Positions 1-64,000 of a stretch of DNA of 64,000 nucleotides are shown piece by piece. This DNA is from Prevotella sp. (lineage in GTDB: Bacteria; Bacteroidota; Bacteroidia; Bacteroidales; Bacteroidaceae): positions 248,001 to 312,000 of the forward strand of contig JAFVGZ010000003.1 of assembly GCA_017478025.1 (NCBI GenBank), given 5' to 3'. Both the position numbers and the translations under genes were made by a program. The notes under the pieces were generated by a model. That model searched no databases and had not been told where the DNA came from. It worked only from the letters and a program-made list of their open reading frames with translations. How positions within the stretch are numbered: position 1 is the stretch's first letter; each line of letters starts with the position of its first letter.

Positions 1-1620
1 ACCACCATCGGAGGCATCGACTGGCCACGTACATACGCCCATTCACGAGCTACTATGCTCGGACAGCAGGAAGAGCTCTGCAACATTTTGGACCAATTGC
101 AGAAGGCAAACATAAACACCATTCTCTTGCAGACACGTATTCGCGCCACCACCATCTTTCCTTCACAGACGGAACCCTGGGACGCATGCCTCACCGGACA
201 CGCCGGAGCGACTCCCGGATACGACCCTTTGGCCTTCGCCATTGAGGAGTGTCACAAGCGCGGAATGCAGCTCCACGCATGGATTGTCACAATACCCATA
301 GGCAAGTGGAACGGAGCAGGATGCCAGGCTTTAAGGAAAGCTTATCCGAAAATGGTGAAAAAGATTGGAGATGAGGGATTTATCAACCCTGAGGTTAGTG
401 AGTCCTCCAACTATCTCGCGGCCTATTGCCGTGACCTTGCCTTGCGTTATGATATTGACGGCATACACCTCGACTACATACGCTATCCTGACCAATGGAA
501 GAGCACACGCAATCGCCACCAAGCCAGGGAGAATATCACACGCATTGTGAGGGCCATAAACAGCGAGGTAAGAAGGGTGAAGCCCTGGGTTGTACTCTCC
601 TGCTCGCCTGTAGGTAAATATGCCGACACTCGCCGCGCAAGCAGTCATGGATGGAACGCACGCGACATTGTCTGCCAGGATGCCGCACAATGGATGCGCG
701 AAGGGCTGATGGACGCTATCTTCCCCATGATGTATTTCCGTGACAACAACTTCTATCCCTTTGCCATTGACTGGCAGGAACGCTCGGCTGGCTCTGTCGT
801 AGCACCAGGACTGGGCATCTATTTCATGCATCCGCGTGAGGGCAACTGGAAACTCTCGGACATTACACAGGAGCTGCAGGTCCTGCGTGCTTACGGCATG
901 GGCAACTGTCTGTTCCGCTCTAAGTTCTTCACAGACAACACCAAGGGTATCTATTCTTACTATAAGAACTTCTATGCTCCCCTTCCGTCGCTGCCGCAGG
1001 TTGCTCGGTCACAACAGAGACAACAGCCTCCTGCGCCATCATCTCTCAGCATCGATCAAAAGAATGATGGGAGCATAGCACTTTCATGGGGTAATGCAAA
1101 CATGAGCTATAGCCTCAACAGTAATCCCGTTACATCTTATAATATATATGGTTCTTCCACATATCCCGTAGATACAAGAAAGGCAGACAATCTTCTTGCT
1201 GCCAATTATCGTGGCAACACACTCAATATCCCCAATCACGGCAGCATCATATACTATGCCGTAACGGCAGTAGATCGTTATGGCAACGAATCTTCTGCCA
1301 GCCAGACGCACAACGAAAACATTGGCTCTGGCAGAAGTTGGAACTCCAATTCCCGCCGTGTGCCGCTGCCTATCGTAAACGGTAGCACCATATACCTCAA
1401 TAGTAATGACGCTCCCGCAGGCGCGCTAATACATATCTCATCCGTTATGGGTAACGATGTCGCATCCTGCATAGCCAGAAAAGCCCCGCAAGGCAATACT
1501 GCACAGGGAAAAACATGCGTAGAGATAAGCAAACTACCTGCCGGACACTACGCCCTTTACATCATTAACAAGAAAGGATATCGCCATCATCTCGGATATT
1601 TCTCTATACCGATTAAATAA
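1..1620 (+). CDS. GHL10-like glycoside hydrolase family protein, 5' truncated by the window edge
   Basis: The frame is open from base 1. The codons before the first ATG (base 55) read TTIGGIDWPRTYAHSRAT, which matches the start of the mature domain of the DUF187/GHL10 family, so the true start lies upstream of the window. The (beta/alpha)-barrel part runs to about residue 320 of the visible protein; 'GIHLDYIRYP' and 'DAIFPMMYFRD' are typical of this family. A fibronectin type III-like domain follows at about 345-435 ('SIALSWG', 'YYAVTAVDRYGNES'). The last 80 or so residues end in 'LPAGHYALYIINKKGYRHH', which resembles C-terminal beta modules of secreted Bacteroidota proteins and possibly a divergent type IX secretion tail. 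It is presumably a secreted or surface enzyme acting on glycans or cell wall; the substrate cannot be read from the sequence. Confidence 0.85.
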   Translation, partial: TTIGGIDWPRTYAHSRATMLGQQEELCNILDQLQKANINTILLQTRIRATTIFPSQTEPWDACLTGHAGATPGYDPLAFAIEECHKRGMQLHAWIVTIPIGKWNGAGCQALRKAYPKMVKKIGDEGFINPEVSESSNYLAAYCRDLALRYDIDGIHLDYIRYPDQWKSTRNRHQARENITRIVRAINSEVRRVKPWVVLSCSPVGKYADTRRASSHGWNARDIVCQDAAQWMREGLMDAIFPMMYFRDNNFYPFAIDWQERSAGSVVAPGLGIYFMHPREGNWKLSDITQELQVLRAYGMGNCLFRSKFFTDNTKGIYSYYKNFYAPLPSLPQVARSQQRQQPPAPSSLSIDQKNDGSIALSWGNANMSYSLNSNPVTSYNIYGSSTYPVDTRKADNLLAANYRGNTLNIPNHGSIIYYAVTAVDRYGNESSASQTHNENIGSGRSWNSNSRRVPLPIVNGSTIYLNSNDAPAGALIHISSVMGNDVASCIARKAPQGNTAQGKTCVEISKLPAGHYALYIINKKGYRHHLGYFSIPIK

Positions 1621-1691
1621 GGTAAGGACACAAAAATACATGACTTTTGTCTATACTTACGGGGCAACGAAGCAAAAAAAAAGAAAAAAAT

Positions 1692-1722
1692 TTGGCTAAT
1701 TCACAAATTATTACTACCTTTG
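1692..1722 (+). promoter_or_regulatory. Bacteroidota-type promoter for rpmE2
   Basis: A TTG at 1692-1694 is 20 bp upstream of TACCTTTG at 1715-1722, matching the -33/-7 consensus of the Bacteroidota primary sigma factor. The initiation point would lie about 70 bases before the rpmE2 start. Confidence 0.7.
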
Positions 1723-1793
1723 CGCCCGCAAACTTATAATATCCAAACCAAGCATGACCTATTTGCGGCATGCGCTAAAAAGAAAACAAAGAA

Positions 1794-2045
1794 ATGAAAA
1801 AGAATCTGCATCCGGAAAATTATCGTCCAGTAGTGTTCAAAGACATGTCTAACGGCGATATGTTCCTGACAAAGTCCACTTGTAAGACTAACGACACAGT
1901 TGAATTTGAGGGTGAAACTTACCCTGTAGTAAAGGTCGAGATTTCAAACACCTCTCACCCATTCTATACCGGTAAGAGCAAGCTCGTTGATACCGCAGGT
2001 CGCGTTGATCGCTTCCAGCAGCGTTACGGTAACATCAAGAAGTAA
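1794..2045 (+). CDS. rpmE2: 50S ribosomal protein L31 type B
   Basis: Large-subunit ribosomal protein L31, 83 residues, the usual length for type B. The N-terminus '[19 protein letters not shown]' and the '[20 protein letters not shown]' segment are diagnostic. It lacks the CxxC zinc ligands of type A; only a single Cys (STCKTND) is present, so it is the zinc-independent form. The gene is monocistronic, with its own promoter about 75 bp upstream and a strong terminator 30 bp downstream. Confidence 0.97.
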
Positions 2046-2074
2046 GCTTAGAATACTCACATTATCATATAAAG

Positions 2075-2114
2075 AATCCCCAATTATACCTTCGTATAGT
2101 TGGGGATTTTTTTG
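2075..2114 (+). terminator. Rho-independent terminator of rpmE2
   Basis: AATCCCCAA at 2075-2083 pairs with TTGGGGATT at about 2099-2107, extended inward by TTATAC/GTATAG around a CTTC loop, and is followed by a run of T. Confidence 0.9.
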
Positions 2115-2256
2115 TTCTATTGCAACAAGGAGAAGGTGCATCGCATTAGAAAGACTTTATGAAATGGTGCTGTTTGCAAAGGCATCTGCGCCTTAATGTT
2201 AAACATATTTTAACACGCACCATTTGGGGGGCATTCTCGAGGCAGGTATTTCTCGC

Positions 2257-2344
2257 GGTAATAGAGTAACTTTTAGAGGGTAATAGAGTAACTTTTAGGA
2301 GGTAAAAGACCTACTTTTACGGGGTAAAAGACCTGCTTTTGCAA
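2257..2344. repeat. 22-bp period array A (4 units)
   Basis: Four consecutive 22-bp units at 2257, 2279, 2301 and 2323, each beginning GGTAA. Units 1-2 carry AGAGTAACTTTTAG; units 3-4 carry GGTAAAAGACCTRCTTTT. The array lies in the gene-free stretch 2115-2488 between convergent rpmE2 and the esterase. The rest of that stretch is AT-rich with nothing else recognisable. The same core words occur in the array at 34163. Confidence 0.85.
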
Positions 2345-2488
2345 CGGCCTATAAATTAGATAGTTACAAAGGGGCAAAACGGGCTCTTTGCAACAAAGAA
2401 TAACAAAATGAGCTAAAACACCTTTAACTCATATTAACACTGAATGGTTAAAATCTGTAAACATTCAAAACTTGGAGAATGTACAGTT

Positions 2489-3346
2489 TTAACGACCAAG
2501 TGACCTTATTTTCTCAAACATCCTCTTGCCGAGCAGTTCTGCTCCGGCAGCATCGAAATGTATCTGGTCACGGCCCAAGGTTGCGTCGCTCACATCCACC
2601 ACATGGAAGTCAGGATCTTCCTTTTGCAACTGATACATAGCAGCTGTCACCTTGGGCGAGCCTTGCCTGCTGGCCTTTGAGAACGTGCCGCAGATGAATG
2701 GCAGGTGTGCATACTTCTGCTGTCCCGTCTTGTTTACCAGGTAGTTACGCACATAATCCACCACAACCTTCAGGTTATCGTGATAGCTGTCTGTCTGACT
2801 CCTGTCCCCCTCACCTTGATGCCAGAGCATGAATTTGATGTCATAACCCTCAGGCAACTTAGAGAGCTGATAGTCTATCGCGGCTCCGATATTCTCGGTA
2901 AATGCCTTCAGCAACGATAGGCCGCCCTTGTCTGATGCCGCTGTACTGTCAAGATATTCAGGATCTGCACTCCAATGCATATCGCCGTTGCTCTTGCAGC
3001 GCGGGTCTATGGAAGTATCGCCCAGGCTCTCCTTTATAACATAGAAAGGCTGCTGCCACAGGCGTTCCAACTCGTAATACACCACAGCATCGTATGCCTA
3101 GCGCTCCGGCTTCTGGCTATAGTTACGAGGTGTAAACGGCTCAAAGCGCCCTTCACCCGAATGTACGCCGCTGCCATAGCTCCACTGGCAATAGCGGTAA
3201 CCGTCACGCTTGATATACTCTGGCAGCTCAGCATTATCCACCCTGCCGTCAGTATTGCTCTGTCCAGCCACCAGCACCACAGGCACCTGAGCCTTCACAG
3301 CCAGCGCCAGAACAAAGATATATATGCTTAAAATTATTTTTCTCAT
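2489..3346 (-). pseudogene. SGNH/sialate O-acetylesterase-type carbohydrate esterase with an in-frame TAG
   Basis: Two open segments (3346-3101 and 3097-2489) lie in the same frame, separated only by TAG at 3100-3098. Joined, they make about 285 residues: signal peptide 'MRKIILSIYIFVLALAVKAQ', the first catalytic block GQSNTDGR, the mid block WHQGEGD, and the last block DQIHFDAAG with the catalytic Asp/His. This is the layout of the PF03629 (DUF303) esterase family, which removes acetyl groups from glycans. The residues after the stop, AYDAVVYYELE, continue the family fold; relatives as I recall them have Trp here, so TGG to TAG is the simplest explanation. The rest of the frame is undamaged, so this is a recent nonsense mutation, a base error, or read-through. 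Confidence 0.8.
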
Positions 3347-3369
3347 ACCCTTATATTATTTCCCACCTG

Positions 3370-3377
3370 CAAAGTTA
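3370..3377 (-). promoter_or_regulatory. -7 promoter element for the esterase
   Basis: TAACTTTG on the minus strand, 24 bases upstream of the esterase ATG. The -33 region is AT-rich but has no clear TTG at the best spacing. Confidence 0.5.
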
Positions 3378-3466
3378 CAAATAAAAATTGAAATAAAACG
3401 GAAATCCCGATTTTTTTATAAGGATAGCGTATCTCTGTGGAGAATTTGCCATTAGGCTGACAGCAT

Positions 3467-3506
3467 AAAAAATCTTCCCTCCCGTCATTGGCGAGAAGGA
3501 AGATTT
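3467..3506 (-). terminator. Terminator of the Cys-rich protein gene
   Basis: On the minus strand AAATCTTCC...GGAAGATTT forms a stem (arms about 3498-3506 and 3469-3477), with the inner TTCTCG/CGGGAG pairing mostly as well, followed by Ts. It starts 23 bases after the stop codon of the upstream gene. Confidence 0.85.
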
Positions 3507-3528
3507 GCTCTTCTTATCAACATTCAGT

Positions 3529-3831
3529 TTAGTTCTTCTTGCACTTGTCCTTGCAGGTGCAGTCTTTGCAGGTGCAGTCTTTGCAACCAGACTTGCAACA
3601 GTCCCCCTTGCACCCGCCGCAATTTTTGCAGCCGTCAGAGCAGCAGGCCTCGCCTTTCTTGTCACAGCACTTCTCATTCTTGTCGCAAGCCTTGTCTTTC
3701 TTGCACTCTCCCTGTTGCTTCTTGTCGCAGCACTCCTTCTGGGCTTTCTGGCCGTTATCTTGGGCTGTTACTGTGGTTGTTACACACGTCATCGCCATCA
3801 TCATGATGGCAACCATAATCATTTTTTTCAT
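3529..3831 (-). CDS. Small secreted Cys/Lys-rich protein, metallothionein-like
   Basis: A 100-residue protein. The ATG at 3831 gives a good signal peptide (MKKMIMVAIMMMAMTCV... to TAQ); an upstream in-frame ATG at 3894 lies upstream of the promoter -7 box and is unlikely. The mature part is about 75 residues with 19 Cys, almost all as CC, CKxC or GCxxC, alternating with Lys and Asp, and the C-terminal motif CKDCTC is repeated. This composition suggests metal (Cu, Zn, Cd) binding or a disulfide-rich envelope protein. I do not recognise a named family. It has its own promoter and terminator, so it is a single-gene unit. Confidence 0.75.
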   Translation of the reverse strand: MKKMIMVAIMMMAMTCVTTTVTAQDNGQKAQKECCDKKQQGECKKDKACDKNEKCCDKKGEACCSDGCKNCGGCKGDCCKSGCKDCTCKDCTCKDKCKKN

Positions 3832-3863
3832 TGTAAATATAGTGTTTGAGTTGAAAACTGACG

Positions 3864-3894
3864 CAAAGGTACTCCTATTTATTGAAATCCACAA
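3864..3894 (-). promoter_or_regulatory. Promoter of the Cys-rich protein gene
   Basis: Minus strand TTG at 3894-3892, then 20 bp, then TACCTTTG at 3871-3864. The start codon at 3831 is about 33 bases downstream of the -7 box. Confidence 0.75.
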
Positions 3895-4014
3895 GGTAAT
3901 TCCTATTTTTTAACAAAAACACGCATACTTTTTCGTCTGTGGCGGAATATGCACAAATCATGCGCATCAGACGGACATTTATATCGTTTCATTCTGAGTT
4001 TTTGCAGAAAACAG

Positions 4015-4045
4015 TTGTCGGAATGACAAATTATTTGTACCTTTG
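4015..4045 (+). promoter_or_regulatory. Promoter of pheT
   Basis: TTG at 4015-4017, 20 bp, then TACCTTTG at 4038-4045, 69 bases before the pheT ATG. Confidence 0.75.
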
Positions 4046-4113
4046 CGCTCGCAAATTATTAAGAGGTACGCGAAATCATAAACAAATAAACATATAAATA
4101 CTCAAAACTACTT

Positions 4114-6576
4114 ATGAACATTTCGTATAAATGGCTTAAGGAATATGTAGATTTTGACCTTACCCCGGAGGAGGTGTGCGCTGCGCTGACCTCTACGGGT
4201 CTTGAGGTTGACTCTTTGGAAGAAGTACAAACAATAAAGGGCGGCCTGAAGGGTCTCTTCGTCGGCGAGGTGCTGACATGTGAGCCTCACCCCGACTCTG
4301 ACCACATGCACGTCTGCACGGTTGACCTGGGGCATGAGACACCCTCCCAGATTGTCTGCGGCGCACCTAATGTGGCAGCAGGACAGAAGGTGATTGTTGC
4401 CGACCTGGGATGTGTGCTCTATGACGGCGACAAGGAATTTAAGATTAAGAAGTCAAAGCTTCGCGGCGTGGAGTCTTGCGGCATGATATGCGCTGAGGAC
4501 GAGATTGGCGTGGGCCATGACCATTCCGGCATCATCGTGTTGCCACAGGATGCCAAGGTTGGCACACCGGCAGCAGAGTATTACAACCTGGAGAGCGACT
4601 GGCTGATAGAGATTGACATTACCGCCAACCGTGCCGATGCCCTGTCACACTACGGCGTGGCACGCGACCTGTACGCATGGCTGAAGGCTAACGGCAAGGA
4701 GACATCGCTCCACAAGCCCGGCTGCGAGGCGTTCGGCGTGGATAACCACTACCTGCCAATAGAGGTTGAGATAGAAAACCCAGAGGCGTGCCGCCGCTAT
4801 GCCTGCCTCAGCATCACGGATTGCGAGGTGAAGGAGTCACCAGACTGGCTGAAGAACAAGCTGACAGTCATTGGACTGCGTCCTATCAACAACATCGTGG
4901 ATATTACGAACTACGTCATGATGGCCTATGGTCAGCCGATGCATTGCTTTGACGCAGACATGGTGAAGGGCAACAAAATCGTGGTGAAGGATCAGAACGA
5001 GGGCAAGAAGTTCATTACCCTCGACGGCGAGGAGCACATCCTGGGAGAGCACGACCTGGCCATCTGCAACGCAGAGGAGCCGATGTGTATCGCAGGCGTC
5101 TTTGGCGGTAAGGGCTCAGGCACTTACGAGACAACAAAGAACGTAGTGCTGGAGTCAGCCTATTTCCACCCTACATGGATACGTAAGTCTGCCCGCAGAC
5201 ACGGACTTTCTACCGACGCTTCGTTCCGTTTTGAGCGCGGCATAGACCCCAACATCACCATCTATGCCCTCCAACAGGCTGCCATTCTGTGCAAGGAGCT
5301 GGCTGGCGGCAAGGTGTCTATGGAGATAAAGGATGTTTATCCTAACCCGATAGAGAATCCGCAGATGAGATTGGACTTCGCATACGTTGACAATCTCATC
5401 GGCAAGAAGATTGGCAACGATACAATCAAAAACATACTTACATCACTCGAGGTGGAGATACGCAGCGAGGATGCCGAGGGTCTGGACATTACCGTTCCCG
5501 CATACCGCGTTGACGTGCAGAGACCATGTGACGTAGTGGAGGACATTCTTCGCATATACGGATATAATAATGTGGAGATACCTTCTACGCTCAAATCCAC
5601 TCTGACCGTGAAGGATTTCGAGGATCAGCGCCACAAGCTGATGAACCTCGTGGCTGAGCAGCTCGTGGGTGCAGGATTTAACGAGATTCTTAACAACTCC
5701 CTGACCAAGGGCGCCTACTACGCCGACCTGAAGGCTTATCCTGCAGAGAGGTGTGTCACAATCGTTAACCCACTTTCATCTGACCTGAACGTGATGCGCC
5801 AGACGCTGCTCTTCGGAGGCCTGGAGAGCATCATGCGCAACGCGAACCGCCGTATGCCTAACCTGAGGTTCTTTGAGTTTGGCAACTGCTACCAGCACTT
5901 CAATGAGAAGCGCGACGATGAGAACCCAATGAAGGCTTACGCGGAGGAGTCGCACTTAGGATTGTGGCTCACGGGCAAGCGCGTGGAGGGCTCATGGATG
6001 CATGCTGACGAAGACACATCGTTCTATGAGCTGAAGGCACACGTGGATAACATCATGCGCCGCATCGGAATGCCTCAGGGCATGCTGGTGACAGAGCCTA
6101 CAGACAACGACATCTTCTCTGCAGGCCTGCGCATGAAGCTGCGCAGCGGCAAGGTGATGGTTGAGATGGGTATCGTGAGCGGCAGCATACAGAAGAAGGC
6201 AGACATCAACGCTCCTGTATATTTCGCGGACATCAACTGGACAGCCGTAACGAACGCGGTGAAGAAGAGCGAGGTGCACTTCACGGAGGTGCCTAAGTAT
6301 CCTGCAGTATCGCGTGACCTGGCTCTGCTGCTCGACAAGAGCGTAGATTTCGCACAGGTAGAACAGGTGGCACGCCAGACAGAAAAGAAACTGCTGAAGA
6401 AGGTGGAGCTGTTTGATGTCTATGAAGGCAAGAACCTGCCCGAGGGCAAGAAGTCGTATGCCGTGAACTTCATACTGCAGGATGCAGAGAAGACCATGAA
6501 CGACAAGGCCATCGACGCCATCATGAACAAACTGATAGCAAACCTCAAGAAGCAACTGAACTGCGAACTGAGGTAA
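4114..6576 (+). CDS. pheT: Phenylalanine--tRNA ligase beta subunit
   Basis: 820 residues, the full family length. It forms the alpha2-beta2 PheRS that charges tRNA-Phe in the cytoplasm. Domains in order: N-terminal 'MNISYKWLKEYVDFDLTPEE'; EMAP-type OB-fold tRNA-binding domain (about 40-150, 'HPDSDHMHVCTVD'); B3/B4 editing domain (about 210-385, 'RPINNIVDITNYVM', 'QPMHCFDAD'); B5 (about 405-475); catalytic-like core (about 490-700); C-terminal anticodon-binding FDX-ACB (about 725-820, 'YPAVSRDLALLLD'). pheS is not adjacent, the usual Bacteroidales arrangement. A structured repeat region lies downstream before yebC. Confidence 0.98.
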   Translation: MNISYKWLKEYVDFDLTPEEVCAALTSTGLEVDSLEEVQTIKGGLKGLFVGEVLTCEPHPDSDHMHVCTVDLGHETPSQIVCGAPNVAAGQKVIVADLGCVLYDGDKEFKIKKSKLRGVESCGMICAEDEIGVGHDHSGIIVLPQDAKVGTPAAEYYNLESDWLIEIDITANRADALSHYGVARDLYAWLKANGKETSLHKPGCEAFGVDNHYLPIEVEIENPEACRRYACLSITDCEVKESPDWLKNKLTVIGLRPINNIVDITNYVMMAYGQPMHCFDADMVKGNKIVVKDQNEGKKFITLDGEEHILGEHDLAICNAEEPMCIAGVFGGKGSGTYETTKNVVLESAYFHPTWIRKSARRHGLSTDASFRFERGIDPNITIYALQQAAILCKELAGGKVSMEIKDVYPNPIENPQMRLDFAYVDNLIGKKIGNDTIKNILTSLEVEIRSEDAEGLDITVPAYRVDVQRPCDVVEDILRIYGYNNVEIPSTLKSTLTVKDFEDQRHKLMNLVAEQLVGAGFNEILNNSLTKGAYYADLKAYPAERCVTIVNPLSSDLNVMRQTLLFGGLESIMRNANRRMPNLRFFEFGNCYQHFNEKRDDENPMKAYAEESHLGLWLTGKRVEGSWMHADEDTSFYELKAHVDNIMRRIGMPQGMLVTEPTDNDIFSAGLRMKLRSGKVMVEMGIVSGSIQKKADINAPVYFADINWTAVTNAVKKSEVHFTEVPKYPAVSRDLALLLDKSVDFAQVEQVARQTEKKLLKKVELFDVYEGKNLPEGKKSYAVNFILQDAEKTMNDKAIDAIMNKLIANLKKQLNCELR

Positions 6577-6588
6577 TTCAAGAATAAT

Positions 6589-6673
6589 TAGGAGTTAAGG
6601 AGATAAGAAGTTAAGACAAATGTCTTGACTCCTGTCCGAAGGACGAGCGGAGTGATAACTCCTTAACTCCTGA
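6589..6673. repeat. Octamer GGAGTTAA-type array folded as an inverted repeat
   Basis: Direct octamers GGAGTTAA, GGAGATAA, GAAGTTAA (6591-6614) face their complement CTCCTTAACTCC at about 6659-6670. Two smaller hairpins lie between (AAGACA/TGTCTT and GTCC-GAA-GGAC). There is no T run, so terminator function is unproven. The same octamers occur at 16261-16300 and 56245-56270. Confidence 0.65.
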
Positions 6674-6725
6674 CTACTACTTACCAAATTCAAATAATCA
6701 ATAATTCAAAATTAATATTTATCCA

Positions 6726-7463
6726 ATGGGAAGAGCATTTGAATATCGCAAGGCCACCAAGATGAAGCGTTGGGGCCACATGGCAAAAACATTTACACGT
6801 CTGGGCAAGCAGATCGCCATAGCTGTTAAGGCTGGCGGTCCTGATCCCGACACTAACCCTACTCTGCGTTCTATCATCGCTACATGTAAGCGTGAGAACA
6901 TGCCGAAGGACAATATCGAGCGTGCCATCAAGAACGCTATGGGCAAGGACCAGTCAGAATACAAGGAGGTGACATACGAGGGATATGGCCCTCACGGCAT
7001 CGCTGTCTTTGTAGATACCCTGACCGACAACACTACACGTACCGTAGCCGACGTGCGTTCAGTCTTCAACAAGTTCTCAGGCAACCTCGGCACAACCGGC
7101 TCGCTGAGCTTCCTCTTCGACCACAAGTGTGTGTTCACCTTCAAGAAGCCTGCCGACCTCGATATGGACGACCTGATTCTGGAGCTGATAGACCTGAATG
7201 TGGATGACGAGTTCGATGAGAACTATGACGAGGAGAAGGACGAGACAACAATCTCCGTCTATGGCGATCCAAAATCTTACGCACAGATACAGAAGTTCCT
7301 TGAGGAGAAGGGCTTTGAGGAGATTGGCGGTGAGTTCACCTATATCCCCAACGACCTGAAGGATGTGGATGACGAGCAGCGCGCCACAATCGACAAGATG
7401 ATTGAGAAGCTGGAAGAGTTTGACGATGTTCAGACTGTTTACACAAACATGAAGCCAGAATAA
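6726..7463 (+). CDS. yebC: YebC/PmpR family protein (translation/transcription regulator)
   Basis: 245 residues, the standard length for the TACO1/YebC family. The N-terminus reads MGRAFEYRKATKMKRW rather than the more common MAGHSKW form; this variant is one I associate with Bacteroidota. Further signatures are 'GGPDPDTNPTLRSIIATCK', 'MPKDNIERAIKNAMGK' and 'YEGYGPHGIAVFVDTLTDN', and the acidic domain 'VDDEFDENYDEEKDE' near residues 159-173. Members bind DNA as PmpR-type regulators or help ribosomes at proline stretches; which role applies cannot be told here. It follows pheT after a 150-bp structured repeat spacer and is followed by an inverted repeat. Confidence 0.95.
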   Translation: MGRAFEYRKATKMKRWGHMAKTFTRLGKQIAIAVKAGGPDPDTNPTLRSIIATCKRENMPKDNIERAIKNAMGKDQSEYKEVTYEGYGPHGIAVFVDTLTDNTTRTVADVRSVFNKFSGNLGTTGSLSFLFDHKCVFTFKKPADLDMDDLILELIDLNVDDEFDENYDEEKDETTISVYGDPKSYAQIQKFLEEKGFEEIGGEFTYIPNDLKDVDDEQRATIDKMIEKLEEFDDVQTVYTNMKPE

Positions 7464-7472
7464 TTACTAATC

Positions 7473-7500
7473 GAGAATCGGAACGGGTGTTCCGGTTCTC
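7473..7500. terminator. Inverted repeat after yebC
   Basis: GAGAATCGGAAC, loop GGGT, GTTCCGGTTCTC: a 12-bp stem with one mismatch (G-T or A-C depending on strand). No T tract follows, so it is either a weak terminator or an attenuating hairpin 30 bases before the next gene. Confidence 0.5.
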
Positions 7501-7530
7501 GCTATACCCACCTATTCTATTATATCTATT

Positions 7531-10245
7531 ATGAAAAGACTATTTCTACTAACCCTATTCTCAGCTTTCGTGTCCCTATATGCCAGCGCCGACGGCTGGG
7601 ACGAGGCGCTTTACAGGCAGATTGAGAGCCGCATCGTTGCTCCTACATTTAAGGACAAAGAGTACAAAATCACAAAGTTCGGAGCCTCCACAAAAGCTTC
7701 AGCAGCAAAGAATCAGGAGGCCATCAACAAAGCCATCGCCAAGTGTTCGGCAAAGGGTGGCGGCAAGGTCATCGTTCCTGCAGGAACATACCTGACCGGA
7801 GCCATTCGCATGCAGTCAAACGTGAACCTGGTGATAGAGAAAGATGCCACCATACTCTTTGCCTATCAGCCCGAACTCTATCCACTCGTAAAGACCCGTT
7901 GGGAGGGCCTGAATCTGATGAACTACTCCCCATGCATCTACGCATATCAGGCTCAGAACATAGCCATCAGCGGCGAGGGAACCATTGACGGCAACGGCGA
8001 GAATGCCTCTTGGTGGCAATGGTGCGGAGCCGTGAAGTTCGGATTTGAGAAGGGCAAGACTCCGCAGGCACAGAACATGCCATTCTATAACGATGGCGAC
8101 ACACGCGACCCCGAGATGCTGCCTTATGTCACAGACTCTCTGGGCAATATGCTCACTAACCGTAACGCCCTGCTCAAGATGAGCGACATGGGGCTGGACA
8201 CGGAGAAGCGTATCTTCGGCACAGGTCACGGCATGCGCCCCCAGCTGGTCAATTTCTATGAGTGTCAGAACATTCTCATCGAAGATGTCACCATGCTGCG
8301 TTCCCCGTTCTGGGTTATCACGCCTACCTTCTCAAAGAATATCACCGTAAGGCGCGTGAAGGTAATCAACGAAGGTCCTAACGGCGACGGCTGCGACCCA
8401 GAGTCATGCGAGGACGTGCTCATAGAGGACTGTATCTTCCATACCGGCGATGACTGTATCGCCATCAAGTCGGGACGTAATGCCGACGGTCGTAAGGACA
8501 ACGTGCCTTCTCAGAATATCATCATCCGCGGCTGCACCATGGAGGACGGTCACGGTGGCGTAGTGCTCGGCTCTGAGATTTCTGCAGGCGTGAAGAACGT
8601 CTTTGCCGAGAACTGTAAGATGGACTCCCCTAACCTTGACCGCGTTCTGCGCATCAAGACCAACACCTGTCGCGGCGGCGTGACGGAGAATGTCTTCATG
8701 CGCAACATCGAGGTGGGCCAGTGCCGTGAGGCTGTGCTGCGCATCAACCTCGTCTATGAGCCACGCGAGCAGGCCAAGCGCGGATTCATACCAACGGTTC
8801 GCAACGTCTATATGGAGAATGTCACATGTCAGAAGTCCAAGTACGGCATACTGCTCAACGGACTTGAGGATCATGACAACATCTACAACATCAACGTGAA
8901 GAACTGCACCTTCAACGGCGTGACAAACGAGAAGGTACGCAAGACCGGCAAGTGTCACGACATCAACTTCGACAACCTGAGAATCAACGGCGAGCTGGTG
9001 CTCTCCAATCCTCCCTTCCCCCACTACTCTGAGTGGATGTCGTGGAGCGAGATGCAGCGCGTCGATAACCCTATCTACCTTGACTTTACCGACAAGGCAA
9101 AGCGTCCCAACGGCAAGTGGTCATACGTGATGGGCATAGAGCTGGAGGGCATACTGGACACCTATCTGGCTTACGGCAACCCCATCTTCCGTGACTACGT
9201 GAAGCGCTATCCCGAGCAGATGATCGACAAGACCGGCAAGACCGTGGGCTATGACATCAAGGCCTATAACCTCGACAACATACGTCCTGCCCGCCTCATC
9301 CTGCGTGCTAACCGTCTGTGGCCCCATGAAGGCTCTGACAAGGCTCTGCAGACATTCTTCAGACAACTCATAGAACAGCCGCGCACCAAGGAAGGCGTAT
9401 GGTGGCACAAGGAGATATACCATTGGCAGGTGTGGCTCGACGGTATCTATATGGGACTGCCGTTCTACACCATGTCAGCCGAAGAGCTGAAGGGCAAGAA
9501 GGCCGCACAGAAGTACTATGACGATGCCTACGACCAGATCAGCAAGACCTTCCATCGCACATTCGACGAGAAGACCGGCCTTTGGAAGCACGCATGGGAC
9601 GAGACACACACCATATTCTGGGCCGACAAAGAGACCGGCCTGAGCCAGCACACATGGGCACGCGCACAGGGCTGGTTCTGCATGGCAATGATAGAGATAC
9701 TTGACGCCCTGCCCGAGAACTACGCTCATCGTCAGGACATAGTGAACATGCTCCAGCAGGTTATGACCGCCACCCTGAACTATCAGGACAAGAAGAGCGG
9801 CTCATGGTTTGACGTTCTGGATGTTAACGACCCACAGAACTACATCGAATCCACGGCATCATCCATGTTCACCTACGTATTGCTCAAGGGTGCACGCCTC
9901 GGCTACCTGCCCACCAAGCAGCAGATGTCTGTAGGCAACACGGCATATCCTCTCTGCGAGGAGGCCAAGAAGATGGGCGGCGAGAAATATGACTTCAAGG
10001 CAGAAGGTGTGAAGGCATATCAGGCCCTGCTCAACAACTTCATCAAGACCAACGACGACAAGACCATCAGCCTCACCCAATGCTGCTCTGTCAGCGGCCT
10101 TGGCCCTGAAAAGTCACCCAACCGCGACGGCTCCTTCAAGTACTACATGAGCGAGCCCATCCGCGACAACGACGCCAAGGGCATAGGCCCATTTATCTGG
10201 GCATCACTCGAAATGGAGCGTGACGGCTTCAAGGCTGGGTTCTAA
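7531..10245 (+). CDS. GH28 polygalacturonase - GH105 unsaturated rhamnogalacturonyl hydrolase fusion
   Basis: 904 residues with signal peptide MKRLFLLTLFSAFVSLYASA, so periplasmic or exported. N-terminal GH28 right-handed beta-helix (about 45-490): substrate-site motifs 'GPNGDGCDPES' near 280, 'HTGDDCIAIKSG' near 303, 'GHGGVVLGSE' near 340 and 'RIKT' near 373 supply the catalytic Asp triad, His and Arg/Lys. C-terminal GH105 (about 510-904): 'YHWQVWLDGIYMGLPFY' near 630 carries the catalytic Asp, with 'TWARAQGWFCMAMIEIL' near 708. The pair would cleave galacturonan or rhamnogalacturonan backbones and then remove the unsaturated uronate that lyases leave at chain ends. No SusC/SusD pair is adjacent; the rhamnose operon at 52 kb would use the released rhamnose. 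A strong terminator follows. Confidence 0.93.
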   Translation: MKRLFLLTLFSAFVSLYASADGWDEALYRQIESRIVAPTFKDKEYKITKFGASTKASAAKNQEAINKAIAKCSAKGGGKVIVPAGTYLTGAIRMQSNVNLVIEKDATILFAYQPELYPLVKTRWEGLNLMNYSPCIYAYQAQNIAISGEGTIDGNGENASWWQWCGAVKFGFEKGKTPQAQNMPFYNDGDTRDPEMLPYVTDSLGNMLTNRNALLKMSDMGLDTEKRIFGTGHGMRPQLVNFYECQNILIEDVTMLRSPFWVITPTFSKNITVRRVKVINEGPNGDGCDPESCEDVLIEDCIFHTGDDCIAIKSGRNADGRKDNVPSQNIIIRGCTMEDGHGGVVLGSEISAGVKNVFAENCKMDSPNLDRVLRIKTNTCRGGVTENVFMRNIEVGQCREAVLRINLVYEPREQAKRGFIPTVRNVYMENVTCQKSKYGILLNGLEDHDNIYNINVKNCTFNGVTNEKVRKTGKCHDINFDNLRINGELVLSNPPFPHYSEWMSWSEMQRVDNPIYLDFTDKAKRPNGKWSYVMGIELEGILDTYLAYGNPIFRDYVKRYPEQMIDKTGKTVGYDIKAYNLDNIRPARLILRANRLWPHEGSDKALQTFFRQLIEQPRTKEGVWWHKEIYHWQVWLDGIYMGLPFYTMSAEELKGKKAAQKYYDDAYDQISKTFHRTFDEKTGLWKHAWDETHTIFWADKETGLSQHTWARAQGWFCMAMIEILDALPENYAHRQDIVNMLQQVMTATLNYQDKKSGSWFDVLDVNDPQNYIESTASSMFTYVLLKGARLGYLPTKQQMSVGNTAYPLCEEAKKMGGEKYDFKAEGVKAYQALLNNFIKTNDDKTISLTQCCSVSGLGPEKSPNRDGSFKYYMSEPIRDNDAKGIGPFIWASLEMERDGFKAGF

Positions 10246-10320
10246 TCCCCCACCCCATTTACCCGGAAAGACAGAAAAACAAAGGAAACGATAGGTGTCA
10301 GTCACCTGTCTCCTGGGACA

Positions 10321-10362
10321 TAAAGAAAGATGCAGGACTATTGAGCCCTGCATCTTTCTTTA
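10321..10362 (+). terminator. Terminator of the GH28-GH105 gene
   Basis: A perfect 16-bp stem, TAAAGAAAGATGCAGG (10321-10336) with CCTGCATCTTTCTTTA (10347-10362), around a 10-base loop; the 3' arm itself is T-rich. Confidence 0.88.
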
Positions 10363-10440
10363 TATATATAAGGTGAACTATTTGTCCCCAGTGGCATCTT
10401 GACCGCAAAGACAAACAGATATACACAAACAACACTTGAG

Positions 10441-10512
10441 TTAAGTTACTCAGGAGCACGACTTAAGTTACTTAGGAGCACAGCTTAAGTTACTTAGGAT
10501 AACAGTTTAAGA
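10441..10512. repeat. 22-bp period array B (3 units and a partial)
   Basis: Units at 10441, 10463 and 10485 all begin TTAAGTTACT and continue YAGGAGCACRRC or a variant; a partial unit TTAAG follows at 10507. It ends 88 bp upstream of the -7 element of the cobalamin operon. The first unit is identical over 22 bases to the first unit of the array at 33990. Confidence 0.88.
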
Positions 10513-10576
10513 ATCACTAGTGACATCGTAACAGGCAAGCAAACAGACCTCAGAGTTTTAATTTTAACGTTTTTTC

Positions 10577-10607
10577 TTGCATATTAAATAAATAATGTGT
10601 AATTTTG
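10577..10607 (+). promoter_or_regulatory. Promoter of the cobalamin uptake/late-synthesis operon
   Basis: TTG at 10577-10579, 20 bp, then TAATTTTG at 10600-10607. Transcription would begin just ahead of the cobalamin riboswitch. Confidence 0.75.
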
Positions 10608-10613
10608 CAGCCG

Positions 10614-10800
10614 CATTTCAGGTGATGCCTTTGGTTTGTGACCAAAAGGCAGAGAGGGAATCGGGTGAAAATCCCGAACAGTACCCGCTACTGTAGATGC
10701 CCTTTTTCGGAATGTGCTATAGAAAGCCACTGTCAAAAAGAGACGTTTGATGGGAAGGCGCACATTCGGGGCAAAGTCAGGAAACCTGCCTGGAAGGAAA
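10614..10800 (+). ncRNA. Cobalamin riboswitch (adenosylcobalamin-type leader)
   Basis: Conserved blocks appear in the expected order: GGTGATGCC near 10621; the AGGGAATCGGGTGAAAATCC block near 10654; CAGTACCCGCTACTGT (10679-10694), the P5/L5 hairpin; GCCACTG near 10726; TGGGAAGG near 10750; and the B12-box region AAGTCAGGAAACCTGCCTGG (10774-10793). It should bind a cobalamin and turn down expression of the operon that starts 36 bases later, through either translation or transcription control; no clear intrinsic terminator lies before the ATG, which favours masking of the start region. Confidence 0.95.
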
Positions 10801-10836
10801 AAACATAAAAGAGAATAAAGGATCTGCTACGGGATT

Positions 10837-12954
10837 ATGGCGGACGACAGTCAGGTAAGAAAAAATAAGATGTATCATTATTATGCGATGCAGCTTGCTT
10901 TGGTAGCAGGTCTGTTTTGCTGTACGGTTGCCTCTGCTCAGAAGGTGACCGGTGACAGTATTGTACGCAATCAGGAGCTGTCACAGGTCGTTGTGACTGG
11001 TACGGGCACGCACAACAGGGCCCGCAATGCCGTTGTGCCGGTTCAGGTCATCACCTCTGAGGAGCTTCAGCGGATGCAAGTCACAAACCTTGAGGATGCC
11101 CTGAAGCAGCTGACCTCGAGCGTCACCACGATGACCAACGGCATGGGTACGACGATGATGATGAACGGCCTGAACGAGGACTATATCCTGATACTGGAGA
11201 ATGGTAAGCGATTGACGGGCGATGACCGCTATACGCGCATCAATATGGCCAACGTGAAGCGTATCGAGGTGCTCTCCGGCGCCTGTTCGGCCCTGTATGG
11301 CAGCGAGGCGATAGGCGGCGTCATCAACATCATCACCACGGCACCCTCTATGACGGCTCCCTCGGCAGAGAAGCACAGAGAAGCGAGGGTTGACGTGACG
11401 AACAATACCTCATACACCAGCAAGGGGCGCTTTGCGGAAAGCATCTCGGCAAATATTGAGAAAGGACGGCTGAGCAGCAGCAGCTCCTTCCAGCACCAGC
11501 AGGCAGACAACTGGCAGGTGAACGGGACGGAAGAGGTGATGGGCCAGCTGATGCCTACGGGGAGAGTGATGAGCCAGGGCTATCACAGCAATCTGTTGAA
11601 CCAACGCCTGACATGGGATATGGGCAAGGGCGTAACGGTCTATCTGAAGGGCAGTTTCTATGACTACCTAACGGAACGCCCGCAAATGGCGCGTTACTAT
11701 AAAGGCTCCACGAAGAACGGCGAGACCGTCTATACGGAGAAAGAGGCCTACAGCTATGACCTGCATCGGCAGGACTATATGTACGGAGTGGGTGCCACGT
11801 GGAAGGTCAGCAGCAAGACCTATCTGGAGGCAGACTTCTATAGCGACAACCTGACGAGCGAGCGCGACTCCTTTGACACCACGCGTCCCGGAGGCACGCA
11901 GCTCACCAAGCGCACACATTATTATAACGGCACGCTGAGGGGAATCTTCCGTCTTGGCAGCTGGAACAAGCTGTCAGCCGGAGCGGAGTACGTGCATGAG
12001 ACGTACAAGAGCTACAACTTCTCATTTCGCTCGATGTACACGCTATCCCTCTATGCTCAGGACGAGGTGCGCATCTGCAAGAACCTGCAGGGCGTATTGG
12101 GACTTCGCTATATCAACAACCGCTTCTTCGGCAGCTATGCCACACCCAGCGTTGGCCTGATGTACCGTCTCGGCGGGTTCAGCTTCCGTGCCGGATATAG
12201 CGCCGGCTATCGCACGCCGACTCTGGTGCAGATATACTATGAGAACGACGAGACAAAGAACGTCACCATAGGCAATCAGGATCTGAAGCCCGAGAAGAGC
12301 AACTACTATAACGTGAGCGTAGATTACAACAACAACTGGCTGAGCCTGAAGGTGGGCGGCTTCATCAACGATGTGCGCGACATGATATCCTATCGTGTCC
12401 TGACCGATGAAGAGGTAGCTGTGAGGGGGCTGGATGTGAAATATCCTACTGCCACGAAATATCAGCAACGTGACAACATAGACCGCTCTAAGGTCAAGGG
12501 TCTGCATGTGAGTGCCACGCTATACCTGCCATACTATATACGCCTGGGAGGAGCCTACACCCTGACAGATGCTAAGGCTGAGACCGTGAAGCTCAACAGC
12601 AAGACTCAGGAGTATGAGACCACGTCAGAGCCTACCGACCGTAGCGTGAAGCACACGGGGCGCGTCTTTGCCGGATGGGAACACACGTGGGGCAACTACA
12701 GGCTCAACATAGACCTGAACGGCCACCTGCAAGGCCGCCGCTGGAGCACCAGCTACGGATGGGCTCCCGCGTTCACGCAGTTTGACCTTCACACGACCCA
12801 CACCTTCTACCTGAACAAAGTGGAGCTGATACCCGGTCTTGGTATAGAGAACATCTTTAACAAGCGCGACACCCGTCCGTGGAACAGCAATTTCTCAACC
12901 CTGCATCCCGGACGCTGCATATTCGTTTCCTTTAAGTTGAGAGCAAGAAACTAA
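10837..12954 (+). CDS. TonB-dependent outer-membrane receptor, BtuB-like (first copy)
   Basis: 705 residues from the ATG at 10837; the ATG at 10870 is an alternative. Signal peptide region 'MQLALVAGLFCCTVASAQ'. Plug domain about 40-160 ('VVVTGTGTHNRARNAVVPVQ', 'YGSEAIGGVINIITT'), then a 22-strand barrel ending in '...PGRCIFVSFKLRARN'. BtuB-type receptors import cobalamin or corrinoids across the outer membrane with TonB-ExbBD energy. The assignment rests on the riboswitch directly upstream and cobalamin genes downstream. A second receptor follows after 2 bases, so the pair is co-translated; the two may differ in corrinoid preference. Confidence 0.88.
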   Translation: MADDSQVRKNKMYHYYAMQLALVAGLFCCTVASAQKVTGDSIVRNQELSQVVVTGTGTHNRARNAVVPVQVITSEELQRMQVTNLEDALKQLTSSVTTMTNGMGTTMMMNGLNEDYILILENGKRLTGDDRYTRINMANVKRIEVLSGACSALYGSEAIGGVINIITTAPSMTAPSAEKHREARVDVTNNTSYTSKGRFAESISANIEKGRLSSSSSFQHQQADNWQVNGTEEVMGQLMPTGRVMSQGYHSNLLNQRLTWDMGKGVTVYLKGSFYDYLTERPQMARYYKGSTKNGETVYTEKEAYSYDLHRQDYMYGVGATWKVSSKTYLEADFYSDNLTSERDSFDTTRPGGTQLTKRTHYYNGTLRGIFRLGSWNKLSAGAEYVHETYKSYNFSFRSMYTLSLYAQDEVRICKNLQGVLGLRYINNRFFGSYATPSVGLMYRLGGFSFRAGYSAGYRTPTLVQIYYENDETKNVTIGNQDLKPEKSNYYNVSVDYNNNWLSLKVGGFINDVRDMISYRVLTDEEVAVRGLDVKYPTATKYQQRDNIDRSKVKGLHVSATLYLPYYIRLGGAYTLTDAKAETVKLNSKTQEYETTSEPTDRSVKHTGRVFAGWEHTWGNYRLNIDLNGHLQGRRWSTSYGWAPAFTQFDLHTTHTFYLNKVELIPGLGIENIFNKRDTRPWNSNFSTLHPGRCIFVSFKLRARN

Positions 12955-12956
12955 AA

Positions 12957-15128
12957 ATGACTTTGCGTTACACCTTATTATATATTATACTTTGCCTCCC
13001 TTTGCTCATGTTTGGACAAAGCAAGGAGAAGGAGCTGCAGCTGCAGGAGGTTGTGGTCACGGCTACGGGTACCCAGCACACGCTAAAGGATGTGCCCGTA
13101 CAGACAGAGGTCATCAACCGCAAGATGCTGGACAGTTTCGGCGGCAAGAGCATCGAGGAGATTCTCGGTTCACTGACGGCCTCCTTTGCCTTCAACGAGG
13201 GAGACATGGGCAGCCAGATGCAGCTCAACGGACTGGGCAACAGCTATATCCTGATACTCATAGACGGCAAGCGCATTCATGGCGACGTGGGAGGCGAGAA
13301 CGACCTGGGGCTGATAGACCCTCAGAACATAGAGCGCATCGAGATAGTGAAAGGTGCGCAAAGTGCCCTGTATGGCAGCGATGCTATGGCAGGTGTCATC
13401 AATATCATCACAAAGAAACACATGGAAGCGGGCATATATGCCGACAACAGCACGCGCTACGGAATGCACAACGACCTGAGGCAGCACAACACGATATCCC
13501 TGAACATCGGCAAGTTCGGCAGCCAGACAAACTTCCAGCTGCAACGCAACGACGGATGGCAGAACACGGCAGAGGAATATGCTGAGGGAATGGTGCTGAC
13601 AGACAGCAAGAACAAGACCGTAAACGAGTTTCGCAACTGGCAGATAGCAGAACATCTGACCTATCGGCCATTGGAAAACCTTGAGCTCTATGCCGACGGC
13701 ATGTACTACCGCAAGAATATCTACCGCCCCAAGAACGGCAATCATCCCAGCTGCGATGTCTATACATACGACCTGCGTTACAACAACGCTTCGGCATCAG
13801 TAGGAGGCAAATGGAACTTCGGGGCAGCCAGGAAGAACAGCCTCACGCTCGATGTGGATTGGAACAAACATGCTTATTACTATGACTATACGGCCCACAC
13901 GTACGAATACGTCCTGCTGAAGGGCGAGGAATACGGAGACCTTGACGGCGAGTGGTATTCCGTGCCCTACCTGCCCGGTCAGAGCAAGCTGCAGAGCGAC
14001 CAGCAACGGGTTATGGCCCAGTTGAAAGGTATTTTCTATCTGCCACAGGCAAACACCCTGCACGCGGGAACTGAATACCGTTATGACTATCTGAACGCTC
14101 CCGACAGAACCGAGACGGGTACGGCAAGCGACTGGACCACGGCTCTCTACGTGCAGGATGAGTTTGACAAGCTGGAGTGGCTGAACCTGACAGCCGGCCT
14201 AAGACTGGTGCGCAATCAGAACTTCGGAGTCAGAGTGACACCCAAGGTGAGTGCTATGTTCTCAGCAGGTGACTTCCGGTTCCGTTTAGGATGGAGCCAG
14301 GGATTCAAGACCCCTACCGTCAAGGAGTTGCATTATCGCTACCTGCACGTGATGGGCAGCAGCACGTTCTTCAATATAGGCAACACGGGCCTTAACCCTC
14401 AGACGAGTAATTACTTCTCGGGCAACGTAGAGTATCGCGGGGAAAAGCTAACCGTTGCTGTCAGCGGCTACCTGAACGAGCTCGACAATATGATAGCCTT
14501 GGTCAATGTCCCCGTAGGCGAGATTCCTGCAGGCATCACTACCGCCTATCTTGGAGACGGCAGCACAGGCGTGCAGGCGCGCATGTATAAGAATATGGAA
14601 GACGCGCGCACGTATGGAATAGATTTCACGCTTTCATATCAGATAATCAAAGGCCTTACGTTGAACACGGCATACAGTTGGCTGAACACGGAGGCCCATC
14701 TGTATGACGCGGAGAAAGACAGAATGATATCTGTGACCATCGACGGAACGGCACACCATAAGTGGAGCGCCTCGGCTATGTACAGCCACACGTTCAGTCC
14801 CCTCTACAAGCTTGGCATCAACCTCTCGACACGTGGCAGTAGCACACGCCTCTATCAGAACAACAGAAACGGTAAGGCCTTCCAGATATGGAGGATAAAC
14901 ACGACACACGACTTTGGCAAGCGCGACAAGATGCTGGCATACAGAGTGGAGCTGGGAGTGGATAACATTTTCAATTACGTTGACCGCACCATGCATCCAT
15001 ATCATCTGGGCAACAATACATCCGGGACAACGGTATATGGCACCTTCGGCATAAAGTTCAATTACGGAAAGAAAGTCAAAAACAATACATTATCAACCAA
15101 ACAAAATTTTAATGACTATGAAGATTAA
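12957..15128 (+). CDS. TonB-dependent outer-membrane receptor, BtuB-like (second copy)
   Basis: 723 residues with signal peptide 'MTLRYTLLYIILCLPLLMFGQ'. The plug carries 'LQEVVVTATGTQHTLKDVPV', 'ILILIDGKRIHGDV' and 'ALYGSDAMAGVINIITKK'; the barrel ends 'YGTFGIKFNYGKK' plus a 20-residue tail encoded up to and into the next gene. It is a paralogue of the receptor ending 2 bases upstream, but divergent. Its 3' end overlaps the cbiK start by 17 bases. Under the same riboswitch it most likely also takes up corrinoids, though an early precursor or cobalt chelate is possible because the next gene is a chelatase. Confidence 0.87.
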   Translation: MTLRYTLLYIILCLPLLMFGQSKEKELQLQEVVVTATGTQHTLKDVPVQTEVINRKMLDSFGGKSIEEILGSLTASFAFNEGDMGSQMQLNGLGNSYILILIDGKRIHGDVGGENDLGLIDPQNIERIEIVKGAQSALYGSDAMAGVINIITKKHMEAGIYADNSTRYGMHNDLRQHNTISLNIGKFGSQTNFQLQRNDGWQNTAEEYAEGMVLTDSKNKTVNEFRNWQIAEHLTYRPLENLELYADGMYYRKNIYRPKNGNHPSCDVYTYDLRYNNASASVGGKWNFGAARKNSLTLDVDWNKHAYYYDYTAHTYEYVLLKGEEYGDLDGEWYSVPYLPGQSKLQSDQQRVMAQLKGIFYLPQANTLHAGTEYRYDYLNAPDRTETGTASDWTTALYVQDEFDKLEWLNLTAGLRLVRNQNFGVRVTPKVSAMFSAGDFRFRLGWSQGFKTPTVKELHYRYLHVMGSSTFFNIGNTGLNPQTSNYFSGNVEYRGEKLTVAVSGYLNELDNMIALVNVPVGEIPAGITTAYLGDGSTGVQARMYKNMEDARTYGIDFTLSYQIIKGLTLNTAYSWLNTEAHLYDAEKDRMISVTIDGTAHHKWSASAMYSHTFSPLYKLGINLSTRGSSTRLYQNNRNGKAFQIWRINTTHDFGKRDKMLAYRVELGVDNIFNYVDRTMHPYHLGNNTSGTTVYGTFGIKFNYGKKVKNNTLSTKQNFNDYED

Positions 15129-16257
15129 ATCATTTATTCTCGCTGCCATGATGTTTGCTCTGGCAGCCCCGATGTTTGTATCATGCGGTAGTGACGACAA
15201 TGACGACAACGGCGGTCAGATTGTAGAAAACATTGTGTCTGAGTACACGGTCAACGACAAGATGGTAGCTGACCAGAAGAAGAAATCAGGCAAGGACGTA
15301 GCAGTCCTGTTGGTAGCCTTCGGCTCCACATGGAATAACGCCTTCCTCGCCTTTGACGCCACTAAGGCAGCCTACGAGAAGGCATTCCCTGAGGCTGATG
15401 TCTATATGAGTTTCTCAAGTGACATCTGCATCAATCGTGCAAGCGTAGGTGAGAACACGGACGACAACGGTAACATCGTAAAGCGTGACTACTATGAGCC
15501 CCGTTACCTGCTTCATGCCATCGGCGCGTCTAAGTATAGCAAGATTTATGTGCAGTCCCTGCAGGTTATTCCGGGCGAGGAATTTGCTGCTGTAGTAGCA
15601 AGCGTGAAGAAGTTTATGAACAACGGCTATCTCAAGGACGCGCATCTTGATGACGAATACCTTGCAAAGTTGCAGGATGATGAGGCAATCTTCCTCGGTA
15701 TGCCTCTGCTCAGCGACCCGGATGTTGACGTTCCTCTGGTCGCTTCTGAGCTTAACGCGTTTTGCAAGGACGAAGCCGCTCAGGGCGTTGTAGCCTTCAT
15801 GGGTCACGGTAACCCAGACAGCTATGACACCTTCAAGGCCAACATTCGCTATACCCAGCTTGAGAAGGCCCTGCAGACCTATAGCAAGAAATACTTCGTT
15901 GGAACTGTTGATATGCCTGACAACTATAAGCAGGACGTGCTGGCCCGCATGAAGGAGCAGGGCATCACGGAAGGCAAGCTCTATCTGCACGCTCTCATGT
16001 CTATCGCCGGTGACCACGCTCACAATGACATGGCTGGAGCCGGTAAAGAGTATTGGGACGCAGAGGATGAAGAGTCTGAGGACAACAGCTGGTTTGAGTT
16101 CTTCGGTCACAAGGGCTTTAGTCCTATCGTTGTCAAGGCTGGCAATCATCCACAGGGTCTCCTTGAGCATCAGGGAGTGCTGAATGTGTGGATAAAGCAT
16201 ACGAAAGAGGCTGAGTTCCTTGAGGATGCTTACCATAGCATGTATCCAGAAGAGTAA
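15112..16257 (+). CDS. cbiK: Lipoprotein CbiK-type cobaltochelatase
   Basis: 381 residues, or 379 from the second ATG at 15118. CbiK is a class II chelatase that inserts Co2+ into sirohydrochlorin. Family signatures: 'VAVLLVAFGSTWNNAF' near 62, 'GHGNPDS' with one catalytic His near 231, and 'GDHAHNDMAGA' with the second near 299. Unlike the cytoplasmic Salmonella enzyme, this one has a signal peptide with a lipobox (MFVSCGSDD, acylated Cys about residue 26), so it should be anchored in an envelope membrane facing the periplasm, as known for the periplasmic CbiK of Desulfovibrio. It sits directly after two TonB receptors, overlapping the second by 17 bases. A role in metal loading or removal on imported tetrapyrroles is possible. 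Confidence 0.9.
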   Translation: MTMKIKSFILAAMMFALAAPMFVSCGSDDNDDNGGQIVENIVSEYTVNDKMVADQKKKSGKDVAVLLVAFGSTWNNAFLAFDATKAAYEKAFPEADVYMSFSSDICINRASVGENTDDNGNIVKRDYYEPRYLLHAIGASKYSKIYVQSLQVIPGEEFAAVVASVKKFMNNGYLKDAHLDDEYLAKLQDDEAIFLGMPLLSDPDVDVPLVASELNAFCKDEAAQGVVAFMGHGNPDSYDTFKANIRYTQLEKALQTYSKKYFVGTVDMPDNYKQDVLARMKEQGITEGKLYLHALMSIAGDHAHNDMAGAGKEYWDAEDEESEDNSWFEFFGHKGFSPIVVKAGNHPQGLLEHQGVLNVWIKHTKEAEFLEDAYHSMYPEE

Positions 16258-16260
16258 AAA

Positions 16261-16380
16261 AAAGGAGTTAAGAAGTTAAGGAGTTAAGATGTTAAGACAA
16301 TAGTATGGCTGTTTGCCACTAATTGTCAAGTATCGTTACTGTAGTTCTTTGTATTGTCTTATCTCCTTAACTACTTAACT
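16261..16380. repeat. Octamer GGAGTTAA-type array with inverted counterpart
   Basis: GGAGTTAA, GAAGTTAA, GGAGTTAA, GATGTTAA run from 16263 to about 16295; a complementary TCTCCTTAACTACTTAACT is at about 16361-16380, just before the cbiA start. The intervening 60 bases hold nothing recognisable. The arms could form a long hairpin between cbiK and cbiA. Confidence 0.65.
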
Positions 16381-16386
16381 AAAAAA

Positions 16387-17640
16387 ATGTCAGCAGTCAT
16401 GATTGCAGCACCCACCAGCGGCTCGGGCAAGACAACAATTGCCCGAGGGCTGATGGGATTGCTCGTAAAAAAAGGATATAGCGTACAGCCGTTCAAGTGC
16501 GGGCCTGACTATATCGACACAAAGTTCCACGAAGCCGTATGCGGGCATCCAAGCATCAATCTGGACACCTTTATGGCTTCGCCCGAACATGTGCGGGAGC
16601 TGTTTGCCCATTATGGAGCAGGTGCTGACGTGTGTATAGTAGAGGGAATGATGGGACTCTTTGACGGTTATGACAGAGAGCGCGGCTCGTCTTACGAAAT
16701 AGCCCGCGAACTCGGAATACCCGTCGTGCTGGTGGTGGATGCAAAGAGTGCTGCCTACTCAATGGCAGCGTTGCTCTCAGGCTTCATCAACTTCAGGAAG
16801 GATATACACATCGCCGGAGTGATATTCAATAAAGTAGGGTCTGAGAAGCACTATAGAATGCTTCGTCAGGTATGCGAGGATTTGGATGTAGAATGTATGG
16901 GCTACCTGCCCAAGAATGCATCCCTTGAACAAGGCTCACGCTATCTGGGGCTGGACTTCTCCCAGGAGCATGACAGTCAGGAGTTGATACATCTGCTGGA
17001 AGAACATGTGGAATGGGAACGGCTGTTAACCCTGACGCCATCCATCCCGATTCTTCAATCTTCACTCTTCACTCCTCACTCTTCCGCCCTGATAGCACGT
17101 AATAGCGAGTCGTTTTCGTTCCTATATCAGGAGATGATAGACAGCTTTGGCAAAGTAAACTTCTTTGATCCTGAGCGGGATGTGCCGGATTTGAATGATA
17201 TAGACCTGCTTTACCTCTCTGGAGGCTATCCGGAGAAGCATCTTGAGGCTTTGGTAAGCAATGAGGCCTGTCGCAGGGCAATCAGGACATTTGCCGAAAC
17301 AGGCGGCCGTATCGTTGCCGAATGTGGAGGGATGATGTATCTCTGCAAGAGTATCGTAACCGATGAGGGTGAGTTTCCCATGTGTGGTGTCCTGCCATAC
17401 AGCATTACGGCACGCAGGACAGACCGCAGATTGTCATTGGGTTATCGTCGGTTCATTCTTGACGGGAAAGAGTATCGTGGGCATGAATTCCACTATACTC
17501 AGTTCTTTGGCGAAGTGCCCGAAAGCATCACCCAGGTCTATGATGCCAAAGGTAATCCTGTACCGACACCTGTTTTCAGGTATAAGAATGTTTTAGCCAG
17601 TTATACGCATTTGTATGGAGGAGGGATGAGAGAGGAATGA
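16387..17640 (+). CDS. cbiA: Cobyrinate a,c-diamide synthase
   Basis: 417 residues from the ATG at 16387, where the protein reads MSAVMIAAPTSGSGKTT. It amidates the a and c side chains of cob(II)yrinate using ATP and glutamine. The P-loop lies at 8-17, 'KCGPDYID' near 38, and the type I glutaminase domain at about 245-417, with the nucleophile Cys in 'VAECGGMMYL' near 311 and 'GHEFHYTQFF'. Between the two domains (about residues 218-235) the DNA consists of heptamers such as CTTCACT, giving the peptide 'LQSSLFTPHSSA', a repeat-derived linker. The C-terminus GGGMREE* also runs into a GGGATGAGAGAG-type array (17618-17665). Confidence 0.93.
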   Translation: MSAVMIAAPTSGSGKTTIARGLMGLLVKKGYSVQPFKCGPDYIDTKFHEAVCGHPSINLDTFMASPEHVRELFAHYGAGADVCIVEGMMGLFDGYDRERGSSYEIARELGIPVVLVVDAKSAAYSMAALLSGFINFRKDIHIAGVIFNKVGSEKHYRMLRQVCEDLDVECMGYLPKNASLEQGSRYLGLDFSQEHDSQELIHLLEEHVEWERLLTLTPSIPILQSSLFTPHSSALIARNSESFSFLYQEMIDSFGKVNFFDPERDVPDLNDIDLLYLSGGYPEKHLEALVSNEACRRAIRTFAETGGRIVAECGGMMYLCKSIVTDEGEFPMCGVLPYSITARRTDRRLSLGYRRFILDGKEYRGHEFHYTQFFGEVPESITQVYDAKGNPVPTPVFRYKNVLASYTHLYGGGMREE

Positions 17641-17726
17641 TGAGAGAGAAGGGATGAGAGAGGAAAGACGAACGAATAAGAACGAGTGCCTTACGGTTTC
17701 CCCGCAAGGACAACTGTTAAGACCAC

Positions 17727-18188
17727 GTGAAAAAGATTTACACAAAGACAGGCGATGAGGGAATGACCAGCTTGCGCGATGGTGTGCGCGTTTGCAAGGA
17801 TGATCCGCGCATTGAGGCGAATGGGGAGATTGATATGCTCAATTCGCTATTAGGACTGTTTGCTGAAAAGAGTCCGCTTTTGGCAGACATACAACGCGAA
17901 CTGATGGTGGTGATGAGTCATGTAGCGACTCCTGAGGGTAAGGATAATCCGCGTCAGCTGCATTGTGATGAACTCACGGAGCAAATGGAGCGCGCCATAG
18001 ATGCCGCTAGTATCTCGACAGGCTTTGTAGTTCCTCATGGCATCGTTCATGTGGCACGTGCGCAATGCCGAACAGCTGAGCGCCGCCTGTGGACCGTTCA
18101 TCGCCTTTATCCCCTCAACGAAAGCATCCTCAAAATGATAAACCGCCTGTCTGACTATCTCTTTGTCTTAGGACAGGGTGAGGAGTGA
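17727..18188 (+). CDS. ATP:cob(I)alamin adenosyltransferase, PduO type
   Basis: 153 residues beginning at GTG 17727. The enzyme transfers the adenosyl group from ATP to reduced corrinoids. Signatures: 'IYTKTGDEGMTSL' at 3-15 (nucleotide loop), 'CRTAERRLW' near 119-127 and 'INRLSDYLFVLG' near 138-149. It is shorter than typical PduO domains (about 180-190), with the central region compacted. It lies between cbiA and cbiP. The 86 bases upstream are purine-rich array sequence; the 180 bases downstream hold an AATTAAAA/AATTC heptamer stretch, a GC-rich CCACCCCGGCCCTCCC block and the long array before cbiP. Confidence 0.9.
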   Translation: MKKIYTKTGDEGMTSLRDGVRVCKDDPRIEANGEIDMLNSLLGLFAEKSPLLADIQRELMVVMSHVATPEGKDNPRQLHCDELTEQMERAIDAASISTGFVVPHGIVHVARAQCRTAERRLWTVHRLYPLNESILKMINRLSDYLFVLGQGEE

Positions 18189-18283
18189 GGAATTAAAAAT
18201 TAAGAATTCAAAATTCAAAATCAAAGTTCCACCCCGGCCCTCCCTTGTAGGAGAGGAAGAAGGGACAATAGCAACAGCATCAA

Positions 18284-18369
18284 AATTGTAAATGGTAAAT
18301 GGTCAATGGTAAATGGTCAATGGTAAAGAGTAAACAGTAAATAGTACATTGTAAATTGTAAATTGTACA
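18284..18369. repeat. Heptamer array AATKGTM leading into cbiP
   Basis: About twelve consecutive 7-bp units: AATTGTA, AATGGTA, AATGGTC, AATGGTA and so on, drifting to AATAGTA, CATTGTA, AATTGTA. The final unit gives the 'catg' that holds the cbiP start codon at 18369. Confidence 0.88.
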
Positions 18370-19847
18370 TGAAAAATGTTCTCCATCCAATCATGTTCGC
18401 GGGAACGGGTAGCAATGTTGGCAAGAGCATTGTTGCTACGGCTTTCTGTCGCATCTTCCGTCTGGATGGCTATATGCCTGCTCCTTTCAAGGCACAGAAT
18501 ATGGCCCTTAACAGTTATGCCACCCCTGACGGTCTGGAGATAGGGCGTGCTCAGGCGGTACAGGCCGAGGCTGCCGGCATCCCATGCCATACTGACATGA
18601 ACCCTCTGCTCCTAAAGCCTCAGAGCGACCATACGAGTCAGGTGGTGCTGCACGGTAAGCCCATCGGCAACCGCGATGCCTACGAATACTGGCGCCGCCC
18701 CTCCCCTTCGAGTGCTTCGCGGTTTCCCCGCGAAGACTGCCCCTCCCCCATTGACTTCCGAAAAGAAGTCTGCGATGCCTTTGACCGCCTTGCTTCATGC
18801 TATAATCCGATTGTTATGGAGGGTGCCGGCAGCATATCCGAGCTGAACCTCCGCGATACAGACCTTGTGAACCTACCGATGGCGCGGCATGCAGGGGCCG
18901 ATGTCATTCTTGTGGGCGATATAGACAGGGGCGGTGTCTTTGCCTCCGTATATGGCAGTATCATGCTGCAGACCCCTGAGGACAGGAAGTTCATCAAGGG
19001 CATCATCATCAATAAGTTTCGCGGCGACATGCGACTCTTTGACGAGGGGCGCAGCATGCTTGAGGATATCTGCGGCGTTCCTGTGCTGGGAGTCATACCT
19101 TATTATAAAGACATCTACATAGATGAAGAAGATAGCGTCAGCCTTGAGCAAAAACGCAGACAACTGGCAGAAGGAAAGGTGAATGTTGCCGTGGTTCTGT
19201 TGAGACACATCAGCAACTTTACTGACTTTGACACCCTAGAGCGTGACTCGCGCGTCAACCTCTTTTACACCAACAACACCTCAGACATCAGTCATGCAGA
19301 CATCATTATCCTGCCCGGCACGAAGCAGACTTTGGAAGACCTGTTGGAGTTGCGCCGCAATGGATGTGCCCAGGCTATCATGCGTGCCCATCGTGATGGG
19401 AAGAAGGTTGTAGGCATTTGTGGGGGCTATCAGATGTTGGGGCAGACCATCAGCGACCCTGAAGGCATAGAGGGCAATATCGCCACCCTGCCCGGGCTGG
19501 GGCTGCTGCCAATCTATACCACGATGACAAGAGAGAAGACAACGAGGCAAGTTACCTTTGATTTCAACGGTCAGGAGTGCAGGGGTTACGAGATACACCA
19601 AGGTGTAAGCGATACTGATGAAGCCATAATTCAGTCAGAAAGGTGCATCGGTACATACATTCATGGTTTCCTTGACAATCAACCGGTTATAGAACACCTG
19701 CTTAAAGACCACCTCAGTCCTTTGACCTCAGACCTCAGCCCTTTGACCTCCGACTTTAAGGACGAACAATACAATAGGCTTGCCGATCATGTTCGCCGAC
19801 ACGTTGACATGGAACGAATCTACAAAATACTGACAGACAATGATTGA
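18369..19847 (+). CDS. cbiP: Cobyric acid synthase
   Basis: 492 residues from the ATG at 18369, which itself closes a heptamer array. It amidates side chains b, d, e and g of adenosylcobyrinate diamide. ATP-binding 'MFAGTGSNVGKS' near 9-20; 'DIDRGGVFASVYG' near 180; glutaminase domain about 255-480 with 'VVGICGGYQMLGQ' holding the Cys near 350. Two segments are foreign to the family and repeat-encoded: 'RRPSPSSASRFPRED' near 112, from a GC-rich hairpin block (about 18697-18755), and two copies of LSPLTSD near 450, from a 21-bp repeat (19713-19754). The gene overlaps cobD by 8 bases. Confidence 0.94.
   Translation: MKNVLHPIMFAGTGSNVGKSIVATAFCRIFRLDGYMPAPFKAQNMALNSYATPDGLEIGRAQAVQAEAAGIPCHTDMNPLLLKPQSDHTSQVVLHGKPIGNRDAYEYWRRPSPSSASRFPREDCPSPIDFRKEVCDAFDRLASCYNPIVMEGAGSISELNLRDTDLVNLPMARHAGADVILVGDIDRGGVFASVYGSIMLQTPEDRKFIKGIIINKFRGDMRLFDEGRSMLEDICGVPVLGVIPYYKDIYIDEEDSVSLEQKRRQLAEGKVNVAVVLLRHISNFTDFDTLERDSRVNLFYTNNTSDISHADIIILPGTKQTLEDLLELRRNGCAQAIMRAHRDGKKVVGICGGYQMLGQTISDPEGIEGNIATLPGLGLLPIYTTMTREKTTRQVTFDFNGQECRGYEIHQGVSDTDEAIIQSERCIGTYIHGFLDNQPVIEHLLKDHLSPLTSDLSPLTSDFKDEQYNRLADHVRRHVDMERIYKILTDND
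19713..19754 (+). repeat. 21-bp tandem repeat inside cbiP (2 copies)
   Basis: Two 21-bp copies beginning CTCAG at 19713 and 19734 encode LSPLTSD twice; 21 = 3 x 7, so the reading frame is kept. The insertion is just before the last helical part of the protein. Confidence 0.85.
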
Positions 19848-20937
19848 GGGACACGGCGACGACGCATATAAATATAAAGACATCAGGAGCGACTTCTCCT
19901 CTAATATCTGCGCTCACGGCAGTCATCATGGCCTGCTGAACCATCTTGCGGCCCATCCTGAGCTGATAGACCATTATCCTGAGCCTGAGGCGTGGTCGTT
20001 GGAAAAGATGTTGGCAGCAAAACATGACATAGACCCCAGGCAGGTCATCGTGACAAGCGGCGCGACAGAGGCCATTTACCTCATAGCCCAGACGTTTCGC
20101 CTGAATGCCATAATCCCAGAACCGACATTTAGCGAATATGCCGAAGCCTGTATGATGTACAATTTACCATGTACAATGTACAATTTTCGTGACGGAAAGC
20201 AAACAAACGCTCACCCCTCGTCCCTCATCCCTGCCACCGTGTCCTGCGGTTCTTTGCTAAGCAAAGCGTCACAAGTGCCGAGCGCTCCGCAGGGTCTACT
20301 ATGGCTCTGCAACCCTAATAACCCAACGGGCGAGGTCTATGACAGACGCAACATAGAAAGGATGATCGCAGAGCACGAGATTGTGGTAATAGACCAGAGC
20401 TACGCTAACTATACAGATGCTTCTGTGATGTCACCGCAAGAGGGGTGCATGGCGCAGAATGTCATTCAGATTCACTCCATAACAAAAGACTACGGCGTAC
20501 CTGGTCTGAGGCTTGGGTATATCACGGCTCATGACAGGCTGACCGAGCAGATTCGTCAGTACATGCGTCCATGGAGTGTCTCGGCATTGGCTATAGAGGC
20601 AGGCAAGTATCTGTTGCAGCATGACGAGCTGATATGCCGCCCTGACTTGCAGGAGGCGCAACGCCTTCGCGAGAAACTTAATCAGATAAAGGGCATAGAG
20701 GTTATGCCTACAAAGACCAACTTTATGCTTTGCAGGCTGGAGCATCATACAGCAGCAGAACTGAAGGAATACCTTGCATGTGAACATCACATTCTCATCC
20801 GCGACGCCTCGAATTTCAAAGGCCTTACTCCTCACCATTTCCGCGTAGCCTCTCAGACAGCAGAAGAAAATGATGCCCTGGTCAGAGCGATAGAGGGCTT
20901 TATGGATGAAGGAGGATGGATGAGGGTTTATGGATGA
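19840..20937 (+). CDS. cobD: Threonine-phosphate decarboxylase-like PLP aminotransferase
   Basis: 365 residues. It is a fold-type I PLP enzyme related to HisC; in cobalamin clusters it makes (R)-1-amino-2-propanol phosphate from threonine phosphate. Signatures: 'DFSSNI' near 18, 'TSGATEAIYLI' near 71, 'LCNPNNPTGEV' near 150, and the PLP-lysine in 'HSITKDYGVPGLRLGY'. Residues about 107-147 ('MYNLPCTMYNF' to 'PSAPQ') are additional to the fold and come from repeats: TACAATT/TACAATG heptamers and a 51-bp hairpin element. The last residues (GFMDEGGWMRVYG) come from a 14-bp array. Activity therefore depends on this loop being tolerated. It overlaps cbiP by 8 bases and lies 86 bases ahead of the likely cbiB start. 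Confidence 0.88.
   Translation: MIEGHGDDAYKYKDIRSDFSSNICAHGSHHGLLNHLAAHPELIDHYPEPEAWSLEKMLAAKHDIDPRQVIVTSGATEAIYLIAQTFRLNAIIPEPTFSEYAEACMMYNLPCTMYNFRDGKQTNAHPSSLIPATVSCGSLLSKASQVPSAPQGLLWLCNPNNPTGEVYDRRNIERMIAEHEIVVIDQSYANYTDASVMSPQEGCMAQNVIQIHSITKDYGVPGLRLGYITAHDRLTEQIRQYMRPWSVSALAIEAGKYLLQHDELICRPDLQEAQRLREKLNQIKGIEVMPTKTNFMLCRLEHHTAAELKEYLACEHHILIRDASNFKGLTPHHFRVASQTAEENDALVRAIEGFMDEGGWMRVYG
20243..20293. repeat. 51-bp hairpin element, copy 1 (inside cobD)
   Basis: Begins CCTGCGG and ends CCGCAGG (inverted ends) with an internal TTTGCTAAGCAAA near-palindrome. It differs at one base from 46874-46924; similarity extends a few bases outward (GCCACCGTG upstream). At 51 bp (17 codons) it keeps the cobD frame. 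Confidence 0.9.
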
Positions 20938-20957
20938 GGGAGGAGGGATGAGTGTTT
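20902..20957 (+). repeat. 14-bp tandem array at the cobD 3' end
   Basis: Four 14-bp units, ATGGATGAAGGAGG and variants, at 20902, 20916, 20930 and 20944. The first two and part of the third encode the C-terminus of CobD. Confidence 0.85.
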
Positions 20958-20966
20958 GCTACAATA

Positions 20967-21036
20967 AATGTTCAATGTTCAATGGTCAATCCTCAATGTT
21001 CAATGGTCAATGTTCAATGGTCAATGGTAAATATTA
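20967..21036 (+). repeat. Heptamer array AATGKTC upstream of and into cbiB
   Basis: Ten 7-bp units from AATGTTC (20967) to AATATTA (21030). The probable cbiB start ATG (21024) is within the ninth unit. Confidence 0.88.
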
Positions 21037-21929
21037 CATCATTATTGGTAGGCTGGTTGCTTGACCTCCTGTTGGGTGACCCTGTTTGGTTGCCGCATCC
21101 TGTGGTGGGGTTTGGCAAGGCTATTGCCTTTGGCGAGCATCATTTCAACAGAGGCTCCTTTCGCAAAATAAAGGGTGCAATAATGGCTGTCGTTCTTATT
21201 ATTGCCACCTATGCCGTTGGGCTGGTTATCAATTCTCACCTGCCTATTTTCAATTTCCTCATAGTGTTCTTCTGTCTTGCCGGCACAACGCTCATTCGGG
21301 AAGTGCGTGCCGTTTTCCTTGCCCTTGACCGTAGCCTTGACGAGGGACGCAGGCAGGTGGCTCGCATCGTGGGGCGTGACACATCTGAGCTCTCTGCTCA
21401 GGAGGTACGTACCGCCGCCCTTGAAACCCTTGCCGAGAACCTCAGCGACGGCGTCATAGCTCCGCTCTTCTGGTTTGCCGTGCTTGGGGTACCGGGGATG
21501 CTTACTTATAAGATGATTAACACTCTCGACTCAATGATAGGTTACAGAACGGAGCGCTACCGTGACTTCGGTTGCTGGGCTGCCCGTATCGATGACATCG
21601 CCAACTATATCCCGGCTCGCCTCACGGCCATGCTGATGGTGATAGCTGCAGGGAAACCGCAACTCTCTCGGTTTGTCTGGCAGAACGGGCGCAAGCATGC
21701 CTCGCCCAACAGCGGCTATCCCGAGGCTGCTCTGGCAGGTATCCTGAACTGTCGCTTCGGAGGACCGCACTACTACTTCGGCGAAATCTTTGACAAGCCT
21801 TACATCGGGGTGAACGAGCGTCCGCTTTCAACGTCTGACATGCAGACCGCAATCCGTGTCAACAGAATAGCAGAAGTCTTGATGCTTGCTGCCGTTTGTT
21901 GTTGGCTTGTGGCTAAAAGTCTTTGCTAA
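21024..21929 (+). CDS. cbiB: Adenosylcobinamide-phosphate synthase
   Basis: 301 residues from the ATG at 21024 (MVNITSLLVGWLLDLLLGDP), where family members normally begin. Frame-compatible starts at 20952 (GTG), 20982 and 21003 would only add residues read from the heptamer array. This inner-membrane enzyme joins aminopropanol (phosphate) to adenosylcobyric acid. Signatures: 'DLLLGDPVWLPHPVVGFG' near 13, 'ETLAENLSDGVIAPLFW' near 137, 'INTLDSMIGYRTERY', and 'GGPHYYFGE' near the C-terminus, with several hydrophobic helices. Its stop codon lies in the second unit of a 13-bp array. Confidence 0.93.
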   Translation: MVNITSLLVGWLLDLLLGDPVWLPHPVVGFGKAIAFGEHHFNRGSFRKIKGAIMAVVLIIATYAVGLVINSHLPIFNFLIVFFCLAGTTLIREVRAVFLALDRSLDEGRRQVARIVGRDTSELSAQEVRTAALETLAENLSDGVIAPLFWFAVLGVPGMLTYKMINTLDSMIGYRTERYRDFGCWAARIDDIANYIPARLTAMLMVIAAGKPQLSRFVWQNGRKHASPNSGYPEAALAGILNCRFGGPHYYFGEIFDKPYIGVNERPLSTSDMQTAIRVNRIAEVLMLAAVCCWLVAKSLC

Positions 21930-21976
21930 AAGTCTTTTCTAAAGATGTTTGCTATAGGTATTAGCTAAAAGTATTT
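21912..21976. repeat. 13-bp tandem array containing the stop codons of cbiB and cobT
   Basis: Five 13-bp units, GCTAAAAGTCTTT and variants, at 21912, 21925, 21938, 21951 and 21964. The cbiB TAA (21927-21929) is in unit 2 and the minus-strand cobT stop (21967-21965) is in unit 5, so both converging genes end inside one array. Confidence 0.9.
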
Positions 21977-23023
21977 CGTAATCCGGGCGTTGTCAAAATT
22001 GTTCATCTCGTTGACCATGCGGACAGCAGAATCTATGATGGGGAAAGCGCATAGTGCACCTGTCCCCTCGCCTAACCGCAGTCCCAGATGCAGGAGCGGC
22101 TTTGCATCCACAATGTCGAGCATCATCTTGTGTCCGCTCTCATCCCCGCAATGGGTGAATATCATGTAGTCCTGTGAGGCGGGGTAAAGGCGAATGGCAG
22201 CCAGGGCGCATGCTGTCATGATGAACCCGTCTATCAAGATGACAACGTGTTGCTCAGCAGCGCGTAGCATGGCACCAATGGCGGCAACCATCTCAAAGCC
22301 GCCGAAATAGCGAATAGGAGTAACAGGACTGACGGAGGCCACGTCTTTGCCGTAAAACTCGTGATACCTCTCCATAGACCTTGAGAGCACCTCATACTTA
22401 TGTCGGATGCCATCGTTGTCAAGACCTGCACCGGCACCTATACAGTCCTTCAGAGGGATATCCCCAAAGAGGCTCATCCAAATGCTTGACGGCGAGGTGT
22501 TGCCTATGCCCATCTCACCAACAGACAGGATGCGACACCCTTCGGCAACGCAGCTGTCCACCAGGTCAATACCTACGGACAAGGTGCGGTCAAACTCTTC
22601 CTCGCTCATGGCGGGCTCATAAAGGAAGTTCCCGGTGCCTCGGGCAATCTTACGATCGATGATACCACTCACGCCAGACAGGTCATAATCCACGCCGACA
22701 TCGACAATGCGGAGCGTGAAGCCGTGCTGACGGCAAAACATATTGACTCCTCCACCACCACGGGTGAAATTGATCATCTGCTGCCACGTGACCTCTCGCG
22801 GAGAGATGCTGACACCCTCGCGCTCTATGCCGTGGTCGCCGCCCAAAAGCAAGTGGCAGGGATGGGCAACGCTGGGAGAGAGTGTCTGCTGAATGAGACA
22901 GACCTGCATGGCAATCTCCTCCAGGCGTCCCAAGGAGCCCTTAGGCTTATTCAGGTTATCTATCTTGGCCTGTATAGCAGACAGAAGTGATTGGTCTGTA
23001 GAATGAATGTCGAATGTTCTCAT
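21965..23023 (-). CDS. cobT: Nicotinate-nucleotide--dimethylbenzimidazole phosphoribosyltransferase
   Basis: 352 residues, full length. It makes alpha-ribazole phosphate from a lower-ligand base and nicotinate mononucleotide. Signatures: 'LNKPKGSLGRLEEIA' near 28, 'GGDHGIEREGVS' near 66, 'GEMGIGNTSPSS' near 172 (base-binding loop) and 'GEGTGALCAFP' near 315, which holds the catalytic Glu. Its start overlaps the cobU stop by 4 bases, so the two are translationally coupled. The C-terminal codons TKYF* fall in a 13-bp repeat array shared with the 3' end of cbiB. Confidence 0.96.
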   Translation of the reverse strand: MRTFDIHSTDQSLLSAIQAKIDNLNKPKGSLGRLEEIAMQVCLIQQTLSPSVAHPCHLLLGGDHGIEREGVSISPREVTWQQMINFTRGGGGVNMFCRQHGFTLRIVDVGVDYDLSGVSGIIDRKIARGTGNFLYEPAMSEEEFDRTLSVGIDLVDSCVAEGCRILSVGEMGIGNTSPSSIWMSLFGDIPLKDCIGAGAGLDNDGIRHKYEVLSRSMERYHEFYGKDVASVSPVTPIRYFGGFEMVAAIGAMLRAAEQHVVILIDGFIMTACALAAIRLYPASQDYMIFTHCGDESGHKMMLDIVDAKPLLHLGLRLGEGTGALCAFPIIDSAVRMVNEMNNFDNARITKYF

Positions 23024-23529
23024 TTGATTTTTAGTTCTATTCCTGACACCATGAGTATTACCTCGTCGGCTTTCATGGCGATATATTGGTTCATCCAGCC
23101 TTCCAGGTCTGTGAACTTACGTTGCAATGCGTTGTCAGAGACCCCTCCAAGGCCTATTTCGTTGGTAACGAAGATGTAGGTGGCATCCTGATGGGTGAAG
23201 GCATCAAACTCTCTCTTAGCTATCTCAAGCACCTTGTCCGTGTCAGAGTCATTAGCAAAGAAGAAATTGGTGAGCCACAATGTCACGCAGTCTATTACGA
23301 CCACACGCCCCGTAAGATTGTGACGGCTCAGGTGCATCTCCTCCTCAATGTTGGTCCATTGCGGCCCTCGGCGCTCTTGGTGGCTGCGCACACGTTCTTG
23401 AAACTCATCATCCCAGATGTGGGCTGTGGCAAGATATACCGGACTGTCTGACAGGCTCAATGCCAAGGCCTCGGCCCTCTGGCTCTTGCCTGAACGCTGA
23501 CCGCCTGTGATAAGAATAATCTTTTTCAT
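23020..23529 (-). CDS. cobU: Adenosylcobinamide kinase / adenosylcobinamide-phosphate guanylyltransferase
   Basis: 169 residues, typical length. It phosphorylates adenosylcobinamide and transfers GMP from GTP to give adenosylcobinamide-GDP. P-loop 'ITGGQRSGKSQRAE' at 7-20; 'YLATAHIWDDEFQERVRSHQ' with the His that accepts GMP in the 'RVRSHQERR' region near 50; 'VIDCVTLWLTN' near 78; 'FVTNEIGLGGV' near 119. It lies between cobS (4 bases upstream) and cobT (4-base overlap) in the nucleotide-loop assembly operon. Confidence 0.96.
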   Translation of the reverse strand: MKKIILITGGQRSGKSQRAEALALSLSDSPVYLATAHIWDDEFQERVRSHQERRGPQWTNIEEEMHLSRHNLTGRVVVIDCVTLWLTNFFFANDSDTDKVLEIAKREFDAFTHQDATYIFVTNEIGLGGVSDNALQRKFTDLEGWMNQYIAMKADEVILMVSGIELKIK

Positions 23530-23533
23530 CGGG

Positions 23534-24325
23534 TTATAAGGGTAATAGAGAACAGATTACGAGTAGTGTGGCTAATTCTACCATCAGGCAGACAGCACCG
23601 CAACAGTCGCCGGTATAGCCTTGCAGTCGATGTCGGATGTATCGGTAGAGCAGTAGCATCACAAGTGAGGGCACCAGCAGAATGGGTATCGCCTCGTATA
23701 TCGTACAATGCAGGTTGTACATCAGCAACGCCATAGGGAGCAGCCCCTGCATGGCGAGGCCAATAACGGCTTTCCACCCCAGACGGCGATATACTGTCTT
23801 GGCCTTCGCTTCCTCCTCGCTCCGGGCGTAAGGGAGCGTTATCAGTCCTGCTGACAGCATTTTGGCATAGGGGTCGGCAGCGATGATGGCAAGACAGGCA
23901 AGCATGGGAGGCATCGAGAAGAGTGTTGCCGCAAGCAAGAAGGCATACAGGATAAGTGCAAGCACGCCAAAGGTGCCGATGTGAGAGTCCTTCATGATGG
24001 CGAGGATGCGTCCCCGGTCTGTGCCCCCGCCAAAGCCGTCAAAGAAATCTGCCAGCCCGTCTTCATGCAGAGCTCCCGTTACGAGCAGTCGGACTGTTAT
24101 GGCCATCAGCACGGCAATGATATAGGGAAAGCACATGCTGCCCATATAGAGCGCCGATGCCATCAGACCCCCTGTGAGCCATCCCGTCAGGGGCCAGAAC
24201 TCAACAACGGCCTTATAGCTGTCTTTGGAAGGTTGGTAAATACGCCAAAAAGGAAGACGGGTGAAGAATATAAACGCTCCCCACATGCGGTCATACCACG
24301 GACTTTGATTAGTATCTATATACAT
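23534..24325 (-). CDS. cobS: Adenosylcobinamide-GDP ribazoletransferase (cobalamin synthase)
   Basis: 263 residues, polytopic inner-membrane protein. It joins adenosylcobinamide-GDP and alpha-ribazole (phosphate) in the last step of cobalamin synthesis. Signatures: 'MWGAFIFFTRLPFWR' near 14-28, 'FWPLTGWLTGG' near 48, and the Mg-binding 'HEDGLADFFDGFGGGTDR' near 91-108. It is first in the operon cobS-cobU-cobT, with a promoter about 20 bases upstream that overlaps the divergent btuF promoter. Confidence 0.95.
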   Translation of the reverse strand: MYIDTNQSPWYDRMWGAFIFFTRLPFWRIYQPSKDSYKAVVEFWPLTGWLTGGLMASALYMGSMCFPYIIAVLMAITVRLLVTGALHEDGLADFFDGFGGGTDRGRILAIMKDSHIGTFGVLALILYAFLLAATLFSMPPMLACLAIIAADPYAKMLSAGLITLPYARSEEEAKAKTVYRRLGWKAVIGLAMQGLLPMALLMYNLHCTIYEAIPILLVPSLVMLLLYRYIRHRLQGYTGDCCGAVCLMVELATLLVICSLLPL

Positions 24326-24343
24326 ATAATTTTAATTTGTCTG

Positions 24344-24372
24344 CAAAATTACGAAAAAAAAATGTACTTTTG
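24344..24372. promoter_or_regulatory. Divergent promoter pair for cobS (-) and btuF (+)
   Basis: TAATTTTG on the minus strand at 24351-24344 and TACTTTTG on the plus strand at 24365-24372 are only 13 bases apart, so the two polymerase sites overlap. The -33 elements are weak. No cobalamin riboswitch blocks are visible on either side. Confidence 0.55.
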
Positions 24373-24401
24373 CAGTCGTAAACAGAATAATAACAAAAAA
24401 A

Positions 24402-25520
24402 ATGATGAAAACATTCCTATGCTTTTGCATCGCAGCACTACTCTGCGCCTGTTCTGGAAAGAATGGCGGAGTAAAAGAAGCCGATGCCACGTCTTCGGGT
24501 GACTCAGCCAGCTCCGTCCACGTCAAGTATGCCACAGAGTTCTCTGTGCGTGATTCGGCAGATGTGCGAATCGTCAATGTCGGCAAGAAAGACCGCTTTG
24601 CCTTGGTCAGATCAGACGATGTGCAGGTACCCGAAGGATATACAAAGGTACGGGTGCCTATCAGTCGCACCATCTGCATGACTGCCCTGCAGCTGTCAAA
24701 CTTCACGGCACTCGATGCCCATGATGTGGTAAAGGGTATTACCGGTACCAAGAACCTCTTCAACCAGGACATCAAGAAGCGTGTCAGCGATGGGCGTATC
24801 GTAAAGATAGGCATGGAGGGAGAGTTTGATACAGAACTCATCCTGGCAGCCAATCCCGATGTCATCTTTATCTCGCCATTCAAGCGTGGAGGCTACGAGC
24901 CTATCAAAGATACCGGTATCACACTCGTTCCCCACTTAGGCTACAAGGAGCTTGATCCGTTGGGACAGGCGGAATGGATAAAGTTTATAGGCATGTTCAT
25001 AGGCAAGGAGCGTGAGGCTAACGAAGTCTTTGCAGGCATCGAGCAGCGCTACAACATGCTTAAGGCGAAAGTGAAGGATGCGAATTTCAAGGTGCTCCCC
25101 ACCATTACCAGCGGCGAAATGCACTACGGAACGTGGCATGCCGTCGGAGGAAAGAACTATCTGGCACAGATATTCCGCGATGCAGGGGCGGAGTATGTGG
25201 TGAAGGATGATGAAACAGCCGGCGAGGACATGGAGTTTGAGAAGATGTATTCTCTTGCCGCCAATGCTGACTATTGGCGCATCCTGAACAGTTTCCCCGG
25301 CGAGTTCAGCTATGAGGCGCTGAAGGCATCAGAACCTCGCAACGAGCTGTTCAAAGCGTTCAGGGAGAGGAAGGTCATCTATTGCAACATGAAACAGACC
25401 CCTTACTATGAGATCTCACCCGTAATGCCCGACGTGCTGCTGAAGGATTTCATCGCCATTTTCCACCCCGAACTCGTAGAAGCCGATTATCAGCCCAGAT
25501 TCTATAAACTGCTTCCCTAA
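24402..25520 (+). CDS. btuF: BtuF/FecB-type ABC transporter substrate-binding lipoprotein
   Basis: 372 residues with a lipoprotein signal (MMKTFLCFCIAALLCACSGK, lipobox LCAC). Periplasmic binding protein of the class III fold: 'DVVKGITGTKNLF' and 'DVIFISPF' in the first lobe, 'TITSGEMHYGTWHAVGG' at the hinge, 'FEKMYSLAANADYW' in the second lobe. It is followed by a FecCD permease. The cluster context points to cobalamin or cobinamide, but iron-siderophore binding proteins share this fold, so the ligand is inferred. Confidence 0.85.
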   Translation: MMKTFLCFCIAALLCACSGKNGGVKEADATSSGDSASSVHVKYATEFSVRDSADVRIVNVGKKDRFALVRSDDVQVPEGYTKVRVPISRTICMTALQLSNFTALDAHDVVKGITGTKNLFNQDIKKRVSDGRIVKIGMEGEFDTELILAANPDVIFISPFKRGGYEPIKDTGITLVPHLGYKELDPLGQAEWIKFIGMFIGKEREANEVFAGIEQRYNMLKAKVKDANFKVLPTITSGEMHYGTWHAVGGKNYLAQIFRDAGAEYVVKDDETAGEDMEFEKMYSLAANADYWRILNSFPGEFSYEALKASEPRNELFKAFRERKVIYCNMKQTPYYEISPVMPDVLLKDFIAIFHPELVEADYQPRFYKLLP

Positions 25521-25521
25521 A

Positions 25522-25570
25522 AATTGTACATTGTACATGGCAAATAGTACATTGTACATGGTAAATTGTA
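25522..25570 (+). repeat. Heptamer array between btuF and btuC
   Basis: Seven 7-bp units, AATTGTA, CATTGTA, CATGGCA, AATAGTA and so on, filling the whole btuF-btuC spacer. The btuC ATG at 25574 follows directly in a partial unit (CATATGA). Confidence 0.88.
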
Positions 25571-25573
25571 CAT

Positions 25574-26599
25574 ATGAAAAAAGTCTCAGTCTTCGTCCTC
25601 TTGTTTGCAAGCATCATCATCCTGCTTGTAGCCAATCTCCTCATCGGTACAGTAAGGATACCTGTGATGGAGGTATGCCGCATTCTCCTTGGAGATGACA
25701 GCAATGAGATTTGGACCAATATCATTTTCAATAGCCGCTTGCCCCAGGAGCTGACAGCTATTGTTGCAGGAGCCGGCCTTGCCGTCAGCGGCCTGCAGAT
25801 GCAGACCGTCTTTCGCAATCCCCTTGCCGGTCCCTCCGTGCTTGGCATCAGCAATGGGGCAGCCCTCGGTGTTGCATTCGTGGTGCTGCTGTCCGGGCGC
25901 ATCGGCGGCGTAGCGCTGAGTCGGCTGGGATACCTCGGCGATGCCGCCATGAGCGTGGCAGCCATCGTGGGAGCCTTAGCTGTGCTGATGCTTATACTCT
26001 GGGTCTCCCAGAAGGTGAGCGGCAGCGTCACCCTGCTCATCATCGGCGTGATGATAGGCTATCTGGCTAATGCCATCATCGGAGTGCTGAAATTCCTTTC
26101 GCCCGAAGAAGATGTGAAGGCTTTCGTGGTATGGGGACTCGGCTCGTTCTCACGCGTCAGCGGAGATGAGATGGTGCTCTTCGTCACGCTGATGTGCATC
26201 CTCCTGCCTCTCACCTTCCTGTTGGTAAAGCCCCTGAACCTGCTTCTCCTTGGCGACCATTATGCCGCAAACCTTGGGCTCAACGTGCGCAAGGCACGCA
26301 TGCTCGTCATCGTCAGCTCCGGCGTGCTCGTAGCTATCGTCACCGCCTACTGCGGCCCTATCATGTTCATCGGTCTGGCCGTCCCTCATCTGGCTCGCGC
26401 TTTCTTTCAGACCAGCGAACATCTCATTCTCCTCCCCGCCACAGCCCTTTGCGGCTCCGTCCTTGCCCTGATATGCAATCTCATAGCCCGTATGCCAGGC
26501 TTCGAAGGGGCCTTGCCCGTCAATAGCGTTACGGCCCTTGTCGGAGCCCCCGTCATCGCAATGGTGCTCTTCAGCCGTAGAAAGAACGAGACATTATAG
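25574..26599 (+). CDS. btuC: FecCD-family ABC transporter permease, BtuC-like
   Basis: 341 residues, about ten membrane helices, the size of BtuC/FhuB-type permeases. Signatures: 'RLPQELTAIVAGAGLAVSGL' near 55, 'NPLAGPSVLGISNGAALG' near 82, 'GLAVPHLAR' near 263 (ATPase contact region). It translocates the ligand handed over by the binding protein encoded upstream. An ATPase gene (btuD) normally follows, but here the next gene is on the other strand and unrelated, and no ABC ATPase occurs anywhere in the window. Confidence 0.9.
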   Translation: MKKVSVFVLLFASIIILLVANLLIGTVRIPVMEVCRILLGDDSNEIWTNIIFNSRLPQELTAIVAGAGLAVSGLQMQTVFRNPLAGPSVLGISNGAALGVAFVVLLSGRIGGVALSRLGYLGDAAMSVAAIVGALAVLMLILWVSQKVSGSVTLLIIGVMIGYLANAIIGVLKFLSPEEDVKAFVVWGLGSFSRVSGDEMVLFVTLMCILLPLTFLLVKPLNLLLLGDHYAANLGLNVRKARMLVIVSSGVLVAIVTAYCGPIMFIGLAVPHLARAFFQTSEHLILLPATALCGSVLALICNLIARMPGFEGALPVNSVTALVGAPVIAMVLFSRRKNETL

Positions 26600-26620
26600 G
26601 TAAAAATCAATAGCCCCGCC

Positions 26621-27343
26621 CTATAATATTTCCATAATCTCGCGCAATGTCGTAACGGTGTGGGTGGGGATTGGTGTCGGCTCTATGTGCCAACGATTGA
26701 AGAGTATGGTGTCGAGGCCTGCATTGTGTGCACCGATGATGTCGGTCTGTAGGTTGTCACCTATCATTATGGTCGTTTGGGTGTTGGCTCCTGATGCGTT
26801 GAGAGCGTAGTTGAAAAACTCCTTTGACGGTTTGTTGGCTCCGGCATCCTCGCTGAGGATAATGGTGTCAAAGTAGCTGCGCAGGCCGCAAGATGCGAGT
26901 TTCTTGTACTGCACTTCGTGGAAACCGTTGCTGCACATGTGCATCCTGTAGCCCTTGCCGCGTAGGTAGTCCATCAGTTCGTGAGCACCATCCACTACCC
27001 CTGGCTGACTTGAGCAGGCATCCAGGAACATATCGTTTATCTGCATGCAGTATTCTATGAACGAGGAGGCTGATTCCTCATGCTGCGCTCTCAGCTCGTC
27101 ACTCATGCAGAGGGGTCGGCGGAAGCGCTCCAAAATCAGATGTGGGCGGTCTATCTCTCCTTTGGCATAGCGGCCCCAGAGGTCTATGTTGGCAGTCCAA
27201 TAGGCATCGTAAAACACCTGAGGGTCAGGGAAGTAACGCCCCAGTCTGAATGCCTCAAAGGTTTCACGCAAGGCAATGACGGCATTACCGTAAGTGTCAT
27301 AGAGCGTATCGTCAAAATCTATGAACAAATCTTTATATTTCAT
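26621..27343 (-). CDS. HAD-superfamily hydrolase, YjjG-like
   Basis: 240 residues from the ATG at 27343; an in-frame ATG at 27361 gives six more residues. HAD motifs: 'FIDFDDTLYDT' (nucleophile Asp) near the N-terminus, 'MCSNGF' (motif II), 'NKPSKEFF' with the motif III Lys, 'MIGDNLQTDIIGA' (motif IV). The long helical cap fits the YjjG/HAD-IA nucleotidase group. It overlaps the 3' end of the cbiJ-cbiD gene by 11 bases, so it is last in the corrin ring operon; a phosphatase there might act on alpha-ribazole phosphate in place of CobC, but that is inference. Confidence 0.85.
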   Translation of the reverse strand: MKYKDLFIDFDDTLYDTYGNAVIALRETFEAFRLGRYFPDPQVFYDAYWTANIDLWGRYAKGEIDRPHLILERFRRPLCMSDELRAQHEESASSFIEYCMQINDMFLDACSSQPGVVDGAHELMDYLRGKGYRMHMCSNGFHEVQYKKLASCGLRSYFDTIILSEDAGANKPSKEFFNYALNASGANTQTTIMIGDNLQTDIIGAHNAGLDTILFNRWHIEPTPIPTHTVTTLREIMEIL

Positions 27344-29138
27344 ATATCGTTCCGTTGTCATCAATGAGTAATATGGTCAGTCTCCCGTTTTCTAACAATG
27401 GGACGCAATAGTCATAGCAATGTGCAATGACTACTCTGGAGAAGGGAGACAGTTTCTCTGCGGGCAGCCTTTCCCATAGTTCGCGTGCCAAAGTGATGTC
27501 ATCGATGTTGATGTGACAGTCAGCCTCATCAAGCATTTCGGCGATAAACACTTTGTCCATCACAGTCTTGCGATTGTGGGTGTCAAGATGGCCCTGTGCA
27601 AGCTTCACCGCCTTGCCGAGCATCACCCCAAGCGTCACATTCTTGATGTTCAGCTCATTGGCTATCTTGAGCGTCTCGCCGATATAGTTGCCATATTGCA
27701 CAAAGGCCTGAGACGGCAGGTCTGGATAAAGGGCTTTCAGATATCGCTCACTCTTAAATCCGCTGTTGATTACCACTCGGTCTGTTCCGCTTGCCTTAGC
27801 CACCTCCATACACTTTCTGATGGAGTGGATAAACGCCTGCTCGCTGAAAGGCTTCACGATGCCCGACACGCCAATGATAGATATCCCTCCCTCTATGCCA
27901 AGACGCAGATTGAACGTCCTGCGAGCTATCTCCTCTCCATCGGGCACGCTGATAGTAATCCTCACATCTGCCTTTATGTTAGCGCGAAGCATCTCGCGAG
28001 GTGCCTTGTTGATGGCCGCCTCCCCGGGAGGAAAGTCAAATCCCGGCAAGGTAAAGGTACCTACACCCGTGCCGCCAATTATCTGAAATGTGTCTGATGG
28101 TTCTACTGATGCCCTTATCTCTATACCGTTAGTGACATCGGGGTCATCGCCGGCATCCTTTGTGACTGAGGCGTAGTCCGCTCCGTATGCTACTGCCACA
28201 TGTATCGTCTCGCCGTCTGGCAAGAGCACAGGCACCTCGCTGGGTGTTCTCCCCTCAATGAGGCGAATGGTAGCAGCAATGGCAGCGGCTGTGGCACATG
28301 TGCCGGTGGTGAGGCCGCTGTGAAGAGGATAGAACTCAGGCAGCAACTTTTCTACAGCCCTGCGAAGACCATAGGGACCATTGACCGTTGAACATTCTTG
28401 CTCCGTTATACTACGCAAGCGTCCCATAGGGCCGAGCGGAACATTGAACATTGAACATTGACCATTAACCGTTACACCCCCACCCTCGTATATCGTCTCT
28501 GTGGGGCGCTTGATGGCAATGATGCGCATTCCTTTCTTCCTTGCCGCTTCGGTCTTTTCGGTAAAGCCTCCGGAAAGACCACTCTCTTTTAGCAGTATCG
28601 CCTCCGCATCGGGCATGTCATTATCCTCATAAAAGCACAGTTGCTCGTCTGTGGCTCCCTGCTGATGTGCCAGCAGGATGCTGCTTTCCCTGTTCAGTAT
28701 TCTGTATGTCACCTTCACCCCTTCCTTCTCCAGCCATTTCAGCTTTTCGATGCTCTGCACTCCGGTAGTGGCAAGCAGCGAATGTAGATCTGTAGGAACG
28801 TGGGCGTAGTCATCAATCCATGTGATGTCTTTATCCCTTGGAGGGTAGATACGCTCATAGCGAATGACGGGCACTTGCAGCGCGGCACACACGGTGGCGA
28901 TAGTGTGATGCAGCTGCACAGCAAACGGATGAGCGGCATCAATGACAAGCCTTATCCCGTGCTCCAGACAAAACGCCCTCATCGCCTCACGGTCCAGGGC
29001 ACCGCTGATGACCGTGCCGTGATGCAGCTTTATGTCCTGCTCACCTGTCTTTGTGCTGTAGAAGTATGGTGTCCCCGCCTCTTCCAGCACTTCGGCAGCC
29101 TTGCGACCCTCTGTCGTTCCTCCGAATACAAGAATCAT
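27333..29138 (-). CDS. cbiJ-cbiD: Cobalt-precorrin-6A reductase - cobalt-precorrin-5B C1-methyltransferase fusion
   Basis: 601 residues. CbiJ part about 1-225: 'MILVFGGTTEGRKAAEVLEE', 'VIDAAHPFA', 'RYERIYPPRD', 'LLKESGLSGGFTEK'. CbiD part about 265-601: 'HSGLTTGTCATAAAIAA', 'DPDVTNGIEI', 'GIEGGISIIGVSGIVKPFS', 'GYMLG'-like 'LGVMLGKAVKLAQGHLDTH'. The linker (about 226-262) is repeat-encoded: heptamers GAACATT/GACCATT/GACCGTT on the plus strand give 'VNGQCSMFNVPLGP' and 'CSTVNGPYGL'. CbiD methylates C1 and CbiJ reduces the macrocycle in the anaerobic pathway. It overlaps its neighbours by 4 and 11 bases. Confidence 0.95.
   Translation of the reverse strand: MILVFGGTTEGRKAAEVLEEAGTPYFYSTKTGEQDIKLHHGTVISGALDREAMRAFCLEHGIRLVIDAAHPFAVQLHHTIATVCAALQVPVIRYERIYPPRDKDITWIDDYAHVPTDLHSLLATTGVQSIEKLKWLEKEGVKVTYRILNRESSILLAHQQGATDEQLCFYEDNDMPDAEAILLKESGLSGGFTEKTEAARKKGMRIIAIKRPTETIYEGGGVTVNGQCSMFNVPLGPMGRLRSITEQECSTVNGPYGLRRAVEKLLPEFYPLHSGLTTGTCATAAAIAATIRLIEGRTPSEVPVLLPDGETIHVAVAYGADYASVTKDAGDDPDVTNGIEIRASVEPSDTFQIIGGTGVGTFTLPGFDFPPGEAAINKAPREMLRANIKADVRITISVPDGEEIARRTFNLRLGIEGGISIIGVSGIVKPFSEQAFIHSIRKCMEVAKASGTDRVVINSGFKSERYLKALYPDLPSQAFVQYGNYIGETLKIANELNIKNVTLGVMLGKAVKLAQGHLDTHNRKTVMDKVFIAEMLDEADCHINIDDITLARELWERLPAEKLSPFSRVVIAHCYDYCVPLLENGRLTILLIDDNGTIYEI
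28376..28476 (-). repeat. Heptamer repeats in the cbiJ-cbiD linker
   Basis: On the plus strand GACCATT, GACCGTT, GAACATT near 28377-28397, and GAACATT x3, GACCATT, AACCGTT near 28438-28473, separated by a GC-richer stretch containing CCCATAGGG and CCATAGGG words. The block encodes the inter-domain linker. Confidence 0.75.
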
Positions 29139-30985
29139 TCTTTTCCTTTTCTATACAGATGTGTGAAGTGTTTGTTGTAAAGTTCCGAAAGCCCTTGACG
29201 GTTGTCTATTGCCTCGCCTACCACAAGCATGGTGGTAAGTGTCAGCCTGTTATCGTGAACTATTCTGCTGAGGTCTTTCAACTTGCCCCGATATATCTTC
29301 TGGTCCGGCCACGTGAGGTGATAGCAGGCGGCAACGGGCGTGTCTTCAGGATATTCCAACAAGAGCTCCCTCTGCACATCGTCCACGATAGCTGCGGAGA
29401 GGAATATGCACATCGTGCTCTGGCTACGTGCCAGCAGGTGCAGCTGTTCTTTCTCCGGCATGGGTGTACGCCCTTCGCCGCGGGTGAGGATAATGGTCTG
29501 TGTATGCTCCGGAATGGTGAACTGACTCCTCAGCTCTGCCGCTGCCGCAAGAAATGAGGATATGCCCGGAGTGATGTGATAGGACATTCCGTGCTTGTCA
29601 AAGAACGCCATCTGTTCCTGTATGGCTCCAAAGATGCAGGGGTCGCCTGTGTGCAGACGTACTATGAAGAGCCCCCTGTCATAGAAACTCTTCATGTACT
29701 CACATTGCTCTTCGAGCGCCATGTCTGCCGAGGAGCGCACTACTGCCCCTGGCTTATGGCATTCGGTCAGGGCCTTGGGCACCAGAGAACCAGCATAGAG
29801 TATCAGGTCAGCCTTTTCAAGCATCTTGCGCCCTCTCACCGAAATCAAGTCGGGATCGCCTGGGCCTGATCCAACAATCTCTATATGACCGTGCGTGTTT
29901 TCTTCCTTTGAACAGAGCAGATGCCCTGGGCGAAGATTGCGAGGGCTTATGGCAATGGCCAATGTCCAATCCTTGCCCTTCATCTTCTCCACAAGCAGCT
30001 GTCCCTCTCCGGCTCCGAGGATGGCAGCGGCCTCACTTACGCTGGGCGTGCCGACATGTCGCTCTACCGTCTCACTTGGATTGGGAACCGAGACAGAAGC
30101 AAGCTCCTGGGCGGTAAAGAACTGGATATTCGCACCGATTCCTGCACTCCTGAGGCTGCGTACAACGGGCTCATCCTTCTTTACGTCAATGGAGCACCAG
30201 GACTGATGCTCACAGCAATAGCCTGCATCGGTGATGGCTGCCTGCATCTCTCGCAGAATCCTTGCTGCCGGCGTAGCCTGATGAGCAAGTCCGAAGCCTA
30301 TGTATAGACAGCGTGGTAAGAACTGAATCCAGTCCCCTTTATAGTTCTCTATAGCGGCATGAATGCGCGGGGAGACAATGATGATGAGCGCAAAGTCCCT
30401 GCTGACGGCTTCTTCCAGGCTGTCTATGACGGTGACATGTTCAGGCAGGGTGCTCTCCAGATAGTCCGTGCCCTCATCGCGAATGTCCATGAAGAGGGCT
30501 GTGGGGCGTTGGTTCACAAAGCTGTATATGCAACGGTTCATGCTGGTTGAAAACCGTTCACGCCAACCGAAGCGTTTCGCCAGCGTGTCTAACGCCCAGA
30601 GTCCTGCCATATCGCTCTGTGTGGTAATCACGGCATGGCCCTTCAGAATATCTGACAGGTAGCGCGTCAGTTCGTTGGCACCGCCTATGTGTCCGCTGAG
30701 TACGCTGATAACGTGCTTGCCGAAACTGTCTATGCAGATGACTGCAGGGTCGGTGTACTTGTCCTCTATGAGCGGGGCGATGGTGCGTACACAGATGCCC
30801 AATGCTCCGATAAAGACGAAGGCATCAAAGTCCTTCCAATGTTCTTTGACCGAACTGCGATCAAGAAGCGTGAACCTGCGCTTTTCGCGAGACTGTGGTG
30901 AGTGTTCCCCATCAATCTCAGACTTCAGGCGAGCAACGACTGTGCGCCCTGCTTCGCCTATGGGTATGATGGCTATTTCCTGCAT
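29135..30985 (-). CDS. cbiG-cbiF: Cobalt-precorrin-5A hydrolase - cobalt-precorrin-4 C11-methyltransferase fusion
   Basis: 616 residues. CbiG part about 1-355: 'FIGALGICVRTIAPLIEDK', 'VLSGHIGGANELTRYL' (core) and 'IGFGLAHQATPAARI' opening the C-terminal CbiG domain. CbiF part about 365-616: 'EIVGSGPGDPDLISVRGRK' (SAM loop), 'YAGSLVPKALTECHKPG', 'RLHTGDPCIFGAIQEQ', 'YHITPGISSFLAAAA'. CbiF methylates C11 and CbiG opens the ring and releases acetaldehyde, consecutive steps, so the fusion may channel the intermediate. It overlaps cbiE-T by 13 bases and cbiJ-D by 4. Confidence 0.95.
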   Translation of the reverse strand: MQEIAIIPIGEAGRTVVARLKSEIDGEHSPQSREKRRFTLLDRSSVKEHWKDFDAFVFIGALGICVRTIAPLIEDKYTDPAVICIDSFGKHVISVLSGHIGGANELTRYLSDILKGHAVITTQSDMAGLWALDTLAKRFGWRERFSTSMNRCIYSFVNQRPTALFMDIRDEGTDYLESTLPEHVTVIDSLEEAVSRDFALIIIVSPRIHAAIENYKGDWIQFLPRCLYIGFGLAHQATPAARILREMQAAITDAGYCCEHQSWCSIDVKKDEPVVRSLRSAGIGANIQFFTAQELASVSVPNPSETVERHVGTPSVSEAAAILGAGEGQLLVEKMKGKDWTLAIAISPRNLRPGHLLCSKEENTHGHIEIVGSGPGDPDLISVRGRKMLEKADLILYAGSLVPKALTECHKPGAVVRSSADMALEEQCEYMKSFYDRGLFIVRLHTGDPCIFGAIQEQMAFFDKHGMSYHITPGISSFLAAAAELRSQFTIPEHTQTIILTRGEGRTPMPEKEQLHLLARSQSTMCIFLSAAIVDDVQRELLLEYPEDTPVAACYHLTWPDQKIYRGKLKDLSRIVHDNRLTLTTMLVVGEAIDNRQGLSELYNKHFTHLYRKGKE

Positions 30986-32232
30986 TTCAGTATCGTTATG
31001 GGATGGTTGTCATTCAGTTGAATATGAAGTGGTTGTTCTTGATGGAGCCCTAGCTCCGTGCAGGCATTTTCCCAAAGCTGACGGCTGTCTGTGAGCACTT
31101 TCGGGGCTACTACGCTATTGAATACTATCACCCCTTCGTTTGTCAGGACTGTCAGGACCTTTGCCATGATTTCCTTCAGGCACCCTCCATGACCTCCAAT
31201 GAAGACGGCATCTGGACGGGGAAGCATGGATATATCTTCCTTTAGGAAGTCGCCGATGTGAACCCCTATGCCCGGAGCCCCGTGCCTTTTGGTGTTCTCA
31301 TCGATAATGGCCTCGCATTCGGGCCTTATCTCGAAAGCCTCAATCCGCAGATGCGGAAACTGCAGCCGTGCCTCTATCGATACGCTTCCGGTGCAGAAGC
31401 CGATGTCCCAGAATACTTGCCGCTTGGGCAGCTCAAGGGCTTGAAGCGTGAGCAGACGGACGGGCATCTTGGTTATCATCTTCTCCCTGCCGTCAAGCAA
31501 AGCGAACTCAGAGTCAGGAATGCCAAACCGCGATATGCGTTTGCGATTAGCGACAAGCATCAGGCAGTTAGGCATAGAGAAATTCCTCTCTGACGCTTCT
31601 TCTAAGGACAACGAGGTTACTCGCTCTGTTTCAGGATTGCCTAAGTGTTCGCCCACATACATGTCATAGTGGGTGTAGCCGTATTCCATCATTCGCCGTG
31701 CTATGCTGGCGGGATTGTGCTCCTTGTCGGTCAGCACGCCTATCTTCTCAGCACCCTCTATCAGAGCTTTATCAAATTCCTGCCAGGGACGCCCCGTGAG
31801 CGAAACAATCCTCATGTCGTGATAAGGCATCACCAGTCTGTGGGCCAGTATCTGAAGCGAGTTGAAGGTTGGATAGACCACAACCTCTGCCTCTGGCATC
31901 AAGCGCTTGATGGTGTTGGCAAAGCCGAAAAACAAAGGGTCGCCGCTGACAAATGTGACAATCGTAAGCGGAGAACTTCCCTCATCTCTCATCCCTCTTC
32001 CCTCATCTCTCATCCCTCTTCCCTCATCCATCTCCCTATACTCCCCTATGACCCTGTCTATCGGTACCGTGATATCTATCCATCTGGCCCCTCTTGGCAG
32101 CAACGCAGCAACAATCTCATGATGCCGCCTGCCACCAGAGAACACCCTGCCGTTCCTGATAATCTCCAACACCTCAGGAGCAAAAAACGGCTCCGGATTG
32201 TCAGTAATTCCTATGAATATAAATCTAATCAC
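30973..32232 (-). CDS. cbiE-cbiT: Cobalt-precorrin-7 C5/C15-methyltransferase (CbiE-CbiT fusion, CobL-like)
   Basis: 419 residues. CbiE part about 1-215: 'FIFIGITDNPEPFFAPE', 'FSGGRRHHEIV', 'TFVSGDPLFFGFANTI', 'YPTFNSLQIL'. CbiT part about 235-419: 'REKMITKMPVRLLTLQAL', 'FWDIGFCTGSVSIEA' (SAM loop), 'DAVFIGGHGG'. Between residues 68 and 84 is the insert 'MDEGRGMRDEGRGMRDEG', encoded by a 21-bp tandem array; it lies just before the 'VSGDP' SAM-site strand. The enzyme methylates C5 and C15 and decarboxylates the C12 acetate. The gene follows cbiH-C after a 53-bp AT-rich heptamer spacer. Confidence 0.95.
   Translation of the reverse strand: MIRFIFIGITDNPEPFFAPEVLEIIRNGRVFSGGRRHHEIVAALLPRGARWIDITVPIDRVIGEYREMDEGRGMRDEGRGMRDEGSSPLTIVTFVSGDPLFFGFANTIKRLMPEAEVVVYPTFNSLQILAHRLVMPYHDMRIVSLTGRPWQEFDKALIEGAEKIGVLTDKEHNPASIARRMMEYGYTHYDMYVGEHLGNPETERVTSLSLEEASERNFSMPNCLMLVANRKRISRFGIPDSEFALLDGREKMITKMPVRLLTLQALELPKRQVFWDIGFCTGSVSIEARLQFPHLRIEAFEIRPECEAIIDENTKRHGAPGIGVHIGDFLKEDISMLPRPDAVFIGGHGGCLKEIMAKVLTVLTNEGVIVFNSVVAPKVLTDSRQLWENACTELGLHQEQPLHIQLNDNHPITILKCRK
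31979..32029 (-). repeat. 21-bp tandem array inside cbiE-cbiT
   Basis: Plus-strand copies at 31979-31999 and 32000-32020 are identical (each beginning CCCTCATCTC), plus 9 bases of a third. They encode heptapeptides of Asp-Glu-Gly-Arg-Gly-Met-Arg type. Confidence 0.88.
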
Positions 32233-32239
32233 AATATTG

Positions 32240-32285
32240 CATTAAAAATTCTGCATTCTGAATTATGAATTCTGCATTATTAATT
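32240..32285. repeat. Heptamer array TGCATTA/TGAATTC between cbiH-C and cbiE-T
   Basis: Units TGCATTA, AAAATTC, TGCATTC, TGAATTA, TGAATTC, TGCATTA, TTAATTC run directly up to the cbiH-C stop. Related units occur at 41690-41745. Confidence 0.8.
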
Positions 32286-33716
32286 CTACACGTCTCTCCC
32301 CGGTTTCAGTTGCTCTGCATCATCAAAGGTCAGGATCGCATTACACAGCGTGGCTGCGAGATTGCTGCCGCCCTTGCGTCCCTCAACGATAATCTTGGGA
32401 ATATCCCTGAATGGCTTCACCATGTGCTTGGACTCCCTGACATGAACAAATCCCACAGGCGCGGCAATGATACCGGCAGGCCGGGCCTTGCCCTTGCGAA
32501 TCAGGGCACACAGCTCCATCAGCGCCGTAGGGGCATTGCCAAAGGCAAACAGGGCATCAGGATGTTCCTCTACAGCCAAACGTATGCCTGCCTGAGTGCG
32601 GGTGATGCCCTCTGATGCTGCCATCTCTGCCACACGGGGATCTGCGAGATAGCACTTCGCCTCTACGCCCAGCCGCGCAAGGGCTCCCTTGCGAATGCCG
32701 CTCGTCACCATCGTCACATCGGTCACAATGGTACGCAGGGTTCCTTCGCGTACCTTGTTATATAGTGTCTCTACAGCTCCCGGGTCGGTATAGAGAATGC
32801 TCTCCATGTCAAAGTCGGCAGTAGTATGAATGGCATGCAGCAATGCCCACTTATGATCCAGGGGATAGTCCTTTCTGCTAAGCTCACCTTCAATGGTGCG
32901 GAACGATTCTATCATGATGTTCTGCCCCACTTTGTCAGCCTCGCCCGTCCTGTCACGATAGTACCCTCGCGGCGTGATGAATGTCGGGCTGCATCCCTCA
33001 GCGGAGCCAGAGGCGGGCTGCCATATATACGACTGTGAGTTGCCTATTAGGATGACCGTGAACATATCCACATCCTCTGGGTCAAACTCGGCAAGCGTCG
33101 TCACTTTCACCTCCTGGTCCTCCCGCCCTGCCTGGCGCACATAGCCCACAGGCGTCTCGCCCTTTGCGTGGCTGAGGAACAGTTCCTGCAAACGGTACAG
33201 TTGCCAATAGCGCCCATGCGACTTGGGGTTGTAGATGGCCGTCACGAAGTCGCCCATTATTGCCGCCTTGATTCTGCGCTCTATCACCTCCCAGGGGGTC
33301 ATAAGGTCAGAGAGGGAGATTATGCAGATGTCGTGACCTATGGGAGCACCAAGCAAAGACGCAGCCTTTTGGAAAGCAGAGATGCCTGGCAGGGAAACAA
33401 CCTCGACATCAGACTTGCGCTCGGCTCTCATCTCATAGACCAATGGCGCCATACCGAATATCCCCGCGTCGCCACTTGAGATAACAACAACCGTCTTGCC
33501 CGCTTCGGCCAGAAGAAAAGCCAGCTCTGCACGCTCACTCTCCTTCTTCATTCCTGTATCTACACACTCGCAACCCTCCTTCATGAAGGGCTCCACAAAT
33601 TGGAAATAATACTTATATCCCACGACAACATCTGCCTGCTGAACAGCCTCCAGCACAGCAGGCGTGATATCCTCCTTACCTCCGGGACCTATACCCGCCA
33701 CGATGATTTTTCCCAT
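32286..33716 (-). CDS. cbiH-cbiC: Cobalt-precorrin-3 C17-methyltransferase - cobalt-precorrin-8 methylmutase fusion
   Basis: 476 residues. CbiH part about 1-245: 'VAGIGPGGKEDITPAVLEA', 'VVISSGDAGIFGMAPLVYE', 'VVSLPGISAFQKAASLLG', 'TAIYNPKSHGR'. CbiC part about 258-476: 'HAIHTTADFDM' with the catalytic His near 307, 'IVTDVTMVTSGI', 'FAFGNAPTALMELC', 'GIIAAPVGFVHVRESK'. CbiH contracts the ring and methylates C17; CbiC moves the C11 methyl to C12. This is the first gene of the corrin ring operon, with a -7 promoter box 56 bases upstream; no riboswitch is visible ahead of it. Confidence 0.95.
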   Translation of the reverse strand: MGKIIVAGIGPGGKEDITPAVLEAVQQADVVVGYKYYFQFVEPFMKEGCECVDTGMKKESERAELAFLLAEAGKTVVVISSGDAGIFGMAPLVYEMRAERKSDVEVVSLPGISAFQKAASLLGAPIGHDICIISLSDLMTPWEVIERRIKAAIMGDFVTAIYNPKSHGRYWQLYRLQELFLSHAKGETPVGYVRQAGREDQEVKVTTLAEFDPEDVDMFTVILIGNSQSYIWQPASGSAEGCSPTFITPRGYYRDRTGEADKVGQNIMIESFRTIEGELSRKDYPLDHKWALLHAIHTTADFDMESILYTDPGAVETLYNKVREGTLRTIVTDVTMVTSGIRKGALARLGVEAKCYLADPRVAEMAASEGITRTQAGIRLAVEEHPDALFAFGNAPTALMELCALIRKGKARPAGIIAAPVGFVHVRESKHMVKPFRDIPKIIVEGRKGGSNLAATLCNAILTFDDAEQLKPGRDV

Positions 33717-33771
33717 TCTCTATATATAGTACGCGATTCGTGATTTTAAGTTAGTAGTTCGTAACTGAATG

Positions 33772-33779
33772 CAAATTTA
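33772..33779 (-). promoter_or_regulatory. -7 promoter element of the cbiHC-ET-GF-JD operon
   Basis: Minus strand TAAATTTG, followed after about 55 bases by the ATG at 33716. The -33 region is a poly-T stretch without a clean TTG. No B12-box sequence occurs between here and 34303. Confidence 0.55.
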
Positions 33780-33989
33780 CAAAAAAAAACTGAGACTAAA
33801 GAAAACTTGGAAAAAAAACTAAACTCACAATACCTTTTGTCCAACTGCTATTCCAATATTTTTCTTTATATTTCCGTTGAAAATAATGCATTCATAACTC
33901 TGATAGCGTGTTATGATACAAAGAACTGTGACTATGCTGCATGAAAACAATCTCAGTTCATCGTTACTCGCGTTTTACTTCGCTATAAG

Positions 33990-34066
33990 TTAAGTTACTC
34001 AGGAGCACGACTTAAGTTACTCAGGAACACAACGGAAGTTACTCAGGAGCACGACTTAAGTTAATA
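33990..34066. repeat. 22-bp period array C (3 units and a partial)
   Basis: Units at 33990, 34012 and 34034 share RAAGTTACTCAGGARCACRAC; a partial TTAAGTTA follows at 34056. It lies 210 bp upstream of the cbiH-C -7 box, in the gene-free stretch 33717-34303. Unit 1 equals unit 1 of the array at 10441. Confidence 0.88.
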
Positions 34067-34162
34067 ACGTGCAACAAAAAAAAGTGACGTGTACACACAT
34101 CGCCTACTAATCAATTTTTATATTCTTTACTATGACAAAATGGCAGTAGAACTATTGCGTTC

Positions 34163-34250
34163 TAATAGCAGGTCTTTTACCGCCTAATAGTAGGTCTTTT
34201 ACCCGGTAATAGCAGGTCTTTTACCGCCTAAAAGACCTACTATTACAACG
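34163..34250. repeat. 22-bp period array D (4 units)
   Basis: Units at 34163, 34185 and 34207 read TAATAGYAGGTCTTTTACC plus three bases; the fourth (34229) is an inverted version, TAAAAGACCTACTATTA. Same words as array A at 2257-2344, in the opposite orientation. It ends 54 bases after the nitrilase 3' end in transcription order. Confidence 0.88.
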
Positions 34251-34303
34251 CTCTGATTATCAGTTTGTTTGGGACTGTCATTTTGGCAGATACATGCTAA
34301 GGG

Positions 34304-35125
34304 TCAGTCTGCGTCTTGGAGGACGGGGAATTTCTTTCGGAAGGCGCGAAGCTTCTCCATGTCAAGGTGACAGGAGATGATATCCTGAGTGTTGTCACGA
34401 GCCTGGATGACAGTTCTGCCATAGGCGTCGATGACTGCGGTGCCACCATCGTAATGGCAGACGGGATCATCACCCACACGGTTGACGCCAATGACATAGC
34501 ACTGGTTCTCTATGGCACGGGCGCGCAACAGTACATCCCAGACGCTGCGACGCGACGCAGGCCAGTTGGCAACGTACAATAAACAGTCATATGGGATGAA
34601 GGATGAAGGAGGAGGGGTGAAGGATGAGGGAGGAGGGGTGAAGGATGAGGGAGGAGGGGTGAGGGATGACACGGGAACATTGCGACTGAAGCAGGGGAAG
34701 CGCAGGTCGTAGCATATCTGAAGACAGAACCTTACCCCACCCCACTCTACGATGGTTCGCTCATTGCCTGGGGTGTAGCAACGGTTCTCGCCGCCGTAAG
34801 TAAAGAGATGGCGCTTGTCATAATGAGCAACGCTACCGTCGGGCTTGACAAAGTAGAGGCGGTTGTAGTAGTTCCCCCCCTCACGGACCGCTACGCTACC
34901 GGCTATGGCAGCATCGAGCTTTACAGACATCTTCTTCATCCACGTCAGCGCATCGTCAACAGATGACACCACACCCTCTGGCTTCATCAGGAAGCCTGTG
35001 GTGAACATCTCTGGCAATACATAGACATCCGACTGCGGAGCAGACAACAGGGCCTCTTCACTCATGGTGAGGTTGGCGTTGGTGTCTGCCCACACAAGCG
35101 GTATCTGAAGGAGAGTTATTTTCAT
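34304..35125 (-). CDS. Carbon-nitrogen hydrolase, omega-amidase-like (YafV/Nit2 type)
   Basis: 273 residues. Nitrilase triad: Glu in 'LPEMFTTGF' near 41, Lys in 'YDKRHLFTYGG' near 108, Cys in 'CLQICYDLRFP' near 141. The length and 'LPEMFTTGF' fit the E. coli YafV group, omega-amidases that hydrolyse 2-oxoglutaramate or 2-oxosuccinamate left by glutamine/asparagine transaminases. The aminotransferase gene directly upstream overlaps by 4 bases, which supports that pairing. Residues about 150-175 are a foreign insert of repeated PPPSSFT units encoded by a 21-bp array; it lies shortly after the catalytic Cys loop. Confidence 0.9.
   Translation of the reverse strand: MKITLLQIPLVWADTNANLTMSEEALLSAPQSDVYVLPEMFTTGFLMKPEGVVSSVDDALTWMKKMSVKLDAAIAGSVAVREGGNYYNRLYFVKPDGSVAHYDKRHLFTYGGENRCYTPGNERTIVEWGGVRFCLQICYDLRFPCFSRNVPVSSLTPPPSSFTPPPSSFTPPPSSFIPYDCLLYVANWPASRRSVWDVLLRARAIENQCYVIGVNRVGDDPVCHYDGGTAVIDAYGRTVIQARDNTQDIISCHLDMEKLRAFRKKFPVLQDAD
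34601..34663 (-). repeat. 21-bp tandem array inside the nitrilase gene
   Basis: Three 21-bp units at 34601, 34622 and 34643 (each GGATGARGGAGGAGGGGTGA plus one base) and a degenerate prefix from about 34594. It encodes PPPSSFT-type heptapeptides in frame. Confidence 0.9.
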
Positions 35126-36426
35126 TTGTTGTTCTGATGGAACAGCTCTATGCGCTCACGGAATATGTCATGCTGGTTGTCAGAGAAGAATGATGTGCAG
35201 ATACGCACGCCCTGCTCCAATGAGCCCATAGTGTCGAGGGGGAATACGGCAATGCCGTAATACATCAGCTCGCGCGTGAGCTGCAGGCCTGTCATGCCGG
35301 GATAGATGACGGTGAAGTAGAATCCGTCGGCAAGGGGTGAACCCATGTCGTTGTCATATACCAGTTCAAAACCTGCTGCGAGCAACACGTCCTTCATGAA
35401 CTTGGCGCGACGACCGTATTCCTTCACGTCGTCAAGGAAATTGTATGAGCCGTCGCAGGCAGCCTCCATGAGTGCTGACATAGCACATTGTACAGAGTGT
35501 GTGGTACCGCTGGAGAGGGTGTACATGAGGCGGTTGGTGAAGAAGTCGCCAAAGGTGGCAACACCGAAGTTATCTTTCAGGGGTGCATACTCCCTGTGAT
35601 AGAGCTTGTTGCTGATGCAGGTGACGCCGATGCGCTGACCTGCGTATGAGAAAGCCTTTGAGCCGCTGATCCACAGGACGTAGTTGTCCGTGTAGCGAGC
35701 CACAGTAGCCTGATAAGGTGCCTGGAAGGGGTGTGACAGGTCACGACGGAAGTCCATAGCGAAGTATGCCAGGTCCTCGAGCACTATGACATCATACTTT
35801 GTGGCCAGCATGCCGATGCCCTTGAGCTCCTCCTCGGTGAAGCAGACCCATGATGGGTTGTTGGGGTTGGAATAGACGATGCTGCTGATGTTGCCGGCAG
35901 AAAGGATTTCCTCCAACTTAGCAATGAGCTTCTCGCCGCGATAGTCATAGATGTCGAGTGCCTGATGCTTGAGTCCGATGACGTCACATTGTGTTGTCTG
36001 CACAGGGAAGCCCGGCTGAATGAGCAGTACTGTATCCTTGGTTATGGCATGACGTATGGCTGTGAAGGTGGCAAAGGTTCCCTGCATAGAGCCCGTGGTG
36101 GGTATGCAGCAGAGCGGGTCGATGTCAACGCCGATGAAAGCCTTGACAAACTGGCTTGCAGCCTGCTTGATGCGGGGAATGCCGCCATTGGGGGGATACT
36201 GCGTGGCGGCGCCCTTGGCGAGAGCCTCGGCCTCGGCACGCAGAGCTATCTCTGAGGGTTTGAGTCCCGGTACACCCATCTCAAGATGTATGACGGGCTG
36301 TCCCGTCTTCTCTTCAAGTGTACGTGAAAGTGTCTGCAGGTCACGAATGGTTGCCTGAGAGAAATCACCGAGGTTCATCGCGTCGATAACCTCGGTGACT
36401 GTCTTGTTGTCTAATGGAGTTGTCAT
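35122..36426 (-). CDS. Pyridoxal-phosphate aminotransferase, class I/II
   Basis: 434 residues from the ATG at 36426 (MTTPLDNKTV); an in-frame ATG at 36450 adds eight mostly Ile residues and would overlap the upstream gene. Fold-type I: 'TTGSMQGTFATF' near 112, 'YSNPNNPSWVCFTEEEL' near 189, 'VLEDLAYFAMD' near 215, PLP-Lys in 'ISGSKAFSYAGQRIGV' near 254, 'GVRICTSF' near the end with the carboxylate-binding Arg. The partner nitrilase and the PaaK/Ior genes nearby suggest transamination of an aromatic, methionine-like or branched 2-oxo acid with glutamine. Exact substrate unknown. Confidence 0.88.
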   Translation of the reverse strand: MTTPLDNKTVTEVIDAMNLGDFSQATIRDLQTLSRTLEEKTGQPVIHLEMGVPGLKPSEIALRAEAEALAKGAATQYPPNGGIPRIKQAASQFVKAFIGVDIDPLCCIPTTGSMQGTFATFTAIRHAITKDTVLLIQPGFPVQTTQCDVIGLKHQALDIYDYRGEKLIAKLEEILSAGNISSIVYSNPNNPSWVCFTEEELKGIGMLATKYDVIVLEDLAYFAMDFRRDLSHPFQAPYQATVARYTDNYVLWISGSKAFSYAGQRIGVTCISNKLYHREYAPLKDNFGVATFGDFFTNRLMYTLSSGTTHSVQCAMSALMEAACDGSYNFLDDVKEYGRRAKFMKDVLLAAGFELVYDNDMGSPLADGFYFTVIYPGMTGLQLTRELMYYGIAVFPLDTMGSLEQGVRICTSFFSDNQHDIFRERIELFHQNNK

Positions 36427-36440
36427 TATGATTATTATAG

Positions 36441-37757
36441 TTATTTCCAATCTGTCAGGAGTGTTCTCTTGTCGAGCACGTGTTTAGCCTTACCGGTAGA
36501 ACGCTCGATGTTGCCTGGCTCCTTGATGTGAATGTTTGGCTTGATGCCCACGAGGGAAACGATGCGGTCGTAGAGCGGCTTGATGAACGGCATCTGCTTG
36601 GCCGGGTTTGGAGAGAAGTACTCTGCACGCAGCTCTACGTCGAGGTCGAAGGTGTCCTCGTTGTTCTTACGGTCAACCGTGATGAAGTATTGCGGTGTGA
36701 AGACAGGGAACTCTGTCAGCACGGTCTCTATCTGTGACGGGAAGACATTGACACCACGGATGATAAGCATGTCATCGCTGCGTCCCAGGATCTTTCCGAG
36801 ACGAACGGTGGTACGTCCGCATTCGCACTTCTCGTAGATGAGGTGTGTGAGGTCGCGGGTACGGTAGCGCAGGATTGGCATAGCCTCCTTGCAGAGTGAG
36901 GTGAAGACGAGCTCGCCCTCTTCGCCCGGTGCGACGGGCTCAAGGGTCTCAGGATTGATGATTTCGGGATAGAAGAAATCCTCGGCCACGTGGGTACCGT
37001 TCTGGTACTGACACTCACCGCCTACGCCAGGACCGCACATCTCTGTGAGTCCGTAGATGTCGATAGCCTTGATGTGGAGCTTCTTCTCCAACTCGCGGCG
37101 TATGCCCCATGTCCAGGGCTCTGCTCCGAAGAATCCCACTCTGAGTTTCAAGTCCTCCACATTAACATTAGGACTGTTCTCTATCACCTCAGCCAAACGG
37201 AGGGCATAGGAAGGTGTGCAGCAAAGGGCTGTGGTGCCGAAGTCTTTCATCAGCATGATCTGCTTCTCTGAGTTGCCTGCCGAGATAGGCAGCTGTATTG
37301 CTCCAAGTGCGAGTGCACCATCATGTGCGCCCAGACCGCCTGTGAACAGTCCATAGCCGTAAGCCACCTGAACGACATCGCCAGGACCTACGTCGCCTAC
37401 TGCCATTACGCGTGCCACGCATTCTGCCCACATCTCAAGGTCGTTCTTGGTGTATGTGCCTACGACGGGTTTGCCGGTAGTACCTGATGAGGCGTGGATA
37501 CGGACAATCTCACTCTGAGGCACAGCATTGAGTCCGAAGGGGTACTCATCGCGCAGGTCGTGCTTGGTGGTGAACGGCAACTTGTAGATGTCGTCTATAC
37601 TGCGGATATCTTCGGGCTTTACACCCATCTTGTCCATCTTTCTGCGATAGAAAGGTACTTTCTCATAACATGTCTTGACAGTCTTGATGAGACGCTCGGA
37701 CTGTAACTTACGCATAGACTCACGGTCCATGCACTCCATTTCTCTGTTTAGAATCAT
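36441..37757 (-). CDS. paaK: Phenylacetate--CoA ligase family protein (PaaK-like, first copy)
   Basis: 438 residues, typical PaaK length. It activates an aryl- (or other) acetate to its CoA thioester through an acyl-adenylate. Signatures: 'PFTTKHDLRDEYPFG', the phosphate loop 'ASSGTTGKPVVGTYT' near 90-104, 'YGYGLFTGGLGAHDGA', 'DIYGLTEMCGPGVGGEC', 'RTRDLTHLIYEKCECGRT', and 'GRSDDMLIIRGVNVFPSQIE' opening the C-terminal domain. It lies between the aminotransferase and a 125-bp octamer array; a second PaaK-like gene is 5.5 kb upstream in the same orientation. Confidence 0.92.
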   Translation of the reverse strand: MILNREMECMDRESMRKLQSERLIKTVKTCYEKVPFYRRKMDKMGVKPEDIRSIDDIYKLPFTTKHDLRDEYPFGLNAVPQSEIVRIHASSGTTGKPVVGTYTKNDLEMWAECVARVMAVGDVGPGDVVQVAYGYGLFTGGLGAHDGALALGAIQLPISAGNSEKQIMLMKDFGTTALCCTPSYALRLAEVIENSPNVNVEDLKLRVGFFGAEPWTWGIRRELEKKLHIKAIDIYGLTEMCGPGVGGECQYQNGTHVAEDFFYPEIINPETLEPVAPGEEGELVFTSLCKEAMPILRYRTRDLTHLIYEKCECGRTTVRLGKILGRSDDMLIIRGVNVFPSQIETVLTEFPVFTPQYFITVDRKNNEDTFDLDVELRAEYFSPNPAKQMPFIKPLYDRIVSLVGIKPNIHIKEPGNIERSTGKAKHVLDKRTLLTDWK

Positions 37758-37769
37758 ATTGGTTCGAAT

Positions 37770-37870
37770 TGACGAATTAACGAATTAACAAATTATCGAA
37801 TTAACGATATCGACATATCGAGATGTCGTAATAACGAGATATCGAATTATCGGGATATTGAATTATCGAG
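37770..37870. repeat. Octamer array CGAATTAA/CGATATCG
   Basis: About twelve degenerate 8-bp units: CGAATTAA, CGAATTAA, CAAATTAT, CGAATTAA, CGATATCG, ACATATCG, AGATGTCG and so on. It fills the spacer between the thioesterase and paaK. It is of the same type as the arrays at 62715 and 63720. Confidence 0.88.
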
Positions 37871-37882
37871 GCCAGATGGCTC

Positions 37883-38296
37883 TCACATCAAGCTGTCAAA
37901 GGGGAAAAGCTCTTTCTTGCGATAGGCTGACCCTGTGACGATGCAAAGGAGTTCGTTGTTCTGATTGGTGATACGCGTCTCGCAGAATGGCAGCCTGTGG
38001 TGGTTGCACACCTCGACGGTTTCTGCTGTCAGTTTGTCACCCAGCTTTGCAGACTTCAGGAATGTAATGCTGTTCTGCACACCAACGGTCACGGGACCGT
38101 GAGAATTGGTGACGGCAGCAAAGGTGATGTCAGCAAGGGTGAAATATACCCCACCCTGACATAAGCCGGCAGCATTGAGATGTTGCTCCTCTACGGTCAG
38201 CTCAGCACGCGCCACACCTTCTTCTATCGTGGTAAGGCGGGCTCCAATGCCAGAGGCAAAGTGGTCACCATTAGTGAGGATTTCCTTGAGTGTCAT
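37883..38296 (-). CDS. Hotdog-fold acyl-CoA thioesterase, PaaI-like
   Basis: 137 residues with the single-hotdog layout of PaaI/YbgC relatives: 'MTLKEILTNGDHFASGIGAR', 'LNAAGLCQGGVYFTLADITF' (the N...GG.....D catalytic helix), 'VGVQNSITFLKSAKLGDKL'. It should hydrolyse small or aromatic acyl-CoAs. Placed between the symporter and a PaaK-like ligase, it may reset arylacetyl-CoA to the free acid. Confidence 0.88.
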   Translation of the reverse strand: MTLKEILTNGDHFASGIGARLTTIEEGVARAELTVEEQHLNAAGLCQGGVYFTLADITFAAVTNSHGPVTVGVQNSITFLKSAKLGDKLTAETVEVCNHHRLPFCETRITNQNNELLCIVTGSAYRKKELFPFDSLM

Positions 38297-38324
38297 TATA
38301 TTTTATTATAACGATATGTCGAAA

Positions 38325-39893
38325 TTATGAATTATGCTCGTAGCATTGGAAGATATGCTCTACCTGCTGAGTAGGCATCTTTGGTGTGAAGATGCTTACC
38401 AGAGCAACGACTATAAAGCCTCCGAGCATTGCGATAGCACCACAATCAATAGGATTGATAGGATTACCTATGAGCATGTTGACAACCGTAAGTCCCACAC
38501 CCCAAATGAAGCAAGCCCACACGGAGAGACGTGTGACACCCTTCCAATAGAGTCCCAGCATGAATGGTGCGAGGAATGCTCCTGCAAGTGCTCCCCATGA
38601 GATGCCCATCAGCTGGGCAATGAACTGTGGCGGATTGAGTGCTATCATCAGCGATATGACGATGAAGAAGACGATGAGCACGCGCATCACAACGACCTTG
38701 CGACGCTCTATCTTCTCTACCACGATGTCGTCCATCTCGCCACCTGTCACCTCACCCTCTGTACTCTTCTTGTCACGATAGATAAGGTCAAGGGTCATAG
38801 TGGATGACGATGTAAGCACAAGTCCTGCAAGCGTTGACATAGAGGCCGAGAGCACCAGAAGTACTACAAGGGCAATGAGTATGTCAGGCAGGGTCTGGAG
38901 CATCATAGGTACTATATTATCATAGACAAACTTGCCCTTCTCCTCATAGAAGGCAGAAGCGAGGTAGAGGCGTCCGAATCCTCCGAGGAAGTAGCATCCA
39001 CCTGCAACGATAAAGGCGAAGATGGTGGAAATGATTGTGCCGCGCTTAATGGCAGACTCATCTGTGATGGAATAGAACTTGCCTACCATCTGTGGCAGTC
39101 CCCATGTGCCTAAGGAGGTGAGTATGACAACTCCGAGCAAACTCATGGGATTAGGACCGAACCATGAAGCGAAGTCACCCGGCTGGAAGTTTGCGTACAA
39201 TCCCGCTTTGTCGTGTGCCAGGTCATCGGCATTAGGCACAACCTTTGCCATCTCCTGTATGGCGTTTGTCAGACCGCCCTGAGCATTGAGCACTACGGCG
39301 ATAACGGTAGTGATGCCGAAGAGCATGATGATGCCCTGAATGAAGTCATTAATGGCTGTGGCCTTGTATCCACCAAGAATGACATATACGGCTGTAAGGA
39401 GAGCCATTATTACAGCGCAATACTCGTAAGGAATACCAAAGCCCATCTCAAAGAGCTTGGAGATACCCATATATACACCTGCGGTATAGGGGATGAGGAA
39501 TACGAAGACTATAATAGAAGCAATAACGCGAAGCGACTCGTCACCATATCGTGTGCCGAAGAAATCGGGCATAGTGCGGCTCTGGATAAACCGCGTCATG
39601 AGGCGTGTTCGCTTGCCCAGCAGTATCCACGCCAGCAACGAACCTATTACGGCATTGCCAACGCCTATCCAAGAGGCAGACATACCATATTTCCATCCGA
39701 ACTGACCTGCGTAACCTACAAACACTACTGCAGAGAAATAAGAGGTGCCATAGGCGAAGGCTGTAAGCCATCCACCCACGTTGCGACCACCAAGGACAAA
39801 GCCCTCTACGCTGTTGGCCTGTTTGCGAGAATAAATTCCTACTGCTACTGTGACACAAAGGAATATTACTGTCAGTAATACTTTGATAAACAT
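38325..39893 (-). CDS. Sodium:solute symporter (SSS family)
   Basis: 522 residues, about 13 membrane helices. Signatures: 'SVEGFVLGGRNVGGWLTAFA', 'GTSYFSAVVFVGYAGQFGWK', 'SRTMPDFFGTRYGDESLRV', 'GGYKATAINDFIQGIIML' and 'LSASMSTLAGLVLTSSSTM', the Na2-site serine/threonine helix. It imports an organic solute with Na+. The substrate cannot be read from the sequence; neighbours favour an organic acid or amino acid. The porin gene is directly upstream, so the pair may deliver one substrate across both membranes. Confidence 0.9.
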   Translation of the reverse strand: MFIKVLLTVIFLCVTVAVGIYSRKQANSVEGFVLGGRNVGGWLTAFAYGTSYFSAVVFVGYAGQFGWKYGMSASWIGVGNAVIGSLLAWILLGKRTRLMTRFIQSRTMPDFFGTRYGDESLRVIASIIVFVFLIPYTAGVYMGISKLFEMGFGIPYEYCAVIMALLTAVYVILGGYKATAINDFIQGIIMLFGITTVIAVVLNAQGGLTNAIQEMAKVVPNADDLAHDKAGLYANFQPGDFASWFGPNPMSLLGVVILTSLGTWGLPQMVGKFYSITDESAIKRGTIISTIFAFIVAGGCYFLGGFGRLYLASAFYEEKGKFVYDNIVPMMLQTLPDILIALVVLLVLSASMSTLAGLVLTSSSTMTLDLIYRDKKSTEGEVTGGEMDDIVVEKIERRKVVVMRVLIVFFIVISLMIALNPPQFIAQLMGISWGALAGAFLAPFMLGLYWKGVTRLSVWACFIWGVGLTVVNMLIGNPINPIDCGAIAMLGGFIVVALVSIFTPKMPTQQVEHIFQCYEHNS

Positions 39894-39930
39894 AGTGTTA
39901 TACTTTTGGATTATTTGGTTTGTGTATGTG

Positions 39931-41139
39931 TCAGAATGATACCTGTACCTGAGTCAGAATCTGGCTGTAGTTGCCGCCTGTCAGAGCCTTCATCTCGTGG
40001 CTCTTTATGCTGTAGGCATACTGCGCCTGAAGGCGGCACTTAGTGTGTATCCAGTACTGGAAACCCAGGGTAAGGTTTGTCTGCCTGAGGTGCATGTCTG
40101 TGTTCTTGTTGAAATAGTCGGCAACGGCAACAACATCCAGCTGCTTATAGAGAGGAATAGTCGTGGCACCATAGACACCGAAGCTACCTACATCGCCGTC
40201 CTTACCTCCGAGAGCCTCGCAGCGCACATATGGGCAACGGTTGCGCCAGAAGTCACGACCAGCGCGAGAACCTGTCCATTCGAAACCTGCTGCGTAACGG
40301 TTCTGACGGTAGGTGTCTCCAAGCTTGATGCCAGGATTGAAAGGAGACGTGGCTACGGCATAGCCATAGCCCTTTTGACCAGAGACGGAGAGCTTCAGCG
40401 TAGGCAGAACCTTGTACTCCAATTTCGCAATGATATTCTTCTGGGTGTTCTTGTCATTGGTGTTTATCTGACCGCCATTGACAACTTCTACAACGTAGTG
40501 TAACTTGCTGTTGAAGAGGTCACCATACATCATAATACCCAAGTCACGACCTGAGCCATTGTTGACCAGAGGGTCAGCACCGCAAAGCCATGCTACTGAC
40601 TGTGAGCTGCAGCTGATGCTCTCTAAAACGGTCGGCGAGAGAGGGTTCTCTATAGAGAGTTCGTTCTTTGACTGACCCAGACGGAAGTTCAGGGCCTTGA
40701 AGGGACGATACTCCAGATAGTACTCCTGCACGGCGCCGCTCTTGAACTCATGCATGAAGAAGGCATAGAAATGGGGTGCGATGTCTGCACCTACCATCAG
40801 TACTATTCGCTTCAGGTCAAAGGTATTTGAGTTCTTACCTTCATTCTGAAACGTAGCGGTATAGCCTCCCTGAGCGTATGCCCTCACCTTGACACGTGAC
40901 AGCACGGCTTGTGACCAGTACTTAAAATCCTTGTCTGACGCATCAGAGGCAGGCGGAGACATAAGGGGCTTCTTACGCTCAAGAATACCGATGTCGGTAC
41001 CGGCATTAAATTCGCTACGCGGTTGAGACTTGGACGCAGATACGGAATCGACCTGCGTATCCTGAATGACATCTTCTGTACACCATGCTGTGCTTGCTAA
41101 TTGTACAAGCACAGCAAGAAGGAATAGTTTTTTCTTCAT
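39931..41139 (-). CDS. Outer-membrane porin, OprO/OprP-like
   Basis: 402 residues with signal peptide 'MKKKLFLLAVLVQLASTAWC'. Beta-barrel composition from about residue 80 ('VKVRAYAQGGYTATF'), short alternating strands, 'LEYRPFKALNFRLGQSKN' typical of the phosphate-selective porin O/P fold, and a C-terminal Phe ('ILTQVQVSF') as in trimeric porins. It probably provides outer-membrane entry for the solute taken by the symporter encoded 37 bases downstream. Confidence 0.82.
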   Translation of the reverse strand: MKKKLFLLAVLVQLASTAWCTEDVIQDTQVDSVSASKSQPRSEFNAGTDIGILERKKPLMSPPASDASDKDFKYWSQAVLSRVKVRAYAQGGYTATFQNEGKNSNTFDLKRIVLMVGADIAPHFYAFFMHEFKSGAVQEYYLEYRPFKALNFRLGQSKNELSIENPLSPTVLESISCSSQSVAWLCGADPLVNNGSGRDLGIMMYGDLFNSKLHYVVEVVNGGQINTNDKNTQKNIIAKLEYKVLPTLKLSVSGQKGYGYAVATSPFNPGIKLGDTYRQNRYAAGFEWTGSRAGRDFWRNRCPYVRCEALGGKDGDVGSFGVYGATTIPLYKQLDVVAVADYFNKNTDMHLRQTNLTLGFQYWIHTKCRLQAQYAYSIKSHEMKALTGGNYSQILTQVQVSF

Positions 41140-41211
41140 ATCATGTGTATATATATTGTCGTGTCTGTGTTGTCCTGAAGACTAATCTTGCATCAGGCGT
41201 TGTCCCGAAGA

Positions 41212-41637
41212 CTACGCCTGTTTCAGGTCATCTTCGAAAACGGGTTGAAGTTTCTTGATGGTTATTATCTCATTCGTTTTATTAGGGTCAGATGTGCGGA
41301 ATATAAGCACTCCCTTGCCCTTGAGCAGGAATGAATACATATAGGCTATATGTATGTCGCTGTCAGAGAACATTTTCATCACTCTTGCAGCCTCTCCCGA
41401 CACGTTGTCAACGTATATTGCGTTAACGTCAGTCAACTGGAGGTTTACACCTTCTTCTTTCAAGAGAAGGTATGCGCGCGCGGGATTATCGCATATCACT
41501 CTGTATATGCCATAGTCTTTTGTGTCGGCTATCGTTGAAGCAAGAATCTGTATGTCATTCTTCCCCAGCAGTTCCAGCGCACGTATCAGGGCGCCACCTT
41601 TGTTCTCTATAAATATAGACAGTTGTTTTATAGTCAT
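41212..41637 (-). CDS. Tandem ACT-domain protein
   Basis: 141 residues with two ACT domains: about 1-65 ('MTIKQLSIFIENKGGALIRA') and 70-135 ('VNAIYVDNVSGEAARVMKMF'). ACT domains bind amino acids and tune enzymes. Stand-alone double-ACT proteins of this kind commonly sit beside PaaK and indolepyruvate oxidoreductase genes, as here, so it probably senses an aromatic or branched amino acid; the partner is not visible. Confidence 0.88.
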   Translation of the reverse strand: MTIKQLSIFIENKGGALIRALELLGKNDIQILASTIADTKDYGIYRVICDNPARAYLLLKEEGVNLQLTDVNAIYVDNVSGEAARVMKMFSDSDIHIAYMYSFLLKGKGVLIFRTSDPNKTNEIITIKKLQPVFEDDLKQA

Positions 41638-41684
41638 AACATTATGTTTTTTTGATTTCAGGAGTTAAACAGTTAAGACATTAT

Positions 41685-41745
41685 GCATTATGCATTCTTA
41701 ATTCTTAATTCCTAATTCTGCATTATGCATTCTTAATTCTGCATT
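41685..41745. repeat. Heptamer array TGCATTA/TTAATTC
   Basis: Consecutive 7-bp units TGCATTA, TGCATTC, TTAATTC, TTAATTC, CTAATTC, TGCATTA, TGCATTC, TTAATTC, TGCATTA, running to the paaK stop codon at 41744-41746. Same unit family as 32240-32285. Confidence 0.85.
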
Positions 41746-43081
41746 ATTTATACACCGTTCTCTTATCGACCACTCTGACGGCCTTACCCTCGCTGACGGG
41801 CAATGTTCCCTTTGGCACCAGCTTCACGTGAGGTGTGAGGAGAATCTCGTCCTTCAGGGCGCGCTTCACATCTTTCTGAAGCTGTATGAGGCGCTGATAA
41901 TCATCAGTAAACAGGTCTTCCAACTCTACCTCTACGGTCATGTTATCATTATCCTCATCGGTTGTGAGGGTTATGAGATAGTTGCTTGCCAGCTCTTTGA
42001 ACTGCATCAGTATCTTCTCAATCTGAATCGGGAAGATGTTAACGCCTCTCAATACCATCATATCGTCAGAACGTCCCTTCATTCTGTCTATCCTTACGTG
42101 GTTACGGCCACATGGGCAGCCGCGTCCCAATACACGCGTAAGGTCACGCGTACGGTAGCGCAGAAGCGGCATCGCCTCACGCTTGATGGATGTAAGTATC
42201 AGCTCGCCTATCTCACCGTCAGGAACTGGCTCTAAGGTCTCAGGGTCAACGATTTCCACGATATAATAGTCCTCCCAGAAGTGGAGGCCGTTCTGCTCCT
42301 TACACTCAAAGCCGACACCAGGGCCGCACATCTCAGACATACCGAAAGAGTTGTAGGCCTTAACGCCAAGCATATTCTGTATGCGCTGACGCTGCTCCTC
42401 TGAGTGAGGCTCAGCACCGATGGCAAGCACCTTCAGCTTCGTATCCTTGCGAGGATCAACGCCCTGCTCTTGCATCACCTCATAAAGACGGGTGACGTAA
42501 GACGGTACAGCATGTACGGCTGTGGTACCGAAGTCCTTCATGAACTTTATCTGACGGAGCGAGTTGCCCGCAGCTGCCGGAACGGTAAGCATTCCCAGAC
42601 GCTCGGCACCATACTGGAATCCGAGACCTCCGGTAAACATACCATAACCTGAGGAGTTCTGGAATACGTCATTGGGGCGCAGCCCTACCATCCAGAGGTT
42701 ACGTGCAACCTGATTGGCCCATTCGTCCAGATCGTTCTGTGTGTGAAGTATCACAGTCGGGTTGCCCGTAGTACCTGAAGAGCTGTGCAAACGAACACAT
42801 TCCTCCAGGGGAGCGCTGGCCAATCCGAACGGATAGTTGTTGCGCAGGTCTTCCTTGGTTGTGAACGGAATGCGGCGAATGTCGCTGACACTTGTTATAT
42901 TGTCAGCAGATACGCCTGCCTCCTCAAGTCTTTTCCTATATACAGGATTATTCATACAGCGTGAAACGGTCTCTCTCAGACGCTCCACTTGAAGTTTCTC
43001 TATCTCTTCCCGAGACATCGTCTCCAATTCCGGGTCCAGATACTCTGAACTCCAGTCAGGTAATTCTCTTCTGTATGCCAT
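41744..43081 (-). CDS. paaK: Phenylacetate--CoA ligase family protein (PaaK-like, second copy)
   Basis: 445 residues from the ATG at 43081 (MAYRRELPDWSSEYL); an earlier in-frame ATG at 43105 would overlap iorB by 20 bases. Same motif set as the other copy: 'PFTTKEDLRNNYPFG', 'SSSGTTGNPTVILHT', 'SGYGMFTGGLGFQYGA', 'NSFGMSEMCGPGVGFEC', 'RTRDLTRVLGRGCPCGRN', 'GRSDDMMVLRGVNIFPIQIE'. The N-terminal extension and the phosphate-loop differences show an old paralogue rather than a recent duplicate. Being next to iorB/iorA, it likely makes the arylacetyl-CoA that IorAB uses or forms. Confidence 0.92.
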   Translation of the reverse strand: MAYRRELPDWSSEYLDPELETMSREEIEKLQVERLRETVSRCMNNPVYRKRLEEAGVSADNITSVSDIRRIPFTTKEDLRNNYPFGLASAPLEECVRLHSSSGTTGNPTVILHTQNDLDEWANQVARNLWMVGLRPNDVFQNSSGYGMFTGGLGFQYGAERLGMLTVPAAAGNSLRQIKFMKDFGTTAVHAVPSYVTRLYEVMQEQGVDPRKDTKLKVLAIGAEPHSEEQRQRIQNMLGVKAYNSFGMSEMCGPGVGFECKEQNGLHFWEDYYIVEIVDPETLEPVPDGEIGELILTSIKREAMPLLRYRTRDLTRVLGRGCPCGRNHVRIDRMKGRSDDMMVLRGVNIFPIQIEKILMQFKELASNYLITLTTDEDNDNMTVEVELEDLFTDDYQRLIQLQKDVKRALKDEILLTPHVKLVPKGTLPVSEGKAVRVVDKRTVYK

Positions 43082-43085
43082 TTTC

Positions 43086-43661
43086 TTATTTAGCTGCTTC
43101 GGCACCCATGTCGAAAGCTTTTAGGTTAGATTCTACTACTTGTTCTCCTTTGCGCGCAAAAATTGTTGCGACAGCATTTCTCAATGCCTCATCAGACACT
43201 ATTTCGATATACTTGGATGCCATACCGAGCAGCACTACGTTAGCAGAGCGTGCCGAACCGGCATCCTTTGCCACCTGCTCGATGTCCAACTGTACGACAT
43301 TGGGCAGAGCAGACAGTTCAGCAAACAGGGCTTCCTCCTCAGGATAGTTAGGGATGTTGACAAATGGTTTGTTACTGGTCACGATGACGCCGTCCTTTGA
43401 CAGATACGGCAGATAGCGCAATGCCTCCATCGGCTCCATTGATATTATCACGTCTGCCTCTCCCAATGAGATGAGGTCACTGTAGATGGGATCTGTGGAG
43501 AGTCGCAGGTTTGACTGTACATCGCCGCCGCGCTGAGACATTCCATGAACCTCCGCCTGCTTCAGGTTTACGTTTGCCTGAGTAGCAGCTTGTCCTATTA
43601 TTGTGGCGATGCTCAGTATTCCCTGACCGCCGACGCCACAAAGTATTATATCTTTTTTCAT
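43086..43661 (-). CDS. iorB: Indolepyruvate ferredoxin oxidoreductase, beta subunit
   Basis: 191 residues, family length. Gamma-type domain of 2-oxoacid:ferredoxin oxidoreductases: 'DIILCGVGGQGILSIATIIG' at 4-23, 'EVHGMSQRGGDVQSNLRL' near 38, 'ISMEPMEALRYLPYL' near 74. With IorA it converts aryl-2-oxo acids and CoA to arylacetyl-CoA, CO2 and reduced ferredoxin, or the reverse. It starts 6 bases after the iorA stop. Confidence 0.94.
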   Translation of the reverse strand: MKKDIILCGVGGQGILSIATIIGQAATQANVNLKQAEVHGMSQRGGDVQSNLRLSTDPIYSDLISLGEADVIISMEPMEALRYLPYLSKDGVIVTSNKPFVNIPNYPEEEALFAELSALPNVVQLDIEQVAKDAGSARSANVVLLGMASKYIEIVSDEALRNAVATIFARKGEQVVESNLKAFDMGAEAAK

Positions 43662-43667
43662 TTTGAC

Positions 43668-45299
43668 TTATGCCTCCTTCTTAGCTTTTGCTTTCTCTCG
43701 TGCATGACGAGAAGCTGTTTGAATACATTCTCTTCTGGGGATTATTACCGATACGCCCTCATAGGCTATCTCGTCGCGTATCAGCTGAGCTATCGCAGGA
43801 ATGTTCTTCGGTAGCGGTGTCACAACATGGAGATGCTCCGGATCCATTCCCAATCCCAGGCAGATTGCCTCATACTTGTTCAGGCCGGCACTGTCCTGAC
43901 CACCTGTCATACCTGTGGTGAGGTTGTCGGAAATGATGACCGTGATAGGAGCATTCTCGTTGATAGCGTCCAGGAGGCCTGTCATACCTGAGTGTGTGAA
44001 CGTAGAGTCGCCGATAACTGCTATCGCTGGGCGCAATCCTGCATCAGCGGCACCCTTGGCCATTGTTATAGAGGCACCCATATCAACGCATGATGCCAGA
44101 GCCTTGAATGGAGGCAGCGCTCCGAGGGTGTAGCATCCTATATCGCCGAACACGCGTGCATTAGGATACTCCTCGATAATCTTTACCAACGCTCCATAGA
44201 CATCTCTGTGACCGCATCCCTGACACAGCTGTGGCGGACGTGCTGCAAGGTTCTTTGCAGCAGGCATAATCTGCGGAGCCTCTACACCCATTGCCGCAGC
44301 AACGCTGTCGGGAGTCAGTTCTCCCGTGCGTGGCAGAGCGCCGGTCAAGCGACCTGTAACGGTATAGCCTGTTCCCAGAATACCCTTCACTTCCTGCTCT
44401 ACTACGGGCTGTCCGTCTTCCACAACGAGCAGCTTGCCACTCTCTTTGGCCAGCATCTCTATGCGCTGCACAGGCAGAGGATACTGTGACACCTTTTCTA
44501 TATTATATAGGGCCTGCTTCTCGGCAGGGAGTTTTGACAATGCTTCCTTTACATAGTTATATCCTATGCCGCATGCCACAACGCCGATTTTCTCTTTCTT
44601 GTCGGCAGATGCTCCATACTCGGAGAGGTTGAACTGTGACTTGTTGCTCTCCAGCAGCATCTTGTCCTGCTTGTCCAGCAGCCCTGCATATTTCTTCTTT
44701 GCGATACCCGGCAGCAATACCCATTGGTCCGTTGACGGGCACAGGGCATTCTGCTCTATCGGCTCCTTTACCGTTACGCCTGCGCGAGAGTGAGCCAGAC
44801 GGGTCACGATGCGCAGCAATACCGGCTCCTTGATGGCCTCTGAAAGGCTGAATGCCACAGACATCATGTCGTATGCCTCCTGCTGGTTGCTTGGCTCAAA
44901 GATAGGGATGAGCGCAAACTTACCATAGAAGCGGGAATCCTGCTCGTTCTGTGATGAGTGCATCGACGGGTCATCGGCAGCAAGAACCACGAGGCCTCCG
45001 CCAACGCCGGTAATGGCACTATTGATAAATGCGTCGGCACAGACATTCATGCCGACATGCTTCATGCATACCAAGGCACGCTTGCCCGCGTATGACATAC
45101 CGAGAGCTGCCTCCATAGCAGTCTTCTCATTCGTGCACCAGCGAGAATGTATGCCTCGCTCACGGGCCAGTGCATTGCCCTGAATAAACTCTGTAATCTC
45201 AGTTGATGGGGTTCCGGGATAGGCGTACACACCGCTCAATCCCGCGTGAATGGCACCGAGAGCTATTGCCTCATCACCGAGAAGTAATTTCTTTTCCAT
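43668..45299 (-). CDS. iorA: Indolepyruvate ferredoxin oxidoreductase, alpha subunit (no ferredoxin domain)
   Basis: 543 residues. Pyrimidine-binding domain N-terminal ('LLGDEAIALGAIHAGLSGVYAYPGTPSTE' region), middle domain about 250-340, TPP domain about 355-530: 'CQGCGHRDVYGALV', 'GDIGCYTLGALPPF', 'GDSTFTHSGMTGLLDAI', 'SDNLTTGMTGGQDSAG'. The protein ends shortly after 'IIPRRECIQT' with a Lys/Ala-rich tail, so the C-terminal two-cluster ferredoxin module of archaeal IorA (about 650 residues) is absent. Electrons must pass through a separate ferredoxin. Co-transcribed with iorB. Confidence 0.94.
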   Translation of the reverse strand: MEKKLLLGDEAIALGAIHAGLSGVYAYPGTPSTEITEFIQGNALARERGIHSRWCTNEKTAMEAALGMSYAGKRALVCMKHVGMNVCADAFINSAITGVGGGLVVLAADDPSMHSSQNEQDSRFYGKFALIPIFEPSNQQEAYDMMSVAFSLSEAIKEPVLLRIVTRLAHSRAGVTVKEPIEQNALCPSTDQWVLLPGIAKKKYAGLLDKQDKMLLESNKSQFNLSEYGASADKKEKIGVVACGIGYNYVKEALSKLPAEKQALYNIEKVSQYPLPVQRIEMLAKESGKLLVVEDGQPVVEQEVKGILGTGYTVTGRLTGALPRTGELTPDSVAAAMGVEAPQIMPAAKNLAARPPQLCQGCGHRDVYGALVKIIEEYPNARVFGDIGCYTLGALPPFKALASCVDMGASITMAKGAADAGLRPAIAVIGDSTFTHSGMTGLLDAINENAPITVIISDNLTTGMTGGQDSAGLNKYEAICLGLGMDPEHLHVVTPLPKNIPAIAQLIRDEIAYEGVSVIIPRRECIQTASRHAREKAKAKKEA

Positions 45300-45329
45300 T
45301 GTTTTTATTATGTGTTATTTCTCTTTGCG

Positions 45330-45752
45330 TTACCGTTGAGTTTTCTTTTCCCAGATGGCATTAACCTGCTTGGCTATGCTGTCAAGCAGCTTATCCATGA
45401 TTATTGGTTTCGTGATAAAATCATTGGCACCGAGGTCAAAGCCCCTCTTCACGTCATCGTTTGAATTGAGTGCAGAGAGTATCACAACAGGCAGTTCTTT
45501 TGTCTCGTCATTTGCACGGAGGTGTTCCAACACCTCATAACCGTCCATTACGGGCATCATGAGATCAAGCAAAACCAAATCCACTTCCTCACGACTGATG
45601 GTGTCTAATGCAGCCTTGCCATCATTCGCGGTAAGAAGTTTGTAATGATATTTACCTAACATCTTCTGTATCAGAAGCACATTTAGGGGAATGTCATCTA
45701 CGATAAGGATTGTAATCTTACTCTGGTCAATGTTTGGATTGAGTTCAGCCAT
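45330..45752 (-). CDS. Stand-alone response-regulator receiver protein
   Basis: 140 residues, only a REC domain: acidic pocket 'ILIVDDIPLN' near 15-24, phospho-acceptor Asp in 'VLLDLMMPVMDGYEVL' near 62, Thr/Ser 'VVILSALNSND' near 92, Lys in 'DFITKPI' near 115. There is no output domain. It resembles the receiver of hybrid kinases. No histidine kinase is in the window. It is the next gene upstream of iorA on the same strand (30 bp). Confidence 0.92.
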   Translation of the reverse strand: MAELNPNIDQSKITILIVDDIPLNVLLIQKMLGKYHYKLLTANDGKAALDTISREEVDLVLLDLMMPVMDGYEVLEHLRANDETKELPVVILSALNSNDDVKRGFDLGANDFITKPIIMDKLLDSIAKQVNAIWEKKTQR

Positions 45753-45830
45753 TTGGATTTATTCTTTAGTAGGTTTTTATATTATAGATTCTGGTTAAAT
45801 CATCTCATTCTATATTCTGCATTCTGAAGA

Positions 45831-46826
45831 CTATCTGAATGAGTCTGTCAGCAGTTTTATCTCTACCTGAGGTGATATTCGTTCATACAGGATGTTGTAC
45901 ATTGCATCGAGTATAGGCATGTTCACGTGCATGTGCCGGTTTATCTCTTTCATGCACTTGGTGCCGAAATAGCCCTCTGCTATCATCTCCATCTCTATCT
46001 GTGCGGATTTTACGGAGTATCCCTTGCCTATCATAGTGCCGAACGTCCTGTTGCGTGAGAAGTTGGAGTAGCCCGTCACGAGCAGGTCACCTATGTATGC
46101 GCTGTCCTCCATCTTGCGGTCAGAGGGATAGACAGACGTCAGGAACCTCGACATCTCCTGAAGGGCGTTGCTCATCAGCACAGCCTGAAAATTGTCGCCG
46201 TATTTCAATCCGGCACAGATACCGGCAGCTATGGCATATACGTTCTTCAATACAGAGCCGTACTCTATGCCTATCACGTCACTCGATACCTTCGTCTTTA
46301 TATATTTGCCCGCGAGTACCTTAGTAAAGCTCTGGGCTTTCTCTGTGTCTGAACATGCTACGGTCAGATATGACAGCCTCTCCATCGCCACTTCCTCTGC
46401 GTGTGAAGGGCCTCCGATGCAGGCAAGGTTGGAATAGGGCACGTCAAACACCTCATGGAAGTATTCAGAGCATACGAGGTTATCGTCTGGTACAACACCC
46501 TTTATGGCTGCAACGATAAACTTGTCGCGTATCGGATACTTCAGCTTCTTCAGGTGATTCTTCAAGTATGGAGAAGGGGTCACAAACACCAGTGTGTCAT
46601 ATTCCTTCACCACCTTGTTTATATCAGACGTAAACTCCACCTCATCCAGGTTGAAATGTACAGAGGTAAGGTAAGCCGGATTGTGTCCCATACGCTTAAA
46701 CTCCACAATGCGATCATCGCGACGCATGTACCAGCCTATGTGATGCGTATTCGACACAACAATCTTGGCAATAGCCGTCGCCCAGCTACCACCACCGATT
46801 ATTGCTATCTTACCACAGTTGAACAT
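45831..46826 (-). CDS. gpsA: Glycerol-3-phosphate dehydrogenase [NAD(P)+]
   Basis: 331 residues, family length. It makes sn-glycerol 3-phosphate from dihydroxyacetone phosphate for phospholipids. Rossmann loop 'IAIIGGGSWATAIAKI' at 7-22; 'VAAIKGVVPDD' with the catalytic-site Lys near 110; 'IGGPSHAEEVA' near 138; 'GIEYGSVLKNVYAIAAG' with the catalytic Lys near 190; 'NRTFGTMIGKGYS' near 258. Order lysS-gpsA is common in Bacteroidales. A 167-bp repeat-bearing spacer separates it from lysS. Confidence 0.96.
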   Translation of the reverse strand: MFNCGKIAIIGGGSWATAIAKIVVSNTHHIGWYMRRDDRIVEFKRMGHNPAYLTSVHFNLDEVEFTSDINKVVKEYDTLVFVTPSPYLKNHLKKLKYPIRDKFIVAAIKGVVPDDNLVCSEYFHEVFDVPYSNLACIGGPSHAEEVAMERLSYLTVACSDTEKAQSFTKVLAGKYIKTKVSSDVIGIEYGSVLKNVYAIAAGICAGLKYGDNFQAVLMSNALQEMSRFLTSVYPSDRKMEDSAYIGDLLVTGYSNFSRNRTFGTMIGKGYSVKSAQIEMEMIAEGYFGTKCMKEINRHMHVNMPILDAMYNILYERISPQVEIKLLTDSFR

Positions 46827-46865
46827 TTTTTTTACTTTCTTCTATATACTCTCATCTCTCTAAGC

Positions 46866-46992
46866 CACCGTGCCCTGCGGTTCTTTGCTAAGCAAAGCGT
46901 CACAAGTGCCAAGCGCTCCGCAGGGTTCTTGCGGCCACTCATCTCTCAACCCGCCGTTTACGTCCCTCCCCCTTGGGGGAGCCGGAGGGGGC
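46866..46992. repeat. 51-bp hairpin element copy 2 and adjacent GC-rich hairpin
   Basis: 46874-46924 is the second copy of the element in cobD (50 of 51 bases identical), with the shared left flank GCCACCGTG. It is followed by a CCCTCCCCCTTGGGGGAG hairpin (about 46963-46983), which resembles the CCCACCCCGGCCCTCCC blocks at 18228 and 63655. Confidence 0.88.
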
Positions 46993-46993
46993 T

Positions 46994-48796
46994 TTACTCC
47001 ACCTTATCCAGTATTGCCTGGAACTCCTCCACCTTAGGATTCTCAAGACCAAGCTTATACTTCTTGTTTACTCCGCAGACATCCTGCTGCAGCTTCTGTG
47101 CCTTCACATCCTTCAGGTCGGATATCTGATAGTATCCCGCCTTATTATAGAGCGGTATCCACTCTTCCGGCACACCTATGCTACCCCACTCTGCCTTGCT
47201 TGACCTCGGCTGCTTTGCCTCTGGCTTCATCTGCGGGAACAGCATCACCTCGCCTATGGCAAACTTACCCGTCATAAGCATCACCAGACGGTCTATGCCG
47301 ATACCGATACCGAAGGTTGGAGGCATACCGTACTGCAACGCACGCAGGAAGTCCTGATCGATTATCATCGCCTCATCGTCGCCCTTGTCGGCAAGTTTCA
47401 TCTGCTCTATGAAGCGCTCCTCCTGATCTATCGGGTCGTTCAGCTCCGAATAGGCGTTAGCCAGCTCCTTGCCGTTCACCATCAGCTCAAAGCGCTCCGT
47501 AAGTCCGGGCTTAGAGCGGTGCATCTTTGTCAACGGTGACATCTCCACAGGATAATCCGTGATAAAGGTCGGCTGGATGAACGTGCCTTCACATGTCTCG
47601 CCGAATATCTCGTCTATCAGCTTGCCCTTACCCATCGTCTCGTCAACCTCTATGTCGAGCTTCTTTGCCACTTCGCGAATCTCATCCTCGCTCATGGGGT
47701 AAAGGTCATAGCCGGTCTTTTCCTTTATCGCATCAAGGATAGGCAAGCGGCGGAACGGAGCCTTGAATGAGATGACCTTACCGTCAATCTCCACCTCCGG
47801 CTTTCCGTTTACGGCTGTGCATATCTTCTCCAGCATCTGCTCCGTGAAGGTCATACCCCAAAGCAGGTCCTTATAGCTTACGTAGAGCTCCATGCACGTA
47901 AACTCCGGATTGTGAGTCTTGTCCATACCCTCGTTCCTGAAGTTCTTGCCCATCTCATACACGCCCTCAAAGCCGCCCACGATGAGGCGCTTCAGGTACA
48001 GCTCCGTAGCGATACGCATATACATATCCTGATTCAGGGCATTGAAATGAGTCATGAACGGACGTGCGCTCGCACCGCCTGGGATATTCTGCAGTATCGG
48101 GGTGTCAACCTCAGTATATCCGGCTTCATCAAGGATGTTTCTGATGGTACGTACGATTGTGGCACGCTTCAGGAATGTCTCCTTCACGCCTTCGTTTACC
48201 ACCAGATCCACGTAGCGCTGACGGTATCTCAGCTCTGGGTCATCAAACTTATCATATGCTACGCCATCCTTGTACTTCACTATCGGCAATGGCTTCAGCG
48301 ACTTGCTCAGCAGGGTGATTTCCTGTGCATGAACGGAAATCTCGCCTGTCTTGGTCCTAAAAACAAAACCCTTGACACCGATGAAGTCACCGATATCAAG
48401 CAGTTTCTTGAAGACCTTGTTGTAGAGGTCCTTATTCTCTCCCGGACAGATCTCGTCACGCTGAACATACACCTGAACGCGTCCCTTTGAGTCCTGCAGC
48501 TCAGCAAATCCGGCCTTACCCATTATGCGGCGAGACATCATTCTGCCCGCAATCACTACGTTGCGAGAGTTCTCCGCTGTAGCCTTCTGGCGTACTGCAT
48601 TGCCTTCCTCATCTACGATATTCTGGCCGTTCTCATCGGTCTCAAAGGGTAAATCCTCAAAGTTCTCTATGATATCGACGGAGAAAGCATTGGTTGCAAA
48701 CTCGGCTGCAGGATATGGATCAATTCCCATGTTCCTCAGCTCCTGAAGGCTCTCTCTACGCCCTATTTCCTGTTCGGATAATTCAAGTATGTTCAT
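46994..48796 (-). CDS. lysS: Lysine--tRNA ligase, class II
   Basis: 600 residues, longer than the E. coli enzyme (505). Anticodon-binding OB fold about 75-190 ('[20 protein letters not shown]'), catalytic core about 200-520 with motif 2 '[18 protein letters not shown]' near 285 and motif 3 '[12 protein letters not shown]' near 498. The last 80 or so residues ('[20 protein letters not shown]' and '[16 protein letters not shown]') form the C-terminal helical extension I associate with Bacteroidota LysRS. Between the N-terminus and the OB fold is an acidic segment ('[16 protein letters not shown]'). Confidence 0.97.
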
Positions 48797-48819
48797 TTGT
48801 TAAACTGTTATTTTGCGTG

Positions 48820-48850
48820 CAAAGTTACAAAAAAACAAGTGAAGCACAAA
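48820..48850 (-). promoter_or_regulatory. Promoter of lysS
   Basis: Minus strand TTTG at about 48850-48847, 19 bp, then TAACTTTG at 48827-48820, 24 bases before the lysS ATG. Confidence 0.75.
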
Positions 48851-48889
48851 AGAAAATACAAACTTTTTTGAGCAAAACCAATAGGATTT

Positions 48890-49678
48890 TTAGCTTATGG
48901 ACACAAAACAAAAGACAATCAGCGTCAACACTATGACAATGGGAACGATTATACACTCCCTGAAATTCTCTTTTCGGGGGATATTGAAAGGGCATTTTTC
49001 GCTGCCGTTTTTCTCTCTTTCTGCAGAGGCATACGACTCAGAAACAGAGGCATACAGCTTACCGTCTGAGGCATACGGCTCGGAAACAGAGGCATACAGC
49101 TTACCGTCTGAGGCATACGACTTGTTGACCGGTGCATATATGCGATGTCCGTAGCGCTGTTGCAGCCTTATAGCCGCCCAAGCTACTATTGCAGCAAGAA
49201 CAAAGCCGCCCAATATGTCGCCGGGATAGTGAAAGCCAAGATAAACGCGGGAGTAACATACTAATAGAGCCACAAGCGGCATAGTTATCATTATCAGCCT
49301 GTTACGCAACCAATAGCATATCACGAATGTCAATAGCCAGATATTAGCAGAATGTGCAGACGGGAAACCGCACCCTGCGCCTCTTCTGTCATTCACTATA
49401 TGAACCATCGATGAAATGGGGTTTTCTGGGTTGCTGGGACGCAGTCGGCCTATCCAGGGACGCAGCAAATGGGCGTTCCCCCAATCGGTGATGAGCATAC
49501 CGCAGCCTATCATCAGCAATACTACCGCCAACACCTTCCACGAATAGTTGCGCAAGATGACGTAAATTACTGACAGATAAAAAGGTATCCACACCGTCTT
49601 CTGACTGATGCAATACATCATGGAATCCCAGAAGGCGGTGTGGTTTGAGTTTATCAGAAAGAACAGTTGTTCGTCCAT
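48890..49678 (-). CDS. PAP2-family phosphatase with a repeat-derived C-terminal insert
   Basis: 262 residues, inner membrane. Phosphatase motifs: 'RPWIGRLRPSNPE' near 73, 'CGFPSAHSANIW' near 103 and 'YSRVYLGFHYPGDILGG' near 142 with the nucleophile His and partner Asp; about six membrane helices. It may dephosphorylate undecaprenyl or lipid phosphates. Residues about 184-217 are a repeat, YASDGKL/YASVSEP in alternation, encoded by a 42-bp tandem unit, lying between the last core helix and a C-terminal hydrophobic segment ('CIIVPIVIVLTLIVFCFV'). The start-codon region is duplicated (21-bp repeat); only the downstream copy has ATG. Confidence 0.88.
   Translation of the reverse strand: MDEQLFFLINSNHTAFWDSMMYCISQKTVWIPFYLSVIYVILRNYSWKVLAVVLLMIGCGMLITDWGNAHLLRPWIGRLRPSNPENPISSMVHIVNDRRGAGCGFPSAHSANIWLLTFVICYWLRNRLIMITMPLVALLVCYSRVYLGFHYPGDILGGFVLAAIVAWAAIRLQQRYGHRIYAPVNKSYASDGKLYASVSEPYASDGKLYASVSESYASAEREKNGSEKCPFNIPRKENFRECIIVPIVIVLTLIVFCFVSIS
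49026..49124 (-). repeat. 42-bp (2 x 21) tandem repeat inside the PAP2 gene
   Basis: Units of 42 bp at 49026-49067 and 49068-49109, then 15 bases of a third. Each is two related 21-bp halves starting GAGGCATACG or GAGGCATACA on the plus strand. The period keeps the frame and adds 7-residue repeats. Confidence 0.9.
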
Positions 49679-49701
49679 TTAGAACAGTTGTTCGTCCGTT
49701 T
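49660..49701 (-). repeat. 21-bp tandem duplication at the PAP2 start codon
   Basis: Plus-strand copies at 49660-49680 and 49681-49701 differ at one base. That base turns the start ATG of the downstream copy into ACG in the upstream copy, so only one copy can initiate. Confidence 0.88.
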
Positions 49702-49708
49702 AGAATTA

Positions 49709-51031
49709 TTAGAACAGGTAAGTCTTCTCCAGCCAGTAGCAGATGATGCCTGCTACATAGCCCACGAAGGCAATCCATGTGACATTCTTCATGTACCAGC
49801 CGAATGTGAGCTTCTCCAGGCCCATTACGACTACGCCTGCGGCAGAACCGATGATGAGCATTGAGCCACCGACACCGGCACAGTAAGCAAGCAGCTGCCA
49901 GAAGATACCGTCAACACCGAAGTCAGTACCGGCAGCTCCCATTGGGTACATCTTCATAGCACCTGCAACGAGAGGCACATTGTCAACAATTGAAGAGAGA
50001 ACACCGATGGCGCCTGTCACGAGGTAGTGGTTGCCAATCTCCTTGTCAAGCAGCTCCCCAAGTTGACGCAGCACACCAATCTCTGAGAGAGTAGCCACAG
50101 CCATCAGAATGCCGAGGAAGAAGAGGATGGTTGACATATCGATGCGGGTGAGCATCTTGGTAACACGCTTGGCCATCGGATCGTGCTCGTCATTGCGACG
50201 ATAGATAATCTCCGTAACGGTCCAGAGAATAGCGAGAACGAGCAGGATGCCCATGAATGGAGGCAGCTCCGTAAGTGAGTGGAACACAGGCACTGAGCAC
50301 AAACCACCTACACCAAGGATGAAGATAATATTACGCTCCATTTTTGTGATATTGCTTATCTCTGCCTCGCGCTTATCCACTACCTTTGGCAGCTCACCAT
50401 GCAGGTGCATCTGCATAACTGCCGTAGGCACGATGAAGGCGATGAAGGAAGGCACGATAATCTCAGAGATTACGCCCAGGGCTGTAATCATCTTACCGTT
50501 CCAAAGCATGATGGTGGTAACGTCGCCGATAGGTGAGAATGCACCGCCAGCGTTAGCTGCGATAATCACACATACTGCAAACCACATACGGTCGTTCTTG
50601 TCCTGCACCAGCTTGCGCAGAATCATAATCATCACGATAGATGTGGTGAGGTTGTCGAGCACGGCAGAGAGGATAGCCGTCATGAAGGCAATCTTCCACA
50701 ACAGAGAGCGCTTTGTGTGAGAAGCCAGGGCTCCGCGCACCCAGTTGAAGCCCCCGTGCTGATCTACTATCTCCACGATAGTCATAGCACCCATGAGGAA
50801 GAACAGAGTGGTGCCGGCCTCACCGAGGTTTCTCTCGATTGCTTCACCCAGCTCCCAGCCCGCAGGCAAAGAAATACCCAGCATGTCTGCATGACCTACA
50901 GCTAAGAGAGTCCAGCAAACAACACACATCAAGATAGCAATAGCTGCCTTGTTGATTTTTGTCACACTCTCTACAGCTATAAAGAAATAGCCAATGACGA
51001 AAGCGGTAACAATAATAGTAATTGTTGACAT
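49709..51031 (-). CDS. nhaD: Na+/H+ antiporter NhaD type
   Basis: 440 residues, about 12 membrane helices. Signatures: 'NKAAIAILMCVVCWTLLAV', 'FFLMGAMTIVEIVDQHGGF', 'LSAVLDNLTTSIVMI', 'IAANAGGAFSPIGDVTTIMLW' and 'GVLSSIVDNVPLVAGAM'; the conserved Asp/Asn/Thr residues of the ion-transporter fold are all present. It exchanges Na+ or Li+ for H+. Promoter 70 bases upstream. PAP2 follows 30 bases downstream. Confidence 0.95.
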   Translation of the reverse strand: MSTITIIVTAFVIGYFFIAVESVTKINKAAIAILMCVVCWTLLAVGHADMLGISLPAGWELGEAIERNLGEAGTTLFFLMGAMTIVEIVDQHGGFNWVRGALASHTKRSLLWKIAFMTAILSAVLDNLTTSIVMIMILRKLVQDKNDRMWFAVCVIIAANAGGAFSPIGDVTTIMLWNGKMITALGVISEIIVPSFIAFIVPTAVMQMHLHGELPKVVDKREAEISNITKMERNIIFILGVGGLCSVPVFHSLTELPPFMGILLVLAILWTVTEIIYRRNDEHDPMAKRVTKMLTRIDMSTILFFLGILMAVATLSEIGVLRQLGELLDKEIGNHYLVTGAIGVLSSIVDNVPLVAGAMKMYPMGAAGTDFGVDGIFWQLLAYCAGVGGSMLIIGSAAGVVVMGLEKLTFGWYMKNVTWIAFVGYVAGIICYWLEKTYLF

Positions 51032-51100
51032 GATTTTGATTTAGTTTTTATAATTAAATTTTGTTCGCTTGCCTTTTTACGGTTGCTCGGTTTCAAGCTG

Positions 51101-51108
51101 CAAAGTTA
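51101..51108 (-). promoter_or_regulatory. -7 promoter element of nhaD
   Basis: Minus strand TAACTTTG, with TTTG about 21 bp upstream at around 51133-51130. The nhaD ATG is 70 bases downstream. Confidence 0.65.
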
Positions 51109-51307
51109 CAAAAAAAAATCCATTCCCACAAACCCTACGGAAAAAGACAAAAACAAAGCTAAAGATTTTAACACGTTTTGACAATTCGCACCACCCTATA
51201 TGATGTGATAAACGGCAAGATAGTGATTTGGGGAACTTTTACAAGCCGACTCACATCATCCCAACGCGGCATTACGGCAGAATGTGAAATTATCAACAAA
51301 AACAGAT

Positions 51308-51439
51308 GAAAAGTAAACAATATCCGTACGAAGTCTACGTTCTTAGGAAAAGAGTCAACCCTTCCAGTGAAAGTAGTCAACTGATCTCAGACGAGACAGT
51401 CAACCAAATCCGTACGGGTAGGCAAATGTTAAAGAAAAA
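51308..51439. repeat. 22-bp period array F (degenerate, 6 units)
   Basis: Six 22-bp steps from 51308 to 51439 keep AGTMAAC-like words in register (AAGTAAAC, AAGTCTAC, GAGTCAAC, TAGTCAAC, CAGTCAAC, TAGGCAAA), and another AGTCAACC sits at 51451 shifted by about half a unit. It lies in the gene-free stretch 51032-51800. Bases 51140-51307 hold nothing recognisable. Confidence 0.65.
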
Positions 51440-51484
51440 GGCCTAAAAAGAGTCAACCGTATTCAGGAAAAGACACATATCGTC

Positions 51485-51649
51485 TGTTGCAGCGTTGCAG
51501 CGTTGCAGTGTTGCAGTTCCAAAATAGGTTCTGCAAAAAGTCAAAAAGTAGCTCTATATTTATATATATTAATATATATATAAATATAGAATTTTTCTTA
51601 GGGTTAGGGAATACCTTTTCGAGAACTGCAACACTGCAACACTGCAACA
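51485..51649. repeat. Large hairpin element built of GTTGCAGY octamers around an AT palindrome
   Basis: Left arm 51485-51519 has four octamers GTTGCAGC/GTTGCAGT; right arm 51623-51649 has three complementary ACTGCAAC octamers, so at least 27 bases pair almost perfectly. Between them, 51554-51589 is a nearly perfect 36-base AT palindrome (CTATATTTATATATATTA...). The element lies in the middle of the nhaD-rhaB spacer, read by no gene. Confidence 0.85.
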
Positions 51650-51797
51650 GAGTGTGTACTCTGAAAAGAGAGGGCATAGTCAAGCCTGCTTGAACTTTTG
51701 CCGAGCACCAATCGATGCCAGCCAGCGCTGCAACACATCAGAGAAAAATTTTTCAAAAAAGTTGCACAAGTATTCGTAAACCGCAATGGGATTGTCG

Positions 51798-51911
51798 TAA
51801 CTTTGCAGCATGAAAAATGAGACCTCCTCCTGCACAAGACATCTACCGCGCCACCTCCGGCTCCTCCGGCGAAAAAAGAAGAAAAGTAGGCCGACACAAG
51901 GAGATAAGTAA
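51798..51911 (+). other. Possible leaderless small ORF with a promoter-like box
   Basis: TAACTTTG at 51798-51805 is followed four bases later by an ATG (51810) opening a 33-codon frame to 51911. The product is strongly basic ('RHLRLLRRKKKKSRPTQ') and ends inside the 22-bp array E. There is no good -33 box. Whether it is a gene, a leader peptide or chance is open. Confidence 0.25.
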
Positions 51912-52010
51912 CTTAACGCTGGGAGATGAGTAACTTAACGCTGGGAGATAAGTAACTTAACGCTGGGAGATGAGTAATTTTAATCAAAGAGATGAGTAAC
52001 TTAAACTTAG
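51901..52010. repeat. 22-bp period array E (5 units)
   Basis: Five units at 51901, 51923, 51945, 51967 and 51989, each GAGATRAGTAA followed by CTTAACGCTGG in the first three and drifting in the last two. The AGTAACTTAA core is the complement of TTAAGTTACT in arrays B and C. It ends 97 bp before the rhaB -7 box. Confidence 0.9.
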
Positions 52011-52106
52011 GCCCTCGAACAATGCTTCTTGAAGCAAAAACAACAAAAAAGACTATAAAAATGTTAATTTTCTTGTTTCACAACACCAACTTTCGAGATT
52101 TCTTAC

Positions 52107-52114
52107 TACCTTTG
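52107..52114 (+). promoter_or_regulatory. -7 promoter element of the rhamnose operon
   Basis: TACCTTTG, 115 bases before the rhaB ATG. No convincing -33 TTG at 19-21 bp spacing, consistent with a promoter needing an activator. The leader 52121-52228 shows no recognised riboswitch. Confidence 0.55.
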
Positions 52115-52228
52115 CCACACTTATACCTAAGTGAGTTCTATCTATTCGCTTTATCAGATTATATCAAACTAAACAATACAACGGGAGTTATTGAACCCGT
52201 TTTACAAAAACTATCAACTAGCCAAACT

Positions 52229-53701
52229 ATGAGAAAATACTTCTTTGCCGTGGACTTGGGAGCCACGAGCGGACGTACCATCGTGGGAAGTCTGAATGAA
52301 GGTAAGATTGAGCTGGAGGAACTGACACGTTTCCCGAACAATCTCATTGAAGTAAACGGACATTTCTATTGGGACATCTATGCCCTTTATTTTGAGGTCA
52401 TTAAGGGACTGAAGGCCGCTAAGCAGCGTAATCTGGATATTACATCTATCGGCATCGATACGTGGGGTGTGGATTTCGTCTGTGTAGCTCCCGATGGCAC
52501 TATCAGCCAGCCTCTTGCATACAGAGACCCGCATACCTTTGACGCAATGAACGATTACCTGGAGAACGTGATTTCACGCGACAAGGTGTATGACGTCACC
52601 GGCATACAGTTCCTCAACTTCAACAGTATCTTCCAGCTCTACGCCATGAGGCGTGCAGGCAACAGCGCGCTGAAGAATGCCCAGAAGATTCTGTTCATCC
52701 CTGATGCGCTGAGCTACATGCTGACAGGCAATATGGTGTGTGAATATACCATCGCCTCTACCTCGCAGCTCTTAGACCCTCGCACGGGGCAGCTTGACCC
52801 ACGCCTGCTGGCATCGCTGCAGCTCACCCAGAGTCATTTCGGACGCATGGTGAACCCGGGAGACCTGGTGGGAACACTCACCTCTGCCGTGCAGAAGGAG
52901 ACGGGCCTGGGAGCCATCCCTGTTGTGGCCGTTGCAGGTCATGATACAGGCTCTGCCGTTGCTGCCGTGCCTGCTTCCAACGAGAATTTCGCATACCTCT
53001 CATCAGGCACATGGAGCCTTATGGGCATAGAGTCAAAGGAGGCTATTATAAATAAGGTGTCATACGAGCGCAACTTCACCAACGAAGGCGGCATAGAGGG
53101 CACCACACGTTTCCTGAAGAATATCTGTGGCATGTGGCTCTATGAGCGTTGCCGCAAAGAGTGGACCGATGCGCCGCAGTCACACGCAGAACTGCAGGCA
53201 GAGGCCATCAAGCAGCCGGCATTCCAGAGCCTCATAAATCCTGACGACGAGATGTTTGCCAACCCATCGTCTATGGTTGAGGCAATACAGGCATACTGCC
53301 AGAAGACCGATCAGCATGTGCCCGAGGGCTATGCGGAGATCTGCCGTTGCATCTTCGACTCTCTCGCCCTGCGCTACAGGCAGGTATTCACCTATCTCAC
53401 CGAGATGGCATCGTTCCCCATCAACGTGCTTCACATCATCGGCGGCGGTTCGCTGAACAACTATCTCAACCAGTTCACAGCCAACTCATGCGGAGTGGAG
53501 GTGCTGGCAGGCCCACAGGAGGGTACCGCCCTGGGCAACATCATGGTGCAGGCAAAGGCCGCCAATGTGGTGAAAGACCTCTGGGATATGCGCCGCGTCA
53601 TAGCCAACAGCCTGGAGCTGAAGCGCTTCACACCTGCTGACAAGACAGAATGGGACGCAGCTTACAAGAAGTTTGAGGAGATCATCGCAAAGAAGGGCTG
53701 A
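52229..53701 (+). CDS. rhaB: L-rhamnulokinase
   Basis: 490 residues from the ATG at 52229 (MRKYFFAVDLGATSGRTIVG); the in-frame sequence upstream is leader and array, not protein. FGGY kinase: phosphate-1 motif 'DLGATSGRTI' at 9-18, 'IGIDTWGVDFVCVA' near 74, 'VAGHDTGSAVAAVPA' near 235, 'YLSSGTWSLMGIES' near 256, adenosine motif 'IGGGSLNNYLNQF' near 404. It phosphorylates L-rhamnulose. First gene of rhaB-rhaA-rhaT-rhaD; 88 bases separate it from rhaA. Confidence 0.96.
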   Translation: MRKYFFAVDLGATSGRTIVGSLNEGKIELEELTRFPNNLIEVNGHFYWDIYALYFEVIKGLKAAKQRNLDITSIGIDTWGVDFVCVAPDGTISQPLAYRDPHTFDAMNDYLENVISRDKVYDVTGIQFLNFNSIFQLYAMRRAGNSALKNAQKILFIPDALSYMLTGNMVCEYTIASTSQLLDPRTGQLDPRLLASLQLTQSHFGRMVNPGDLVGTLTSAVQKETGLGAIPVVAVAGHDTGSAVAAVPASNENFAYLSSGTWSLMGIESKEAIINKVSYERNFTNEGGIEGTTRFLKNICGMWLYERCRKEWTDAPQSHAELQAEAIKQPAFQSLINPDDEMFANPSSMVEAIQAYCQKTDQHVPEGYAEICRCIFDSLALRYRQVFTYLTEMASFPINVLHIIGGGSLNNYLNQFTANSCGVEVLAGPQEGTALGNIMVQAKAANVVKDLWDMRRVIANSLELKRFTPADKTEWDAAYKKFEEIIAKKG

Positions 53702-53789
53702 TATAGAACAACTCGCAATTCATAAGGCGCAAACTCACATATATTTTTAACGATAAACAAAATCAATAATTCTCTAAAAAACCAAAACA

Positions 53790-55043
53790 ATGAAAACAGA
53801 ACTTATTTCTAAGGCTTATGAGGTAGCCAAGGAGCGCTACGCTGAGATTGGTATCGATACCGAAAAAGTACTCAAGCAGTTGCAGGACTTCCACCTGTCA
53901 CTCCATTGCTGGCAGGCAGACGACGTAAAGGGCTTTGAGGTACAGGCAGGCGCAATGTCGGGCGGTATCCAGTCAACCGGTGACTTCCCTGGTGCAGCAC
54001 GCAATATCGACGAACTCCGTCAGGACATTCTCAAGGCAAAGTCTCTCATCCCAGGTAACCACCGTCTGAACCTCCACGAGATTTACGGTGACTTCAAGGG
54101 CAAGGTTGTTGACCGCGACGAGGTAACAGTAGAGTACTTCCAGTCTTGGATTGACTGGGCAAAGGAGAATAACACCAAGCTCGACTTCAACTCTTCTTCT
54201 TTCTCTCACCCAAAGTCCGGCTCTCTGTCATTGGCCAACCCAGACGAGAGCATCCGCAAGTTCTGGGTAGAGCACACAAAGCGTTGCCGTGACATCGCCA
54301 ATGCTATGGGTGAGGCACAGAATGACCCATGTATCATGAACCTCTGGGTGCACGACGGTTGCAAGGACGTATCCGTGAACCACGCTCTCTATCGCAACAC
54401 CCTGAAGAAGTCTCTTGACGAGGTATTCGAGAAGAAGCAGCCAATGATGAAGGATTGTATCGAGGGTAAGGTATTCGGTATCGGTCTTGAGTCATTCACC
54501 GTCGGTTCACACGACTTCTACACAGCATACGCAGCACAGAACGATAAGATTCTGACCATCGACACAGGTCACTATCACCCAACAGAGTCTCCTGCCGACA
54601 AGGTTTCTGCCGTTCTGCCATTCATCAAGGAGCTGATGCTTCACGTATCACGCCCAGTACGTTGGGACTCTGACCACGTAACCATCATGGACGACCCAAC
54701 ACAGGAGCTGTTCTTTGAGATTGTACGTGCCGGCGCACTTGACCGCGTACACTACGGTCTTGACTTCTTCGACGGCTCAATCAACCGTATCGGTGCATAC
54801 GTTATCGGTTCTCGCTCTGCACAGAAGTGCATGCTGCGCGCTCTGCTCGAGCCAAAGGAGTGCATCTCTCAGCTTGAGCTCGCCGGTGAGGGATACAAGG
54901 TGCTCGCACTCATCGAGGAGCAGAAGGCTATGCCTTGGCAGGCAGTATATGACGAGTTCTGCGTACGCAACAACGTTCCTGTAGGTGCTGACTTCATTGC
55001 CGACATTGACAAGTACGTAGCCGACGTAACAAGCAAGAGATAA
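53790..55043 (+). CDS. rhaA: L-rhamnose isomerase
   Basis: 417 residues, the normal length. It converts L-rhamnose to L-rhamnulose with Mn2+. Signatures: 'LSLHCWQADDVKGFEV' near 33, 'NLHEIYGDF' near 93, 'LDFNSSSFSHPKSG' near 131, 'GLESFTVGSHDFYTAYA', and the metal-binding 'TIDTGHYHPTESPADKVSA' near 252. Third-position codon bias is strong, suggesting high expression. The 127-bp gap to rhaT has no recognised element apart from short inverted words (AATAGTGAATAATACA-type) around 55070-55150. Confidence 0.97.
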   Translation: MKTELISKAYEVAKERYAEIGIDTEKVLKQLQDFHLSLHCWQADDVKGFEVQAGAMSGGIQSTGDFPGAARNIDELRQDILKAKSLIPGNHRLNLHEIYGDFKGKVVDRDEVTVEYFQSWIDWAKENNTKLDFNSSSFSHPKSGSLSLANPDESIRKFWVEHTKRCRDIANAMGEAQNDPCIMNLWVHDGCKDVSVNHALYRNTLKKSLDEVFEKKQPMMKDCIEGKVFGIGLESFTVGSHDFYTAYAAQNDKILTIDTGHYHPTESPADKVSAVLPFIKELMLHVSRPVRWDSDHVTIMDDPTQELFFEIVRAGALDRVHYGLDFFDGSINRIGAYVIGSRSAQKCMLRALLEPKECISQLELAGEGYKVLALIEEQKAMPWQAVYDEFCVRNNVPVGADFIADIDKYVADVTSKR

Positions 55044-55170
55044 TGCTTCGCTACGCACACAGAGTGAATAACCAATAGTGAAAAGTGAATAATACAGATT
55101 GCCTGCCTGAATGACAGAAATCATCAAGTGGTGACTTGTATTATTCACTATTCGTTATTTTTGAAAAACA

Positions 55171-56205
55171 ATGGAATTAATAATAGGATTACTTATCATC
55201 GCCATCGGAGCCTTCTGCCAATCCAGCTGCTACGTGCCTATCAACAAGATCAAGAACTGGTCCTGGGAGTCGTACTGGATAGTGCAGGGAGTCTTCGCCT
55301 GGCTGGTACTACCCTTCCTGGGTGCTCTGCTGGCCGTTCCTGCCGGTGAGTCGTTGTTCGGACTCTTTGCCGGTGCACCCACGTTTAATCTCTGGATGAC
55401 AATACTCTTCGGTGTCCTGTGGGGTGTGGGCGGCCTTACCTTCGGCCTCTCTATGCGCTATCTGGGCGTAGCTCTCGGACAGAGTATCGCCCTCGGCACA
55501 TGTGCCGGCCTGGGTACGATAATGGGACCTGTGCTGCTCAATATCTTCTTCCCTGAGCTCAATGCGCTTGAGTCACTCACCTTCGCCGTAATACTCGGTG
55601 TGGTTGTGACGCTGCTCGGTATCGCCATCATCGGTGTTGCGGGCTCTATGAAGAGCGCGGCACTCTCTGAGGAGGAAAAGAAAGCTGCGGTAAAGGACTT
55701 CAACTTCCCAAAGGGATTGGCTATAGCTCTGCTTGCCGGATTCATGAGCGGTTGCTTCAACGTAGGCCTTGAGTTTGGTAAGGATATCAACTTCGGCGAG
55801 CTGACCGACCCGATGTTCCGCACATTGCCCGCTACGTTCCTGGTTACATTTGGAGGCTTCATAACAAATATGATATACTGCTTCTATCAGAACCATGTGA
55901 ACAACACCTGGGGTGACTATAAGAAGGGTGACGTGTGGTTCAACAATCTCTTCTTCTGCCTTCTGGCCGGTGCGCTGTGGTACTCACAGTTCTTCGGATT
56001 GGCACTCGGCAAGGGATTCCTCGCATCATCGCCAACGCTGATGACACTCTCCTTCTGTATCCTCATGGCACTCAACGTGGTGTTCTCTAACGTATGGGGA
56101 ATCATACTGAAAGAGTGGAAGGGCTGTTCACCAAAGACCATAGCAGTATTAATCTGCGGCATCATAGTACTGGTAATATCATGCTTCCTGCCACAGCTAA
56201 TCTAA
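55171..56205 (+). CDS. rhaT: L-rhamnose/proton symporter
   Basis: 344 residues, the length of RhaT, ten membrane helices. N-terminus 'GLLIIAIGAFCQSSCYVPIN' and the segments 'NWSWESYWIVQGVFAWLVLP', 'LWGVGGLTFGLSMRYLGVAL' and 'LLAGFMSGCFNVGLEFG' are typical. Imports L-rhamnose across the inner membrane. Sits between isomerase and aldolase genes. Confidence 0.96.
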   Translation: MELIIGLLIIAIGAFCQSSCYVPINKIKNWSWESYWIVQGVFAWLVLPFLGALLAVPAGESLFGLFAGAPTFNLWMTILFGVLWGVGGLTFGLSMRYLGVALGQSIALGTCAGLGTIMGPVLLNIFFPELNALESLTFAVILGVVVTLLGIAIIGVAGSMKSAALSEEEKKAAVKDFNFPKGLAIALLAGFMSGCFNVGLEFGKDINFGELTDPMFRTLPATFLVTFGGFITNMIYCFYQNHVNNTWGDYKKGDVWFNNLFFCLLAGALWYSQFFGLALGKGFLASSPTLMTLSFCILMALNVVFSNVWGIILKEWKGCSPKTIAVLICGIIVLVISCFLPQLI

Positions 56206-56283
56206 GGTGAGACAATGTATTACAAATGTCTTACATATGTCTTAACTCCTAATCTTCTTAACTCCTTAACTTCAAAACAAACT

Positions 56284-57108
56284 ATGAACAAAAGTATATT
56301 AGAAGGACGTCCAGAACTGAAAGCCGTCATCGATCAGATTGCAGAGGTGACGGGATACCTTTGGCAAAAAGGCTGGGCAGAACGTAACGGCGGCAACATA
56401 ACAGTCAACGTTACAGAGTATATGGACGATGAATGCAAGGCTATGCCTGCCATTGCTCCGGTAAAACAGATCGGTATGGTGCTGCCTCAGCTGAAAGGCA
56501 AATACTTCTACTGCAAAGGCACAGGCAAGCGTATGCGCGACTTGGCACGCTGGCCAATGCAGAACGGCTCCATCGTGCGCATCTGTGATGACTGCGCATC
56601 ATACGAAATCATTGCCGATGAGCCCGTAGCTCCGACATCAGAGCTGCCTACACACCTCGCTCTGCAGAACTATCTCCTTGAGACCGGTTCGTGCTATAAG
56701 GCTACACTCCACACCCACCCCATCGAGCTCGTTGCAATGAGCCACATCAAGCGATTCCTCAAGGGCGACGAGATGACAAAGGTGCTGTGGTCAATGATAC
56801 CAGAGACACTTGCATTTGCTCCTCTTGGCATCGGCATCATACCTTACGACCTGCCATCATCCGTAGCACTCGCAGAGGCAACTCTAGAGGGCATCAAGAA
56901 GCACGACGTAGTGATGTGGGAGAAGCACGGCACCGTAGCCGTAGGTCAGGACATCATGGATGCCTTTGACCAGACAGACGTGCTCTGCAAGGCCGCAAAC
57001 ATCTACATGTGCGCAAAGTCAATGGGCTCAGAACCAGACGGCATGACCGACGCCCAGATGAAAGAAGTGCAGGACGTCTTCAACCTGCCAAAGACCCGTC
57101 CCTGCTAA
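56284..57108 (+). CDS. rhaD: Rhamnulose-1-phosphate aldolase
   Basis: 274 residues from the ATG at 56284 (MNKSILEGRPELKAV); upstream in-frame codons translate octamer repeat sequence (CTTAACTC-type words at 56240-56270), so the longer frame is not protein. Class II zinc aldolase that splits rhamnulose 1-phosphate into dihydroxyacetone phosphate and lactaldehyde. 'WAERNGGNITVNV' near 34, 'TLHTHPIELVAMS' near 141 with two zinc His, 'VMWEKHGTVAVGQD' near 210 with the third His. It ends the operon, followed by a strong terminator. No AraC-type rhamnose regulator is present in the window. Confidence 0.95.
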   Translation: MNKSILEGRPELKAVIDQIAEVTGYLWQKGWAERNGGNITVNVTEYMDDECKAMPAIAPVKQIGMVLPQLKGKYFYCKGTGKRMRDLARWPMQNGSIVRICDDCASYEIIADEPVAPTSELPTHLALQNYLLETGSCYKATLHTHPIELVAMSHIKRFLKGDEMTKVLWSMIPETLAFAPLGIGIIPYDLPSSVALAEATLEGIKKHDVVMWEKHGTVAVGQDIMDAFDQTDVLCKAANIYMCAKSMGSEPDGMTDAQMKEVQDVFNLPKTRPC

Positions 57109-57198
57109 ACACAAGAACTGTCTTTGCAGATTAAGAGCTGTTCTGCGAATCAAGAACAACCACAGGAGATAATGATATCTTCTGCCTAATACAATACT

Positions 57199-57240
57199 AA
57201 TTCCCGTCGTGACCTCAACACTCACGGCGGGGATTTTTTT
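57199..57240 (+). terminator. Terminator of the rhamnose operon
   Basis: A 14-bp stem, AATTCCCGTCGTGA with TCACGGCGGGGATT (two G-T pairs), 9-base loop, then TTTTT; 90 bases after the rhaD stop. Confidence 0.92.
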
Positions 57241-57289
57241 AAGGCTCTTATATGACTGAAGTTTCGGATGTAGGTGTTACTCCAATTGC

Positions 57290-58060
57290 TCTTGCCATAT
57301 CTGCATCTTCTTTTTATTATCTCTTTAACTGAAGTTTCGGGAGTGCGCCCTGCAAGGGCAAAAAGCTTATAGCCCAGGGCCGCTCGGCGACGTAGGAGAC
57401 ACTTGCGGAGCAAAGTGGAGCAAGAACGCCTTGGGTTTGTTTACTACTTACGAAACTAAAGTTTCCCACCCTATGAAAGTATGTTATATACGGACGCTGA
57501 AGGCGTCACCGCTCAGGACTCGCGCTCGGCTTTGCCACTTTGCCCCGCAAAGAACTTGTTCGAGTCTTGAGAGGAGACGCTTCTAGCGTCTCGGGCCCAA
57601 TGATGTTGTAAATGTGGGAAACTTTAGTTACGAAACTTGAAAGACTTATATTTATGTCTGCTTATTCCATCAGCGAGCATCCACAGGGGTTTCTGTCCCC
57701 CGGGAAACGGGGGCTCCGAACTATGTTCGTCTGAGCTCCGCTAAAACATATATAATGTGCGAAGAACCGAAGGGGATGAAGGCGTCCTCGCCCGCGATGT
57801 CGCGTAAGCGGCAATAACACGGTTAGGGAGGAGAGGATAATGCATAATGCATAATGTGTGGGGCAGAGAGGTCAAACTCCCCTCTTGATATTCCTTTTTC
57901 GCTTTGACCTCCCCGCAGGGGCAACATCGGTCAGCGAAAATAGTTATCTCTGCGAGATTTCTTTCTCTGTTTTCACTCCGAAAGCGTCGCTTCGCGCCGA
58001 GCGTCGCGGGCGAGGACGCCCACGTCCCTGGCTTCGGTGCTCGTAATCTGTAAAAGTGAG
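57290..58060. repeat. Repeat-rich gene-free region with nested inverted repeats
   Basis: No gene between 57241 and 58164. It contains: a partial copy of the TAGCCCAGGGC repeat at about 57350-57382; an inverted pair CGAAACTAAAGTTTCCCAC at 57451-57469 with its complement at 57614-57632 (one mismatch), enclosing hairpins GACGC-TGAAG-GCGTC and GAGACGCT-TCT-AGCGTCTC; a perfect 17-base inverted pair GGCGTCCTCGCCCGCGA at 57781-57797 and 58003-58019; and ATAATGC heptamers at 57838-57856. Confidence 0.7.
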
Positions 58061-58164
58061 CACATCATATTCAACAGCCTATTTGGGTATGCGAAATAGA
58101 AATGCGTTTTTATTTGTATTTCTCATAACTTAATCGTACCTTTGCAAGCAGAAAGAAATCATCA

Positions 58165-60333
58165 TTACATACGTGCTTTCTGCTTGTCTCCTGCGCCGGA
58201 GCCGCGATACTTTGAGCGAGCCTCATTGAATTTCCACGTCAGGTCTAGCATAAAGGTGCGGCGAGCAGGATTGCTGGTTGTCAGTTCGCGATAGCCGTAT
58301 ATGGTGGCCTCGGTCTTATTGGTGTTCAGTGGGTCCATGCAACGCAGGTCTGCTGTCAGCGTACCGGCACGGCGAAGGCTGAAGTCACGCTGCACGCCTA
58401 TGCCGGTGTAGAGACGGGGGGCGGTCATGCGATAGTTTCTCTGGTCTCCCTTTGATGTCCATTGTGCCGAAACATTGAGACGGAAACCGTGAGGCAGTTC
58501 AAAGTCGTTCTGCCAGCCTATGAACAGCCACGGATGGTTGAGGGTGATGCCCTTGCCGTCTGCCGTAGGCGACTGGTAGTCCTGCACCTGAAGGGCAATG
58601 GACCAGGCGGGATGCCAGCAGCCGATTACAGGACGGGCAGAGTATTGTATATTGAACTGGTTGAAATCCTTCTGACTGTTGATGGGGCGCACGAGGCTCA
58701 CAAAAGGATCTGTGGAACCGGGGAAGGGTTCGGTGGACAGGATTACGGCATCTCTCACGCGTCCATAAATCATCGTCAGGTTCATCCACTTGTAGGCAGT
58801 ATTCAGCACGAGGTTGTGGGTGTATGTAGGGCGCAGGTATGGATTGCCGCTCTGATAGGTGTAGCGGTTGATGTAAACCGTTGAACTCGTGAGGTTTGAG
58901 TAATTCGGGCGTTCGATGTCCCTGCGATAGGACAACGAGAGCTGCACCTTGCCGATGGGAGCTGATATGACGGCTGTGGGGAACCAGTCACCGTAGTCGC
59001 GGCACACCTCGTCCTCTCGCTTGCCGAAATTGAAGTAGTCATTCGTCAGGTGTTCATAGCGCAACCCCAGCTGGCCAAACACCTTGCCGAACTGACGGCC
59101 GTACTCCATAAAGACAGAGGTGGATTTCTCTTTGGTCTTCGTGTCGGTAGTCTTTACGGGGACGGCATCGGTAGCCATGAAGTCATAGGCATCCGTACGG
59201 TGGTTGTTGCTGTATTCCCCGCCAAGCGAGAAATTGCCCTTCCAGATGGGATAGGACAGGATGAGCTTCATGGCCCAGAAGTTATTGCTGCTTATAGTGT
59301 TGCTCTCTATGTGACGGCTGACAGGACAGCCTCCTGCCTCTGTTGTCAGTTCGCTGGTCTCGCCAGGTGACTGGGTATCGTCAAAGAGACCGTCAATGTT
59401 CAGATCGATGCTCAGTTTGCGTATCTTGCCGTTGTAGTAGGCGTTGAAGATGTGTTTCTTGAACTCATCCTCCTGAATGATGTCGCTCTCTGAGCGCTCC
59501 TTGAAGATGCCGTTCTCATAACTGTCCGTGTGGAACCATCCGTTGAAACTGCCGTTGGGGTGACGGTCATACTTGTAGTATGCCCCGAAGCTGTGGTTTT
59601 CATTCACCATATAGTTGATCTGCACCTGTGGAGACCATCCTTTCCAGATGCTCTTAGACTCCTGCGTGCTGACTCCCTCGATACGGTCTGTTCCTGCGTA
59701 ATAGGTCAGCGTATTGTCCTGCAATGATTTCCTGTGACCATAGCGGCCTGCCCAGAATGAGACGGTAACGTCAAGCCCGCCCGTACGATAGTTCACATCG
59801 AGGTTGTTGGTCAGCGTATGACCGTACTGGTACATACCGTCAAAATACTCCTGGAACGAGAATCCCTCGCCCTGTGCCTTTTTCAGGGTGATGCGCACAA
59901 CGGCCTTCGTCGATGCTGCATAGCGCGCACCGGGATTGTGCACCACATCCACATACTGTATCTGGTCGGAACGAAGCCGGGACAGCTCTTTAATGTCCAG
60001 CACGCGGCGCCCATTGATATACACCTCTGCCTCGCCGCGTCCATACACCTTTACGGCTTCGTCTCGCTCTGCCTCCAGGGACGGTATCTTTCCAAGGGCA
60101 TCGCTGATGGTTCCGGCTTTTTCCAATATCGTGCCAGCTACAGTAGTGCGCATAGCGTCGCCCTTCACGCGCGTCTTGGGCAGACGGCCTTTCACCACTA
60201 TGCCGTCCAGTTGCTGCGACTGGTTGTACCATAGTGCAGAGTCGGTTGAGATACTGTCGCTTTGAGCAATAGCCGTTACACTCATCATTACGGCTACAGA
60301 AAATGTTGCAAGTTTAATACAATTGTTTTTCAT
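58165..60333 (-). CDS. TonB-dependent receptor-like outer-membrane beta-barrel protein
   Basis: 722 residues from the ATG at 60333, which gives the signal peptide MKNNCIKLATFSVAVMMSVT; an earlier in-frame ATG (60387) lies upstream of the promoter. Plug-like domain about 45-160 ('LDGIVVKGRLPKTRVKGDAM', 'GTISDALGKIPSLEAERDEA', 'YGRGEAEVYINGRRVLDI'), then a long barrel ('YRRDIERPNYSNLTSSTVYI', typical of the PF14905 outer-membrane beta-barrel family) to a basic C-terminal tail. There is no carboxypeptidase-like N-terminal domain and no SusD partner. Substrate unknown; single-gene unit. Confidence 0.82.
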   Translation of the reverse strand: MKNNCIKLATFSVAVMMSVTAIAQSDSISTDSALWYNQSQQLDGIVVKGRLPKTRVKGDAMRTTVAGTILEKAGTISDALGKIPSLEAERDEAVKVYGRGEAEVYINGRRVLDIKELSRLRSDQIQYVDVVHNPGARYAASTKAVVRITLKKAQGEGFSFQEYFDGMYQYGHTLTNNLDVNYRTGGLDVTVSFWAGRYGHRKSLQDNTLTYYAGTDRIEGVSTQESKSIWKGWSPQVQINYMVNENHSFGAYYKYDRHPNGSFNGWFHTDSYENGIFKERSESDIIQEDEFKKHIFNAYYNGKIRKLSIDLNIDGLFDDTQSPGETSELTTEAGGCPVSRHIESNTISSNNFWAMKLILSYPIWKGNFSLGGEYSNNHRTDAYDFMATDAVPVKTTDTKTKEKSTSVFMEYGRQFGKVFGQLGLRYEHLTNDYFNFGKREDEVCRDYGDWFPTAVISAPIGKVQLSLSYRRDIERPNYSNLTSSTVYINRYTYQSGNPYLRPTYTHNLVLNTAYKWMNLTMIYGRVRDAVILSTEPFPGSTDPFVSLVRPINSQKDFNQFNIQYSARPVIGCWHPAWSIALQVQDYQSPTADGKGITLNHPWLFIGWQNDFELPHGFRLNVSAQWTSKGDQRNYRMTAPRLYTGIGVQRDFSLRRAGTLTADLRCMDPLNTNKTEATIYGYRELTTSNPARRTFMLDLTWKFNEARSKYRGSGAGDKQKARM

Positions 60334-60356
60334 ACTCGGATGTATTTTTCTTGGTG

Positions 60357-60387
60357 CAAAATTAGGCAAAAAGGCCGGTTTCAACAA
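60357..60387 (-). promoter_or_regulatory. Promoter of the outer-membrane receptor gene
   Basis: Minus strand TTG about 20 bp upstream of TAATTTTG (60364-60357), 24 bases before the ATG at 60333. Confidence 0.65.
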
Positions 60388-60440
60388 GTTTCTGGGATAA
60401 TCTGCACGTTTTTGTGACGAACAGCAGGGGGTGTTTTCTG

Positions 60441-60689
60441 GTTACTCAAGTATCGTAAGTGCGCCCTGAAGGGGCAAAAGCATATAGCCCAGGGCAGCGC
60501 CCTGGGTTTTAATGTGATGTGTAAACACGCCCTGTAGGGGCAGCAGAAGCAATTTACGAGAATGCCCCATTCGCTTAGGGTTGACGTCTCTGTTGCCCCT
60601 TCAGGGCGTTAATTCTATCTGCCTTTATACCCAGGGCGCTGCCCTGGGCTATAAGCTTTTGCCCTTTCAGGGCGCGAAACTTGAGTAAG
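60441..60689. repeat. TAGCCCAGGGC-type repeat as a 100-bp inverted pair
   Basis: Left arm about 60441-60546 and right arm about 60590-60689 are imperfect inverted copies. Both contain GCGCCCTGAARGGGC, ATAGCCCAGGGC, GCGCCCTGGG and CGCCCTGNAGGGGC. A single degraded arm occurs at about 57350-57382. Such GC-rich palindromic repeats are common in Bacteroidota intergenic DNA and produce spurious reading frames, one of which crosses this stretch. Confidence 0.8.
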
Positions 60690-60840
60690 ACAAAAGGAGT
60701 CAAAGCAGTAAAAAAACATTCCATTTTATGCAGTTCATGCTTTGTATTGCATAAAATAGTATGTTTTTTGTGCAATACGCTTGCAAAATTGAATAAAAAG
60801 ATAAGTCCCATAAGAAATTATTGGTGTCCGGTAAAACAAT

Positions 60841-60879
60841 AAGCCCCAGAAGCGTTTTGTATTATACTTCTGGGGCTTA
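60841..60879 (-). terminator. Terminator of the DUF3127 gene
   Basis: AAGCCCCAGAAG at 60841-60852 pairs with CTTCTGGGGCTT at 60867-60878 (12-bp perfect stem). On the minus strand it is followed by TATTGTTTT, 64 bases after the stop of the gene at 60943. Confidence 0.75.
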
Positions 60880-60942
60880 CTTTAGGTCTGGCACATTCTT
60901 TTACGAAAGAGGAATGGCACCTCTGCGGTCATAATGATGCTT

Positions 60943-61359
60943 TTAGAATGGCAGGTCGTCACCATCGTCTGGTGTTGCTGCTGCGGGGGCTGCCGTTGGT
61001 GCTGCTGCAGGTGCTGCAGGAGCATCAACTACCGGTGCGGAAACGGGAGCTGCCGTTGGTGCTGCGGCAGGTGCGGGAGCTGCTGAGAGATCTACCTGAC
61101 GAACGTCATAGGCACGAATGGAGTTGTACCAACGTCCGTTATATTCGCGTGCATCAATGTCGAATGCTACGTTGACTGTCTGTCCCACCTGAACGTTGAA
61201 ACGCTGAAGACGATCGGCTCCGAAGACATCGAACACCATCTTGCGGGGATATTGGGAGTCAACGGTTTCGAGAACGAATTCCTGTACTTTCCACTCACCA
61301 CGCTGGCTGGTGCCGCTGCGCTCAGGAAGGGCTGCAATAATTTTTCCTTGTAGTTCCAT
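60943..61359 (-). CDS. DUF3127 protein, SSB-like OB fold with an SSB-type acidic tip
   Basis: 138 residues. Residues 1-92 form a beta-rich OB-like domain ('MELQGKIIAALPERSGTSQR', 'WKVQEFVLETVDSQYPRKMV', 'FDIDAREYNGRWYNSIRAYD'), as in the Bacteroidota DUF3127 family. Residues about 93-130 are a flexible Ala/Pro/Val linker with two near-identical APAAAPTAAP stretches, and the protein ends DDGDDLPF, the acidic-amphipathic tip by which SSB proteins recruit repair enzymes. This suggests nucleic-acid binding or a partner in replication/repair. It is divergent from dnaN. Confidence 0.85.
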   Translation of the reverse strand: MELQGKIIAALPERSGTSQRGEWKVQEFVLETVDSQYPRKMVFDVFGADRLQRFNVQVGQTVNVAFDIDAREYNGRWYNSIRAYDVRQVDLSAAPAPAAAPTAAPVSAPVVDAPAAPAAAPTAAPAAATPDDGDDLPF

Positions 61360-61496
61360 TTAAGTTTATGTTTTATGTTTAGTTTATAGTGTTTCTTTTT
61401 ATACGGCATCATATAGCCACTCCTTTGCCAAGGTATGCAAATTCTGCTGCGAAATTACAAAAAATGTTGTAAAGTAAGAAATTTTTGAATGTTTTT

Positions 61497-61527
61497 TTTG
61501 TCATGTCGTGGGATTTTTGTATTTTTG
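61497..61527 (+). promoter_or_regulatory. Promoter of dnaN
   Basis: TTTG at 61497-61500, 19 bp, TATTTTTG at 61520-61527; the dnaN ATG is 55 bases downstream. On the opposite strand TAATTTCG near 61450-61457 may serve the DUF3127 gene. Confidence 0.7.
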
Positions 61528-61581
61528 CATGAAGTAATCTAAACAACTACTAATACATCATACATTATTATAATAAGGGAT

Positions 61582-62709
61582 ATGAGATTTACATTATCAT
61601 CTTCTACTTTGGCCAGCAAGCTGGGTACGCTTGCTAAAGTTATTAATTCAAAGAACTCTCTGTCCATATTGGACTGTTTCCTGTTTGAAATAGGTGACGG
61701 ACAGATGACCGTAACTGCAAGTGACAACGCCAACATGATGAAGTGCTTCTTGCCACTTTACGAGTGTGACGGCGCAGGCGCATTCTGCCTCACAAGTCGC
61801 CTGATTTTGGATGCCATGAAGGACCTGCCTGAGCAGCCGCTGACATTTGAGATTGACGAAACGACAAATAGCCTTCGCATACTCTATCAGGGCGGTTCGT
61901 TCAGACTTACGGCACAGAGTGCAGATGAATATCCACGCATGCACGCGCTGGAGGGAGGCTATACAGAGACAACGCTGACAGCAGGTTGTGTTGCTGAGAA
62001 CATTCAGCGCACACTCTTTGCCACAGCCAACGAAGAACTGAGAATGGTGATGAACGGTATCTTCTTTGACCTGCGCGAGGACTCGCTGAATATCGTTGCC
62101 AGCGACGGTCACAAGATGGTGCGCAACATGATTCTGACATCCAAGTCGGAGGTCGGAGCGTCATTCATCCTGCCAAAGAAACCGGCAGGACTGCTGCGCA
62201 GCGTTCTGTCAACAGATGATGAGACACCCGTGACGATAAAGTTTGACACCCAGAACGCAGAGATACAGTTTGCTGACGGCGTGCTGATTTGTCGTCTGAT
62301 AGAGGGCCGCTACCCTAACTACGCTTCGGTTATCCCTGCAGACAATCCAAACATCGTTACCATAGACCGCAAGGGACTGATTAACGCCCTGCGCCGCGTG
62401 CTGCACTTTGCAAGTGAGAGCACCATGCTGGTAAAGATACGCATGACGCAGAACAATATGGAGCTGAACGCCCAGGACATCGACTTCTCTACTGAGGCTA
62501 AGGAGGATGTGGTGTGCGAATATGGCGGAGTGCCTATGACAATAGGCTTCAAAGGCTCCGTGCTGGTGGATATCCTGAACAACCTGAACAGCGATGAGGT
62601 AATCATAGAGCTCGGAGACCCCAGCAGAGCAGGTGTGATACGCCCAGAAGAGCAGCCTGACGGAACAGATGTGCTGATGCTCATCATGCCAATGCTGATT
62701 AATGACTAA
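61582..62709 (+). CDS. dnaN: DNA polymerase III beta subunit (sliding clamp)
   Basis: 375 residues, family length, three clamp domains: about 1-118 ('MRFTLSSSTLASKLGTLAKV', 'DCFLFEIGDGQMTVTASDN'), 128-245 ('NEELRMVMNGIFFDLRED', 'VASDGHKMVR') and 246-375 ('IEGRYPNYASVIPADNP', ending 'VLMLIMPMLIND'). The dimeric ring tethers DNA polymerase III. In many Bacteroidales dnaN is followed by an epsilon-like exonuclease and then coaBC and recN; the exonuclease is present here and the window ends soon after. Confidence 0.97.
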   Translation: MRFTLSSSTLASKLGTLAKVINSKNSLSILDCFLFEIGDGQMTVTASDNANMMKCFLPLYECDGAGAFCLTSRLILDAMKDLPEQPLTFEIDETTNSLRILYQGGSFRLTAQSADEYPRMHALEGGYTETTLTAGCVAENIQRTLFATANEELRMVMNGIFFDLREDSLNIVASDGHKMVRNMILTSKSEVGASFILPKKPAGLLRSVLSTDDETPVTIKFDTQNAEIQFADGVLICRLIEGRYPNYASVIPADNPNIVTIDRKGLINALRRVLHFASESTMLVKIRMTQNNMELNAQDIDFSTEAKEDVVCEYGGVPMTIGFKGSVLVDILNNLNSDEVIIELGDPSRAGVIRPEEQPDGTDVLMLIMPMLIND

Positions 62710-62714
62710 TGAAA

Positions 62715-62785
62715 CTTCGACATGTCGATATATCGAAATAACGATATGACGACATGTCGAAATAACGAAACCTCGAAATAAAATA
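62715..62785. repeat. Octamer array ACATGTCG/AAATAACG after dnaN
   Basis: About eight 8-bp units: ACATGTCG, ATATATCG, AAATAACG, ATATGACG, ACATGTCG, AAATAACG, AAACCTCG. They lie between dnaN and the exonuclease gene, the same unit type as 37770-37870 and 63720-63984. Confidence 0.85.
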
Positions 62786-62798
62786 ACAATTTACCACA

Positions 62799-63650
62799 TT
62801 GAAACTGAATTTGACTAAGCCCCTTATCATCTTTGATCTTGAGACGACGGGGCTGGACATAGCGCGCGACAGAATCATTCAGATTAGCTATATCAAAGTG
62901 ACACCTGAGGGTGAGGAGGTGCGCAAGAACTATTACGTAAATCCTGGAATAGCAATACCCAAGGAGGTGATCGAGCTGACACACATCACCAACGAGATGG
63001 TAGCAAATGCGCCAACCTTTAAGGAGCTCGCGCCGACGCTGGCAGCAGACTTTGAGGGATGTGACTTTGCCGGATATAACTCAAACTTCTTCGACATCCC
63101 CCTGCTGTCTGATGAGATGCTGCGCGCAGGAATCGGCTTTGACTTCACCAAATGCCGCATGATAGACGCCTGCACCATCTTCAAGAAGATGGAGAGGCGC
63201 AACCTTGCAGCTGCATACAAGTTCTACTGTGGCCGCAAGATGGAGGACGATTTCCAAGCCCACAACGCTATGGGCGATACGGAGGCGACCTACAGAGTGC
63301 TGATGGGTGAGCTGGATATGTATGCTCCAGGAAGGCACGAGGATCCCGAGAAACAGTTGAACAACGACATGGACGAGCTGCATGCCCTGTGCAACCAGAA
63401 TGGTTTTGTTGACTTTGCTGGACGCATGGTCTGGGGACCCATAAAAGGCCCAGACGGCAATCCTCTGCTTGATGCAGACGGAAAGGAGCGCCGACAGGAA
63501 TACTTCAACTTCGGTAAATATAAGGGAATGGCAGTCGTTGACGTGATACACAGAGACCCAGGATACGTAAGCTGGATACTCGGAGGTGACTTCACACTCG
63601 ACACGAAACAGGCTATTACACGCATCCGGCTGAGAGAGGCAAGGAAGTAG
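62799..63650 (+). CDS. DnaQ-like 3'-5' exonuclease with a C-terminal DUF3820-type domain
   Basis: 283 residues starting at TTG 62799; the next in-frame ATG would remove the exonuclease core. DEDDh exonuclease about 8-180: ExoI 'FDLETTGLD' with Asp and Glu at 13 and 15, ExoII 'AGYNSNFFDIPLL' near 95, ExoIII 'HNAMGDTEATY' with the catalytic His and Asp near 152-157. The C-terminal part about 205-283 includes 'FGKYKGMAVVDVIHRDPGYV', a DUF3820-like domain. It probably proofreads as an epsilon-type subunit or acts in repair. It lies 90 bases after dnaN, the spacer being an octamer array. Confidence 0.92.
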   Translation: MKLNLTKPLIIFDLETTGLDIARDRIIQISYIKVTPEGEEVRKNYYVNPGIAIPKEVIELTHITNEMVANAPTFKELAPTLAADFEGCDFAGYNSNFFDIPLLSDEMLRAGIGFDFTKCRMIDACTIFKKMERRNLAAAYKFYCGRKMEDDFQAHNAMGDTEATYRVLMGELDMYAPGRHEDPEKQLNNDMDELHALCNQNGFVDFAGRMVWGPIKGPDGNPLLDADGKERRQEYFNFGKYKGMAVVDVIHRDPGYVSWILGGDFTLDTKQAITRIRLREARK

Positions 63651-63712
63651 AGCCCCACCCCGGCCCTCTCAAGCCCCACCCCGGCCCTCCCCTAGGGGAG
63701 GGAGGGAAATTA
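63651..63712. repeat. GC-rich CCCCACCCCGGCCCTC direct repeat and hairpin
   Basis: Two copies of AGCCCCACCCCGGCCCTC at about 63651 and 63671, then CCTCCCCTAGGGGAGGG, a 7-8 bp stem. A related block is at 18228-18250. Confidence 0.75.
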
Positions 63713-63717
63713 CAAAA

Positions 63718-63984
63718 TGTCGGTGTATCGGAATAGCGGAATATCGACATATCGGCATATCGACATATCGGCATATCGGCATATCGGAATATCGGCATAT
63801 CGGCATATCGGAATATCGGCATATCGGCATATCGGAATATCGGCATATCGGCATATCGACATATCAACATATCGGCATATCGGAATATCGGAATATCGGA
63901 ATATCGACATATCAACATCTCGGAATATCGGCATATCGACATATCGACATCTCGGCATATCGACATATCGACATATCGACATAA
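63718..63984. repeat. Long octamer array GCATATCG/GAATATCG/ACATATCG
   Basis: About 33 consecutive 8-bp units of the form NNATATCG, with N mostly GC, GA or AC; a few units drift (ACATCTCG, ACATATCA). No start, stop or promoter structure; frames open through it on both strands only because 24 bp is a whole number of codons (for example repeated 'MPICRYSD'). Confidence 0.93.
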
Positions 63985-64000
63985 CGAAATTATGAATTAT

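Follow-up and report, generated by a model that had tools for sequence, protein, structure and literature searches.

Intergenic arrays with a fixed 22-bp step in a Prevotella genome and their dispersed cassettes

Plasmid iterons consist of several direct repeats, each roughly 17-22 bp long, to which an oligomeric protein binds, and REP/RAYT elements are dispersed intergenic repeats. The direct repeats of LytTR systems are about 9 bp long. These repeats are described as lying mostly 12 bp apart and, in a minority of cases, 11 or 13 bp (PMC6193735). The closest known kind of element to the arrays analyzed here is the BrickBuilt minisatellite-MITE of Porphyromonas. As described for Porphyromonas gingivalis, it comprises a 23-nt minisatellite within a MITE with a leader and a tail, is present in 19 copies, and shows 0-6% indels within elements (PMC4596501). 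The Prevotella intermedia/nigrescens group carries PINSR, a 188-bp repeat without terminal inverted repeats, which demonstrates that individual Prevotella clades have amplified intergenic repeats of their own and for which use as a species marker has been proposed (PMC4755523).

The window analyzed here is a stretch of 64,000 nucleotides (C1:248001-312000) of a draft Prevotella genome (G000; 2.93 Mb, 43 contigs, 85% complete). Its arrays, built on the cores AGTAACTT and AAAAGACCT, are clade-specific intergenic minisatellites, many of which lie within cassettes that are constant in length and whose ends are conserved. Their features are summarized in Table 1.

Table 1. Arrays, cassettes and array-free gaps distinguished in the window
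Positions	Strand	Feature	Context
2200..2475	+	Dispersed cassette enclosing the 2257 array	277-bp match, 81%, to own-genome locus L035
2257..2346	+	Mosaic array, two AGTAACTT-type units followed by two of AAAAGACCT type	Single 22-bp register
10429..10511	-	AGTAACTT array, three exact units	Upstream of cobalamin riboswitch and TonB-dependent receptor gene
27343..27361	.	Array-free gap	Matching sister-species gap has four-unit AAAAGACCT array
33978..34063	-	AGTAACTT array, three exact units and one variant	
34141..34289	-	Cassette enclosing the 34157 array	~90% identity to L039 and L043 cassettes; 86% to L052
34157..34238	-	AAAAGACCT array, three exact units	Inverted unit at one end
51353..51457	+	AGTCAAC copies	Reported array rejected (steps 22, 23, 53)
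51900..52007	+	AGTAACTT array, five units	Upstream of FGGY sugar kinase gene
60426..60942	.	Gap without AGTAACTT array	Matching sister-species gap has ten-unit AGTAACTT array

Over-representation of the 22-bp step

Within the window, Tandem Repeats Finder assigned a period of 22 to the segments 2257-2331, 10441-10511, 33990-34063, 34162-34231 and 51900-51977. A blind lag scan also gave five arrays at lag 22, against none in any of 20 first-order Markov shuffles. No arrays were scored at lags 17-20, 23, 25-27 and 29; lags 21 (four arrays), 24 (one) and 28 (three) scored as well, those at lags 21 and 28 coinciding with 7-bp-unit arrays from Tandem Repeats Finder. The first-pass annotation had listed six arrays with an exact 22-bp period, five of which were recovered by both methods. 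The sixth, at 51308, had been taken for a diverged relative, but its AGTCAAC copies (51353, 51375, 51398 and 51451) follow one another at irregular steps that rule this out, and no further AGTCAAC pairs at 22 or 44 bp were present in the own (632 kb) and sister-species (352 kb) sequence searched.

For pairs spaced 22 bp, the whole host genome gave 68 exact matches with AGTAACTT and, when up to two mismatches were tolerated, 116 with AAAAGACCT; the reversed-pattern control was 0 in each case. A blind scan of 464 kb of this genome (the window plus 20 stretches from two contigs) revealed 24 arrays at lag 22, one at lag 23 and none at lags 19, 20, 25 and 26, as well as 17 at lag 21 and 10 at lag 24, counts that include short-unit arrays. 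When such arrays, recognized by also scoring at lags 5-10, were set aside from a genus sample of 1.377 Mb, 44 arrays remained at lag 22 versus six at lag 21, four at lag 24 and no more than three at every other lag from 11 to 40. Prior to this exclusion the scores were 44 for lag 22, 34 for lag 14, 29 for lag 21, and 19 each for lags 28 and 35. The own genome contributed 24 of the 44, and relatives the other 20, in 913 kb; the relatives alone, with short-unit arrays included, gave 20 arrays at lag 22, 12 at lag 21 and five at lag 24. A period of 22 is thus over-represented among tandem periods (44 arrays in 1.377 Mb against at most six), as the first-pass annotation had anticipated. The enrichment in intergenic DNA for which it had proposed a test was also observed: by crude gene calling all 24 own arrays lie outside called genes, which make up 87% of that sequence, and 43 of the 44 in the genus sample are intergenic.

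The sequences of the arrays are clade-specific. The AAAAGACCT pattern occurs in two of 398 sampled congeners, namely the own genome and G196 (UBA2718 by matching coordinates), and the AGTAACTT pattern in none of a further 59 relatives, which include 35 congeners. Allowing one mismatch yielded a single AAAAGACCT match in each of two relatives, and the reversed control likewise gave a single match in each of two others. In a scan of species-representative genomes, from which records close to the window's own genome may be missing, the AAAAGACCT pattern was found in 34 stretches, 33 of Prevotellaceae bacterium UBA2718 (the sister species) and one of another uncultured Prevotellaceae genome. Pairs of AGTAACTT numbered 39 in UBA2718 and 0 in a third species. 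The search of viral_contigs gave no AAAAGACCT matches and seven stretches with a triple AGTAACTT at 22 bp, all with different spacers and one of them (L280) carrying phage head and packaging genes. Because controls returned one to four (other 8-mers at 22 bp, 3 and 2; the AGTAACTT core re-spaced to 21 and 23 bp, 4 and 1), these stretches were treated as background, though seven is the highest count, and viral carriage of the arrays was rejected.

Lag-22 arrays with other units were identified in congeners, which were sampled as stretches, mostly contig starts and some very short: 13 in 180 kb of G026, four in 80 kb of G028, and single ones in G024 (160 kb; inside a called 117-aa ORF), G006 and G015, with none in 100 kb of G016. 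The sequence of G024, G026 and G028 was extended after arrays had been seen there, so these densities are biased while the period is not. The unit of the G026 family, TTATACA-N4-TGTATAA, was located at 68 places on each strand in G026, at 28 in G003 and at none in the other 58 genomes; two 20-kb stretches of G003 contained no lag-22 array. In 20 stretches (273 kb) from other families of the order, no lag-22 arrays were scored at the standard threshold, one appeared in G058 at a looser threshold, and two lag-23 arrays were found, both in G053. The 22-bp step with different repeat sequences in several sampled relatives suggests that something reads the spacing.

Unit structure and common register

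Distances of up to 110 bp between AGTAACTT cores are exclusively 22, 44, 66, 88 and 110 bp, and those between AAAAGACCT cores 22, 44, 66 and 88 bp, across 632 kb from the own genome and 352 kb from the sister species. The 22-bp steps number 55 (own) and 40 (sister) for AGTAACTT, and 32 and 73 for AAAAGACCT, one sister step per core being a duplicate because the sister loci partly overlap. When one mismatch was allowed, neighbours 15-30 bp away stood at 22 bp in 60/63 own and 41/43 sister cases for AGTAACTT, and in 35/35 and 77/77 for AAAAGACCT. Three of the four 20-bp steps reflect an inverted unit closing a cassette, and the fourth, at L261 of the sister species, is a true exception; a single 30-bp step lies away from any array. 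Copies of AGTAACTT outside arrays amount to 28 of 116 in the own sequence, with about 19 expected by chance for an 8-mer.

Each AGTAACTT unit has a fixed core preceded by a purine, and over 138 units the information content at positions +8 to +19 is 0.06-0.70 bits, so that the spacer is nearly free in sequence and fixed in length. The AAAAGACCT arrays have most of their unit positions fixed. As had been noted at first pass, units vary within an array while the spacing does not: spacers drift and the 22-bp step is kept. Spacers are similar within one array and are also common to different loci.

The two cores had been regarded as separate families. Within arrays, the offset from AGTAACTT to AAAAGACCT is 17 modulo 22 in 24/26 own and 8/11 sister cases, and in the orthologous array L174/L242 the same slot holds a AAAAGACCT-type unit in the sister species and a AGTAACTT-type unit in the own genome. 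This common register and the interchangeable slots, together with the mosaic composition of the 2257 array, rule out independent families; both unit types belong to one system, in which units are exchanged in register.

A spacer free in sequence and fixed in length is the pattern expected from phased DNA binding. We therefore tentatively favour, as a quite possible explanation drawn from sequence patterns, non-autonomous cassettes whose 22-bp lattice is kept by selection for phased binding by a putative protein. An oligomeric sequence-specific DNA-binding protein would occupy successive units, about two helical turns apart, and selection would keep the step through its binding; array length would change by gain or loss of whole units. 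The specificity of such a protein may differ between clades, each of which would thus have its own unit sequences. Its candidate roles include DNA organisation, silencing and cassette mobility. The earlier proposal of a protein on one face of the helix fits the fixed spacing and the drifting spacers, but with B-DNA at 10.5 bp per turn, 22 bp is about 2.1 turns, so "one face" holds approximately. Palindromic units were detected at p<0.05 in 13 of 44 arrays, AGTAACTT units being mostly non-palindromic, which excludes a palindromic unit as a general rule; since some units are palindromic and others are not, a single binding mode for all does not follow. A broader, rather unlikely version would have a genus-wide, sequence-independent 22-bp rule with fast-changing clade-specific units, in which co-evolving array-binding proteins organise intergenic DNA in the manner of eukaryotic satellite DNA and its binding proteins.

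Dispersed cassettes and the sister species

Many arrays sit inside dispersed elements with sharp ends, and these cassettes look like non-autonomous mobile DNA. For one of them, 13 genome matches to the left part were obtained; eight clean-ended copies measure 407-409 bp, and five further copies had no clean ends under the search used. The ends of this ~408-bp class are conserved and lack clear inverted repeats. Terminal inverted repeats were distinguished in another class, the 216-bp cassette (three own and two sister loci), which has 13-bp inverted ends of GAAAAATAGGACA type and relatives of 218 and 250 bp; eight loci were examined in this survey, and L193 gave no end pair at the settings applied. 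Some cassettes end in an inverted unit, the 34141-34289 shell recurs, as judged by eye, at L163 of the third species, and little flank is common to the G026 arrays. No target-site duplication of 5-9 bp was present at the eight clean-ended copies, and flanks at empty sites are too diverged to fix exact insertion points. An end-motif scan of 632 kb of own sequence revealed no obvious autonomous parent sharing the cassette ends. The notion of a spreading repeat, also raised at first pass, is supported by the dispersal of the cassettes and by their differences between the sister species, and an enzyme would presumably move them.

Three copies of one cassette have a common upstream stretch with what we take, from its motif, to be a promoter-like sequence. 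This feature, the palindromic units of some arrays and the inverted unit closing some cassettes would suit transcribed arrays that act as RNA, as strings of small hairpins. We consider this very unlikely: AGTAACTT units are mostly non-palindromic, hairpins would tolerate indels in the spacers, and no match to a known RNA family in Rfam was found at eight array loci.

The sister species shares 70-93% identity with the own sequence in alignments longer than 500 bp. Placement in the other species was possible for 20 of 50 own and 21 of 51 sister arrays, some of these being paralogous-cassette matches and one sister locus being listed twice. Four placed arrays (one own, three sister) face a matching gap without an array. 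In seven orthologous AAAAGACCT-type arrays, hand-picked for clean alignment, 61 of 643 columns differ and there are no indels; in their 90-bp flanks, 265 of 1184 columns differ and there are 11 indels. This low array divergence could stem from copying between loci instead of selection. Orthologous AGTAACTT arrays keep their slowly changing cores while the spacers have changed, at two loci in all units together; at L239/L262, for example, the spacers of every unit differ. The same gap, upstream of the sugar kinase gene, is occupied in both species by a AGTAACTT array of five units; the two arrays are inverted relative to each other and differ in their spacers. The L243/L252 pair shows hardly any difference between the species in either array or flanks, which may reflect recent exchange.

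The main rival to the protein-read lattice is a selfish or neutral satellite copied unit by unit, that is, MITE-like cassettes that have their 22-bp unit by descent, whose units are copied whole by slippage, unequal exchange or conversion between arrays, and which have no host reader. Sharp-ended dispersed cassettes of constant length, arrays present in one sister species and missing from the other, spacers alike within an array and common to loci, whole-array spacer replacement and restriction to a clade all agree with it. Copying alone leaves unexplained why a length of 22 bp recurs among unrelated units of several congeners and why diverged spacers lack indels, and we regard it as possible, if somewhat doubtful.

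Gene context, candidate partners and described elements

Of 48 arrays, tandem gaps contain 25, convergent gaps 11 and divergent gaps 12. These gap types account for 65, 20 and 15% of intergenic bases, so the arrays are somewhat enriched in divergent gaps and do not avoid convergent ones. The AGTAACTT arrays face 26 genes, and the 24 scanned have mixed functions, which speaks against a regulon of one gene class. Array position is not kept across the genus: in 23 loci of relatives, lag-22 arrays were found at 0/17 sugar-kinase loci and at 1/6 precorrin-gene loci, near the locus edge. Because gap types and facing genes are mixed and position is not kept in relatives, the gene contexts point neither to promoters nor to a regulon. 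The sole Rfam match at the gathering threshold in the window is the cobalamin riboswitch; with none at the eight array loci, a known RNA family at the arrays was dismissed.

Operator arrays of a LytTR-type regulator would consist of ~9-bp direct repeats with 12-13 bp between them, a geometry that AGTAACTT reproduces when the purine before it is counted in, with 13 bp between copies. LytTR matches number three in the own genome, one in G026, with its many arrays, and also one in the array-poor G016, so gene counts do not track the arrays. Moreover, AAAAGACCT and palindromic units are unlike direct-repeat operators, and arrays occur in convergent gaps too, which makes this partner most improbable. 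REP-like elements moved by a Y1 (RAYT-type) transposase would be intergenic, dispersed and partly palindromic, as are the arrays, and the lack of 5-9 bp target-site duplications at the eight clean copies agrees with them. No Y1_Tnp match was found, however, in the own genome (85% complete) or in G026, G024 and G003 (99% each), all array-bearing, yet three are present in G016, which has no arrays in 100 kb; we judge such a partner extremely unlikely.

If a protein reads the step, the arrays would represent a little-known DNA-organising or regulatory layer in the large Prevotellaceae genus; if there is no reader, they would be a clean natural case of unit length kept by copying alone. As they are clade-specific, the arrays could serve as species markers.

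Several described systems resemble the arrays in part. Unlike plasmid iterons, they are spread over the chromosome, and no replication gene was found next to those examined. In the LytTR description, direct repeats are also short, with spacing better conserved than sequence, but they are pairs just upstream of a promoter, whereas here 3-10 units occur, in convergent gaps too (PMC6193735). REP/RAYT elements differ in that several array-bearing genomes have no Y1 transposase, and CRISPR-type arrays combine identical repeats with unique spacers, whereas here the spacers of an array resemble one another and recur at different loci. PINSR is likewise a clade-specific, highly amplified intergenic Prevotella repeat of unknown function, but it is 188 bp long, and section 3.4 of its report describes no 22-bp array (PMC4755523). 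Several unit families at one fixed step were not found in the accounts given of BrickBuilt and PINSR (PMC4596501, PMC4755523) or in the open-licence papers searched, among which BrickBuilt was the one similar element.

The first-pass statement that no Bacteroidota element of this kind had been described has to be withdrawn in view of BrickBuilt and its 23-nt units. According to its description, BrickBuilt is also an intergenic tandem array with a unit of about two helical turns and both conserved and free unit positions, is flanked by a leader and a tail, is dispersed in many copies, some of them lacking leader or tail, and has no known autonomous partner (PMC4596501). The arrays share its intergenic placement (own 24/24, genus sample 43/44, crude gene calls), and BrickBuilt-like inverted-repeat flank ends occur in the 216-bp cassette (13 bp), and are not clear in the ~408-bp cassette, while the G026 arrays have little flank in common. 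The differences lie in the step (23 nt versus 22), in indels (0-6% within BrickBuilt elements, nearly absent here), and in number: BrickBuilt is described as one unit family in 19 copies, whereas here several families at one step form well over 50 arrays (PMC4596501).

A near-identical locus in two species

One array, together with about 250 bp of flanking DNA, is nearly identical across the sister species (L243, 4150-4400, versus L252, 4020-4270), in contrast to the genomes of Prevotella sp. and Prevotellaceae bacterium UBA2718, which differ by more than 10%. This near-identity may reflect a recent exchange between the two species.

Other repeats and elements

A second class of short tandem repeats in the window is built of 7-bp units, with periods of 7, 14, 21 and 28; some congeners (e.g. 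G009) hold similar arrays. An array of 8-bp units ends near the window end, and a 42-bp repeat is probably coding. A TonB-dependent receptor gene lies downstream of the cobalamin riboswitch. A further intergenic element, which contains palindromes, is dispersed.

Coordinates of repeats and other features
Feature	Location	Details
7-bp-unit arrays	window 18283-18371; 20885-21032; 25521-25573; 31976-32037; 32241-32287; 34593-34669; 41679-41747	
8-bp-unit array	window 63726-63983	TATCGGCA, ~32 copies
42-bp repeat	window 49024-49122	21-bp half-repeats; within ORF 48890-49678
Cobalamin riboswitch	window 10603-10807	Rfam RF00174, 88.5 bits
Palindromic element	L043 15540-15930; L242 4000-4300; L054 16290-16400	GCCCTGAAAGGGC / CAGGGCGCTGCCCTGG
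23-bp arrays	G053, L110 8227-8303 and 9626-9762	core TCACAAKYTTGTCARTTT

Arrays in viral contigs and in another family

Arrays with a 22-bp step that contain AGTAACTT and other spacers were observed in five viral contigs (L281, L283, L284, L285 and L286), where they resemble iterons in appearance. Control patterns gave similar, though lower, counts in viral contigs. Genome G053, which carries 23-bp arrays, belongs to another family of the same order; their unit length is that of BrickBuilt, the minisatellite-MITE of Porphyromonas gingivalis.
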